Below, in pieces: positions 1-64,000 of a stretch of DNA of 64,000 nt. A program made the position numbers and the translations under genes. Source of the DNA: Hericium rajendrae (lineage: Eukaryota; Basidiomycota; Agaricomycetes; Russulales; Hericiaceae). Location of the stretch: NCBI GenBank assembly GCA_033439255.1, contig CM065886.1, positions 248,001 through 312,000 on the forward strand, read 5' to 3'. Numbering within the stretch: position 1 is the first letter of the stretch; each line of letters starts with the position of its first letter. The notes beneath the pieces are model-generated. The model saw only the letters and a program-made list of their open reading frames with translations. It searched no databases and had not been told where the DNA came from.

Positions 1-2800
1 TTTGAACGCACTGGAAGATGAAGGCTTCCTCGTGATCTGCTATATCGTCACGCTCTGAGGATGCATCGTCGGGATTGTATATATTGGCCAGGTGCGTGTA
101 CACCTCCCTGTTCCGCTTTGCCCAGGATAGGAACGGGCTATGCAGCTTGCTACGGAGCTCAGCATCGCTGCCATTCAGAATATCAAGGAGAGAATTGCGT
201 GGCATGCGAAGTTCGCGTTCTAGCCTAATCATAATTCAGTACAAGCCGCTACGTCGGTCGAACATCACACTCACAGCATATTGTATGATGTTACTTCGTC
301 CATTCCTCCAACATAGAAAAGAGACAACATCGCATCCCAATCATGCCTACCTTCTGCTTCGAGCTTGTTTACTGAGCCTGTACTTCGAGTGAAGGCACCG
401 TCGGCGCACGCGAGTAACAAAGAAAGCTTGCTTTTCATGATCTCAGCATGTTTCTCATCAGCGTATACCTTGGCCCATGGTTCTTCGGAAACCTGTCGAT
501 ATTGATTATAGAGCTCACCCCGGAGCCCGTCGAGGGCAGAACCGACCGGGGGCAGCTTCTCCTGCAACACGGGATGAATTCGCTGCGAAGATGTCGTCGA
601 CATGACGTGGACTTACTGATGTCGTCCACTCTTTGACCCATCTGAAGGATGTGAGGTCGTCGTATAAGCTGCACATCTCCTCGAACTTATCTTGACCCTT
701 ATACAATGGCGGCCTGCTGCGTTCATCTTTCTCGAATATGTAATTTGTGTCCATAAGTGCCGAGCGGTGCACCAGCCAAGTTATTATGGACGGATCGGGG
801 GTTTCGATGCTTCTCTGGGGTTTCAACTTCGCAAAACTGCATCGACAACACATCATAATATGCACTAGCAGTAATGACACACAACTCACGCGGAACAGGA
901 CCAGGCCTTTGTTTTGGACTCAATACTTGATACTGCGCTGCCTGCCTTGTTGCCTGCCTTCGCAGCGGGGGGTTTACTCGATACACTTATACGATATAGC
1001 ACGTCAGCCCAACGGACGGCGTGGAGAGCACAATGCAAATGAAGAACTTACGATGGCAATACCGACTTGCTGAACGGAGCAAACAGGGTCAACGGCGGAA
1101 CGAGCAGATTCCTGAGAATACTCACGACCGTGTTCTGGGTTTTCCGTCCACAGGTAAGGTCCCACCTTTCGTCGTCGTCGTCTTTTCTTTGGGTGCCATC
1201 TGGTCCTCGGCGAATGAAGACTCTGGTGTGAGAGGATGGATTTCATCGGAACTGTCAGTCGTACTAATACCAAAAAACATGCATCAGCTGCGTGCCATCA
1301 AGATTCAGGAACCACGAACCTTGAGTCGTCCGACTTATCGATGTCCTTTGCCCACTCTTCGATGTCTGCGGTCCACGTTCCACGATCGTAATCCGAGCGC
1401 CATTCAAGCCTGTGGAGTTGCGCGCGAGAGATACTGCTCCAAATACCCAAGAATTGAGGACGCAGCGCGAGGAAAAACTGGGAGAATAGAAGCGAAGAAT
1501 GCGGGTGCGCAAGATCAAAGACGCCTTGCACAGCCGCCGCTTGGGCTGTCAGCCCCGAGACATTGCCGGCTGGCTTAATGATATGCACGATTGGCTATTG
1601 TTCTCTGTAAATGGGAGGCTTCTTTAGAAGCACCGACTCACTCACCAGTCTTCCATCATCGCTTGGAGGATCTAGCCAACCGATGTACACGCGGACGCCG
1701 GATCCGATAGCAGACACCTCGAGGCCCACCACAGGGAGCTCGATGCCCCATACGCGCCGTTGATAGGCGACACTCGCAATGTATGCGACAATATTGCTCG
1801 AGTCTGCGATACAGATGACAGGGAAATGAACATTCGGCCAGACACGCTGCCCTGTCAGAATCTGCGTATACAGTGGAAGGTCGAGCACGGGCTTATCCCC
1901 TTGCGGTACCCTCCCGGCGTGTCGATCACGTATGGCCTGCAAGTGTTCTGGGTTATAGAGTTGATGTCCCGTATCGGCGTACCATTGGAATGACTTTTCG
2001 GAAGTGTTATCTTCATTGCTGCTGCTTTCACCGTCTTCGTCGTCGGGATCAGTGGAGGCAGGCTGAAGCAATTCGTCGTCTGTACAATGCTCTTCTGCAG
2101 TATCACCGGGAGTGCCGTCGTCGTCACCATCATCGTCATCATCATCGATGTCGTCACTGTCGCCGTCACCGGCGGACGGGCTGATGTCGGAGTCGTCATC
2201 TACATCCAGCTCCACCGTATCGCCTGTAGCCGAGGGCTGTGTGGCGTCCAGGGAGAAATCTAGGCGACTGCTTTGCATCTCTTGCAAATGTAGAATAGAG
2301 TCATCTGCCACGAGTGAGATGAGCATCGTCGCGACGCCATGGTCGGCGTCGAAGCCTTTCGGCCAGATAAACGGAACTGAGACGCTGCGAATCTGAGCAT
2401 CAGTAAATTTAACATACAGAGACAAATTGCCATACCTAACAGAGCACTCTTCATGGCATACACGAGCTAGCGTCCGAAACAACGGAAACATGAACATGTC
2501 CGTACGCCTGCGCTCCCCGCCATCCAGAGCGATTCGGGCGCAGTCAGCCATGGCCGCAGACGTCATCAAGACCAGATTCAAAACATCCTGTAGCAGGTCT
2601 CGATCTTGACTTTCACCGTCTACATGACAATTCTGCAGAGATACTTCCTCTAATTGGCCTTGAGCTATGGAAGATAAAGTGGAGCGTTTGATGTGGGCTA
2701 GAGAAGCGGGTAATGGCCGAGAAATTAGCTGGGATAACTCGCGTACATCCTGCGGTACGTTGTCTAAGTCTTGAAAGGACGTGTGCAGAAATACAGACAT
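1..2800 (-). CDS. Large acidic-linker protein, copy A (partial, runs off left edge)
   Basis: This is copy A of a large gene family found three times here (see 17659-21228 and 25168-29100). The start is the ATG at 2800 (MSVFLHTSF). Exon 1 is 2800-2436 and ends in a split AG/C codon; exon 2 runs 2384-1646, and its GTGAGT donor is at the same place as in the other copies. Exon 2 holds the conserved FIWPKGFDADHGVATMLISL stretch, an Asp-rich linker (about residues 195-235), and the LPLYTQILTGQRVWPN and GIELPVVGLEVS blocks. Further exons (about 1594-1300, 890-620, 600-270) match the YADEKHAEIM and EAEGRHDWDAML blocks of copies B and C. The C-terminal domain lies beyond the window. No lesion was seen, but only two junctions were checked in detail. 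The function is unknown. Confidence 0.75.
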
Positions 2801-3317
2801 GGTAGGTCGAAATTGGAGTAGGAACGATAGGAAGGACGCAAATGGACCAGGAAGTCAAATGATGAAGCTTGAAGCTTGAAGCTGAAGATGAAGACGAGTC
2901 TCGAGTCTCACTATAGTTGTGTATGCCGGCACAATGGCGCCCATTTACGTTGTGAACGGCCCGGCCCGGTGCAGTAGCCGGCAGCCATTGTCATTCTGAA
3001 GTTTCAGTTTTCGTTATCCTGGGATTCCTGGCATCCTGCCTCTTCTCAGTCACAAAGCCATCTCGAAGGTTTATCGTATTTCTGCTATTTGACGAACGCA
3101 AGCGCTGACGTTATGGCCCAAAAATCTGCCATAAGTCGTTCAAAAAGACGCTCATCTCTATCTCGCATCATCATGGCCTTTATCAATTGCAGACGTCGAA
3201 TGAATGCTTCCTGAACGTTGACAATAGGTCAGACTTGGAAGTACTGCTCTTCACAGTCAAGAGATACTCCTCAATTTGACGAGGTACGTCTTACATTGAC
3301 GTATTACCTTCCACGGA
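2801..3317. promoter_or_regulatory. Upstream region of copy A
   Basis: This gap lies between the start of the copy A gene and the SDR relic. On the minus strand near 2920-2950 it keeps the GGCGCCATTGTGCCGGCA-type segment that also lies just upstream of copies B and C (about 17565 and 25045). That conservation suggests a shared core promoter; this is inference from the three-way similarity. No coding sequence was seen. Confidence 0.4.
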
Positions 3318-4048
3318 CTCAAAGCAGAGAAGCGCCGAGGCGTAATGCCTGACCGCCGATGGTTATGACACGCAATTCGGCATCAACGTTCTGGTGCGCC
3401 ACTACTTATCACCCTGCTCATGCCCGTATTCCTCGACACCGCGAACGCAAGCCGACACGCCGACGTGTGGGTCACGGTGCTCACACCGGCCGCGCACGAA
3501 CTGACGACGCAGCTCGACTTCGCGACCCTGCGCGACTGCGGGAAGCGCCAGAAGAAGGGCACACAGTTTCTGTACGGGAAGAACGAGTTTCTGCGTGCTC
3601 ACTCTTCTGTCTCCAGAATGCATATTTTAATTCAGAGTTGCTTCCCAGGAAACCGTGCTGCTTGCCAAGGAGCTACAAGGACCAGAGTGTCCTATCCAAT
3701 TGCGTGCTCGCAGACGTCGTCAAGGCTGATTCTCAGCGGCACTTGACGCGTTTACAGCGTTGGTTCCTCTTACTTTGAGAGAGCAGCATTCTGATTTGGG
3801 ATGGACAGGACTTACTGCTGTACTGTGTGTCGAACTGCGTCCTACGTCCCTCTATGCCGCGACGGCCCTCGACTCCAGAGGCGTGCATGGTGCAACACGT
3901 ACCTGCTTCTGTTCGTTGTGGCTCGGATACTTCTCATCTTGACAGTACTTCATGATCTGGGCATGCCTCGGAAGAGCCCATAGCGGGACTGAGGATCCGC
4001 AGCTTGTTCAGGCCCTCGGGACCTGGTCGGAGGAGCAGGTCAAAAGAC
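3318..4048 (+). pseudogene. Short-chain dehydrogenase relic, copy A
   Basis: These are scrambled-frame remnants of an SDR (Rossmann-fold NAD(P)-dependent oxidoreductase) gene. Recognisable pieces are GYDTQFGINVL near 3360-3392, the AARTTQLDFATLRDCGKRQK-like segment with TQFLYGKNEF (the YxxxK active-site region, about 3500-3590), a VLADVVKADSQRHLTRLQRW tail near 3700-3765, and a DPQLVQALGTW-like C-terminus near 3990-4030. The first third, with the nucleotide-binding TGxxxGIG, is absent, and the pieces lie in different frames. It is divergent from the copy A large gene, as the SDR relics of copies B and C are from theirs. Confidence 0.8.
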
Positions 4049-4500
4049 CTATGAGCAGCCGCATCGCCCGTGCTGCCCACACATACCACAGACAACATGT
4101 GCACTGCATTGCGAAGTGATCAATGTTGAGGTGTCAGTTTCCTTTTTGCAGTTGATTGGGAAATATCAGGCCATCACCTACAAAAGCATCATATAATGGC
4201 TTGAAGACGGAGTACTCGGTATGCCGGACGAAAGTTGAACTTTCTTAATATCGATAGAGTACCTCTAGCCCTCCGAAACGGAATTGTAGTGATCTTGAGG
4301 AGAATATTGATCTTCTGATCTAAAGTATGTGTGGAAGAACTTGAAGTCGCGAGATATGTGAATGCCCAGAGGTAGCTGTAACATTATTGGTGCTTGTGAG
4401 ACAAATAATTGGTGCCAAAGACTATTCCTGCTGCCCACTTATCCCAGGCTGTAGCAAGACTGAACTTGCTCGAGCTTAATCGATACATCCTGAGGAAAGG
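4049..4500. other. Intergenic, nothing recognised
   Basis: Between the SDR relic and the tRNA gene I see no convincing coding or RNA feature. Confidence 0.5.
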
Positions 4501-4509
4501 AAAAAAAAA
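4501..4509 (-). terminator. RNA polymerase III terminator of the tRNA gene
   Basis: A run of nine A on the plus strand gives nine T on the minus strand, about 20 nt past the tRNA 3' end. This is the usual Pol III stop signal. Confidence 0.75.
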
Positions 4510-4528
4510 TCCGGGGGAAAGCCGATGA

Positions 4529-4610
4529 TGACCACCGCAGGGGTCGAACCTGCAATCTCCTGATTCCAAATAAATCGTAGTCAGACGCGATGCCATTTCG
4601 CCAGGCGGCC
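4529..4610 (-). tRNA. tRNA-Arg(ACG) with a 10-nt intron
   Basis: Read on the minus strand this 82-nt gene folds as a tRNA. The 7-bp acceptor stem (GGCCGCC with GGTGGTC, two or three GU pairs) is followed by discriminator A at 4529. The A box TGGCGAAATGG and B box GGTTCGACCCC are perfect. The anticodon stem TCTGA/TCAGG encloses CTACGA plus a 10-nt intron inserted after the base 3' of the anticodon ACG, so it should read arginine CGN codons after inosine editing. The order of A box, CTACGA loop and B box resembles the tRNA-Arg(ACG) of yeast. A Pol III T-run follows. The intron makes it a substrate for the splicing endonuclease and the ligase encoded next door. Confidence 0.92.
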
Positions 4611-4815
4611 ATGATTTCCACATAATAGATGTAGAAGATCTTTTCGCCCCACGGTAGTCGACATTTTCGTTGTCGAGACCTTGAAGTGTTGATCGTAGGA
4701 CATGCTGTGCTTGAAATATATCATACGAATTGAAGATGGCTGAGCTTATGCATCGATGATAAGCGTATGAGTACTGGCTAGCGTACAAGAAACATAGGTA
4801 TATGCTGCTCTTCGT

Positions 4816-7419
4816 CTAGACAAGTCCCTTGATTCTTCCACTCACATAGAACTCTGCGACTGGCACAGTGACGATGTCCTCCCGATTTGCGTCCTTCCTC
4901 CACTCCTCCACCAGGTCCTTCGCCTCGACAGGATTGACACTGCTGTCCTTGGTACCAACGGTGATGTGCAGTCGACTCCGTATGTCAGGGGGAAGCGTCG
5001 CAAGGAACTCATGCCCGTGTTGCCCATCGTCTTGCTCCGGGTTCTGAAGCTCGAGATCCTCGACCACGGCCGCCATGATCCGCTCGTTGCACACGACGTT
5101 GCGCACAGCGAACTTGAACAACGGAGGACTTGAGAGCTTATGAAGAGCCTCGCATGTTTTCCACAGGTTCGGTTCTTCTTCGCGGGTCTTCAAATGGACG
5201 ACAGTGACATGTGGCCGCTTCGCGACACGCTGATCAGCCATCAAGTGCTGCCAGAGTTCTCTCGCCTTCTGCGGCACATTTTCCTCCTCGAACGCAGGCC
5301 CCAGAGCATGCTCGAGTCCCACTTCCGCCATCAACGCAAAGTACCGCGGCGGAGGCGGGCCCTTTATCTTCGTCTTCGCCTCCGGCTGTTGTGTGCTTGG
5401 GACATAATTTCTTGCGACCGCGAGCGCCTCCCCGATCTTCTCTCTGCTCGGCTTCTCGAGCCCGAGAATGCGCACGCAGCCGTTGACCGCGCGCTCGACG
5501 GCGTCCTCGAGGGACTCCGTGAGGTCCATCTCGATGCTCGCGTCGACCTCGTTGTCTGAAAGCTCCTCGGCGGTGTTGATAAAGTGCCAGATCACGTCCT
5601 CGTGCGTTTTGGCGAGCGGATCCGCACGCAGCGTCTGGTGGCGGTCGCCGCGCTCGTAGACGCGGTCTCCGCAGATGCGGGCGATTGTCGAGAGCGGCTG
5701 GTCGAACGACCAGTTCAGGGCTAGGAAGCGTGTCGGTGGGTGGTCCTTCTTGGTGAGATCGCGCAGTGCTTGGCGATGTTGGCGGAGGTGGTTGTTCCTT
5801 CTCATGTGGTCAGAAAGGTCACTCCTGTGAGAGAAATACAACACACTTGTCTGCAATCACTACATCGTAGGTCTGGAGCAGTTGCTTGACATTTTTGATG
5901 AAGGCAGGACCAGCCTTCTTAGCACGGACGTCATCACTCTGAGTGTGTCCGAAACCAAAGAGATGCACGAGTGCAACGGCGATAGTGGTTTTGCCTGGAG
6001 AGTCAAGATCAACTCCTAACCAGTCAAGGGAAAATGCAGACTTACCGCAGCCAGGAATGGCGACCGGCATGATGATTGTCTTCCCGAACTTCTTGCCATC
6101 TGCACTCCCCGACACATCCTCCCGAGTGCGCTCCAGTTGCTGCTGGCCCTTCTTTCCGGTTTCTGATTCCATATAAGCCAAGAATCTGTTCCTCGTCCCA
6201 ATGATGCCCTTTCCCTTAGTGTAGTCCTTGAACTGCATCTTATCCCGCTTGATCTCCTTCGCCACCCAGTCTACGTACAGCCGCGTCTCGGGGCGCGTCA
6301 TCTTCGACTTGGGAATATTCGCCGCCACAATCGAGCCATTCGCCGCGAGCAGCTTCTTCGTCGCCTCGCGCCAGTCCCGGTACATCATGTACGGCTCGTC
6401 GAACTTGACCTTGAAAAAGAACGAAGAGCCCGCTTTATATGGCGATGCGCCGCGCCCGCCCCTGCTGCCCGTTGGAGGCTCGGAAACAGTGGTGCGCACG
6501 ACGAAACCCTCGAGGGCCTCGCCCTGCCATTCGCCCGTCCTGGAAATTTCCTCGGTAAAGGACTTCACTTCGGGGATGGTGTTCAGGACTGTGAAAGGGG
6601 TAGGGATAAAACCCCATTCCTTGGCGAAGGCGATGACGAAATCGGGCGGCATAGTCTTGAAGTTCCTTGAACATTCGTTGAGGCCATGTAGACGGAGGCC
6701 GGCCTTCTCGGGTGGGTAGGGAAGGACATGTTCTTCAAACGAGTCATCGCAGAGCTGGCGGGAACGTTGTGAGCCATTTGCGTTATTCCGTATGATACAG
6801 ATAGCAAACCTCAAGGACAGCGGTCCAATTATTGTCCCAAAGTACTTTGGCAAACTCCTGGGTCGTCTTTCCTGCGGATTCGAGGTGCGTGTGAAGCCAC
6901 CGTTCGCCTGCTTCGGCATGGCTCTCAGGCTGGCCTTCTACTGGACCCAGCGAGTGTTTTGAAGTCACGACCAGTTTGGAGGGCGTTAACGCCGCGCTGA
7001 AGATAATGCAACCATTAGATTTGAGCGTGAGGAGATATGGAGGTTTTGTATGAGATTCCAGTGAGCCCCACTAGGGCGAAGATTAGCTCAATGGATGGGA
7101 AAGCGAATGAATGACGCACTGCTGTCCATGGAACCTCTCCGATGTTGAAGAACTTGTCGTATCCACGAGCTACTATACGATACCTTCTTGATTTGCCCTC
7201 CTTGTCCAGCTCGGTGGTAAACAGTCCGCGCGCAAGGGTAGGAAAAGGAGATGGAATGTCGTAGTACTTGAACTCGTTCATTTTCCAACTCTGGATGATC
7301 ATCTCCGGAGCTGCAGGGGCATTGTATTCCGAGTAACGAACGAGCTTAGGTTTTGATTTATGCAATCGGAAGAGCTCCTCTATGAGTTCAGAGTCGTCTG
7401 GGTCGAAAACGGGTGCCAT
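4816..7419 (-). CDS. TRL1: tRNA ligase (fungal Trl1 type)
   Basis: This multifunctional RNA ligase joins tRNA halves after intron removal and, in fungi, also splices HAC1/XBP1-type mRNA. Five exons were rebuilt (7419-7120, 7070-6810, 6754-6046, 5994-5847, 5797-4816), giving 799 aa; all junctions are GT-AG and in frame. The N-terminal adenylyltransferase domain has YDKFFNIGEVPWT and the nucleophile lysine in LKSNG (codon 7022-7020). The central kinase P-loop, PGCGKTTIAVAL, is split by intron 5995-6045. The C-terminal cyclic phosphodiesterase domain has both HxT motifs (HVTVVH and HITVGT). Length and order fit the family. The ATG at 7419 opens MAPVFDPDDSELIEELFRLH. An intron-bearing tRNA gene lies about 200 bp past its stop. 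Confidence 0.96.
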
Positions 7420-8013
7420 CGTGGTCGTTGATCGCCAGAGTCTGAGCGGTGATGTGATATAGAGATGTGGGTGAATTCCTTGGATCCGATGAATCACTAC
7501 GATGAGTCTGAGAACAGGGTGAGATGGGCGTCATACCCTGTGCAGTGAGTCAAACCCTACAAACGCGATAGTACACACAGTTTAGAGGACTACGTTATGT
7601 GATACTTTTGGCTTCAAACAGTGGCTTCGAATGATATATCAGCAGTCATGAGACAAAATCGAGATAGTTATACGCACAAGCTAATGCTGTCTCATGGAGG
7701 AGAAAAACAAAACGTTAACTTTGAAAGATATAGGGTCAGTCAACGCCATGACGTCGGGCAAGATCTTATCTTATCTATTCAGTCTCAACAATACGTCGGT
7801 TACTGCAGTGCCAGTTCGCCTACATCAAGGCCTATATACCCCATACTACATACCCCATAACAGGCCATCACAAGCATTCTATACCCAACATAGCCCCGCA
7901 GCAACATAGCCCCGAAATTCACTCTATGCTCTTTTTCTTACTCCAGTAGTCGTCTCATACTGTAACATCAAGAATAAAGGCCGCTACAGTGGCGTCTTCA
8001 TCTGAGGACCACC
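7420..8013. promoter_or_regulatory. Divergent intergenic region TRL1 / EXO70
   Basis: These 594 bp separate the TRL1 start (leftward) from the EXO70 start (rightward), so both promoters and 5' UTRs should lie here. The only visible coding potential is short shadow ORFs. No TATA box was called with confidence. Confidence 0.6.
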
Positions 8014-10375
8014 ATGGATGACGAAACGGCTGAGATTGAGCTGGTGCGTTTCAGGTCCTTTATGTGTTGCCAAATTCTGACGAGGGAATACAATCACGAA
8101 TAGCTGGAGCAGAATCTAAACAAGACACGCCAGATTTCGCAGCGGATGACCTGTGAGTCTCGACTTCATTCCGCGCCGTGCTAGAGTTCTCACATTGTCC
8201 AGCAATATTGACCAGCTTCGACGGTCGACTGGTCAAACTTGAGAAATCCATCTTGCCATTGTATAACTCAACACAGATCCTGACGAAGCGAGGAAACAGT
8301 ACGTATCACTTCTATATGAGTTGTCCATTCAACTCAACAGTGTTGAAGATATCGAAAGCGCGCTGCAAAAGATCTATGAAGTTGCGAGCAATCAGGAAGG
8401 AATTGCCGCAGAAGAGGCATTGATCCTCCGAGGGTAAGTTCTGTGTGTGCCTCTCGAACGCTGATGCCTGACACCCGCCAAGTCCTCAACCAGAACAGCT
8501 GCAAACATATACAGATGCTCTGGAGCGCTTAAACGCAAGCATAGCATTCAACTCGCTAGACCGAGATTCACGAGATACGGTAATTTCTTCGGGTTCCATC
8601 TGTTAGCTCGACCTTCTGACCGAATTGATCGGTAGGCCCGCCTTGTGGAGACCGGTGCCAAGAAGCTCGCACAGCTCTTCACCAAGCTCGTCGCTGAGGG
8701 TTCATCAGGTTCACCCCCCGGCGGGCCTGAATTTGAACCATCACCTCTCCCCTCATCCATCCTCGCGACTCTACGACCGCTCGTCGCCTTCCTTCGTCGC
8801 CTTCCATTACCGTCTACTCACCCTTCTCACCCTGCAGCCAACGCGATTCTGTCGACTCTCAAGGATGCACAGCGGGGCTTTGCTGACATGAGAGGTAACT
8901 GGGGGAAGAAATGTCTAGAGATGCATGGGCGCAGAGTCGTGGAGCGTGCCGAAACACTCAATGGCATTGCGGCGGGAAAAGAGCTTGGGAAATGGTTGGG
9001 CCATTTGCTTGATGTCATCGAGGTAAGTCTCGAATATCGCTTTCAGAAAGTACGGCGATCTAGATGTCCTCTGTCTATAGGATGAGTACGCCCTCCTCAG
9101 GGAGCTTGCGCCGCTCCCAGGCTTGTCCAACCTCACGTCTGCCTATAACACCTTCCTCACTCCCCTCATCACCCTCTTCAATTCGACTCTCTCGTCTTTA
9201 TCCTCTCTCATCAAGCGATCGCTGCACCGCTACACCTTCCTCGCGCTCTCTGCCTATGGCTCGCTGTCGGCGGCCCAAGGGCGATGGGACGAACTCATCA
9301 CCCGCCGCGCCGAGCGGAAGGAGAACGAGCTCAAGGACAGCTTGCACGCGCTGCGCGGCGTGTGCCTGCGCAGCTTCCCCGAGTTCCTCGCGGACGTCAA
9401 GATGGCCGCGCTTGGAAAGGGCGGCGAGCTCGGGACTGGGCTTGCTGATTTCACATCTTCAGTAGGTGTTAATTGGTTTCCGTGCGCATACATCGCCTGA
9501 CCCTCGTTGACAGACGGTGAAGTATCTTGAGCAGATACCAGAAGTGCGAGATGCCGTTGGCTCTGCGCTGCTGACGCTGGGTGACGGGAACTGGCGTATG
9601 GGCGACGGTGTCCAAGTGAACAAGGGCCCGAAGCTGGCGGAAGGAAACGAGAGGATCATACTGGAACACTACGTTTGTGAGTCTTTCGTCCTGATTCTAG
9701 TGTTCGCTGCCCGAATGTATTATGTGCAGATGACGTCGTGTCAACGACGATCACTAGCCTTACGGCCCTCTCGCGCACATCACGCCGACCGGCCTTTGGC
9801 TCCGTCTTCCTCCTGAACAACATCTCCTACCTGCGCGACCAGCTCCTCAAGCCCCGCGCGCCGCTCTACATTCTTCTCCCGCGTCCGACTCAAGACATGC
9901 TGAACTCAAACTTCCGCACTGCCAAGGCAGGATACTTCGACTCGAACTTCTCGCCGCTCATCCAGGCGCTGGCGGACGACAAGGACAAGGTCGGTAGCGG
10001 GAGCAAGTCCGCGACGAAGGAGAAGTTCACGCGGTTCTACGATCTGCTCGAGGAGGTCAAGGAGCGGCATAAGCTTGCGCGTGTTCTGGAGGATGACGAG
10101 GATAATCGGGAGATGTTGGCGGACGAGGTTGTCAAGCTGGTGGTTCCAACTCTGCAACGGTTTACGCAGAGGCAGAAGGAGAAGGAGTTCAGCAAAAGTC
10201 AGTGCGGCAGTTATAATCTTGACATTTGCTGATTCTGATTTTGCTCTGGAACAGATCCTTCGAAATGTGGGTCCCTGTATCTAAGTCCTGGTTACCTCGG
10301 ACTAACTGTCCTTTCGCAGATATCAAGCTCTCTCCGGATGAAGTCGAGGCTCAGATTCGGAGTTTTTACCAGTAA
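8014..10375 (+). CDS. EXO70: Exocyst complex subunit Exo70
   Basis: Exo70 is the exocyst subunit that binds PI(4,5)P2 and Rho GTPases and tethers secretory vesicles at sites of polar growth. The start is the ATG at 8014 (MDDETAEIEL). Eleven exons were rebuilt: 8014-8043, 8104-8152, 8203-8302, 8341-8433, 8483-8579, 8636-9022, 9081-9461, 9514-9676, 9730-10197, 10255-10266, 10320-10375, giving 611 aa, close to the usual length. The N-terminus is coiled-coil-like (LLEQNLNKTRQISQRM). The conserved NNISYLRDQLL and C-terminal YIKLSPDEVEAQIRSFYQ are typical of the family. The third junction is the weak point: a GTACGT at 8299 looks like a better donor, but only GTATCA at 8303 keeps the frame, giving a 38-nt intron. 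Exon 10 is a 12-nt microexon. It converges on the SET gene, 60 bp away. Confidence 0.93.
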
Positions 10376-10435
10376 GGTTCCTATGTGTAGTGCTGTAATA
10401 TCAGAGATGTGGACTTTGGAATTTATCTATCTCTT

Positions 10436-13093
10436 TCAACTCTTCATTCCGGCATGTGATGCCCAATAGGCTTCACCATAAGCCAGCAACAATTCTTCAT
10501 CTTTTCTGATGTCCCTGTCTAAATCCATTCTTCAAAAGCAGTTTGCATTGCAAACAATTATACTTACCTGCAGTGAGTATGATTCTATGATCTCCATTCA
10601 CCACTTTCACTTGTATTATAAGTTAGTATCAGCTAGCAATCAATTCACAGAATACTTACCTTCAGCTGATACATTGACCTTGGATTCATCTCCATCATTT
10701 AGATATCTTGTTTCATTTCCCATTCTCAATCCATCAATTATGGCCTCATGGTTAAGAGTGAATGTATAGTTCAATTTGATGTAATTTTGGATAAGTTCAC
10801 TAAAAAATCAATATGATTAAGTTTTAATCAATATACATATAATAAAAAGACTTTCTCATGATGGCTTGAAGTATCAGAAAATAGTCTTCCAGTATACTCT
10901 ACAGATATATCAGACTGATGATTTTTGAAAAGTACCTTATTCTTACCTCCAATAAAGGCACCCTTTTTAATAGCTTTAGATGCAAAGGCACCTAAACCAA
11001 ATTCTGCTGCTTTGATCACTAGAAGCTGTAACAAAATATACATAAATATACATTATAAGAAGATTTGAAGTACACACCTCAGGCATATCATTTTGTAGTT
11101 GAATATTTTGGCAAGATCTATACAAGACATTGTAACATAATAAAATAATCAAGATAATGATTTAGCCTTACTTTCTTGTACATTTACACAGCTCTAGATC
11201 ACATTCCTTGTGAGCAAGCTTACATTCACATGTTGTTGAAGGACAGGTTTTTCCTTTTTTCTTGCAGCTACATCCTTTCCAGCGAAGAGAACCTAAATTA
11301 CTTATAAATACTTTGAATAAAACAATAGAATAAAACTTACACTTAATACTGCATAGGCAGTTTCTTAAACAATGAATCTTATTCTGATAACATAAACAGT
11401 TGGCTCTAGCATTGCAAGGACCAGTGTGATCACAAGGATGATGACCAATTCTGAATAGTATATTAAAATTTAATGTGATGAAGTGTTCAAAACATTTACC
11501 TAGAAAACTCTGAATATGTGTCACCAGCATCCTCTAAGATAAGAATTATCAATAAGATTACTCAATATTTTTTTGAGAAAATATACATACTGAATCTTAT
11601 AGATTCTTGCTTGTTATTAATCTCATCATCAAACTTAAGGATAGATTCATCAGGTATCTCTGATGTGCGATGATAAAACACCTACAAGTAATAAAGTTAG
11701 TATCAAAACCTAAAAATTATAAAATTGCTTACTTCAAAACAAGGCTTGTGAAGTATTACAGCAAGATCACATGGTGATGCATCAGGCATGTAATTGAGAA
11801 AGTTATGAAGATCAGCAATATCTGAAGGATCCCATTCATCAGATATTATATTCTGTATTCAAGCCAAAGTGTCAATAAAAGCTTATCAAAAGGTGTTCAG
11901 TATTTCTTACACTGATATCTTGAAAATGAGAAAAGCAAAGATCTCCACATGCTTTTTCATTTTGTGATAATAAATCAACACTATTCAAATGAGCCTTGAC
12001 ATGATGAGGATAAGGATAAGGTTCAACTATCATAAAATAACAAACAGATGAAAATTCTATGCTCAGTTTTTATAATAAACAGATTGAACATACCATGTGT
12101 AGGACAAAATGACTGTATGCAACTAAGATTTGAACAGAACAAAGCTGTTACAGATCTAAGCCTTGCACCAGTATCCTTAGCAAGAGGTATATAGTATGTG
12201 ATAGAGGACAGAGAATCAAGCTCAGAAAGCACAGATCCAGGCCAGTGAGGAAAATCACTACAAAAGCTCTCAGACATATTTGCACCATAGTATAAGCAGT
12301 TCATACCATTGATTAGATCTCCACAATAATCCATCAGATTCTTCTGAGTAGCGAACTCTAGGTATCATCTTTAATTGGTCAATCCGTGCAATAGATAGTT
12401 TGTGTTGAAAATGTAGCCGGCGGAGAGTCTCTGCGTGAACAGCTTCAACTGCAGCAAGTTTAGCTCGTCGAAGATGCTACGCACACAAAACAGACAGTAT
12501 AAGTATCACTTACAATCTGGTTTATTGAGCTCACTCTGATCGTGCTGCCATTGAAATCCATCGAATCCAGCATTTCTAAAGTATGCCATGTAATCAAAAG
12601 TTGGATCATCTGCATAGGGTATGAATGGCATGAATTTGGAATGTTCTGGATCGCCATCACGAAGCATTATATTGACATCTGTCGGCGTGCAGGCTTCGTA
12701 ATTGGGGTATGGGTCCAAAAGCGTCTCTATGGCTTCATGCTGGAACGAAGGGTCCGAGAGATCGATGATTGAGACAGCATCAGCGTCAACGTCAAAGTCG
12801 ACTGCCATGTCCACATCAGCGTCAGGCGACAGATGGCGATTGACAGCAGCGCGAAGCGAAGACAGAGGCGGTGGAGGGTGATATTTCTGTACAGTTTCGC
12901 GGATGACCCGCGAGCAGTAATCCTGTTCCCAAGAAAAATATTGAGACCAGACATCCCTGTAGACCGAGCGAGCCAAGAATCGAACGTCGTCGTCCGGGTC
13001 TGCTCTCGGCAGTGACGTTCGGAAGATGGAATCACTTTCACTGAGGGTATCTTCGTCGGAGAGGGCGAGCGCACTCGGCTGAGGGGACTCCAT
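10436..13093 (-). CDS. EZH2-like SET-domain protein (putative PRC2 H3K27 methyltransferase)
   Basis: This is a homologue of Enhancer-of-zeste/EZH2, which methylates H3K27 within Polycomb complex 2. Exon 1 (13093-12514, MESPQPSALALSDEDTLSES) has normal composition; later exons are very AT-rich. Recognisable parts are YCGDLINGMNCLYYG, a FCPTHG block, the pre-SET CXC region (11160-11450; HPCDHTGPCNARANCLC and WKGCSCKKKGKTCPSTTCEC), then SET (11035-10436; FGLGAFASKAIKKGAFIGEY, GNETRYLNDGDESK, VNGDHRIIL, KDEELLLAYGEAYW). The stop is at 10436-10438. Most junctions resolve, but two do not: near 12360-12345 the frame slips by one, and near 10850-10800. So either my model or the sequence is wrong there, or the gene is damaged. 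The usual NH of the SET site is ND here. Confidence 0.8.
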
Positions 13094-13478
13094 GACACGC
13101 AAGCGGGTATAGAGATCGGTTCAAAGAATGGCCTGTGGAAGCTATATCATGCGAAACGTTATCCATTGCCGTGGACTCATGCTTGGTGAGGCGAAACGCA
13201 CCTTCGCCGCTAGCGGATGCTTCGGGGTTTGGCGTAAGATGTCTGCAGCGGGATGCACGGTAAGGCGAGATTCAAAGCATAATGACGAGGATGGTTTATC
13301 CTACCTGTCTTGCCAACACCGAGGAGGGTCGCGACCACAGTGGGAGAAGCAAAGACCTCGACATCGCCGTATTTGGGTGTTGTTTGCTTCCGAGCGCGAG
13401 GCGAGCTCAAGCAGCAGCGGCGCGTTTCTCAAGCCTCCTCTTCACGCTCACTCTTCAATCTCGACATAGGCTGCTAAC
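13094..13478. promoter_or_regulatory. Divergent intergenic region, SET gene / ATG18
   Basis: These 385 bp lie between the SET gene start at 13093 (leftward) and the ATG18 start at 13479. They should hold both promoters. No coding sequence is supported. Confidence 0.6.
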
Positions 13479-15280
13479 ATGCAGCGCACGAACTCGAACA
13501 TGTTGTTCGCGAACTTCAACCAGGACTTCACGTACGTGGTGACTTGCTAGGTCGTAACGTTTCGCTGACTGTTGCGCCAGATGCATTTCGGTCGGGACCA
13601 AGAAAGGGTACAGCATCACAAACTGCGATCCATTCGGTCGTGTATACACGATGAGTACGGACGGTCGTTGACTTTGTTGTTAGTATGCTTATTCGGTTGC
13701 AGACGATGGGGCGCGCGGCATCGTGGAGATGCTCTTCTGCACTTCACTCATTGCGCTGGTCGGCGCGGCGGATCAGCCTTCGTCGAGTCCACGGAAGTTG
13801 CAGATTGTGAACACCAAGGTGAGTACCTATTCAACATGAAATCAATGCGGATTTGCTACATATATCGCGATAGCGTCAATCCATGATCTGCGAGCTCCTG
13901 TTCCCCTCGTCCATACTAGCTGTGAAGCTCAACCGAAAGACGCTTGTGATCGTCCTTGAGAACGAGATCTACATCTATGACATCTCGAACATGCGACTGC
14001 AGCATGTCATAGAGACAACGCCCAACCCCGAAGGTGCGTAGCTATCCATTTAGGAAGGCTGCAGCTAACAGTCATATGCAGCCATCGTCGCTTTGTCCCC
14101 ATCCGCCGAGAACTCCTACCTCGCATACCCGTCTCCATTACCCGCACCCACACCCCTCTCTTCTCAGCCACCATCTCAGCCCGCGCCTGCTCACCAACCC
14201 ACTCCAACCGGCGACGTCCTGCTCTTCTCCACGAAGACCCTGACCGTGACCCAGCTCATCCAAGCACACAAGGCACCACTCTCCGCGCTCGCGCTCAACA
14301 GCACCGGCACGCTGCTCGCGACCTCCTCCGAGAAGGGCACCGTCATCCGCGTATGGAGTGTCCCCGGCGCCGAGAAGCTGTTCCAGTTCCGCCGGGGCAC
14401 GCGCGAGGCGCGGATATACTCGATGAACTTCAACATCGTGAGCACGCTGCTGGCCGTGAGCAGTGCGCACGACACAGTGCACATCTTCAAGCTGGGCGGG
14501 TCGCAGGGCGGTGGACGGCCGAGCGGGAACGTGGTATCGAGGAGCGACGATGCGAGTCTGTCGGGGAGCATCGATAGTCGGGAGGGTGCGGGCGCAATCG
14601 AAGGAGGATATGATGCGTTCATTGACGGGAAGAAGAAGAACGGGGGCATGTCGTAAGTGCTCTTTCGTCTGCTCTGGCGCGTACCGGTGTGAATTCCCAT
14701 CTCAACCGTAGATCCAGCCTCCGACGAAAGTCGCTTCATCTCACGAAGAACCTCACTTCATCCGTGGGCGGTTATCTACCAAATACTCTCACAGAGATGT
14801 GGGAGCCTTCACGCGACTTTGCATACTTGAAACTTCCTACCAGCGGCGCGCGGTGCATCGTCGCGCTCAGCGGGTAAGTCTGACAACAATCACTGCCCAT
14901 ATGACTCACTTTTTCTCAAGATATAGTGTGGAAAAGATGTAAGAAATAGGTTTTCTTTCTTCCTGGGTAGTGCATATCTGGAAGAAAGAATATCTATTTC
15001 TAGAATATTTTCTACACTATATCTCGGGGAAAAAGTGAGTCATGTAGGCAGTGGCAATGTACGGAGAATAGCTCCTGAATTACCTTAGAACCATGCCCCA
15101 GGTCATGGTGGTATCGTCGGAGGGCTACTTCTATTCATACAACATTGACTTGGAGAACGGAGGTGAATGCCAACTCATGAAGCAGTATTCGTACGTCTTC
15201 CATCCGTTTCCCCTTTCTATCTCAGATATTTATGTTTCTGCAGACTTCTCGACTCCGGCGACGAGTCGAGCAACGACTGA
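13479..15280 (+). CDS. ATG18: Autophagy-related PROPPIN protein Atg18
   Basis: Atg18 is a seven-bladed beta-propeller that binds PI3P and PI(3,5)P2 on autophagic and vacuolar membranes and supports Atg2/Atg9 function. Eight exons were rebuilt (13479-13528, 13581-13654, 13703-13818, 13874-14033, 14082-14652, 14712-14873, 15089-15190, 15244-15280), giving 423 aa in frame. The lipid-binding FRRG motif is present ([18 protein letters not shown]). Family-typical stretches include [39 protein letters not shown] and [21 protein letters not shown] Pro-rich insert near residues 150-170 and a Gly/Ser-rich loop near 260-310 are variable loops. Intron 6 (14874-15088) is four times longer than the others because it carries a foldback element. 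Confidence 0.96.
14891..15053. repeat. 163-nt foldback (hairpin) element in ATG18 intron 6
   Basis: The left arm begins CACTGCCCATATGACTCAC and the right arm ends GTGAGTCATGTAGGCAGTG, its near-perfect reverse complement. The pairing continues inward through the ATATAGTGT/ACACTATAT and TTTCTTTCTTCC/GGAAGAAAGAA segments to a loop of about 16 nt. CAAT occurs on both sides (14887-14890 and about 15055), possibly a target duplication. It may be a small MITE or a hairpin RNA precursor; the sequence cannot decide. Confidence 0.85.
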
Positions 15281-15671
15281 GGTACAGTAGATTCTGTCAG
15301 CATGTGCTTCCCATTCGGAAAGCATTTCCGTTCGGCATCGTCGGCCATCCCGCACTTCCGTGAGCTCCATCTGTCCGTTTCATTTCGGCTTCATAGCTTC
15401 CTATTGCCCCCGGTGTACACGTATATATCAGATCAGTCTGGTTCCAATCATTATCATAGGATCCCGATCTACTTATTATGCCTTATGCTCAGTTATGCGT
15501 CCGCGTGAGCGTGTGGACAATGCCTTGTATTTTTCTTACTCACGAGTTCATAGTGACAGTGACTGGGATTCAAACAACGAAGGGATTGCGTATATGGGTA
15601 TGGATCGCTCCATGCTTTAATGCGCGTGGTCTTTATGGTATATAACATTGTGTGTGGAGTAATGTGGCCAC
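15281..15671. other. ATG18 3' region, no gene seen
   Basis: This gap runs from the ATG18 stop to the SDR relic of copy B. I see only short ORFs without recognisable content; it likely holds the ATG18 3' UTR. Confidence 0.5.
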
Positions 15672-16930
15672 TCAGAGGTCCTTGACCTGTTCCTCCAGCC
15701 AGGTCCAGAGAGCCCGAGCAAGCTGCGGATCCTCAGTCCCGCGATGGGCTTTTTCAAGACATGTCCAAGCCATGAAGTACTGCCGACATAAGCGGTAAGT
15801 ATTCGATCTTCTATGCGAGGCAGGAACAGGGACATACCGCGCCATGCAAGCCTTGCGTCTCGGGGGCCGTCGCGGCATAGAGGGAGGTGAGGACACCATA
15901 CGACACGTCATACAGCAGCAAGTCCTATCCGCCTACGTCAGAATCCTGCTACTCAGATGCGGGAAGCGACGCACGAGGAACCAGCGCTGGAGGCGCGTGA
16001 GGTGCCGCTGCAGGTCGGTCTTGACGACGCCTGGGTGCACGCAATTGGACAGGATACCCTGGTCCTTACAGCGCCGCGCGAGTTCCTTCGCAAACAGCAA
16101 ATTCCCCTGCGACGCAGTCCGCACCAGCATCCACATCGTGAGACGGCAAGCAGAGCACGCACAAACTTGCTCTGCCCGTACAGAAACTGCGTTCCCATCT
16201 TACGGCGCTTCTCGCAGTCGCGCAGCGTCGCGAAGTCGAGCTGCGCGGTCAGCTTGTGCGCGTTCGACGTGAGCGTCGTGACGCGCACGTCGGCGTGCGG
16301 GTTCGCTTTTGCTGTGGCGAGAAGCACGGGCAGGAGCAGCGTGGTGAGATAGTAGTGCCCGAGGACGTTGATGCCGAATTGTCGGCGGTGAGAAGCTCGA
16401 TGGGCGGGGTCATCACGCCTCTGTATTTCTCTGTGGTGAGTCTGAAGTTAGGTGATTTTTTCATGTTGGACGTACCCGTTCAAAACGAGGAGGTTCAGCT
16501 GCGTCTCTTGGCTACGAAGCCGTCCCAATCAGCACAAGGCGAGCTCCAGCATATGAATCTTGAGAAACTCCTCTGCGGAGCGCTTGATTGACTTCAGGTC
16601 GCCCAGATCCAGGTTAACGAACCGCGCCTCGCGCCCCGTCTGCGTCTTGAGCTCCCGGATCGCCTCACGTGCCTTCTGCTCGCCGCGCGACGCGATGTAG
16701 ACCCTCGCGCCCTTGCTCAGAAGCACCTGCACCCGTAGCATCAGCTCCAAATCCAGGGCAGAAAGATGTGGAGACGGCCAAGGGCTCACCTTGACAGTCT
16801 CCTTGCCGATCCCTGTGCTCCCGCCCGTCACGAGTGCGACTTTGCCCGTCAGATCCGGGATGTCATGGACGCCCCATTTTGGCTTGGGCGGGAAAGACTT
16901 GTCCCAGAATACAGAATAGTAGTTACCCAT
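15672..16930 (-). pseudogene. Short-chain dehydrogenase pseudogene, copy B
   Basis: This is a nearly full-length SDR gene with lesions. The start MGNYYSVFWDKSFPPKPKWG is at 16930, followed by an intact cofactor site (VALVTGGSTGIGKETVK) and ARVYIASRGEQKAREAI. The exon 2 donor that reads GTGAGT in copy C is GATTCA here, so splicing is lost after EEFLK (about 16580). Near 16380 codons equivalent to GYDM are deleted with a one-base frame change between LLTAD and FGINVLG. The later parts (ATLRDCEKRRKMGTQFLYGQ, NCVHPGVVKTDLQRHLTRLQ) read well but in another frame. The stop is at 15672-15674. It lies divergent from the copy B large gene. Confidence 0.85.
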
Positions 16931-17658
16931 CTTCGCGTTCTTCCGATATTTGGGGATAGGATGTTGGTCGAGCAGACATTGCACATAGTCCAATATTTAT
17001 TTCCCCCGTCGTACGAGTCCATTGTCGTCGTGCGCGAGCCAGCACGACGTCGACGCGATGCCCTATGATTTATCACCCTTCGCGAGGGCATGTCAACGTG
17101 CTTGACGCGCCTTGTCTTCTGAATGCGCTCACGATAGGCAGAAGGAAGAATTGTGCCGGCCTACTTTCTTTGAAGATTTGCATGCCGCGACGACGCGTCA
17201 CTCGCCCGGATTGCGTCCATTGCGAGATATGTGCCCATCGTGTGCGCGGCTTCTTGTAGGCCACCGCTCTATGAAAACACAACGATGTGCACTGGTAGAT
17301 CAAATAGTGTTGAGAACACTTCTGCGACGGACTCGTCAGATCTGACGGGTCAGCATATGTACGATGTACGGCAAATTCTTGTGCTTTTATCTAAAGGACC
17401 ATAATATCAGCATTTATGGTCATCAGAGCGCTGAAATGACAGACGTTCGAGTTGGCTTTGTGACTGAGGAGCTCGAGAAGAGGCAATATAACAAAAAGCG
17501 AAAGCGGGATGATAGTGACCGTCGGTGGCCGGTCCCGTCCGGTCCGTTAACAACGTAGACAGGCGCCATTGTACCGGCACAACGCGTTCAAGCCTTCTTC
17601 ATCGACATTCTGTCCATCTGCATCCTTCCCACCTTTGCTGCCGCAATTTCCATCTACC
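16931..17658 (+). promoter_or_regulatory. Upstream block of large gene B (conserved with C)
   Basis: This is the divergent region between the SDR pseudogene and large gene B. The part at about 17430-17580 is nearly identical to 24907-25065, including a short reading frame that begins MTDVRVGFVTEELEKRQ. In B that frame stops at 17558; in C it runs on into the main ORF. The block is therefore likely promoter plus 5' leader. No TATA was called in B. Confidence 0.5.
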
Positions 17659-20600
17659 ATGTCTGTATTAATCCACGCGTTCTCGCAAGATATAGACGAC
17701 GTACCGCAGGATGTATGGCAGTTGTGCGAGCTGATTTCTCGGCCATTACCTGCCTCTTTAGCTCGTGTCGAACCGTCCACTTTATCTTCTATTGCACAGG
17801 AACAATTGAAGAGTGTATCTCTGCAGAAATACCATGTAGATGGAGAGAGACAGGATCAAGATCCGCTACAGGATCTTTTGAATCTGGTCCTGATAACGTC
17901 TGCGGCCATGGCTGACTGCGCCCAGATCGCTCTGGACGGCGGAGAGCGCAGGCGCACGGATATGTTCATGTTTCTGTTGCTTCGGGCACTAGCTCGTGTA
18001 TGCCACGAAGAGTGTTCCATCAGGTACGACGATAGGTCTCACTATGTCAATTATCCTGACGTCCAGATTCAACAGCGATTCAGTTCCATTCATCTGGCCG
18101 AAAGGTTTTGACGCCGACCACGGTGTTGCATCGATGCTCATCTCACTCGTGGCGGACGAATCTACTCTCCACTTGCAAGAAGCTCAAGAGAGTCATCTAG
18201 GTCTTTCTTCTCCAGACGCCACGCAGTCCGCGGCTACAAACGACGCGGTGAAGCAGGATGACGACGAGTCCGAAGTCAGCCCGCGCGCCAGTGACGATGA
18301 CGAAGTCCTCTCTCAACCTGCCTCCGAAGACATTGATACCGGCGGCGAACGCAGTGAGGACAGCGACAATGAAGATGACACCTCCGAAGAGTCATTCCAA
18401 TGGTTCGCCGATACTGGCGGCCAGCTGTATGATCCAGAACACTTGCAGCAAATCCGTGATCGACTCGCGGGGAGGCTACCGCAAGAGGAAAAACCATTGC
18501 TTGACCTTCCACTTTACACACAGATCCTCATGGGACAGCGCGTCTGGCCGAACGTTTATTTCCCTGTTGTCTGTGTCGCAGACTCGAGTAACATTGTCGC
18601 GCACATTGCAAGTGTGGCTTACCAACGGCGGGTATGGGGTATCGAGCTTCCCGTGGTGGGCCTTGAGGTGTCTCCTATCGGATCCGGCGTCCGCGTGCAT
18701 GTCGGCTGGCTAGACCCTCCAAGCAATGATGAAAGATTGGTGAGTGAGTCATTGCTTCTAAAGAAGCATTCCATTTACAGAGAACAATAGCCAGTGGTGC
18801 ACAACATCAAGCCAGCCGGCAATGTCTCCGGTCTGACGGCCCAAGCGGCAGCTGCGCAAGGCGTCTTTGATCTTGCGAACCCGCATTCTGCTCTCCTTTT
18901 TTCCCAGTTCTTTCTCGCGCTGCGTCCTCAATTTTCTGGTCTCTGGGACAGTATCTCCACTCAGCGACTGTGTCGGCTTGAGTGGCGCTCGGACTACAAC
19001 AATGCAACGTGGACCGCAGATATCGAAGAGTGGGCAAAGCATATCGATAAGTCAGATGCCTCGAGGTTCGTGGTGCCTATATATTGATGGCACGCATCTG
19101 ATGCCTGTATTCTGGTATTAGTACGACTGACAGTTCCGATGAGGTTTATCCCCTCACACCAGAGTCTTCATTCATCGAGCACCAAATGGCACCCAAGCAA
19201 GACCAGTCGACATTGAAATCTGGGAACCTTCCTACAGACAGGAAGCCGAAGACGGGGCCGTGAGTGTTCTCCGGCATGTGCTATGTTCGGGCACTGACGC
19301 TTCTCCGTCTAGTAAATCTGCGAAGGCGTCCAGCAAGGCAAGTAGCGCGGTTTCAAGCACCGACTCAAAGACGAATGCTTGGTCTTGTTCCGCGTGGGTT
19401 GCGTTCCATTCCTTTTAAGACCTAACATTTACTGTTGTCCGTGCAGCTTTGCTAAGTTGAAAGCCGAGACGAGCATCCGAGTCAGCAACCCGTCCATAGT
19501 ATCTTGGTTGCTGTACCGCTCGGCGATTCTTGAGACAAGATACCTATTCAACGGAGACGAAGGGCGGCCATTGGATAAGGGTCGAGGTAAATTTGACGAG
19601 ATGTGCGAAATGTACGATGACCTCACGTCCTTCAGGTGGGTCAAGGAGTGGACGGCTTTGGTGAATCTGCGCCTTGTCGACGATATCTTTATTGTGACTT
19701 GACCCTGTGTTCTAGGGGGAGCTGCCCTCGGCTGATCCTTCATTGGAGATTCTCCGACGTGAGCTGTACCATCAATATTGCCGAGTCTCTGAGGAACCGT
19801 GGGCCAAGGTCTACGCGGATGAGAAACATGCAAAGATCATCGGCAACAAGTTGTCCGTGTTACTCTCCTGCGCCAGTGGTGCCTTTACTCGGAGCACAGG
19901 GCCAGCGAAGCCGCTCGAAGCAGAAGGGAGGCATGACTGGGATGCGATGCTATCCTCTTTCTATGTTGGAGGCGAGGACGAAGTCCATTCATACAATGTA
20001 CTGTGAGTGCGGATGTTCGGCAGACTATGTGCCTTGTACTGAAATTCAATCAGGTTAGAACGAGGACTTCGGATACCACGCAACTTCCTCCTCGATGCCC
20101 TAAACGACCAGAAAACCGAGCTTCGCGACAGCCTGAATACACGGTTAATGGCCTGGGCCGATCGGAATAGGGCGGTGTACAACCAGGAACTCAAAACCCG
20201 CGTGGAACATGAAGCCTTCTTCGTACAGTGCAGTACAACACTCGCAGCAAGCGACAAGTTGTCGTTCGAATACAGCCAGCTGTCAGGTGAACCTGTTGAG
20301 CTCCATGACCTGGTAAAAACCCAAGCTAAGCTCGAGCCTGCACGTGGAACGTGCGATGCCCTGCTCTTTTCTTCTCTACCCTTGAATGTCGTTAGTCCCA
20401 GCATTCGAGAAGCATGCAAGGCCTTCAGAATCGTCATAACCCCCCCGCCCGTGGCTGATGTGCGCGCAAGCCAGAAAAGTCCTGCACACACACATTCTAA
20501 TGAGTATCTGCAACCTCTCGATAGCCCCAGCAAAAATCTGGATACGGAGGACATGCGAGCCTCGCAGTCATTGCCAAAATTGCCGGAGTCTCGCACTCGT

Positions 20601-21228
20601 ATCGATCACACAGATATCGTCCTTCCTCGACTGGTTGCAGAGTACAAGAGGTTTGCCGAGACAGAGACCAAGGCTCTGAACCAAGCTAGGATGTACTTGG
20701 TCGCATCAGTCGCCTTCTATTCCGCTGTCGGCATCAAGGAGTACCCAGTGTTCGGCTTAGCTGTCCACGGCAGAATCGGAAACGTGATCATGGCCTGGAT
20801 GGCGAACGACGGGGTACGCGGTTGTCATTCATTTGTGTCTACAATGTGGCTCACATATGCTGGTATCACAGACAACCCATATCTTGGAGCGCAACATCAG
20901 GAAGTTCGACCTGGGCAACCCTCTACAGGCTTTCGTGTTCGCCATTTTCCTGTTGCGGCTCAAAGGCCTCGAGGAAGATCTCAAGAAAAGGTTTGAGACG
21001 TGCCGGGAGAAGCTTGCCGCGGATCTCGCAAACGGTACACACAAAGACTGGGCCATGCCTGAAAAGGACAAAAGTCAGAACACGGAGACCGCTTCGAACG
21101 CTGCTGCTCTGCCTCGCGTAGATGAGGAGGCTGATGAGGCCTTGTCAGGGAGACTAGGGAACTTACGCCTGGATGCGGCTAATCCCCCTGCGATGCCAGC
21201 AGTCGGGGAGAAGCCCAGAAAGAATTAG
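17659..21228 (+). CDS. Large acidic-linker protein, copy B
   Basis: This is the complete copy B of the family. The ATG at 17659 opens MSVLIHAFSQDIDDVPQDVW. Exon 1 ends ...ECSIR with a split AG/C codon, as in A and C. The following exons carry FIWPKGFDADHGVASMLISL, a short acidic linker (no Asp run here), LPLYTQILMGQRVWPN, the KPAGNVSGLTAQAAAAQGVF block, a Ser/Lys-rich hinge, YADEKHAKII and EAEGRHDWDAML. The C-terminal domain has LPRLVAEYKRF, ALNQARMYLVASVAFYSAVG, EYPVFGLAVHGRIGNVIMAW and ILERNIRKFDLGNPLQAFVF. The protein is about 900-950 aa. The E-x-K in AEYK, followed by hydrophobic strands, resembles a PD-(D/E)XK nuclease-like core; this is inference, and the domain has no function assigned here. 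No frameshift was seen in the junctions I traced. Confidence 0.75.
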
Positions 21229-21609
21229 ACCAGGTGAAAGCGGTGGCTGACTCGAGTAGTTGGCGAGCAGATGTAGGATCAATAAGCGTGAGGCGAAGCA
21301 CGACGTTACGGTCTATGTATGATAATGCTGGGCAACGCGTGTATTTGCATGATTCGATGTACAAAGATGTACGGTCCATGGGTTTCAATTCGATATCTGA
21401 TACTGCCAGGACGAGGATAGCCGCTGCTCGTTATACGAGATCGCATACCACCTTCGAGCGTCTGAGGCGCGACGCTGCTCATGAGCATGTCCAGTGCTCT
21501 ATGATTTATTTGTGATGCCGACGATATCTCGACAATGCGTATGCATGTTATTATAAGGGTCCTATTAAGTACTCATGAAATTGAGGGCTCCCGGCCGGTT
21601 TCTATGTCG

Positions 21610-22029
21610 TCTGAAAATCATATTTCGCGTTTCCTGCCAGCCTCGCGCTCCTTATAAATGCTCGAGTGCATGAATCGCGAACAGCCCAATCAACAGCATC
21701 TCGATGACCAAACCCTTGTTCACTAAGCCCTCGGCGCTCCGAGAACTCTTTCGCAAAATCGGGTTCGACATGCAACTCGACGAACGCCTCACACATCGCA
21801 GCACCTGCTCCATCGATGCAAGCCGGAGTCGAACCGTGAGCGGACATAAGAGAGTGGGTCCAAACGTACGAGTATGCACATAAGTGTGAGGTCCCAGCTC
21901 AGGCTCGACCTCGTCATACCAATGGTCCTGCATGAACCCGATGGGATCCGCACAGATCTGATCCCACTGATCTTTATGTTGCACGACGAGCTCATTCGCG
22001 TAGGCCTCAGTGATGCCACAGGCAATCAA
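21610..22029 (-). pseudogene. Relic of small conserved gene, copy B
   Basis: This is the counterpart of 29779-30204. It starts MIACGITEAYANELVVQHKD and stays in frame through EVEPELGPHTYVHTRTFGP. It then loses one base relative to copy C (about 21850-21870) and continues in another frame as MCEAFVELHVEPDFAKEFSE. A further 13-nt loss removes codons after the DAVDWAV block. It is therefore non-functional in this form. The family is not recognised. Confidence 0.75.
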
Positions 22030-22479
22030 TACTGGCGAACACCACCAATTTATTTATAAGCATTCGGTATAACAACTGGGTACCTGCCTTTGAGGGTCTC
22101 AGATGCCATGATTATTGTATTTGCAGGTCGTAAAGGGTGAGAATAGCGTTGATGTTCTGGAGCAGACGTGCGTGTAGTATTGGGATGAATGTCAGGAACC
22201 AACACGGACTCGCCACCTCTCGTCACGCATCATGAGCTTTATCAATGCATCTAGACAACCCAGCAATCGCGGACATCAGATGTTAAACCCGTGCGTCGAG
22301 CGTTGAATGAACCTCCAAGCCTGTGCTCCGCAACTTTAAACTCTATCCGGCACCGTACTTACAACAGGGCATCACGTACCGAAGCACACATAGAACACGA
22401 AGTCGTGGAAGTCGTAACCCAACCCAACCAAACCCCGAGCCACGCATCTAAAACACACCACCATTCGTCCATCCATAGA

Positions 22480-23683
22480 TCACACATCGTCCCCCCGCCT
22501 CGCCAAAAACGCACCAACGTCCCGCTTCGCGCGCGGCCCCCCGAAGCCCGTGCTCGGAAACCCGCCGCCGCCTCCAAGTCCGGGACTCGGGAACGCGGGG
22601 TGCAGATCGTTGGGAAAGCCCTCGAATGCGGGCTCCTCGGTGTGCACCGCGAGCGCGGGGCGCGCGAGCGGCGGCGGGGACGCGAGGCTCGACGACTCGT
22701 GCGTCGTGAAGTGGCTGGACGCGGAGGATTTGGCCTTTGTGCTGCGTTTGGGGCGCAGCGCGGCGGGCGCGGGGATGGGCGCGGGCTGTTGTGCGCGGTA
22801 GTGGCAGTGCGTGTCGGGCTGGTGCGTGGTTAAGCGCGCACCAGACGAGGTGGATTGGGAGCCAGAGCGGGAGCGGGAGCTGTGCGTGCTCTGGCGCGGG
22901 CGCGCGCAGGTGTATGCCTCTGCGTCGAAGTCGCCCATTTCCTCTTCCTCTTCGGCGTGTGGGTACGGCTGGTCTGGGACGTATGTCGTTGGAGATGGGA
23001 TGCTCTCCGAGCCGTATGCGCTGCTGTAAGGCGAGTTGGAATATCCCGGATATCCAGGACCGCTGCCCTGGAAGCCCTCGAAATCGCCCTCGCCAGCCTG
23101 GGCGAGCGACAATGCGGCTGCCTTTGCGGCTTTCCGCTCGCGGCGGCGGGCACGGCGCTCGGCCTTGGCGCGCTCTTCCTCGGCGGCTTGGGCTTTCTGG
23201 GATGCGAGGCGCGACGCGATGGTGTTGGCGTCAAGCGGGGCTGCGTCGGAGATGGCGTCGCTGGAGAGGGTGGACGACGAGTGTGCGTGCGATGGGCGCG
23301 ACTTGCGCCGCCGCTGCCTGTCCGCTTCTACTTCCTCTGCTTCATCGTCGTCTGGCAGCTGAATGGTGCCCCGCGGCTTCCCAAACAGATCCCACCCCCA
23401 CATCCGGATGCTCTTCCCGCCGCCCAATCCGAAACTCCTTTTACGCCGCCGCTGGCGAGCTGCATCGCCGATGCTGGAGTGTAGCGATAAGGTTTCGCCA
23501 TCGGCAAGCATTGAACGCGAACTGCGCGCGTCAGCGAGGAGAGAGTTCAAGGTGTGGTGTCGACGATTTGGCTGGCGGTAAATGCAGGCGCCCACTCGAT
23601 GAACAGGCGATGCATGGTGCAAAACCGGCACGAAATGAGCCGCACCATGAGAACCCTACGGTATTGTCAAAGTCATCAGCCAT
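22480..23683 (-). pseudogene. Low-complexity protein gene, copy B, with a +1 frameshift
   Basis: This is the counterpart of 30659-31855. The ATG at 23683 opens MADDFDNTVGFSW, but one extra base near 23546-23550 (GTTCAAGG where copy C has GTCGAGG) puts a TGA after about 50 codons. Downstream, an open frame of roughly 360 codons reads the same protein as copy C (SLLADARSSRSMLADGETLS to FLARRGDDV). It could be rescued only by an internal or alternative start. Otherwise it is a recent pseudogene, as the rest of the frame is open. Confidence 0.75.
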
Positions 23684-23929
23684 GATGTACGACAATCTTG
23701 GTAGCTTGCTGGCGGTGTCCCTGCAAGATTCGTCTCAGGAGGAAAGCGGTTTTCTGGCGCTGCAACGCACCTAGGACCAACTCGATCAACGTTTAGCAAG
23801 TTGAGTGACTACAGGCGCTGCAGCTGAGCCTGCTTTGAATGTTGCGAGGCTGTTCCTGTCAGCGACGGCCGCTGGATGAGGATGAAGTTTAGAAAGAGGT
23901 TAAGCATGGAGTTATGTGATTGATCCATG

Positions 23930-24400
23930 CAAGATGTACCCGTTCAAAATGAGAAGGTTCAGCTGCGTCTTTTGACTGCGAAAAAATCATACCGATTAAC
24001 ACTCGGCGAGGTTCAGCGCACGAGTGCAGACTCACTTGAGGAACTCCTCTGCGGAGCGCTTGATCGACTTGAGGTTGCCCAGATCCAGGTTGACGAACCG
24101 CGCTTCGCGCCCCGTCTCTGCCTTGAGCTCCTGGATCGCCTCGTGTGCCTTCTTCTCGCCGCGCGATGCGATGTAGACATTCGCGCCCTTGCTCAGCAGC
24201 ACCTGCACCCCCTAGTATCAGCTCCGACTTGACGCGAATATGGAGAAGCCTGATGCTCACCTTGACAGTCTCATTGCCGATCCCTGCGCTCCCGCCCGTA
24301 CAAGCGCGACCTTTCCCAACAGGTTTGGGATATCACGAATGCCCCATTTCGGCTTGGGCAGGGAAGACTCGTCCCAGAATACAGAATAGTAGTTACCCAT
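23930..24400 (-). pseudogene. Short-chain dehydrogenase pseudogene, copy C (truncated)
   Basis: Only the first half of the SDR gene is present. It starts at 24400 (MGNYYSVFWDESSLPKPKWG). A one-base deletion in the cofactor-binding segment (near 24297) changes the frame, so the TGGxxGIG motif reads RAGAQGSA. The second exon and its GTGAGT donor are fine, and the sequence ends at the duplication junction after QLNLLILNG. There is no catalytic Tyr/Lys region. Confidence 0.85.
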
Positions 24401-25167
24401 ATTCGCGTTCTGCCGACAAGATTTGGTGATAGGATGTTGGTCAAGCACTGCACGTAGTTCATTTATTTTCCCCGTCGTACGGGCCCGTTGTCGCCGTGGC
24501 TCGCCAGAAGGACGTCGACACGGTATCCTACGTTGATTTATCACCCTTCTCGGGGATACGTCAATGTCCTTGACGCACCTGTTCTTCCGAATGCGCGCTC
24601 ATGGTAGCCACAAGGAAGTATTTTGCCGGCCTAGTTTCTTTGAAGATTTTCAAGCCGCGACGATGCGTCATTCGCCGGGTTTGCGTCCATGCGGGATATC
24701 TGCCCATCGCTGCGTGGCTTCTTGTAGGCCACTGCTCGATGAGAACATGACGATGCGCGCTGATAGATTAAAGAGTGTTGAAACTTGAAACCACTTCTGC
24801 GACGGACTCATCAGATCTGACGAGTCGGCATATGTATGTTATACGGCAAATTCTTGTGCTTTTATCTAAAGGACCATAATATCAGCATCTGTGGTAACCA
24901 AAGCGCTGAAATATGACAGACGTTCGAGTTGGCTTTGTGACTGAGGAGCTCGAGAAGAGGCAGGATAACAAAAAGCGAAAGCGGGATGACAGTGACCGTC
25001 GGTGGCCGGTCCGGTCCGGTCCGTTGACAACGTATTTAAACAGGCGCCATTGTGCCGGCACAACGCGTTCAGCAGTTTCAGTTCAGTACAAGTGGTCTTC
25101 ACCGTCTTCATCAACATTCTGTCCATTTGCATCCTTCCCATCTTTGCCGCCGCAGTTCCCAACTACC
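24401..25167 (+). promoter_or_regulatory. Upstream block of large gene C, TATA-like box at about 25034
   Basis: This block is conserved with 16931-17658. A TATTTAAA sequence at about 25034-25041 lies some 130 bp before the ATG. In copy B the same spot reads TAGACA, which removes the box and closes the upstream reading frame. The frame beginning at 24913 (MTDVRVGFVTEELEKRQ) is continuous with the main ORF in C. Since the TATA-like box lies inside it, I favour the downstream ATG at 25168. Confidence 0.5.
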
Positions 25168-25810
25168 ATGCCAGTCTTAATCCACACGTTCTCCCAAGAC
25201 ATAGACGACGTACCGCAGGATGTACGCGGGTTGTCCCAGCTGATTTCTCGGCCATTACCTGCCTCTTTAGCTCGCGTCGAACCGTCCACTTTATCTCCTA
25301 TTGCACAGGAACAGTTGAAGAGTGTATTTATGCAGAAACTCCATGTAGATGGAGAGAGACAGGATCGAGAGCCGCTAGAGGATGTTTTGAATCTGGTCTT
25401 GATAACGTCTGCGGCCATGGCTGACTGCGTCGGAATCACTCTGGATGGCGGAGAGCATAGGCGCACAGACATGTTCACGTTTATTCTCTTTCGGATGCTC
25501 GCTCGCTTATGCCACGAAGAAGTCTCTGTTAGGTACGTCGATACGCCTCTCTGTTGAATTTACTGACATCCAGATTTACAGCGGCTCAGTCCCGTTCATC
25601 TGGCCGAAAGGCTTTGACGCCGACCGTGGGGTCGCGACGATGCTCATCTCACTTGTGGCAGACGAGGCTACCCTCCATCTACAAGAAATGCAAGATAGTC
25701 GTCTAGATCTTCCGTCCCCACACGCCACACAGTCATCGGCTACAGCCGATGCAGTGAGGCAGGATGTACGCGACGAGTCCGAAGTCAGCCCGCCCGCCGG
25801 TGACGACGAC

Positions 25811-25842
<32 letters not shown>

Positions 25843-28800
25843 CGACAACGACGACGACGACGATCACGACGACGACGACGACAATAACGACGATCACGAC
25901 AATAACGACGATGACGACAAAGATGGCAATGTCGACAACGATGGATCTTCTGATAATGCTGCAGAGGAGCAGCATACGGATGTCGATGTTCTCTCTCAGT
26001 CTACCTCCGAAGACACTGACACCAGCGACGAACGCACTGAGGGCAGCGGCAGTGAAGATGGCACCTCCGAAGAGTCATTCCAATGGTTCGCCAATGCGGG
26101 CGGTCAGCTGTATAACCCAGAATACTTGCAGCAATTTCATGATCGTCTCGCCGGGAAGGTGCCGCAGAAAAAGGAATTACTGCTTGATCTTCCGCTTTAC
26201 ACACAGATCCTCACGGGGCAGCGCGTCTGGCCGAATGTTTTTTTCCCTGTCATCTGTGTTGCAGACTCGAGCAACATTGTCGCGCACATCGCTAGTGTCG
26301 CCTACCAACGGCGCGTATGGGGCATTGAGCTTCCTGTGGTAGGGCTTGAGGTGTCGCCTGTCGGATCTGGCGTGCGCGTGCACATCGGCTGGCTAGACCC
26401 TTCAAGCGATGATGGAAGACTAGTGAGTGACCCATTGCTTCTAAAGAAGCCTGCCATTTACAGAGAACAATAGCCAGTCGTGCACACGATCAAGCCAGCC
26501 GGCAGTGTCTTGGGGCTGACAGCCCATGCGGCGGCTGCGCAAGGCGTCTTTGATCTTGCGAACCCGCATTCTGCTCTCCTTTTTTCCCAATTCTTCCTCG
26601 CGCTGCGTCCTCAATTATCGGGTCTCTGGGACAGTATCTCCACTCGGCGACTTTGCAAACTTGAGTGGCGCTCGGACTATAATAATGCAACGTGGACGGC
26701 AGATATCGATGAGTGGGCAAAGGACATCGATAACACAGACGATTCGAGGTTCGTGGTCCCTGAATATTGATGGGACGCACTTGACACATGTTTTTTGGTA
26801 TTAGTACAACTGAAAGTTCCGATGAGATCCATCCCCTTACACCAGAGTCATCATTCACCGAAAACCAGATGGCACCCAAGAAAGAGAAGACGGTCTTGAA
26901 AGGCGGGACCTTATCTGTGGACGGGAAGCCCAGCACACGATCGTGAGTGTCCTCAGGAATTTGCTATGTTCCGCCATTGACAGTGCTTACTCCATCCAGT
27001 ACATCGGTACTGTCATCGTAAGTCCTCTGTTTGCGCTGCGCTTCCTATGGAGCCCGTTGGGCTAACGTGCCACGTTGTATAAGTGTATCGAGTAATCCAG
27101 CCTCTGCGAAGGTGGATAGCAAGGCAAGCGGCGTAGTATCAAGCACCGAGTCGAAGACATCGGCTTGGTCTTGTTCCGCGTGAGTGCTTTTCATATCTAC
27201 TAAGGCCTGTACTTACTGTTTTCGGTGAAGATTTGCCAAGTTGGAAGCCGAGGACAACCTCAAAAGCCCCGATCCGTCCATAGTAACTTGGCTGGTACAT
27301 CGCGCGGCATTTCTGGAAACAAAGTACATCTTCGAGCCAAAGAGCGAGCAACCATTGTATAACGATCAACATAAATTTGAGGAGATGTGCAAATTATACG
27401 ATGACCTTACATCCTTCAGATGGGTTAAGGGGTGGACGGCATTGGTGAGTGCGCATCCTCAACGATATCTCTATCACAAGTTGATCCTGTGTTTCAGGAG
27501 GAAATGCCTTCGGTTGATCCTGCGCTCGAGGATCTCCGACGTGCGCTCTACGATCAGTATTGCGAGGTTTCCGAGGAACCATGGGCTCAAGTCTACGCGG
27601 ACGAGAAACATGCGAAGATCATCGCCAGCAGGCTTTCTTTGTTACTGGCTTGTGCGAAAGGCACCTTTACTAGGAATTCAGGGCCTGCGAATCCTCTCGA
27701 AGCTGAAGGAAGGCACGACTGGGACGATATCCTATCTTATTTCTATGTTGGAGCAGAGGACGAAGTCTCGTCGTACAACATGCTGTGAGTGTGATGTCCA
27801 ATCGACGAAGTGTCTTGTACTGAACTACGATTAGGCTGGAACGCAAACTTCGTATGCCACGCAATGCTCTGCTTGATATCCTGAATGCGGACAAGACTGA
27901 GCTCCGTAACGAGTCGCACAGTGCGTTCCTGACCTGGTCAAAGCGGAACAGGTTGGTGTTCAACAACCTGGCAGAAGAATACGAAGCTCATGTCCGGAAA
28001 AAGGATGAGGCCTCAGCTCAATACCGAGCCTTTCACGACCAATGCTTGGATGCCCTCAGTGCAAGCGTGCGCTTGTCAAGTGAATATATTGATTTGTTGG
28101 ACAAACCTGGTGCGCTCCATGGAGTTGTGAAACCTCAAGCTGACCTTGAGCCCACAAGCGGGACGTGCGATGCTGTGCTTTTTTCTGCTCTGCCCTTGGA
28201 TGCTGCTGGTGCCGATATTCGAAAAGCATACAAGAATTTCAGACTCGTTATTGCCAATCCAGACACGTCCGACGGGCCCGCTATCCCGAAGAGCGCTGGG
28301 CAAAAGCTCCCTCATGCGTACCTGCATCCTCTCACTACCCATGGCGCAAATCGAGATACTGCGAGAACACGTGGTACACGGTTCCAACAGACGGCGCCGG
28401 ACTCTCGCACACTTATCAGCGACACGCACATTCTTCTTCCCCAACTCATTGCGGAGTACAAGAAGGTGGCCGATCAGGAGACCAAGGCTCTGAATCAAGA
28501 CAGAATGTACTTGGTCGCGGCGGTTGACTTCTACGCTGCTGTCGGCATCAAGGAGTATCCCGTATTCGGCTTAGCTGTCCACGGAAGTATCGGAAATGTG
28601 ATCATGGCTTGGAAGGCGGAGAACGGAGTCAGTGTTCACCATTTATTTCTGCCTGCAATATGACTTATGTACGTGGCCGGTCCCAGGCAATCCATATCCT
28701 GGAGCGCAACATCAGGAAGTTCGACCTGGCTAATCCTATACAGGCTGTCATGTTTGCGTTTTTCTTGCTGCGGCTCAAGGACTGCGAGGAAGACCTGAAG

Positions 28801-29100
28801 AAGAGGTTTGAGACGTGCCAGAAGCAGCTTGCTGCAGATCTGTCGAAGGGCACGTATAAGGACTGGGCAATGCCTGAGACGAAGAAAACCTACACGAAAA
28901 GTGCCGAAACAAGCTCCAGGAAAGCCTCCAGGAAAGCCTCCAAATCTCGGGAGGCAGATGTCCCTGTGAATGCTAGTGCTTTGTCGCGCGTGGTCGAAGA
29001 GGCCAATGAGACTTTGGCAGGGATGCTGGGAGATTTACATCTCGATGCTGCGAAACCCCCTGCGAACCCAGCAATCGACAAGAACCCCAAGAAGAACTAG
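25168..29100 (+). CDS. Large acidic-linker protein, copy C
   Basis: This is the complete copy C. The ATG at 25168 opens MPVLIHTFSQDIDDVPQDVR. Exon structure follows copy B, including the intron after DGRL (GTGAGTGACC...AATAG) that otherwise reads through to a stop at 26473. Domain order: N-terminal helical block (1-130), FIWPKGFDADRGVATMLISL, a long Asp/Asn-rich linker (25801-25925), LPLYTQILTGQRVWPN, the KPAGSVLGLTAHAAAAQGVF block, YADEKHAKII, EAEGRHDWDDIL and the C-terminal domain (LPQLIAEYKKVADQETKALN, RMYLVAAVDFYAAVGIKEYP, ILERNIRKFDLANPIQAVMF). The Lys-rich tail ends DKNPKKN. The E-x-K in AEYKK fits a nuclease-like fold by inference only. An alternative start at 24913 would add 85 residues. 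Confidence 0.78.
25801..25925 (+). repeat. Imperfect (GAC/GAT/AAC)n trinucleotide tract coding Asp/Asn
   Basis: About 40 codons are almost all GAC, AAC, GAT or CAC, encoding an Asp-rich linker. Copy A has a shorter Asp run at the same place and copy B none. This fits slippage expansion after duplication. Confidence 0.9.
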
Positions 29101-29429
29101 CACTGTGAAAGCAGAGGCCAATTCAAGCAGTTGGAATGGGATTGGAGCAGCTAGAGGATTAGTATGTGCGTGAGGCGAAGCAGGACATCGTAGTGTATGT
29201 ATGGTAATGCCGGACGACGCGTGTATTTCATGTTTCAGTACCCAGATATACCTTTACACAGCATGGATTCAATGATGCCGGGACGAGGATATTAGCCACG
29301 ACCCGTTAGTGCTTGTTAACTGCGTCCCTTGCAAGCAATATGACAAAAGAAGCCGCTCGTTGAAACTTGACATGACAAATGGCATCGCCGGCACGCATCT
29401 TTGGCGAAACGACGATGCTTTGGATGTGC

Positions 29430-29730
29430 AATCCAAATTTAAAGCGAGACTGCCGGAGCTCGTCTGCATATAAGCAAGATGGACATTGTCTTACCGCAGC
29501 TCGTCGAAAGAAGCCAGAAGAGCCGGAGATGAAGGCACTGAATCAAGCCAGGATGTACTGCGTGTACTGCGTCACCAAAATTGTCTACCTCGCCGCCGTC
29601 GGCATCGAAGTGCGCGCGAGGATAAGACACTCGTACTTCACGGTCTGGCGAACGGCCGAAATGGTCTGATGTTAAGTTACACCAAAATGCCTGGCATGAG
29701 ACATCTACATGCTGCAGTGATCTGCAGGAT
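29430..29730 (+). pseudogene. Fragment of the large-gene C-terminal domain
   Basis: Short out-of-frame pieces match the C-terminal domain of the large genes: DIVLPQLVERSQKSRR in one frame, and EMKALNQARMYCV and YLAAVGIEVRARI in another. It lies just past copy C and has no counterpart after copy B, so it is a separate degraded copy. Confidence 0.7.
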
Positions 29731-29778
29731 ACGCTCGGCGAGACGTTAATGCTCTCACTACAATATATCATCTGAAAA

Positions 29779-30204
29779 TCATGCTTCGTGTTTCCTGCCA
29801 GCCTCGCGCTCCTTATAAATGCTCGAGTGCATGAACCGCCCAGTGATGGCGAGAACAGCCCATTCAATAGCATCTCGATGCCCAAACATACGTTCATCAA
29901 GCCCCCGGCGCTCCGAGACGTCTTTTGCGAAATCAGATTCGACATGCAACTTGACGAATACCTGACACATTTCGGCACCTGCTCGATTGATGCAAGCCAG
30001 AGTCAGACTGTGAATACGTATAGGCGAGTACGGTCCAAACGTACGAGTATAGACATAGGTATGAGGTCCTAGCTCAGGCTCGACCTCGTCATACCAGTGG
30101 TCCTGCATGAACTCGATAGGATCCGCACAAATCCGATCCAACTGATCTTTATGCTGCACGACAAGATCGTTCGCGTAGGCCTCAGTAATGCCACATGCAG
30201 TCAA
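29779..30204 (-). CDS. Small conserved protein of unknown function, copy C
   Basis: This open frame of 141 codons (MTACGITEAYANDLVVQHKD...EAGRKHEA) is the intact counterpart of the relic at 21610-22029. It is Asp/Glu-rich with one Trp-containing segment (DHWYDEVEPELGPHTYV); no signal peptide or membrane segment is seen. An upstream exon is possible, because GTACCC...CGCCAG (about 30259-30208) looks like an intron, but I could not join it in frame. The family is not recognised. Confidence 0.5.
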   Translation of the reverse strand: MTACGITEAYANDLVVQHKDQLDRICADPIEFMQDHWYDEVEPELGPHTYVYTRTFGPYSPIRIHSLTLACINRAGAEMCQVFVKLHVESDFAKDVSERRGLDERMFGHRDAIEWAVLAITGRFMHSSIYKEREAGRKHEA

Positions 30205-30658
30205 TACTGGCGAACACCATCAATTTATCTATAAGCGTTCAGTATAACAACTGGGTACCTGCCTTTGAGGGCCTCAGATGCCATGATTATTATATTTGGA
30301 GATCGTCAAGGGTGAGGATAGCGTTGATGTTCTGGAGCAGACGTGCGTGTATTGGCATGAATGTCAGGGACCAACACCAACTCGTCACCTCTCGTCACGC
30401 ATCATGAGCGTTATCTAGATTTTGCGCATCTAGACAACCCAGCAATTGCAGATATCAGACGTCGAACCCGCGCATCGAACGTTAGATGAACCTCCAAGCC
30501 TGTGCTCAGCGGCTTCAAACTCCATCCAATACCATACTCACAACAGGGTATCACGTACCGAAGTACACATAGAACACGAACTCATGAAAGTCATAACCCA
30601 ACCAACCAAACCCTCGCAACACGCATCTAAACCACACCACCATCCGTCCATCCATAAA
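30205..30658. other. Intergenic, conserved with 22030-22479
   Basis: This stretch matches the same interval of unit B over most of its length and shows no gene of its own, apart from a possible 5' exon of the small gene. Confidence 0.5.
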
Positions 30659-31855
30659 TCAAACATCATCCCCCCTCCGCGCCAAAAACGCACCCACGTC
30701 CCGCTTCGCGCGCGGCCCCCCAAAGCCCGCGCTCGGGAACCCGCCGCCGCCGCCTCCAAGCCCGGGACTCGGGAACGCGGCGTGCAGATCGTCGGGGAAG
30801 CCCTCGAACGCGGCCTCCTCCGTGTGCACCGCGAGCGCGGGGCGCGGGAGCGGCGGCGGCGACGCGAGGCTCGACGAGTCGTGTGTCGTGGAGGAGCGGC
30901 TGGACGCGCTTGATTTGGCCTTTGTGCTGCGTTTTGGAGTGGGCGTGGGGACCGGTGTGGGCTGGTGTGCGCGGTAGTGGTGGTTGTGGTTGGGCTGGTG
31001 CGTGGTGGAGCGCGCGCCGGATGAGGTGGATTGGGAGCCGGAGCGCGAGCCGTGCGTGCTCTGGCGCGGGCGCGGGCGGGTGTACGCCTGTGCGTCGAAG
31101 TCGCCCATTTCCTCTTCCTCTTCGGCGTGCGGGTATGGCTGGTCGGGGACGTATGTCGTGGGCGACGGGATGCTCTCCGAGCCATACGCGCTGCTGTAAG
31201 GTGAGTTGGAGTATCCCGGGTATCCAGGACCGCTGCCCTGGAAGCCCTCGAAATCGCCCTCGCCAGCCTGGGCGAGCGATAACGCGGCGGCCTTCGCGGC
31301 CTTCCGCTCGTGGCGGCGGGCACGGCGCTCGGCCTTCGCGCGCTCTTCCTCAGCGGCTTGGGCTTTCTGGGACGCGAGGCGCGATGCGATGGTGTTGGCG
31401 TCGAGCGGGGCGGCGTCGGAGATAGCGTCGCTGGAGAGGGTGGAGGACGAGTGTGCGTGCGATGGGCGGGATTTCTGCCGCCGCCGCCGCCTGTCGGCTT
31501 CTGCTTCCTCTGCTTCATCGTCGTCCGGCAGCTGAATGGCGCCCCGCGGCTTCCCGAACAGATCCCATCCCCATAGCCGGATGCTCTTCCCGCCGCCCAA
31601 CCCGAAACCCCTTCTGCGCCGCCGCTGGCGCGCTGCGTCGCCGATGCTGGAGTGTAGCGATAAGGTCTCACCATCGGCAAGTATCGAACGCGAACTGCGC
31701 GCGTCAGCGAGGAGAGAGTCGAGGTGCGGCGTGGAGGACTCGGCGGGCGGTAGGTGCGGGCGCCCACTCGATAAACAGGCGATGCATGGTGCGAACACGG
31801 CGCGGAATGAGTCGGACCAGGAGAATCCTACAGTGTTGTCAAAGTCGTCGGCCAT
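30659..31855 (-). CDS. Low-complexity Arg/Ser/Gly-rich protein, unknown function (copy C)
   Basis: This single-exon gene encodes 398 aa, from ATG at 31855 (MADDFDNTVGFSWSDSFRAV) to RRGDDV. A conserved-looking N-terminus with two Cys (FAPCIACLS) is followed by KSIRLWGWDLFGKPRGAIQL, a basic helix-forming stretch rich in Ala/Glu/Arg/Lys (about residues 160-215), a Gly/Tyr/Pro-rich region, and a Ser/Thr-rich tail ending in GGGGGFPSAGFGGPRAKRDV. It is probably a largely disordered protein. The gene has a frameshifted duplicate at 22480-23683. I do not recognise the family; the closeness of the two copies makes recent duplication plain. Confidence 0.7.
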   Translation of the reverse strand: MADDFDNTVGFSWSDSFRAVFAPCIACLSSGRPHLPPAESSTPHLDSLLADARSSRSILADGETLSLHSSIGDAARQRRRRRGFGLGGGKSIRLWGWDLFGKPRGAIQLPDDDEAEEAEADRRRRRQKSRPSHAHSSSTLSSDAISDAAPLDANTIASRLASQKAQAAEEERAKAERRARRHERKAAKAAALSLAQAGEGDFEGFQGSGPGYPGYSNSPYSSAYGSESIPSPTTYVPDQPYPHAEEEEEMGDFDAQAYTRPRPRQSTHGSRSGSQSTSSGARSTTHQPNHNHHYRAHQPTPVPTPTPKRSTKAKSSASSRSSTTHDSSSLASPPPLPRPALAVHTEEAAFEGFPDDLHAAFPSPGLGGGGGGFPSAGFGGPRAKRDVGAFLARRGDDV

Positions 31856-32922
31856 TTTGCGTCGTTGGTTGGCGGTCTCTGATCTGCCTGGCGGTCATGT
31901 CGAAATTCAGAGTGAAATTCGTTGCGTGCTTACCTATAGGTTACGAGCGGTCTGAGGTGACTCACGAACAGACGCAGTCAGACCTTGTTTGAACTTGGTT
32001 TTGAGGCTGTCCAGCGATGGCGGTCGTAATCAAGTTGAGTTTAAGAGTAAGTACGGACGGTGGGGAAGTACAGCGATCAAACACGCGACTGCGGGTCGGC
32101 CTCGGCGTCTCTTTCCGCTTCCGGCCCCCGGTCTGCCAAGTCAGGCTCTCTCGAGGTTCAAACGTTCACTCATGGCCTTCCTCTTCAACTCGTTGATTTT
32201 GTCCAGTTCAATATGCTATACTCAAATATGATAAGGTGGGGCCAGCCAAGACCTTCAACGAACTAGCACTTCAAGTAGGGTCGTCGTAGATCGACATGCA
32301 GGTGGCCTATACGAGGGTCGCCGGCTCGAGCTCAGCCTCATGTACCGAGTTTATGCTGCCCTGTACGCGAATCACTTGCAGCTGATTTATGGATATAGGT
32401 AATGCCTATATAGACTGACACTTCTTCGCGTTTGGTATGGCTGGTTGTCAAGACGCCTGATCGCTCCGAGTCAGCCAACTGTCAGACTCCTGACCACATT
32501 GACAGCATGTATGTGGCCCGGTACACAGAACGACGTCTATGTGCGAGGGCCGCCATGCATGGAGACCAGTTGGACTGGTTCACTCAAAAGAATAGGTGCC
32601 CCGCGCGGCTTACATGCTGAAGGACACGTAAGAATACACGACGCAGTACAGCTCCTCCACCGCCTGGGCAACATAACTATCTGGCCCCGACAACTCCTTC
32701 ATAGGTCTTGTCAATATCCTTAACGGAGGACCCATTTCTCAAGTCCTCCGCCATAGTCCCGCCTCGCCGTGGCCATAGCTGTTGGAGATCGCAAAAGATT
32801 GAATAAACCTCGTCTGCGGGCGGCGTATTCCTCTAAGCTTCGCAACTACGTTCGTCAGTCTCCCCGGCAGAAGCGCCGCCGTACGCGTCCTTTTGGACGT
32901 CCAGCACGTCACGCACATCATG
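31856..32922. other. Intergenic, no gene supported
   Basis: More than 1 kb with only short, poor ORFs. It holds the right end of duplication unit C, the promoter of the 31855 gene and the 3' flank of the membrane pseudogene. Confidence 0.5.
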
Positions 32923-34184
32923 TTATTCCTCTCTCAGAATCTGGATCTGGATGGGCCTCGTCGGCGAAATCGACCTGCCTTGGTCGCGCACCAGTGGCAC
33001 GCGACGCACCCTTGCTAACGAGGGGCAAGTGTCCGAGGGAACTGGCACCTTGACAGCATACACGGGCTGAGGGCTCCTCCGGCCCAACCGCATCCGCAGG
33101 ATTATGAAGCAGAATATGCAGGGCTACAGAACATCGCGGCGCGAAGTCAGGCACGAGCGACGTAGGTTTCCAAACAAGCCTGTCACCGGGATCAGACCCA
33201 TGGCGACGACATATACGGCTGCATGCGTGGCGGCTCAGCCCAGGCAAAGGGCGAGGCTGGACGTCTACAGCATGCTGGTCTCGGTGATGACAATGAGTGC
33301 TGAGCGTTGAGCAAGCATGGCAGCCGCTATTAGGCGGAAGTGTAGTCCTGTAACTATTCCGCGACACGACAACTGCAATAGTCGCGGGATTCTGTTCTGC
33401 GGGGGTGGGCTGGCGCGACGCATCTATGCAAAGACGTTTGTCGCAATCATGAGTGCTTCGGATACTTTGCCCCAGGGGCCGGATATCGGCTCGGCAGTCC
33501 TTGAAACAGCAATTCCGGTGTCCCTCAGCAACCGCAGACTATATGATAAGGTGAGAAAAAAAAGACAGCGCATAAGACGGTCAAGCTTACTGGCGCCTGC
33601 AAGCATCAGGATGGAAGGGACAACGATATACTTCAGCTTCTTGCTATAAATCATATACAACCGCCAGACCTATTGCAATTGAATAATGATCCAAATGAAT
33701 TTAATTCTGACAGAGATTCTGAATCGTTTGAGGAGCTTACACTGACGGCGTCACCTAGAATGGTCTGCATGACAAGTAATATGTCTTGACCAATTAGCAG
33801 AGGATCAAATATACTGTCGACGGAGCCGTCCTTGGGCCACATAACGAAGGTGCGATATTTTCGAATGAACAAGATGACAATATGCTCGGAGCGACGTAGC
33901 CGTCGACTTCAACGACTGTCATATGTGCAAATGAATACTAGTAGGCTCACGGGTGTCGCAATCATCAATATCAAGCACAACACGAAAACGAGGTACCGGT
34001 GCGTGGCTCTTCTTTCCGAGTCTGCTCTGGAAGGGACTATCACCGTTGCATAACCCAGCGTCAACGCTATTCCTACAGATGAAGATATGAGAATAATTGG
34101 GACAGCAGCAGCGTGCACCGTGCCGTATAGGACGCTCTCTAGGAGAAGAGCGATGAAAATGTCGGCAGCCAAGGTGATGGCCAT
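32923..34184 (-). pseudogene. Multi-pass membrane protein, tandem copy 1 (nonsense codons)
   Basis: This is a member of a lineage-specific, probably seven-helix membrane family. The start MAITLAADIFIALLLESVLY is at 34184; then come GIALTLGYATVIV, RYLVFVLCLILMIATP, HIVILFIRKYRTF, ILGDAVS/VWRLYMIYSKKLKYIVVP and, further on, the ITETSML helix. There the codon for Tyr in copy 3 (LLYTSS) is TAG (33265-33267), and a second stop TGA follows at 33235-33237. The first intron would need a GC donor (GCACGG where copy 3 has GTAGGG). The C-terminus RSISPTRPIQIQILREE ends at 32923, earlier than in the sister copies. It is very likely a pseudogene. Confidence 0.75.
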
Positions 34185-35430
34185 CGTCGGCTGAGAAAAC
34201 GAAACGAGGAAGAGACCTGGCGTCGTTGAAATGCTGGACATGAACAGTGTTAAATAGGACAGATATGCGGAACGTCACGATGTCCTAAGACAGTGAATCC
34301 AAGTCAGATCCCACAGGAAGAGAAAAGCGCCGACTTCGTCCTGCTTCAGGTCCGCTGTTTACTAGAAAGATAAAGCATCATGGAATCGCAGCCACCGGCA
34401 TCAAGCAGGCCGAGTGATGCATTACTTTTCTCGTCCTTAGGCCCACACGAAACCATATGTTCAGCTCTGAACATGGTCAGTAGTCCATGAGCAGATTGTG
34501 GGCTTCCCGAATGGACTTTAGCATCCGGATGAAAGCTGTATCCGTACCACAGCTTGGAAGCGCGATCTATCAATCCATAACAAGGAATGATGCGCTTTCG
34601 AAGGAGTTTCCAGCTTCACAAAGCGTCCTGCACGTGTAAGTAATCTGCATCCCTTTGGCTGTGAGGTATTCGGAGTATTGAGCAGCGCGGATATGCGCCA
34701 TTGTGGATGGCATGCTATGAATGACATTCGCGCCCCAATACCACCGGAGACTTTTGACTAAAATTCCAAGAACGCTGAGACCTGTCCTTGTCCAGAATAA
34801 TTAGCAAGGTCTCTCAGACAGTACTTACATTGACTGTGCTCCGATGGAACGTGCAGCACGCAATGTTATCAGCTTAGCTGAAGCTCGAGATCAAGTGAAG
34901 GCTGGTCGGTACAAAGATGACTGGATCTGTGGTCAAAGTGCATTCATGGTCCATACATCGCTGCCGCGGTGAAGCACAGAGAGAAGGACGGACGCGTCAC
35001 TGCCGGAGCCTCAGCCCAAGTCGACAGGCTCGAGGTCGACTGAAGGAGAGTTGCATGCGTACGCTCGCCCACGCCATCGGCGCTAAGGCAGCGCCGGGCC
35101 CTGCCGATCGGCGTTAGCAAGGATAGGCTGCTTATGCAGACAACTTTGTTGGGTTGTCAGCTTGCGCCATAGTCGCGGAGAGCTTACCAGCCTCGGGCTC
35201 GGGATCTGTCCACGCAAACCACCCTGCATGCGTTCCCAGGACGATTTCATGGGGACGAGCGAGGGCACTATGCCCCTGGCTGTGAACGTCCTTGTTCAGT
35301 CTCTGAGCGGTACGCCTGATGGGATCTCCTCGAACGACAGGGGACATATAAATGATGGTCTCCTCGACGAAATCTAGTTCTCAAAAGCAAGAAAAAACAT
35401 CATTAACTATAGATACCCTTATCCAGCGCA
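34185..35430. other. Intergenic between membrane copy 1 and the SDR gene
   Basis: No gene is supported. About 34545-34585 and 39090-39130 share a short stretch (minus strand TTGAYAGATCGC followed by similar bases), both upstream of membrane-family copies, perhaps old duplicated flank. Confidence 0.4.
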
Positions 35431-36738
35431 ATGGGCGTCCTATTCTCCTTCCTGACGCCGACCTACTACCGCGAGTCTTTCCCACCTGCACCAGAATGGA
35501 TGCCCAACGACATGCCCGATCTGTCGGGCAAAGTGGTCGTCGTCACAGGCGGAAACAGCGGCATCGGACGCGAGGCCGTCAAGGTAAACTCTCCCTTTCG
35601 CCTTAAGTCTGCTCGATTCCTAACGCCTATTCAGTGCTTATTGAAGAAGAACGCGAAAGTGTACATCGCGTCACGGAGCGAGGAGCGCGTGCGCCGGGCC
35701 ATCAATGAGCTCAGGGACGAAACAGGCGGCGAGGCGCTGTCGCTGCAGCTCGATCTGAGCGATCTCAGGTCCGTCCGGCGAGCAGCACAGGAATTCACAA
35801 GGTAATTTATCTCTACATATCTCCCTCCTTCGCTAGCTCTGACATCTAGGCGCGTGCTGCAGCAAGGAGCCAAAACTAGACATTCTCATCAACAACGGGT
35901 AAGCCTTCCAAGATCTCCCCAGCGCGAAGCTCACGAAACGGCATCCCAGCGGCATCATGGGCCCGCCGATCGCCCAGCTCACCGCACAGGGCTACGACAT
36001 GACGTTCGGCACGAACGTCCTCGGGCACCACTACCTCACGCAGCTCCTCCTCCCGCGGCTCCTGCACGCCATCGAGGACGCGAAGACCCGCGGCGACGAC
36101 CCCGACGCGCGCGTCGTCAACGTCGCGTCCTTCGCGCACCGCTTCCACCGCACGCTCGAGTTCGCTGCGTTCCGCGACTCGAGGGCGCGGCGCGCGATGG
36201 GGCGGACGCTGCTCTATGGCCATAGCAAATTCGTGCGTCGTGCGTTTGTCTGATGGTGTGTGTTGCTGAGGCGGCGTGTGCAGGGCGGGATTGTCATGGC
36301 GAAGGAGCTCGCGCGGCGGTATGGCGATATGGGTATCGTATCCAGTGCGGTCAACCCTGGCAATATCAAGACAGATATCACCAGAGACACGCTGTGGATC
36401 ACGGTCAAGCTCCTCGTGCGTTTCCCCGATCTAGCGCATATCTTGTATCTCAAGCATCATAGGACATGATCATGTATCCCGCGCCATACGGCGCGATCAC
36501 GACGCTCTACGCCGCGGTTGCGCCCGAGGCAAAGAAGCACAATGGCGCGGTAGTTCTTTCCTATCTCCAATGCCAAGTCGATGAGCTCGGTTCTGACTGC
36601 CCGTCTTTGCAGTACTTCGTTCCGTGGGCGCACCTGGGCAAGCCGCGCGCGGAAACGGAGGACCTGAAGCTGGGCGCAGCGTTGTGGGAGTGGCTGGAGG
36701 AGCAGGTTGCGGCGTTCGAGCAGTCTGCGGAGGTGTGA
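35431..36738 (+). CDS. Short-chain dehydrogenase/reductase, intact
   Basis: This is an NAD(P)-dependent oxidoreductase of the classical SDR fold, close to fungal retinol-dehydrogenase-like enzymes; the substrate is unknown. Seven exons were rebuilt (35431-35583, 35635-35801, 35863-35898, 35950-36232, 36284-36415, 36463-36549, 36613-36738), giving 327 aa in frame. The cofactor site VVVTGGNSGIGREAVK, the LDILINNG motif, the catalytic Ser region (VVNVASFAHRF) and the YGHSK active site (YxxxK) are present. An N-terminal PTYYRESFPPAPEW segment is typical of this subgroup. It is the only undamaged member of the SDR family in the window; the relics at 3.3, 15.7 and 23.9 kb share its layout. Confidence 0.92.
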
Positions 36739-37061
36739 TGCCAGTGTGCGAGTATGGGCTTGGTGCTTCTTGACTGGACTTTGTCTTTAAATAATTTAGG
36801 TGCTGCTAATGCGTCATGCTAGACATTGCAATGAGGGTATGCACGTCGGGCTATCGGAACATCGAGTGTTGGACTGTATCAAGACACGAGATGGCTACCA
36901 CGAGGTCCGATGCTGATACACAAATCGAAGTTGCTCTTGTAACACAGCCTCGAGATATATCATAAAACCTGTTCAATAACTTATACTATGATTTCTATTA
37001 CGGATACAGATGCAGAAGATACCGTTCGAGAGATCAGGGGCTAGATCAGCAGCAGATCTTG
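36739..37061. other. Intergenic between convergent SDR and membrane copy 2
   Basis: A short AT-rich 3'-3' gap; no gene seen. Confidence 0.5.
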
Positions 37062-38887
37062 TTAGGTTAGCTGAAGTTTGATGTCCACTGGAGACGCCCT
37101 GCGTCGCTCCCCATTTTCGATCTCTGATACTATATCCACAACGGAAGCGTCGTTTAAGCCCTTCCTCGTGTTTGGCGCATCGCCACCTTGGTAATGCTCT
37201 TCTTCTTCTTTTAAGATCTGGATCTGGACGGGCTGCGCGGCCGAAATCGAGACGTGGCGGTTCTTCCCCAGCATGCGGCGCATCCGCACCCACGAAGGGA
37301 ACGAGTCGTCCGAGGGAGCCGCCTCGACAGTGTATACCACGGGAGAGGCGCTCATGCGGCTGAGATGTGAGTGCAGGATCATGAAGCAGAAAATGCAAGG
37401 CTTTTCGAGAGCCGCGGGACGAGGTCAGACATGAAGCTTTCGAAACGCTGGAAAGGCTTCTCACCACCAAAGGTAGGATTATGTCTACGGCAGTGTAGAG
37501 CAAAGCCGACCGCGCGACGTCCACGCCCAAGCAGGTGATGAGGCTAGACGTGTATAGGACCCCCGTCTCGGCGATGACGAAGAAAGCTGAGCGAACACGG
37601 TTGCCGCTGACTTGGAACTGAGCAGTCTTGTATAACTTCCATGACACAGTGACTGCAAAAACCTTTGAGAATCCGGTCTAAGAAAATCAACCAAGCGACG
37701 CACCAGTACAATATATATTCGTGGTTATTACGAATACCTCATATGCTTTAGCCCACGGACCGAAGAGCGCCTTGAGAGCCGCTGCGTGAGCGTATTGATA
37801 GATCATCAGGCAACCGCAGACTAGGATAAAGTGAGAAGATCGAGACGGCGAGGAAGAACGGTCGACTTGCCAACTCCTGCAAGCATCATGACAGTAGGGA
37901 TGATGATGTACTTGAACTTTCTGTCGTAAATAATATAGCATCGCCAGATCTGTGGCAAGAAGCAGACTGAAATCAGTCCAGCCGCCTCAAGGTTTTCGTT
38001 GGTGACATTGTGGCAGGCTTACATTGACATTATCTCCCAAGAGCGTCTGTATGACGAGCAATATAGTTTGTGCATTTAGCAGAGGATCAAATATGTTTTT
38101 GTTGAAGCTGACTGAACCATGCTCCGGGAAAATGACAAAGGCACGGAGTTTTCGAATGAATGAGATGATGATATGCTGGAAATCCAGCATGATTGTCAGC
38201 TTCAATGACCATCATAGTGAGAATGAATACTAGAGAACTCACTGGCGTTGCCACCATTAGCATGAGACACAGTACCAAAACAAAGGGCCGGTGAGAAACC
38301 TGTCTTTCCGACTTCATTTTGGAAAGTATTATCACCGTTGTGAAGGCCATCGTCAAAGCCATTGGGTGACTTTCCGTGGGCGAAATGTTATTCGTCGTCA
38401 ATAGAACGGACGTTGAATCATTCAGAACTCCGTCCTATTCCAGTTGACTCTCTTCCGTCGCGTCAAAGAAATAGACCACAAAACTTTTATTGAGAGGACA
38501 AATTGTGATGAGGGAATGCCATATAAGGACGAAACGAGCTCGCCTAGCTTCGCGTATCAACAAACCTTCCCATATGCGGTTTATTCTGGTCTGTCGAATC
38601 TATTCGGGGGGGTCGGACCCCCCTTACAGACTTTCGTTTACGCAAGGTTTATTCGAGGGGGTCAAAACCTGATCTGCCTGTTCCTCATCTCGCGTAGAGT
38701 CGGCATCTCGGCGAACTCAATTATTCTATTCTATGCAGCGAATAAAAGCCCACGGAAAGTCACCCATTCCTAGAAATAAATTTATGAGACCGGTCGAGAC
38801 GCGAGGATGGATGGCATGCGTCGTACCATACAATATACTCTCGAGAAAAAGGGCGATGAAAGAGGACTCAGCCACAGATATAGCCAT
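37062..38887 (-). pseudogene. Multi-pass membrane protein, tandem copy 2, split by a MITE
   Basis: Exon 1 (38887-38827) reads MAISVAESSFIALFLESILY plus a split Gly codon with a good GTACGA donor. The acceptor TTTCTAG is followed by GAAT and then by a 402-bp insertion at 38364-38765; after it AAT is repeated and exon 2 resumes with GCTTTGACGATGGCC, matching copies 1 and 3. Later parts are readable: RPFVLVLCLMLMVATP, LLGDNVN, the helix IAETGVLYTSSLITCL, and the tail SISAAQPVQIQILKEEEEHY to the stop at 37062. The insertion adds 405 bp with stops inside exon 2. The gene is therefore disrupted, unless the element is removed by splicing. Confidence 0.8.
38364..38765. mobile_element. MITE-like insertion, 402 bp, 18-bp TIRs, ATT target duplication
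   Basis: The ends are GGGTGACTTTCCGTGGGC (38364-38381) and its exact reverse complement (38748-38765). The 3-bp direct repeats ATT flank it at 38361-38363 and 38766-38768. Removing the element and one ATT restores the exon 2 reading seen in sister genes. It has no transposase ORF, so it is non-autonomous. A 3-bp target duplication is seen in PIF/Harbinger-type elements, though the usual TWA preference is not clearly met. Confidence 0.88.
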
Positions 38888-39710
38888 CGTCAGAACGAAT
38901 ATACGAGGCGGAGAGGACTGCTGATTCTGTCAGGATGATGGGTAAGGTATGGGTCGAGGTCGGTTGCTTTTAAATGGTATGGCTGTCGTGAGTTCATCTC
39001 AATGTCGCGATACCCAAAGATAGCATTCCTTGGCCCCGAAGCAGACAAGCTGCCTCAAGACACCTTCGTCTTCCTCGTTGAGGTTTCATCCGAATCACGG
39101 CTTGGACGTGCGATCTGTCAACCCCTAAGAAGTCGACAGGCGTATTGTAGAGGGCATTTGCGACTCCAAAAAGCCATCTCGTATCCGCAGATGTCGGAAA
39201 GAGCCCCTTTGAAGTATCGGAGTCGGAGGTTCGCATCTGCGAGCATTTCTGACGTGATCGTGCAGAAGAAATATGCACTGAGCTTTGTCATCCGGGAGTG
39301 GCCCCAGGCACTTCCGATGAAGTTTAGCTGTACGCCGGTGACCGTGCGTGAGTGGCTCGTACTTAATTTCTCGACTGCACGGACTCTCTGTTTGATATAG
39401 CTGTGGTCAGGCAACCTGTCAGCGCAAATGGGCTGAAAATGTTTCACCGACCTCGATCCGATGGCACAGCATATCGAATAGCTCGATTCTGCATTGCGCT
39501 CTTCGTTCACCAGTTGCTGATCGTCGATCATCAGTGACGCACAGCACTCGATACAGCAGCTTGAATCTCCTATATCGGACTGAATGAGTTAGCATGGCAG
39601 TCCGTCCCACGTTGCATGTGCATTGAACTCGGAATGTCCAAGATACGATCCTACAAAGTGAAAGACAGCCTTTCTGTTAAGTCCGCAACATGCCCCGGAA
39701 ATCCTTTCAG
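38888..39710. other. Intergenic between membrane copies 2 and 3
   Basis: It contains minus-strand ORFs of 94 and 137 codons (38994-39278, 39118-39531) with no recognisable motif. I do not support them as genes. Confidence 0.4.
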
Positions 39711-41065
39711 CTACGCGTCCTCAGTACCTCCAATGGAAGCGAAGTCCTGTGAGCTTTTCCACACACGTAGCACGTCTTCGCCCGGGTTATGTTCGTCTTC
39801 CTCTCTGGAAACGTTAACTTCGACAGGCCGCGCTGTCGAGATGGAGACGGCATGGTCGCGCCCTACCATACCACGCATTCGTACCCACGAGGAGAGCGCA
39901 TCATCCGGGGGCAGAGGCAGCTTCTGGATGGAGTACATCGCGGGACGGCTACTGCCGCGGTTGAGCTGCGCCTGCAAAATCATAAAGCAAAAGATGCAGG
40001 GCTGCGAGCGCGTCAGCGCACGCTGTTGGATAATGAATGACCTGCTCACCACTAAGGGCAGGATCAGGTCTACAACAATAGTCATCGAGGTCGACTCTGT
40101 GATGTATAAGCACAGGCAGAAAGCGAGGCTAGATGTATACAGCAGCCCGGTCTCGGCGATGATGACAAGTGCTGAGCGAGCATTGCAGCTGCTAACATGG
40201 GGTTTCGTATTTCTGTATATTTTTTGTGATACGGCGACTGTAGCTCCAATGAGTTATGTGCTGTAAGGGTCGGAAATCGCAGCTTACCTGTGCAATATAT
40301 ATTAGTTAGAATCATGATCGATTCATATGCCTCGGCCCAATGGGTAGATTCGAAAAGCGATTCGACAGATGTCAAATGAGCGTACGCATTGACCATTTGG
40401 CAACCACATACTGTAGAGTGAGGTCAGGAAATAAGGGTTGCACGCAAAAGACCTGAGTCGACTCACCGACACCCACGGGCATCAGGAACGAAGGGATGAT
40501 AATGTATTTGAGTTTCTTCCCGTAGATGATATAGAATCGCCAGATCTAGGGAAAGGAGAAGCCGGAGGTCAGTCCGATATCCCATGGATATTCGTTCTGT
40601 AATGTGAAGGACACTTACGTTGACGCCATCTCCTAGGATAGTCTGTACAATGAATAATATATTCTTCGCATTTTGCAAAGGATTTTCGACGGTGTTATCG
40701 GAATTGTTCTCAGGCGAAAGAGCGAAGGCGTGATAGCCTCGGATGAATGAGATGATAATATGCTGCAAGCAATGCAGATAGTCGTCAGTGCCAACGACTA
40801 GCATATGCGAAAATAAGTACTCAAACGCTCACCGACGTCGCCACCATTAGCATCAGACACAATACTGAGATCAGCTGACGGCGAGAAATTTTCTTTTCGG
40901 AGTTCATCCGAGAAAGGACCACAACCGTAGTAATGCCCATCGTCAATGCTATTCCTGCAATGCAAGTATGAGTTGAGTCGAGGCGCAACGATGGCGTACC
41001 CTACCATACATGATGCTCTCGAGAAAAAGGGCAATAAAAACACCTCCAGCTCCAGACATGCCCAT
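39711..41065 (-). CDS. Multi-pass membrane protein, tandem copy 3 (looks intact)
   Basis: The start is MGMSGAGGVFIALFLESIMY at 41065 (alternative Met two codons on). The intron after the split Gly codon has donor GTAGGG and acceptor TTGCAG. Next come GIALTMGITTVVVLSRMNSE, LISVLCLMLMVATS, HIIISFIRGYHAFA, ILFIVQTILGDGVN, then after an intron IWRFYIIYGKKLKYIIIPSF, SIMILTNIYCT, the helix IAETGLLYTSSLAFCLCLYI and MTIVVDLILPLV joined to PCIFCFMILQAQL. The cytoplasmic-looking tail has WVRMRGMVGRDHAVSISTAR. About seven hydrophobic segments are expected. The junctions I tested are GT-AG and in frame. No function is known to me; the layout is receptor-like, which is inference. Confidence 0.72.
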
Positions 41066-42715
41066 TCTCAACGGTGAGAATATGAGACAGAAACTGATTG
41101 CCCAAAAAGCGCATGAAGGCCTTTAAATGAGACGGATATCGGAAAGGTAACCCAAGCATTGCCTCGTCGAATGAAACATAGATCCTCGCCAGGAGTGAAA
41201 ACATTAGATTTCGCTCTGCCTTTTGTTCATCTATAGACTATATCCATGATCGTTAGTCACAATATAGAGGGCTGTTCGATATGACCTTACCATTCTCATC
41301 AAGACTGCTGCAATGCCTCGATTCCTAGGAACCCTGTGCTCCAAGTGGGACATTAAAACCCTACATGTCAGATTGAATCACAATTCGATCATTTGCGACT
41401 GACCTCACTAGATCTGTTATAGTAAAAGACTCACTGTCGACGGTCTGCCAAGCCGAAGCCTGTCCGATACTTGATCCACGACCCCATACCATTCTGCAGC
41501 CTTGGATCTGTTTACAACGGTGATGAGACCGATTGCACTGGCTAAGTCTGGGGCGATGTATAAGAGCTACATGTCGCAAGCTTAGCTGTTATCACGTCAG
41601 TTGAAACGTTGAAGTGCGTAGGCCCGTGCGAAGATAGATATCTGCCTTTGACAACGAGATGGACGCACTGCGACTGCGAACAAATGTTATCTATACTTTG
41701 TACACCATATAGACCTTCGTTATCGAGCACAAGCTAGGTGCAATAGGGTCCAGTAGGGTAGGAGGCGATGCTCGGTCTGTGTCAAGTCTTCGCCGCCGTC
41801 AGCGGCGGGTGCTCAACTCCCGGCGGCTGTGTGACCGCCGCTCGGGGTTAGCGGCGATAGCCTGCTGACGCAGTCGAAACTGTTTGGTTGTCACGGTGCC
41901 CGAACGCTCGAGGCTCTTCGACTTCCACGCAATCGACCTCATACTTACTCGAGTACCCAGTCGCTGCTTTCTGTACACTTACCGTCTGCCAACTCTGCCA
42001 AAGAACGACAGCCTGATCTCATTATCGGCGAAATTTCAGGTATAGAAAAAGTAACGTTGAAGGTCTGTATCTTTGCACTTTCGAGAAAACTTTTGGAATG
42101 AGCAGGTACACATTTAGCCAATGACTTCGCCGCACGTCGTTCATCCCGAGCCCTCCATCTCCACTGTAGCTGAGCGCTTTGAGCGTTTGACTGGAACATC
42201 GAACGGTGGTGCGCTTATTGCCATGCGTTGAACGCTGTAAGCGCCGCCCACAACCTCCAAGACATCTTGAAATGAACTCTCTACTACTAGTATCTTCATT
42301 TCTGTTCTCGCGTCTTACCCTCTGCAACTTGACTGTACTGGGATTAACTAATGGAGATCTAGATTTAGAAACTGCGAACCCATTTGGGACGATGAAATGG
42401 CTAGCACAAAGGCCTTTTAACGCAGCATTATAGCATGAAAGGATGGCGCCCCAGCGTCAAGGGATGAAGCTTTGAAGCGCGATCCTCAAAATGCTTTCAG
42501 GATCGTCCGATGCTTCCCAAAGCAACGAGATATGTGCCTGTGGCGATCGGAGGTGCAACATAAAGCAACTAGATTCTTCGGACCGTTGCCACTCATTGTG
42601 CAACACCTCCGATCTTGCCACACCCCGTCTTCTGATATAAACTTGAAAAACTCTCACCGTTGATATCTGCTTAAAACGATTGCGCTCACATCAACCTAAA
42701 CATACTTACCCTTCG
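41066..42715. other. Long intergenic stretch, GC-rich structured patch near 41790-41870
   Basis: 1.65 kb without a supportable gene. At 41790-41870 complementary GCCGCC/GGCGGC-type segments alternate (CGCCGCCGTCAGCGGCGG, CCGGCGGCTGTGTGACCGCC) and could form nested hairpins. No terminal repeats or target duplication were noticed. Confidence 0.4.
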
Positions 42716-43260
42716 ATGAATCCAAACGCTTCCCGTACTCCGACGCGCAACGGTCGCGCACGGCGCAACGCCGTGTCTATTGTTCCATCTATCCCTGCAA
42801 ACCATGATTTGCCAGAGGTTGACGAGATGGATGGCGAGGGATCTCGCAGATCTTCGCAGCCTCTCCGTGTAGATGTGCTGATTTGTCCGCATGCGCCCGT
42901 GCCGAGCCCGACCCATTCGATTGCGTCGCAAGAATCCTCAGTCGGAGAGGATAGCGCGATGGACCTATGCTCATTTTCCATGCCTCTGTGTACGGATCTT
43001 AGTGAGTTCCTCCGCGACTCCGCTTCGCTTCGCATCCATTATAACTGACTATGGTTCCAGAACAAATTCCAGTACATACCCTCCAGCAATCACTATCATG
43101 CTTCGCCTTTCCATCCTTGCCACGCCCGCGGAGAAGAGTGGGCCGCCGATTGGAGCTCGACGGTGGATGGAGCGACAAGCAGTCAGAACGTCGCGACTTC
43201 GCGATGTGGGCATGGTGTCAACATTGTCAGGGTGGGGACGCGGAAGTTTGTTCTCGATAA
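42716..43260 (+). CDS. Small two-exon orphan protein
   Basis: Exons 42716-43001 and 43061-43260 join in frame to give 161 aa. The intron (59 nt) has donor GTGAGT, a CTGAC branch-like motif and acceptor TTCCAG. The N-terminal half is Ser/Pro/Arg-rich and acidic (NHDLPEVDEMDGEGSRRSS). The C-terminal half has basic PRPRRRVGRRLELDGGW and ends WAWCQHCQGGDAEVCSR, with three Cys and one His that could bind metal. It lies about 460 bp before the kinase gene on the same strand. No family is recognised; support is only the clean splice. Confidence 0.4.
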
Positions 43261-43725
43261 TGGCGTTCCTTGTACTGTACCCCCACAAAATCTTCTTTCG
43301 CCGATATACATATATCCTTAAGGATCTGGATTTCGCGCATGTGGGACTCACCTCTGAAGTTCCGCATTGATTCCTATGCAATTTGAAAGAATTCACGACA
43401 TGACTGGACGGGTGCGTTCAAGTTATATGTGATACCAAAAGTAAACCATGACAAATAAAATATTCCAAGAATATCTCGAGAGCACATCTACTATTGCTGA
43501 CGACCTTAGAGATTAGACAACGTAATTGGAGCTCGATATCAGCTTGAAGGAAGTATGGAGGGCATACGGCGCTTGTTAGCCAGAGAGAAAATAGCCGGGC
43601 CTCAGCGGGCCGGATCGAGGAACGTCCTCCGTCGCTGGTTGCACTGCAATGACATTGAACATTTTATACCCTTACAACTCAGGCTTCAGTTCATGCTAAC
43701 ATACCCAGATTGCTAGCAGGCCAGC
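43261..43725. promoter_or_regulatory. Upstream region of the GCK kinase
   Basis: These 465 bp precede the kinase ATG. A pyrimidine/AT mix with no gene; it should contain the kinase promoter. Confidence 0.5.
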
Positions 43726-46226
43726 ATGTCTGCATCGACCTCTGTTCACCAACTCTACCAATGCCTTGAGCAAGTTGGAAAGGGCGCGTTCGGGTCGGTG
43801 CACAAGGGCCGTCATATACCCTCTGGCAAGGTTGTCGCCGTCAAGATTGTCGATCTAGATGGCGAGGGTGCAGATGATGACGATGTGGCGAGCATGCAGC
43901 GCGAAGTAGCCCTGCTCACGCAGTTACGTGGCGGCCCGAACATCGTCAACTATTACGGATGCTTTTTAGATGGGCCGCGCGTGTGGATCATCATGGACTT
44001 TGCTGATGGTGGGAGGTAAGTATTACTTTTTCATGAATGGAAATAATGCTGATTTGTGCGAAGCGTCCGAGATTTCGTCGAGGGCTCCCCAACCGATGGT
44101 CTTGAAGAAAAGCACGCCGTGATCATCACTCGTGAGGTCTTGATTGGCCTCAACTACCTCCACAAGTGCTCCGTCATTCATCGCGATATCAAGGCAGCCA
44201 ACGTACTTGTTACATCCTCTGGAAAGGTTCTCATCTGCGACTTCGGTGTGTCTGCGATTCTCGCAACCACCGTCGGGAAGCGCAACACTTTCATTGGCAC
44301 TCCGTACTGGATGGCTCCCGAAATCGCCCAGCCTTCACCATCCTATGACACGAAGGCAGATATCTGGAGCTTGGGAATTATGGTCTACGAGATGATCAAA
44401 GGAAGTCCGCCACAGGCTGGAGTTCCCCAGATGAAGCTCATCCAGATGCTTCCTTCCCTCAAGCCGGCGCGTTTTCTGGAGAGCGAAGCGTCAAAGGATC
44501 TTCGCGACTTTTTACCCTTTTGTCTCACAGAAGCACCGGCAGACGTATGCGTTCACCTCGCTCTTTTCTTTCATCTTTGCTCATGTATCTTACAGAGGTT
44601 AACTGCGGAGGAGCTCTTGAAGACGAAGTGGATCAAGACATCTGCCAAAGTTCCCGTGACCAACCTTAAAGTCCTCCTGGGCCGAGTGCCGCAGAAGACA
44701 GAAGAGGAAGCATCGTCCGAGTTGCGTGAACCAGTCACCGAAGACCGCTCAGGAAACAGTTCTCAAGACTTCGACTCTGACCATCCATGGGAGTTCGATA
44801 CAGTCCGTAGTCAGACAGGCGAGACCTACGAAGACGCAACGACAATCCGTGCAGGCCCGGCGCCAGCTAAACTACCCCCGTCGCTGCGCCACCTATTTGA
44901 CGCGGACGGCGCTTATCCCCCAGACTCGTTCCGCATCCCGACGCCTGGCGCTGCCGCCGACGGCATACCCAAACCTACAATTATTATACCCCCACTATCA
45001 GCACCTGCGCTGTCAGCTCCTGCACTCTCCGCGCCCCGCGCCGTCTCCCCTTCTCCATCCATTGCCCGAGAACGCCGGGCAGCCAGGAGGGGACCTCCGC
45101 CCGACACTGAACCTGGCGTGTCGCTCAGCACTGCGACCTTTGCTTTTCCGCCACGATCTGCCAACGCCACCGCCGGCACAAGCACGCCCAAGCCCGGGCC
45201 CAAAATCTTCACCATTCCAGCCGCGAACCCAGACGGTGCACTGGGGCCGCCAGTGACCCTCGCGCCGGGACACCCTGCACGATCGCTGAGCACGGGTAGT
45301 GCCGTTTCCGTAGACAGTACCCGCGCCGATGCATCTGCTACACCAGCGTCAGATCCGATGCATCTTGGCGCGGGCCAGTTCGATATGGATCTGCAGACCA
45401 ATGCGCGCGGCCGGCTGGGGCTGCAGGGCGAGCAGGCTTCCGCCTCGACGTCGAACCTCGTGCCGTACGTCCGCACGCCGGACGGGGATCACAATCCGGC
45501 GCTGGGCCACAGGCCAAGCCTCAGCAGGCTCGCGTCTGTCGCTGTGATGGAGTCGGTGCCGAGGAAGGAGGTAGCGCCCAAGCCACCATTCAGCCGCGAC
45601 AGGAGTGGGAGCAACTCGAGCGGAAACGAGTCCGTGACAGCCCCAGGGCTCAAAGACGTCTTGAAGGTAAGAGTTTGCCGCGCTTGGCCGGACGGGCGGT
45701 GCACTGATGCTTGACAGGCGCCCTCACTCATTACGCTGTACGAAGCCGGGATGTCGCGCGATCTTCTTCCACCAGTACTCACCAACGGTGCGCGCATGCG
45801 GATGAACACCGCGCCATACCCCGACCCTCGAACACCAACCCGATCGCAAAGCCGCGCAGACACGTTCTCCGACGCCGCAACGCCTCCCCCCTTCGTAAGC
45901 CCTCCCCCAACGCACCCCTCCCCAGCTGACAGCGCGCCCTCCAGTCCGCGCGGCACACGCCCGCGAACTCGCTCGACAGCGGCGTGGACCTGCACCGGCG
46001 CAACGCGTCGCTGCCGAACATCGCGCCGCTGCCGTTCAACATCAAGGACTTCCAGGGCCCGCCGATCCGCCCGCTCGACTTCGCCGCGCTGCAGGCGTCG
46101 CATGCCACGATGCATGCGGAGCTCGCGCAGATCGTGGACGACCTCGGCGCGTGGCTGGGCGTCGTCGATGCGGGGCTGGGCCGCATACTGGACAATGCGG
46201 GCGGGCATCGCATAGAAGAGGAATAG
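43726..46226 (+). CDS. STE20/GCK-family serine/threonine protein kinase
   Basis: Five exons (43726-44015, 44064-44544, 44596-45666, 45718-45894, 45945-46226) give 766 aa. The kinase domain fills residues 10-270: Gly loop GKGAFGSVHKG, VAVKIVD lysine, HRDIKAANVL catalytic loop, DFG, and GTPYWMAPEI typical of STE20-type kinases. The long C-terminal half is Pro/Ser/Ala-rich and disordered, ending with a short conserved-looking segment (GPPIRPLDFAALQASHATMH, DDLGAWLGVVDAGLGRILDN). An N-terminal catalytic domain with a long tail places it in the germinal-centre group (Sid1/Kic1/Nak1-like), which in fungi acts in septation and polarity networks. The exact orthology is not settled. Intron 44545-44595 is 51 nt without a stop, so retention would stay open. 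Confidence 0.92.
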
Positions 46227-46663
46227 CATGGACTCAGTTTCTCATTTGCTGGACGCTGGCTGCAGTGCTCTGATTATATATTGGACTCGTATCATGGATT
46301 TTGACGTGCTGATGATTCGTGTTCAGACTTTGTAATGTTATGCCTGTAATTACGCTGTATGCTGCTCAGCAGGTCGAATATGATAATACCTATGGCGCAG
46401 CGCACGCGCCGCTGCTGTTCTTCGTGCCCCCGGACGATATCCGGCTGTTAAATAACTCATGTCAGGCGGTGGCACAGTAGAAATGAATTTGATTGCTTGG
46501 ACAGAAAGCACTATCGAGATGGATACGATTGGGAGGCTGAAATGCAATGGATTGGCAGAACCAAGACTGCGTTAAAAAAATTTCAAGGCATGAATCATGC
46601 TTATGCGCTAGGCTCCGTTCTGACAAAAGGGCAACTTGTGGAACGTCGCATTTCTTTTCCCCG
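46227..46663. other. 3' flank of the kinase gene
   Basis: No supported gene. Confidence 0.5.
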
Positions 46664-47035
46664 TTATTTCTTCAATTTCCTGAGTGGAAGATCAATGGAA
46701 GACGTATAAATAATTGGGCTGGAGTCTGGTTGGAAGCGAAAACGCATACCGTCTCCGAAAGGAACAATCCATCCACCGTCATCAACACCGTTTAGTCTCT
46801 CACTCTCAGGCAACAACGGACACACAACCTCCTTTACCAGAGCCTCTCGGTCATGGCCTCCGACGCCGTCCAAGCTGGCATATATCACGCTTTCGCCAGG
46901 GAGTAGGCCGCCTGCTTTGGCGCGAGCAACTCGCAAGACGTTGAAGTCCGTGACGCGTATTCTGCACACGAGGACGCCTGCATATGTACGTGTAATGCGC
47001 TCAGATCTTAGCTCTGGGATCTGGGCCGGAGACAT
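46664..47035 (-). CDS. Hypothetical protein, 123 codons
   Basis: A single open frame from MSPAQIPELRSERITRTYAG to LRKLKK. The residue mix is protein-like (alternating hydrophobic and charged: RVTDFNVLRVARAKAGG, ESVIYASLDGVGGHDREAL). There is no known motif, and no upstream or downstream exon was found. It may be chance. Confidence 0.25.
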   Translation of the reverse strand: MSPAQIPELRSERITRTYAGVLVCRIRVTDFNVLRVARAKAGGLLPGESVIYASLDGVGGHDREALVKEVVCPLLPESERLNGVDDGGWIVPFGDGMRFRFQPDSSPIIYTSSIDLPLRKLKK

Positions 47036-49459
47036 GGCTACTTTCCAGATAATACAGTGCTCCTATTCATTCTAAGGAACACGATCCGGAGTCTGATGGT
47101 GTGCGTTGTCCTTGACCAGGGCAATGAATTTGAAAGGCGAAATGAGAAGTCGGGAGACGTTTGTGGAGTATGCCAGATTCCGTGTCATCACCGTGATGAG
47201 CTGGTCAGCGCCACTCCGCGAGAGAAATCTGGGTGACGGGTGTTTTTTTTTTTTTCAGGGGAAAAACAAACGCGGGCGATGCAGGACTGAGCCTGCTGGG
47301 CAGCGCACCGATGGGCAGGAGGAAAATACGTTCGGGGGTCAACCGGTTGATAACTGAGGTTCCGAGGTCTGCTTGGTGAGATCGACAATATTGATCCTCA
47401 TGGTTCATCCATCTTGAAACGCCATAGAGCATCCATATAAGCCTTCTGCGAGGTCTGACTGGAAAATGGACTTGAACAGATCATCATAAAGCATTGCCTT
47501 CCCACCTTTAGAACAAGGTCAGCACAGCGCCGTAAGGAGATAAGCATTGCCACTCAGTCCACTACGTTACCGTAGGCAGATGGGGCGGCCACATCACATA
47601 TCAGAGAGGTCTGTTGAAATTTAGATATACTCAATTACATGAACGGCCTCGCGAAAAAGTTGACCGGGATAAGTATGGTCTGAGATGACGAAGCGCCGCA
47701 TACTATGAATACTTGTTCTTGAATTCGGAGAGGACGCCTAGCGATTTAAACACCTAGCTAAGTAGCCAGTAGTCCTTACCACAGATAATTTTAAGCTCCA
47801 TAGTTCATGTGAGTCCGGCTCGTCGAGGTGGTGGAGTACGAGGCGTACGTCCCGTTTAGGAAATTCTTCTTGTTTCTTACCGCTTTGAACTCAAGTCGAC
47901 TCAAGTCAACTCGCTTCGCTTATGCTACCTCGTCGTTAACCACCATGTTCTGAATCTCAACTTGAAACATCAGCGTTTTATAGGATGAATCGCGAATAAT
48001 TCTCGGTCGACAGAGAATCTGGCTTTCTCTGAAGGTATCCCCGGCGTTATGATCAATGATTGCCACGGTAGTTGAGCCCTGTTGAGCCCGTGACGTAGCT
48101 CTGTCTAGTAACTTCTTTCTCTGCGGTGACACTTGAGTGAGTTTTGATCAAACTTTGATGATTCAAGGCCTTCAGAGCCTGTCTACTAACGGACTTCACC
48201 AATTTACGCGATCGCATCGAATAGGACGCACCGGAGACGTCTTTCAAGCATTCCGTGTTCGGTCTTGACAAGCTTAGAAAGGTGAGTCTCTGATCCTTAT
48301 ATCCGTGCGGTGCATGTACGACAGCAGTAGGAAAGGCCCTGATGAGCTATGGTCCATTGCAGGACTATCCGTGCCCTTGAAAAGATCAAGGCAACATGAC
48401 ATGCAGCCGACGTGGCAACAATTGCGAGTCCAAAGCCGCCGGACTTTGATCATCCACACAAGGCTCGACATTGTAAGGCCTATCATAAGCTCACGCGCGT
48501 AAAAGATAAAAATAGCACGAAGCAGGTACATATGTCAACATGAAAGGCTGTGTGTTATTCTGTTGATCAGGAACGGATCGTGTTGGCAGCACATCGTTAA
48601 GCATGGCTATCTGCTCACACTGTCCTTTGTCGGATGTCCATCATTGTCGCGTTACACAATTTTGACATGTGTGTTGCATGCGCAAGCTCCACCGCAGTCC
48701 CGCGGCTCTCGACATCGTCCGGCTCCCTCGTCTACCTTCTTTTCTGCTGCGTTGTCCAATACAGCAGCCTGTCTATATGTCGGCAAGGTAACAGGATACT
48801 ATGAAACTAACACTCAAGGCGGTTCTCAGATCTTCTCATCAGTTCATTTAGGTTATCTCCATTCAAGGTCATTGTTGGCGCTCGCCTGGGCCGCCCGCCG
48901 TCTTTTCCATGCATCCTATGCTCTCAGGTACTCGATCTTTATGGTCCGTCACCTCCCACTGGCGTTTTGTTCTTCGAAAAGCAAATTTCGACACTGCCAA
49001 CGTCGACGTTACATGATGTCAGTTCAAGTTCCGCGACCTTGTTCCCTTCATGGATTGTCTTGGAAGATGTATGAATCATCTAGGCACCGCTGTCACATAA
49101 AAACTCAACATCCTTCCACAGGTGCTTGCTGGATTGGCTCCACGGCACGCGGCAGTCGTCTGTGCCCGACATTCGACATACAAAAACGGGACTTAAAAAT
49201 CATAATCTGTCTATAATTCGCCTCCTTCGGTCCCCTGAGCGCAATTGTGGTCTCTGGATTGCCATTGAACACACCCCCGTCCACCGCCGCAGAAAGCCTT
49301 TCGAATGTGTGGCGAGTTGTACTATCGGGTGCGCCATTTTCGAGCCTGTTTTGTCATTCCGACAAGTTGACATTGATACATTGTGCAGATCGTCATCGCT
49401 GGTCTCTGGGTGAGCAGGCGTATTCATTTGATCCGTCGTAAATCTATTTCCTGATGGGA
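47036..49459. other. Long stretch without a supportable gene
   Basis: 2.4 kb with a T11-13 homopolymer near 47241-47253 and scattered short ORFs. The longest (48563-49216, 217 codons) has poor composition and no motif. The 5' exon of the membrane gene that follows may lie at its right end. Confidence 0.4.
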
Positions 49460-50944
49460 GCCTTTTCATCCGTACATTCAGACTGAAACCGCTCTGTATG
49501 GTATGTCTATCTTTTCCATGAAGTCTCGTCGGAGGCTTAAGCATTACTGACGCACCTCATGCAGGCCTTTATACAGCCATATTCTTGATTTCTGTCTACA
49601 TATTCGCGCGTGATTTGGCGGAGAAGAAACACTTTCTTCTTGTCTCGATTGTGATGTATACTGTCTGCACCGGCCTTGTCATCATGGATCTGGTTGATAC
49701 GCTACTCTCGCCAAACTCGACCGCGCGCTCGCGTATAGTCGGGACCAGCATATTCTATTGCGATGCTACCGGCTCCGGAGCGGGGGAAACAGCTGCAGAA
49801 AATCAGGAGGACATATTGTATGACCTCTATGAACCAATAACCACCGTGCTGTTCGCCATCAACTTGTGAGTACCTTAACCACTGTGCCCTAGCTTATCTA
49901 CTGAGGAAGAAATCGCCTTTCAGATTCGTTGCTGACGCATTATTGGTGCGAAGCCTTTGCCACAGCATTGGTATTGCTTTATGACCTTTCTTTATACGGT
50001 CCCTTAGATCTACCGATGCTGGGTATTGTGGCGATCCCGCAAGTCGGTCATAGTCGTTCCGTCGGTTCTTCTCCTTGGTTCGATTGGTACGTAATCTATG
50101 AACCATGCTTGCATTCAATCGCTAATGATTAACTAGTATGCAACATTCTCCAGGTTGTCTACCAGACGGAGATCTATCATCTGCGTCGCAAATTGCGTCC
50201 GCAAAGTTTTGACTCGTCGCCTGAATGGAACGAATCGAATTCGATGGATCGTATGCTTTCGGAAGCGCGCTATATCTTGACACTTGTCACCAACGTCGTC
50301 ACTACTCTGTTAATTGGTATGATCTTTCCTGTTCATCCTGTCATCTGTTCGCTGAGCCATTCTAGCTGGTCGGGTATGGTGGATAGCGCGCGGGATAGAG
50401 AAACTACCTGGGAGGAAGAGGCGTGGATACCGTTCTACCATCGCTATGATGTGAGTCCTCGCGCCCTTCATGACGAGCGAGTTCGGCGATGAATGCTCTG
50501 CAACTTCGCTTCACAGTGGGGAGTCCGGTGCAATTTACTCGACTTCGCTCATAGTCGTGCTGATCCTAGACTACGTTGCTCCCGCATACTGCGTAAGCTT
50601 GCTGGTTCCTGCCCCAATTTCTCTAGGTTCTACTTATCGCCGTGCCGCCATTACAGACCATCGCGTATCCGGCAATGGAGCAGATCATGGTGGGTGCTTA
50701 GGGGATGATCCATAAACCTCCGCTGATGCTCCGAAACCAGGGCATCGCGCCGACTCTGATCATGGTCCGTGTCGGCCTTGGGAAGAGTTTCGAGACCTGG
50801 AGGTACGAGGATCTGAGCGCCATTGTTGCGCCGGCATGCCGCCCCGTTCGCTTCACTGCCAACGATGCCCTTGGCCCGACTTCAGTGAGGGTGGCCAATC
50901 GGGATCCGTCCCGTCGCGTGTCAGCTGCAGCTTTGGGATCGTGA
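49460..50944 (+). CDS. Multi-pass membrane protein, family member 4 (intact body, start unresolved)
   Basis: Exons traced: to 49500, 49565-49865, 49924-49945, 50008-50086, 50137-50316, 50366-50450, 50517-50592, 50627-50689 and 50741-50944, all GT-AG. The reading goes ETALYG/LYTAIFLISVYIFA, HFLLVSIVMYTVCTGLVI, TTVLFAINLFVADALL, IYRCWVLWRSRKSVIVVPSV, LLGSIVCNILQVVY, ILTLVTNVVTTLLIAGRVWW, ESGAIYSTSLIVVLILDY, AVPPLQTIAYPAMEQIMGIA and APTLIMVRVGLG, giving about seven helices, then a hydrophilic tail. AGR(V/I)WW and ESGA(I/L)YS recur in the 61-63 kb members. The start codon is not found in the first exon, so an upstream exon is likely. Function unknown; a typical expanded Agaricomycete membrane family. 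Confidence 0.75.
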
Positions 50945-51623
50945 TTCCGAAATCTTTCCCGTACATCAGACTCCGGAGATACGGCGACGATGGGAAGGCG
51001 AAGCGCGACAGCGATTATTAGAGGGTACGTATCGGATTTACGCTGGAATCATCGCTTAATCATCTATCCTTAATTGGGAGGAGATCGCAAGAGGACCGTA
51101 CCTAGATGATTGCACATACTTAGAAATATCGATAACTCACTGCGCTATCCACTTCGACTGATGACTTTCGGGGCTTGGTCGGCTCGGTGTGGGCGTTTGC
51201 AAGGACAACCCACCGTGGCCCAGCGAGGCTTCCAACAGCCATGGACTCCATTGCCATTCATTTTGTCAATTTCTGGAAATTCCTTGTCTACAGGGATGGA
51301 CGGGGCTGTGATGGACATAAGTATGTAGCGCCTGCAAAATGCTCTTTCCTAAAGGTAGCATTGCACTACACGTAACTCGAATATGGGGCTCTGGGCCTCA
51401 ATAAATGTTAGCGGCGAAAGATTCGGGCTCAGCACGAGAATGAGCTATATAAGTAGTTGAAGCCAAGGCTTGACTCACGATCACTACCGTCGCCCACACA
51501 CATGTAATCAGTGGCTTGGAAGAGCATAGAATTCTCTCCGCACGATTACGACATGCTCTTATGTACTACAGATGCAAGATGAGTACTGATACTCTAGCTA
51601 AGGGTATCTTTTACTCAGATAGG
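50945..51623. other. Intergenic, no gene seen
   Basis: A convergent gap between membrane member 4 and the phosphotransferase-like gene. Confidence 0.5.
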
Positions 51624-52689
51624 TCACGAGAGCAGCTCGACTGGCGAAGATAATAAGGGAGACCTATTCATTTCTAAGCATACATGTGCAGATAAATCAG
51701 ACGGGTTTAGCTTACCGTGACTGTTATTCTGCAACAAATCCAGACGCCCCGCAGCAAGCCTTAAAGGCCCCCGATGTCTGGACATAGAATGACCGAGGGA
51801 GCGTCCTATTTGCTGGGCAAGACCGCAGCCATCCGCGAAGGCGAGATCCTCAAAAGCGGAAGGTAGGAAGTTTGTCTTCCCAAAATCTAAGACAAATAGT
51901 TGGCCGCTTGGATCCTTCCGAAAATTGCCCAGATGAATGTCATCGAGGCAGAGCCTGAGAATTCCACCGTCCTCCTCATTGAAGTTGACACTGCACGAAT
52001 AACCCGCCAAACTGAGGACCTAGGTTGATCCAGGTAAATAATCGACACGAAGAGTTAAAGACATCGCCCACATTATTTACGTGCTCCTGAAGCTCACCGA
52101 CCGACTTATACCGAACAGAAGACCGGTGGTCGTTGAAGAGGCGGTGGCTGACTGGCCCACCTCCGACTGGCCCAGGTGATGTAGTCGGGCTGCCAATAGA
52201 TCGAAGTTGTTTGACAGCAAGAGCGATCATGTCGAAGTCGTCTTGGCTGCAATCATGGCCGCGAATGTACTGCATCAGGATATATCCGACCTCTTCGTAC
52301 CGAAAAGCGCAGAAGACGTGAGGTACTCGAAAAAAAAAGACCCCATCGGAGTTCACGATGTCCGCGATGAAGATCTGGGTGCGCACCTCTCCCATGGTTA
52401 CGGTGGGGCCATACTTGATCCACACCGACTCGATACGATCCGGAGAATATTCTACGAAGCCGCAGGGTCCGGGTCCATGCTGTTCACATTTCATAACGAT
52501 GACATGTGGAGTAGGCAGCCATGTGGGCAAGTCCGAACTTTCGAATGTAAGTGGTATGCTAGCCATCCTAGCAAGCGAGGACAGTATATCAGCGATGGAA
52601 ACTTCTCGGTAAGAATGCATACGTACTTTAGGAACGATATTTGTCCACAGAAAATGGCGGGAGGACAGAGAGCTCGAGTACTCCTCCAA
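51624..52689 (-). CDS. APH/protein-kinase-like phosphotransferase
   Basis: This is a protein of the aminoglycoside phosphotransferase (choline-kinase-like) superfamily that is widespread in fungi with unknown substrates. From 52689 it reads MEEYSSSLSSRHFLWTNIVP, then the nucleotide-binding half (WIKYGPTVTMGEVRTQIFIA, YILMQYIRGHDC). Intron 52020-52071 (GTGGGC...CCTAG) joins ELQEHVNN to VLSLAGYSC in frame. The catalytic half has LCLDDIHLGNF and FVLDFGKTNF, fitting the xxDxxxxN...DFG pattern; the position usually His before the Asp is Leu-Asp here. A second possible intron near the end (GTAAGC...CTTAG, 42 nt) keeps the frame either way. It is about 320-340 aa. Confidence 0.75.
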
Positions 52690-52945
52690 GTTACTGACGA
52701 CTTAGGATAGCATCTACAAATGATTAGCCTTTTCTAGTAAACACTTCCCTTTTTACGTACAAATAAAGCTTACAATAATGCGAAAGCGTGTTCAATCTCG
52801 TGCAACAACGAGCAATCTCCATCTTGCAGGCCTGCAGCACGCAAATACCTGATTATAAGAAAAATTGTATAGTGAGACAACAGCAAAGTCCTCTAATGAT
52901 ACAGACAGCAACACTCAGTTCACGCGATGTAAGCTATGTAAGAAA

Positions 52946-55900
52946 TCACTCCTCCATCGCAGATCCACTCTCTTCATCGCTATCGCTCTCCTCGCCCTCA
53001 GCAACCTCGATGGTCTCCAGTGGGATGTCGTGGTCTGCGCCCATGTACGAATCACAGATGACATAGAGCTTGAGAGCATGCGAGCCCTTGGGCAGCATCA
53101 ACTCGAGCTTCACCTTGAGGCTCTTGGCGACCGTAACCTTCTTGATGGACAGCAGCTGCTTCGTTGCTGGGTCGCCAACCACCACCCACCAGTTTGCTGT
53201 TTTCTTGCCAGGGTAGTAAGGCGCCACCACCGACGTGTCGGTTTCATCAGAGGCCTCCTCCTCGTCGACATCACGGCTGAGCGAGACTTGGATAGCGATG
53301 GGCGAACCCGCGGTGTATTCGCCCTTGGCGAACTCGTGACTGACGTCGAGAGTAGGGTAAGAGTTGACAAATGCAGCCACATCGCGCCTGTTCATAGATA
53401 TTGTAAGCGACCTGTCAATATATCTGCATAAAGGAGAAAAGGCTTACATTTGTCGGCCGTCCATCTGTAAGAGAGCATTGCGCTGCTCGTCCTCCATTTC
53501 CATGATGTCGTAGACGGACTCCACTCCAGCATCTTTGCACCTTTTGATGACCTACGAATTTATTGATAAGCCGGTTGATACGCAGTGAGTGAGATACAAG
53601 GGAACTTACCTCTGTGTCGAAATGAGGGATTTGTTTGAGAGGCGAATCCGACTCCCACATCGCTTGCACACACATCTGGGACAGATCCATTGCCGACAGC
53701 GCGCTGAGCCACGCGTTTGATGACATGACGTCCACACAAGCTGAAAGCAAGTTCATCACTTTCCCGAGGACCAAGGCTTGATCAACGGCGAGGTCAGGCG
53801 GTAGCGAGAGGCGCGAGAAGTGCGCTTGAAGGAGAAGGAACGTCTTGAAGTGGGGCGCCTCGTAGTCCGCGCGGTCAAGCTTGACTGGGACACGATCGTA
53901 TATGCGGCGCAAGAGAATATCCTCGCGTCTGCGGATTGGAATGTTCTCGAACTCTGCAGAGGAGGATACGACCTCCAGCAAGCCCTTGAGTTTCGTACGC
54001 TCCTTGAGTGACAGACTGTAGACCTCGACAGTCACATCTACATGAGGCAACAGTCAGCGGCCGAAGAGATAAGAAGTAAAATCACCACTTACAAGAAATG
54101 TTATAGTAGGCAGCAATCATGCCCAAGTTCAAAGGTGTGACGTCCATGTCTTCCTCTGTTAAGATAGTCAGCATACAGGACGAAATTACAAGGGGAAATG
54201 ACTAACCAATCGCAATACACTTCGAATTGACGAGGTCGTTGAGCGTGGTCTCCACGAGCTCGGACAGATGGTCCGATAGATGCTGATGGCTGACGCTGTG
54301 GAGGTTGTAATAGTTGGGGTTTTGAGTCATCCGGCGGTAGAAGTAAGTCCACGTTAAGATGTCCTACGAATGAAGAATGAGATAAGCGCGAAGAGTGAAT
54401 GTAAATGCAAACAACTTACCATCGCATCCTGCTTGTTTTCGATTGTCTTCACAGCAATCTCTGCAAGGAAGTAATCATGAAGTAGATGGGTGGGAAGATG
54501 CGACTCGATGGGTAGACCCTCAGCCAAGAACTTCTTGTAGAAATCCTTGCGCGTTTGCTGGCACATGAGAACGCATCGACTGCGGTCATCCTCTTTCGGA
54601 CGACATGCACGTCCCATCATCTGCAGAACGTCCATGACGGGATAGTCGACGTAGCGATGCTCCTTGCCTTCATAGTACTGGACTCCCATGATGATCACCA
54701 TGTAGCTCGCAACAGGAAGGCTCCATGCAGTATCCTGAAAGTGACGCGATTAGATAGCGTTTCAAGTATGACAACAAAAGATATTTACCTTTGAAGCAAT
54801 CAAGACTTGGATCGCACCAGACTGGAAGAGACGCTCTACGATCCGCTTGTCCTGCTTGCTAAGCGCTTCGTGGTAAAATCCAATTCCGTGCTTGAGCGCA
54901 TCGACGAGACTTCGGTCGCTGACATGGTCAAGATGGGGTTGCAAGTCGGCCAACTCGATGTTCAAAAACTGGTCTTCATCGTCGTCGGCACTGGCATGAA
55001 TCAAGAGGTCGTTCGTAGTCATCTTGGTCTGCTGTCGCGAGTGCACAAATATGATGACGGGCTTCGTCGGAGCATATTCCCGAATGGCGAGGTAGGCCGG
55101 CTTTGACATAGCGATCATGAGTGAGGGGTTGTGAGGGATCTGGAAGCTCTGCAAGTGGATGTCCATATCCAATGGCCGGGCGCTATCGATACAGTCGTTA
55201 GTTGCTGAGATACTCAAATGAATGATAAGATCTTACCTTGGCGGGAAGTTGAAGATGGCGTGTGAAGGAGCGCCGATCCATTCGCCGAGGTCTCGAGCAT
55301 TTGCGAGCGAAACACCACATGCGACGATCCGAGTCTTGATCTCTGTCTGCGCAGACACGTACCGCGTTCTCGAGAGGACAACTTCGTACGTAGGACCAAC
55401 CTCGCCACCGACCAACTGAACCTCATCTGCAATGAGGAGACCAATGTTCTGGACGTTCTTGCGTTGTCTCCAGCGCCGAGAAATGACGTCCCACTATTTC
55501 AAGCATGTCAGTCTGAGATATAAGGTGGGGCCAAAATCGAGTCAGCTTACCTGTGTCGGTGTGCAGACGATGACATCTCCCTTCTCCAAGAGGCGCAAGT
55601 CCGCGCTGGTTTCTCCAGTAAGCCCAACGATCTGCTTACCACCCTGAAGCTGTCCGAACTTCGCCTTCCATTCTTCAACACGCTGATCAACCATCTCCTG
55701 ATAAGGCTCGATGCAAACTGCACGAGGCTGTTCCCGCTTGCTCCACAAACGCAGAAGGGCGAATTCGGCACAGATGGTCTTGCCGCTGCCAGTAGGAGCA
55801 CCGATGAAGACGCTCTCGTCGGAGGTATAGAGGGCCTGGAAGACTTGCGTCTGGATCTTGTTGAACGTCTGCAAGATGGAAGAGTAGATGCTCTCGAACT

Positions 55901-58900
55901 CTTTGTTGTGAAGCGCGGAGAGCGGCAATGGCTGAAGGTCGAGAAGCGGGGTGGGTAGCGGGAACTTCTCAGGCAGGATCAAGTGCTTGAATGAGATAGG
56001 CAGACGCGTCTCGGCGTGAAGCCATCGGTCGGAGACAATGGAGATATAGTAGTTGGGAGGGACGGGCTCGAACATGGGCACGGTAAGTGTGACGTTGTGC
56101 TCATCTTCCGCATACCGTTGGCGAAGCACGAACGAGTCCTGGAATAAGATGATCTCGCCATCCACGTCTTCGACCATTATGTGGAAAGTCTCCGCGCCAC
56201 CATGAATCTTCTCATCCCATCGGAAATCAGGGATAATAGACAGATCAATCCGAAGAAGGGAGCGAGTGATGGGCTGGACTTGCGCCTGCAGCTGGAGTTT
56301 GGGGAAGCTGTGGACCAGACGATGCACGAGACGGCCAGCGTTCGGGATACCCAACAGTTCACCGATCTCCGGCGGGTTGAGGTCGAAGTACCGATACCAC
56401 GGGAACTGCTTCCCTTCGGCCTTCCTGATGATCTCGGGGGGTACGCCCTTGAATTGTCGCAGGGGCGTCATTGAACCCCACATCCGCCGTTCTACCATCT
56501 TGCACATATCTAAGGCGGCGCGAGCAGGGACTGCCCACCCTCGCCTGAGACAGATCTCGAAGATCGCGCGCAGAATTCGACCAGCGGACTGCTGGACGAA
56601 CACCATATCCGCCACGAGTGCGAAGCCTTCAAGCTTGAGTTGTGAGATATAGGCCTGGAGCAAGACGTTGATCTTGGCTGCCGGTTCCTCGGCGCTCTCC
56701 TTGACCGGGATCGGGACACGTTCAAGCAGCTTGCCAAGTTCGAGCTTCTCCTCTTGACGGACGGGGATCAACTTGAACTCGTTCGACAGGGCGAACACAC
56801 GGAAGAGCTCGATCGTGGACATGGTGGGCCGCAAGTGCTGGTTGTACGTCGCCATCGAGTTGTACGTCACATAGTAGTGCGACGCAATGCGCCCGAGCTC
56901 GGTGCTGTGGAAGCGACCTGACGCCCTCTCGTACTTGACAAGATGGCACTTCTCGAGCAGCACCGCGGCGGAATGCACGATGTCTGCGCGCTTCTGAATC
57001 AGGCCGACATCATCTTCCTGATAATCCGCACCGACGCTGTACAGTGCAGGGAACTTGAGCATCCGAACATACCTGATAGATGCTTAATCAGCATCCACAT
57101 AGAACAATATTGAAAGAAAATAACGTACAAATAGGTATATCCCAGCCACTGGACGGCTTCGTCCCGGTTTCGAATGGTCCCAAGGACGATCTCCGCGTTC
57201 AGGTTATCCGCAAGCTTGGACACGAACTGCGACTCGATCGGCAGTTGCTGGTTCATCAAGCTGAGGTAGTACTGCAGCTCCGAGTGGTGCGTTATGATGA
57301 CACCCTCGCCGTACGTATCATACTGGGGACGACCGGCACGACCGAGCATCTGCAGTACGTCCTGCGAAGAGAGCTCTACCCACCGACCCTTCTCAGGGTT
57401 GTAGATCTGCGTGCCCTTGATGATAACACAATGCGCGGGCAAGTTGACACCCCAAGCGAGAGTCGCCGTGCAGACGAGTACCTGGATTGAACCGTCGGCA
57501 AAGAGTTCTTCAACGAGCGCACGATCCTCGCGAGTCATGCCAGCATGATGGATGGCGAAACCGAAAGGTAACAGATCTTTCAGGTTGGGATCCCTGACGT
57601 TGTTGGCTTCCTCGTTCAGGATCTCGCGGACGGCGGAATCAGGCTTGACGAACTGCGTGATCGTCTCCTTGTCAATGGCCGTATCGCGAATGAACTTTGC
57701 CGTCTTCGCCGTCTCCTTTCGCGAGTGTACGAATACCAATGTCTGGCTCTTGCCAGCCTGATCCAGGACCTTCTCGTAGCAGACTTCGTTCATGACCTGG
57801 TAGCGCTTGATAGCCTTCTTCTCCGTCACGCCGACGAACTGTTGTTGAAGAGCGCAGGGACGGTAAGATGCGTCGAAATAGAATAAGCCCTTCGACTGGT
57901 CTACGCGCAGGAAGGTCGCGACGTCCTCGTAGTTCGGGAGTGTGGCCGACAAGCCGACAAGTCGCACATAATCTGAAGTCTGCTCCATGCGCCTGATCGT
58001 GCGGGCAATGATACTCTCAAGCACAGGACCTCGCTCGTCGTGAAGCAAATGGATTTCGTCGATAATGAGCAGTCGTACGAGGTTGGTGTAACTCGTGTCC
58101 GAGCTCTTGCGGGTGATGACATCCCACTTCTCGGGCGTGGTGACGATGATCTGCGTCTCCGCGATTTGCTGCCTCGTCATTTGCGCGTCGCCAGTGAGTT
58201 CGCCGACCTTGATGCCGAAAGAATTCAGGCGGTGGTTGAAGTTTCCGACCATCTCCTGGACGAGGGCCTTCATCGGCGCGACATAGACGATCTTGAAAGA
58301 GTCGAGGTCAATAGTCCCAGTCGTCTCGTCGCGATATTTCGACATCTCGTTCAAGATGGTGAGCATGGCAACATTAGTCTGAAGTACGTTGTCAGCGATG
58401 CGATTCGAGATAGAAAGATGCGATTAGCTTACCTTGCCAGCTCCAGTTGGCGCGCACAAAAGAATGGGCTCGTCCGTGCCAAAAGCAATAGGATACAGCT
58501 TGCTCTGTACACGATTCAGCGTCTTGATGCCCTGGAACGCTTCTCTCGCCCATACGGGTAAGTCAGCGACAGGAACAAGGTCGCTCGCCGCCACGGTCTT
58601 CTGCTTCGGCGCCGGTACGTGAATCTCTTCATATCCCTTCTTCGCGCGCTTGAAAGACCCCTCCGGGAGTTTGCACTTCTTATTCGACATGAGGTGGCCA
58701 CCCTGGGAGAATGCCATACCTTCCAGGTCGACCGTCTTCTTGGGCTGCAGTGTCGTCCCAGGAACAAGGGTTGCAGTCTTGGGTACAGTCGCTGCCTTCG
58801 CAATTTCGTCCACGTCCATCGCCTCTTCAGGGCGAGCTTTCGCCTGCCGGTCGCCGGCAAGATCCCGCAAGATCCAGCCAAGGCCCTTCTCGCGCATCGC

Positions 58901-60010
58901 GACTTCGACATTGACGCGTTCGTCAGCGTCGCTGCGAGCGAGCTTCGTACACCACACGATGACTTCGCGATTCTTGAGGAACCTGGTGATAACATCGAAG
59001 CTCTGGTAGTCGAAAAGCCCCATAAGCTGGTTCTCGCAGTCGCGTAAACTGGACTCGGATCCAAGGATGGAAAGGACGGAGGCGGCCTTGTGAGCGGCTG
59101 TGACGGGGTCCGGATACACCTCAGAAACCTGACGCTGTACCCAGAAACCGTCGATTGAATGGGGAGAGACGATGTCTTTGTCCGCCTTGGCTTTGCCCCG
59201 AGATGGTAACGCACCGCCAATGACCAGCTCCTCCTCTTCCTCCACCTCCTTAGGAAGACCCTCTCCTTCTGCCGCCTCCTCCTCTTCCTCCTCCGACTCT
59301 TCGCGGATCTCAAAGCCCTCTTCCTCTTCACTCTCCTGCTCCTCCTCGTCAAACACGACCGCGACGCCCATTTCCTCGTCGATCTCAGCATCCTTCCGCT
59401 CCATATCCGGCTCAGCCATGGTCTCGTCCTCCGCTCCGTAATCGGTGATCTTCTTCGACAGGTTGATGAGCTGAGAGAACGTCTCGTTCGTTATTGAACT
59501 CAGAACCTCCTCGACCTCCTTCTTCTTGTCGAAGTCCTTCAGGTTCTCGTTCTTCAAAGTCTCCAACACCGTGTCGGCCGCGCTCCGAACAACGTCCTGC
59601 GCCTGGTCTCCTAAGGCGTGCTGGACAGCCGACAGAATGAGCTCGTACACCTCGCGTGTTTCGGCGGTTCGTGGGCGATATGTCAGCCCCTCGACATCCT
59701 GCGTCGCCTCGATGATGTCGGTATAGCCGAAGCCAGTCGCCTCAGCCTTGCGTTTGGCCGCCTGTCGCTCCGAGGGACCTTGCCTTTCAGCAGCCTTTTT
59801 CTTCTTCTTGTCGATGTCCATCGGCGCCTGCTTCTGCACACGCGAACCCATCTCCCGTACGTCGATACGACCAGCAAGAGACGTTGGCGCACCATCGGGC
59901 TCCTTGTCACGTCGAGGCAGCGCAGACCTGTCTGCAGTCAAGACCAGCGAGGAAATCGCGCCATAGTTGTATCCCGACAAGTCGGGTTTGCCGCTTGGTC
60001 GTCCTGACAT
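52946..60010 (-). CDS. BRR2: U5 snRNP RNA helicase Brr2
   Basis: Brr2 is the Ski2-like helicase that unwinds U4/U6 to activate the spliceosome. Eleven exons were rebuilt (60010-58433, 58378-57129, 57072-55551, 55493-55237, 55182-54789, 54734-54420, 54363-54207, 54155-54093, 54037-53610, 53551-53448, 53387-52946): 2169 aa, all phases consistent, matching the usual length. N-terminus [20 protein letters not shown]; acidic region near residues 230-285. Cassette 1: [62 protein letters not shown], then a Sec63 unit. Cassette 2: [19 protein letters not shown] and DEVQ in place of DEIH, the degenerate cassette expected of Brr2, then QMMGRACRP and a second Sec63 unit ending [13 protein letters not shown]. 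Confidence 0.97.
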
Positions 60011-61139
60011 GATGGTAGTTTTGGTAAAAGAGGGTGGTCGTCGTCGTGGACGTCGAGGACGAACTTTTGGCGGGATTACAAAGTGCTGCCACATTCTGCG
60101 GCGGAGTCTCAATTATGTGAGCGGCGACGGGCGTAAGCCGAGCCAGTACGAGCTCAGCCACCGGCCACTTTCAATATTCTATTTCCTGCGACTTCAAGTT
60201 GACTCTTTCCGTCTCACACTCACTGCGCTATCGACCGTAATCATGTCCTTTCGCCTTAAACATGTTGTCGTTAGACCCGGTTCAGTCGTTATGGTCTTGC
60301 GTTCAACGCTGGCTCTCATCAGTGCCTGCTACATTCTAAATGAGGTCCGTTTTGTTGTCATTTCACTAATCCACTTGTAACCGCTCGCTGGCAAAGTCAT
60401 GAGCGCTCTCGATGCCATGAGTCAATCTGACTTAAGACCGTACATTTGTGGCGTATCAGTCCTGCCAACGTCGGCGCCGGTTGATACTGCCGATTGCTGT
60501 CCACGCAGTATGGAATACTTACTAGGTCAGTACGGAGCATCTTGTCTGCGACCAGCAGTCGCGAGTCACGAACAAAGCGCGCTTGTCCCACTGTGCGTCG
60601 TCATTCATGACCAGTATTGAAGGGCGAATTTATCTTACTGACGGTTCCGGTGACCCTGAAGTGCATTAGTAATCTATCCAGTGTCAAGATTTGACATTTG
60701 GTCGCCTCACCATGCGCAGCTCATCCATCTGTCTGATACCTGTTTCACGGGCGGCGACAGTAGGCCTTTTCAGACATGCGCCATGCTAAGCGCGCCTCCA
60801 TATATATGCACGCTGAGGCAGCAAGGCGGATCAGAATTGTCTTCGTGCACCTGCATGTCTGACGAAGTGGAATGGAGCTTTCTGTCCACCATCTTCTATC
60901 ACGTCGCGGCAGTCAGTGATCAGCATGCCTATAGCATGTGAGAACTTCATTGTAGGAGACCCGCTCCTTCCTATCGCATTTGCGTCCTTATCTTATGGTA
61001 AGGCACTAACCTTTCATGTACCCTGAAGTTAATGAACTGAAGTTACGCCGCAGGTTGCCTCACAATCCTCGTTACCCTTTCGGGTCATATTCTACTGTAA
61101 GTCTTGAGCACCTTTTGACTTGTAGAAACTGATCAGTCG
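60011..61139. other. BRR2 upstream region and possible 5' exons of membrane member 5
   Basis: The BRR2 promoter lies at the left end. Short frames such as MSFRLKHVVVRPGSVVMVLR (60243) may be first exons of the plus-strand membrane gene, but I could not join them. Confidence 0.35.
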
Positions 61140-62178
61140 CAGTACTCAGCACGATATTCGCAAACCACGATATACACTATTCGCCGTCATTATTGTCATG
61201 TTCATAGTATCCACACTCCATCTCGTGTTTCTCCTCCTTTTCTATCAAGTTTGGGATCGCATCCAACGCAATGAATTACCAGAAGACACTTCAGCGCGGC
61301 TGTACCTAGAAAAAGTCATCCTATTTCTCCCAATTGTAAATGTTCATGTCTCAATCGTCGTCATTAGTCATACTTTTCGCTGACGAGGCCATCGTTCATG
61401 ACTTAGTATTTCCTGACCGATATCGTAGTCACCTGGAGAGCATGGCTTCTTTGGGGTTGCCGAGTCAGGATATTCCTCGCAGGTACGCTTCACTGTCGGC
61501 TATGCGCGATTTCAGTTACAAGCTACGTCCTTCATCCATAGTGATTACCGTCGTTTTTACGGCAGTGCTTCCGCCTATCTATGTAAAAGAGCTCTGCTAC
61601 GGCCAGGTCGCAGGGATGGCCGCATCGCTGTTCATGAATGTCTGTGCCATTATACTAGTCGCTTACAAGGCATGGTACGTTCACGCACTTTCCGATGACC
61701 TCCCCTTATTCTAGGAGGTTATAGGGAGCATCGAAAGTTCGTAAAAGCCTATGGTCATGTCCAAACAAGGGCTGGACAGGTGCTCACTTTGCTTGTCGAA
61801 TCGGGGGCTTTGTATAGCAGCACATGGGTACGCGTCATCTATATTGTATGAACTGCTGCACACTTTTAATACGGCAGTTTCTAAGATCGTGTACACTCTC
61901 GGTCAGTTTCTGCCAGTCCGACCGCTGAACGACGTGATGGTAGCGCTCCAGGTTCACCTTGCGGTATGCGTTAGACAGCTATCGTGATTCCGCTTCTGAC
62001 AAGTCTACAGGCTATCTATCCCACCCTTGTCGTCCTCCTCGTCTATCGCCAGAGTGATCGTCATGATCAAGCTCTGCCCTACATCAGCACTATACAGTTC
62101 GCGTCTCTGGCGGATACTTCACCTTCAGAGTCCCTTGCCGAAGATGCACAAACGTCGGCCGCTAGGATTCTCCCATAA
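61140..62178 (+). CDS. Multi-pass membrane protein, family member 5 (model incomplete)
   Basis: Pieces of the same family read on the plus strand: YTLFAVIIVMFIVSTLHLVF (helix), LYLEKVILFLPI, ADEAIVHDLVFPDR (where kin have a W-R-x-W-type segment), SSIVITVVFTAVLPPIYVKE, ASLFMNVCAIILVAYKAWRL, LTLLVESGALYSSTW and AIYPTLVVLLVYRQSD, with a Ser-rich tail to the stop at 62178. One intron would be only about 32 nt (near 61336), and the 5' end is not found. It may be a decayed member. Confidence 0.5.
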
Positions 62179-62437
62179 GCTAGTATATCATATCTCCTTC
62201 CACTTTTCGGCGGCATATTATGCATCAGCAGCTGCGCTTGCAGGTCCGACGTGTGGGCGTCCGCGATTCCGGGTCAAATGCATCCGCACAACCAGGTACA
62301 ATTCGTCAAACTGGCGATTAATTTAAAACAAGGAGACAGGACCATAATGAATTGCCGAAGACAGTAAACTCAGGCGAAGAATTCCCTGCGCAACGAACAG
62401 ATCGAGGTATAAATACTGAGAAAATAAAGGCATGTCC

Positions 62438-63119
62438 TCAAACCCTGTTGGCGACATTTGCATCTAGATGCGGAGCCTGACAATCCTCTAGGTCATTGAA
62501 GTCAGGTGAAAAGACTGTCTTAGCTTCCTCGAACTGGATATGAGAGACGCTACTCGCGCTCTGCAAGGCGCCGATCGTGCTGGTTTGTGTCTGTAATTCG
62601 TATTCCGTGGTGCTTGGTCGAACTTTCGTGGCGCGTCGAGCGAAGATAAGTCTAGACGAGACGGCCCTAGCCCTCGTATCGTGGTCATTGTCGAGACGCT
62701 TTCCTGCGTTGACAAAAATGATGACGATGGTCGGCATAACGGTCTGCGCAACAAATCAGCCCAAGGGTGGCGTCGGCGTCTGGGGCAATGGCTAAGGGAC
62801 TGTGCTTACATTTTATTGAGGTAACATCTCGTACACTAAGTATGTACAGTGCGTTTAGGTCAATCAGCCCGGAGCCGGAAGCCAGTCAGAAGAGAATGAA
62901 CTCCGTGACTTTCGCGGCGGCGATGACAGCACCAGACTCGACGATGAGCAGCACAATTGCGCGGTACTTTGTGGCAATAGGTCCGAAGTTATCGCGCGAT
63001 ACCCAGCGGGACAGCCACCTGTTGGACAATTGTGAATAATACTCAGCATTGCTGGAGGGAAGAGGTACACACCAGATATGGCCAGCAGTCAATACGGTAA
63101 TGAGAACATTAGTCGTCAA
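62438..63119 (-). pseudogene. Multi-pass membrane protein, family member 6 (in-frame TGA)
   Basis: On the minus strand: NVLITVLTAGHIW, intron (GTGTGT...CAACAG), WLSRWVSRDNFGPIATKYRA, IVLLIVESGAVIAAAKVTEF and ILF, then TGA at 62886-62888. The same frame continues after the stop with LASGSGLIDLNALYILSVRD, a further hydrophobic segment, then an intron and TVMPTIVIIFVNAGKRLDND to a Ser/Thr-rich tail ending at 62438. The stop sits between two family-typical segments, so this looks like a nonsense mutation. The 5' half of the gene was not found. Confidence 0.65.
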
Positions 63120-64000
63120 TTGATAGCAGTTTGAGGATTCGAATGTTTCAGAAAGTATTGACCGACGCCTGCGTACCCCACTTATGACTATATGTAGATA
63201 TCTTCTGTTGGCGGTGGCATTATGTAGATCGTGAAAACAGAGCGCGGTTTCATGAGAAGCAAATCTTCCGCCGTCGGCCGCGGGTTATTGTTCCGCAATG
63301 GGACCACTGCGGAACACACTTCCTTCCTTCCTTTCTTCCTTCGGGTGAAATTCTCCCCCAACTTCGTCAACCGTCTGATTGAGCAGAACAGAAAATGCTC
63401 CAGGTACAGCTTCTCAAAGCGAGATCAAATTGCCTTCTTTCGGATGCCGACGATGCGGACACGTTGTTGAGAGGAGCCGTGTCCTGAGCCATTGCAGGAA
63501 TCATAACATATCTTCCAAGGACTTGGACTGTCACTACGATTATCTGCAAGCTATGGCAGCCTCGACCACGACCACATTCACTGCACGAGATACTGAAAGT
63601 TTCGACAACATTTCTCTGCCTTCATCATTCCCTCAACTCTTAATCAATACACTTTACAGGCTTGCAATTTCGACTATCGTCGGCATGTTGATACAGCTTG
63701 CTCGGAGCTGCCTAACTTGCCCAGCTGAACTTTCCCAACTTCCTCGCGTCTCTCTTCTCTCGTTATTTCTGAGCTTTCTTCGCAAAGAGGCAGAAGACGT
63801 TCGCGTTCGCCGGCTTATCTTGCCTTTTTCGCGCCGAGGAGAAAGCGCTGTCGTCGTTTGGGCTTTGGGGGCTTGGCAAGTCCATGTTTTGAAGTATGAG
63901 GTGAGCGTGACATCTTCATTCATTGCCATGGATCGACAAAGCTGAATGCACGGAAGATTGGGAAGCAGATTATCAACCATAGATCTATCCAAAAGGAACA
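63120..64000. other. Right edge, no firm gene; candidate ORF 63553-63945 (+)
   Basis: A plus-strand frame from 63553 (MAASTTTTFTARDTESFDNI) has one hydrophobic stretch (LAISTIVGMLIQLA). Its C-terminal part looks untranslated. A CTTCCTTC-type simple repeat lies near 63321-63343. I do not support a gene here with confidence. Confidence 0.3.

Follow-up and report, generated by a model that had tools for sequence, protein, structure and literature searches.

A local cluster of one orphan gene in Hericium rajendrae, with open, broken and mosaic copies

Copies of one gene block flank the TRL1, EXO70 and ATG18 genes of the basidiomycete Hericium rajendrae. How many copies are there, which of them are still intact, and did they arise in the genome or in its assembly? 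We analysed a window of 64 kb (bases 248001-312000 of contig C9) together with its left flank. The block very probably belongs to a local cluster of one orphan gene, that is a gene without known domain (here called the large gene), which grew by duplication and underwent birth-and-death evolution with exchange among its copies.

Copy number and layout of the cluster

The window was compared with itself by blastn (matches below 80 bases omitted), and the comparison was repeated with 50 kb of left flank added (114 kb in total, matches below 100 bases omitted). Genome searches covered 46,767,965 bases in 19 contigs. Coordinates refer to the window; a coordinate below 1 corresponds to contig C9 position 248000 + coordinate. 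Automatic gene models scoring below 15 were dropped, and spliced models of the large gene were built from an alignment of four copies. The features of the window are as follows.

1..2800, on to -1014, minus strand: large gene copy A, 10 exons, 1105 aa, no internal stop (alignment and spliced model)
3267..4064, plus strand: SDR remnant on the A side, 3' part only (self-blastn; tblastn, stops inside the match)
4527..4611, minus strand: tRNA-Arg(ACG), between the inverted arms (ARAGORN)
4816..7419, minus strand: TRL1-type tRNA ligase (Pfam RNA_lig_T4_1, tRNA_lig_kinase, tRNA_lig_CPD)
8014..10375, plus strand: EXO70 (Pfam Exo70_C 2e-40)
10831..13093, minus strand: putative SET-like (Ezh2-like) gene (sub-cutoff Pfam matches only)
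13479..14942, plus strand: ATG18-type PROPPIN (Pfam PROPPIN 2e-49)
15672..16930, minus strand: SDR copy of block B, both ends present (adh_short 3.3e-18 in the automatic model; tblastn against the open SDR paralogue)
16443..23683, plus strand: tandem unit B (self-blastn, block alignment, junctions)
17659..21228, plus strand: large gene copy B, 9 exons, 1046 aa, no internal stop (spliced model)
22480..23683, minus strand: last gene of block B, frameshifted close to the N terminus, with a conserved frame of 343 codons remaining
23907..31855, plus strand: tandem unit C, left end cut inside the SDR gene (self-blastn, block alignment, junctions, tblastn)
23912..24400, minus strand: SDR 5' remnant of block C (tblastn)
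25168..29100, plus strand: large gene copy C, 10 exons, 1146 aa, no internal stop (spliced model)
29479..29609, plus strand: scrap of a fifth large-gene copy, most similar to D (blastn, tblastn with a D segment)
30659..31855, minus strand: last gene of block C, open, 398 aa

Self-comparison revealed the tandem diagonal that a preliminary description of this DNA had proposed, with 16443-23683 matching 23907-31855 in five pieces (82%, 84%, 71%, 70% and 86% identity). B and C thus represent a 7.2 kb unit repeated in tandem, with an identity of 70-86% depending on the alignment piece. One end of the unit falls within the SDR gene and the other beside the start of the last gene, and no second copy of the sequence beyond these ends was found within the 114 kb. 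Both blocks had been credited with the same four genes, but they are not full repeats, since C has only the 5' part of the SDR gene.

The A arm, consisting of the large gene and an SDR remnant, is inverted relative to B, as had been noticed before: 87-3119 matches B/C with 72-81% identity, and 3267-4064 matches 16492-15662 with 72% identity. The gap between the inverted arms measures 11.6 kb (4064 to 15662) rather than the 13 kb given earlier, and contains the tRNA-Arg gene, TRL1, EXO70, the SET-like gene and ATG18. Among the core genes previously named here, TRL1, EXO70 and the ATG18-type PROPPIN scored above the Pfam cutoff; the SET assignment found sub-cutoff matches only (unspliced exon pieces, fungal Ezh2-like CXC with E 0.0015 and SET with E 0.17). 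In a DNA search, TRL1 and EXO70 each gave one match genome-wide.

With the left flank included, blastn detected four near-complete copies of the large gene within 36 kb, D and A on the minus strand and B and C on the plus strand. Copy D lies left of the window (about -6.7 to -3.2 kb), and copy A runs past the left window edge to about -1.14 kb, its coding part ending at -1014. The arrangement of two tandem copies and an inverted one described earlier therefore stands, but the number of three does not. The family has four copies, one of them (D) a pseudogene and another (B) a mosaic, along with the scrap of a fifth; the fourth copy, the scrap, the pseudogene state of D and the mosaic had all gone unnoticed before.

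Searching the whole genome with the large-gene protein (E up to 0.001) yielded 29 exon matches, all 29 of them in C9:241344-277097, and the same interval held all eight matches obtained with the C-terminal region under an E threshold of 10. Since the protein search at E up to 0.001 missed the scrap at 29.5 kb, copy counts are lower bounds and other degraded copies may have been overlooked. The scrap matched D with 75% identity over 72 nt in blastn and with E 2.4e-10 when 551 bases were searched with a D segment by tblastn; because E reached only 0.008-0.023 over the 114 kb, its assignment relies mainly on the blastn match and this targeted search. Weak matches of the acidic tract at -32.7 to -29.8 kb (tblastn over 114 kb, E 0.006-0.77) were set aside as low complexity.

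The models of A, B and C are open, and their 26 introns are all of the GT-AG type, 49-66 bases long and at corresponding positions. One intron of A and two of C end in AAG, and at one of the sites in C this weaker signal stands where A and B have CAG. Copy D is a pseudogene: it carries an in-frame stop in exon 1 and a frame-shifting 4-base gap in exon 2, and exon 4 is mostly missing. The earlier statement that the large gene stays open in all copies thus applies to A, B and C and fails for D. As a separate observation, exon 2 of copy C contains a long Asp/Asn-rich tract (25805-25960), of which copy A has a shorter version and copy B almost nothing.

Selection on the large gene and decay of its neighbours

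Selection on the large gene had been suggested on the grounds that it stays open while its neighbours decay. We calculated dN/dS by NG86 with bootstrap ranges and obtained 0.31 for A-B (1040 codons, 0.26-0.37), 0.33 for A-C (1094 codons, 0.28-0.39) and 0.30 for B-C (1046 codons, 0.24-0.36), with similar total dS in all three pairs (0.62-0.67). All 27 indels counted within exons had lengths divisible by three, versus 2 of 20 outside exons (totals over three pairs that are not independent; the outermost 400 columns at each end of the alignment were left out of the count). Along the gene, dN peaked in codons 700-930 (0.34-0.38, with dN/dS of 0.32-0.53), and the highest dN/dS of any segment was 0.62 (A-C, codon 1060 to the end). 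Both the ratios and the frame-keeping indels support purifying selection on A, B and C, in line with the earlier suggestion, and the three copies presumably keep a cellular function.

The neighbours present a mixed picture. Only B has both ends of the SDR gene, C retaining the 5' part and A the 3' part, and the copy of block B appears to be disrupted mid-gene; an open SDR paralogue lies at 35431-36738 (Pfam adh_short 6.8e-29). Beside D we found an open F-box gene (499 aa, Pfam F-box-like 1e-05); the copy of this gene next to A has many stops in tblastn. Decay of the neighbours, as claimed before, is therefore borne out for the SDR copies and the F-box gene on the A side, but it does not describe the last gene of the block, whose B-C dN/dS of 0.16 (dS 0.30, 338 codons) is below that of the large gene, although the B copy is frameshifted. 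This low-complexity protein matched no Pfam family above cutoff (C copy searched), and a DNA search of the genome gave two matches, in B and C only.

Mosaic structure of copy B and origin of the cluster

Identity between B and C is not uniform along the unit. In windows of 250 columns it was 0.79-0.93 from 16443 to 19204, 0.58-0.79 from there to about 21067, 0.68, 0.65 and 0.45 in three windows up to 21586, and 0.82-0.92 from 21586 to 23689. Up to alignment codon 480, dS between B and C was 0.41 (0.32-0.51), versus 0.86 (0.71-1.05) beyond it, with non-overlapping bootstrap ranges; the same split changed little in the other pairs (A-B 0.63 to 0.71, A-C 0.56 to 0.66).

Informative sites in the four-copy alignment switched accordingly. 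At C positions 25160-26700, B grouped with C in 41 of 78 sites, and at 27860-28300 it grouped with D in 26 of 45 (chi-square p 1e-4; the stretches were picked after viewing the window results). Elsewhere the patterns were near even (17, 17, 16 and 25, 21, 19), so the exchange tracts have no sharp bounds. When the breakpoint was left free in a maximum chi-square test on the 194 sites backing either grouping, the observed value was reached by none of 2000 permutations, which treat sites as independent, and the best break fell at C position 27191. Judged by these patterns, B is a mosaic: its flanks and 5' half are close to C, and part of its 3' half resembles D. The simplest reading would be exchange with a D-type copy, by gene conversion or unequal crossing-over, and the D-like scrap next to C suggests that a D-type copy was formerly present on that side too.

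We infer the following order of events. An ancestral unit of SDR gene and large gene would have been copied in inverted orientation to the other side of the TRL1-EXO70-ATG18 block. Next, the left arm may have been tandemly duplicated together with the F-box gene, giving D and A. Later, a tandem duplication of the 7.2 kb unit, with one cut falling within the SDR gene and the other a short way upstream of the last gene, would have given B and C. Sequence exchange among the copies, by gene conversion or unequal crossing-over, may have followed, and would have made B a mosaic.

Two other histories have to be weighed. The large genes of B and C could be old duplicates whose flanks and 5' halves were homogenised later, their 3' half having remained unexchanged or been selected to diverge. 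We regard this as possible yet rather unlikely: the similar total dS of all pairs looks as if the copies were of the same age, and the stretch of highest dN falls in codons 700-930, but import from a D-type copy accounts better for the resemblance of B to D at 27860-28300, and the 7.2 kb unit is tandem with its last gene included and has unrelated sequence past its ends. The second concerns the inverted arms. An inversion with staggered breaks leaves inverted duplicates at both ends, a mechanism treated in work on Drosophila, and the arms of A and B could be the scar of such an inversion of the TRL1-EXO70-ATG18 block. The block is indeed flanked by inverted arms of about 5 kb, yet a simple inverted duplication yields an identical picture, and we consider the inversion doubtful. 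That the blocks are alleles, two haplotypes of a dikaryon having been joined in one contig, is hardly credible: the genome of the edible mushroom H. rajendrae NPCB A08 was assembled from a dikaryon, but B and C differ by 14-30% depending on the alignment piece, far above the heterozygosity of 3.61% stated in the genome report (PMC10608310), and by 7-42% when compared in windows of 250 columns, those with poor alignment excluded, so that haplotype duplication does not fit, and against it stand also the single genome-wide matches of TRL1 and EXO70 and the different points at which the units are cut in the SDR gene.

Identity of the large gene and other repeats nearby

Birth-and-death evolution with exchange therefore remains our preferred reading. 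Families of this kind contain tandem and inverted duplicates and undergo gene conversion, which is an ordinary route of gene-family evolution. The cluster resembles them in its local clustering, in open copies (A, B and C) beside a pseudogene and a fragment (D and the scrap), in a mosaic paralogue recognised by the pattern switch and the dS difference along the gene, and in purifying selection on the survivors. It differs in that the large-gene family has no recognised domain and that the copies found in this genome are confined to one 36 kb stretch. The type of event is well known; within the reach of these searches, the family is uncharacterised. Because its surviving copies are under selection, it merits a functional test.

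What the large gene encodes was approached in several ways. Searched whole, as single exons and in pieces, it matched no Pfam family above curated cutoff (best sub-cutoff E 0.12), and a PDB search returned six matches with E 0.41-5.3. Two short peptide patterns gave 185 pattern matches in viral contigs and 119 in bacterial and archaeal genomes, with no relative confirmed in either. AlphaFold models of single exons had mean pLDDT of 44.5 (N-terminal exon piece) and 33.4 (C-terminal exon, all helix), too low for a fold search or for any firm statement about the fold. In the literature on basidiomycetes, we found no matching report of orphan families with gene conversion, or of Crinkler, FunK1 or REase.

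The C terminus offers one hint. All three open copies carry E-Y-K followed by a conserved A-L-N-Q-x-R-M-Y, and the broken copy D has lost the E and the K. The motif of PD-(D/E)XK (restriction endonuclease-like) proteins consists of a core Asp and then (D/E)-x-K, which E-Y-K resembles. However, the Asp upstream of E-Y-K is present in A and B and replaced by His in C, no Pfam match was obtained, and the C-terminal exon model, all helix and of low confidence, shows no such fold. Because copy C has no upstream Asp, a nuclease-like reading stays a guess. Improbable, though worth stating, is the idea that the large gene represents an undescribed, lineage-restricted fungal family, perhaps nuclease-like, in which several constrained, recombining copies provide useful variation in the 3' half, for instance in recognition of self or parasites.

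Other repeats occur in the vicinity. The left flank contains a second local triplication (about -44.9 to -42.9, -25.1 to -21.5 and -15.1 to -11.0 kb; 70-79% identity over the longer matches), and one frame of the triplicated segment looks kinase-like by eye. Inside the window, three diverged copies on the minus strand (33528-34071, 37810-38363 and 40457-40953; 65-66% identity) appear membrane-protein-like by eye. Between -31867 and -25798 of the left flank, a DEAD-box helicase frame (Pfam DEAD 3e-21) lies beside a DUF6589 gene (4.5e-48), a pair that may be of mobile-element origin. Short repeats in the same flank (-41545/-36873, 99.8% over 469 bases; -32121/-25524, 98.7% over 149 bases) are far more alike than the gene duplicates and are perhaps transposon ends.
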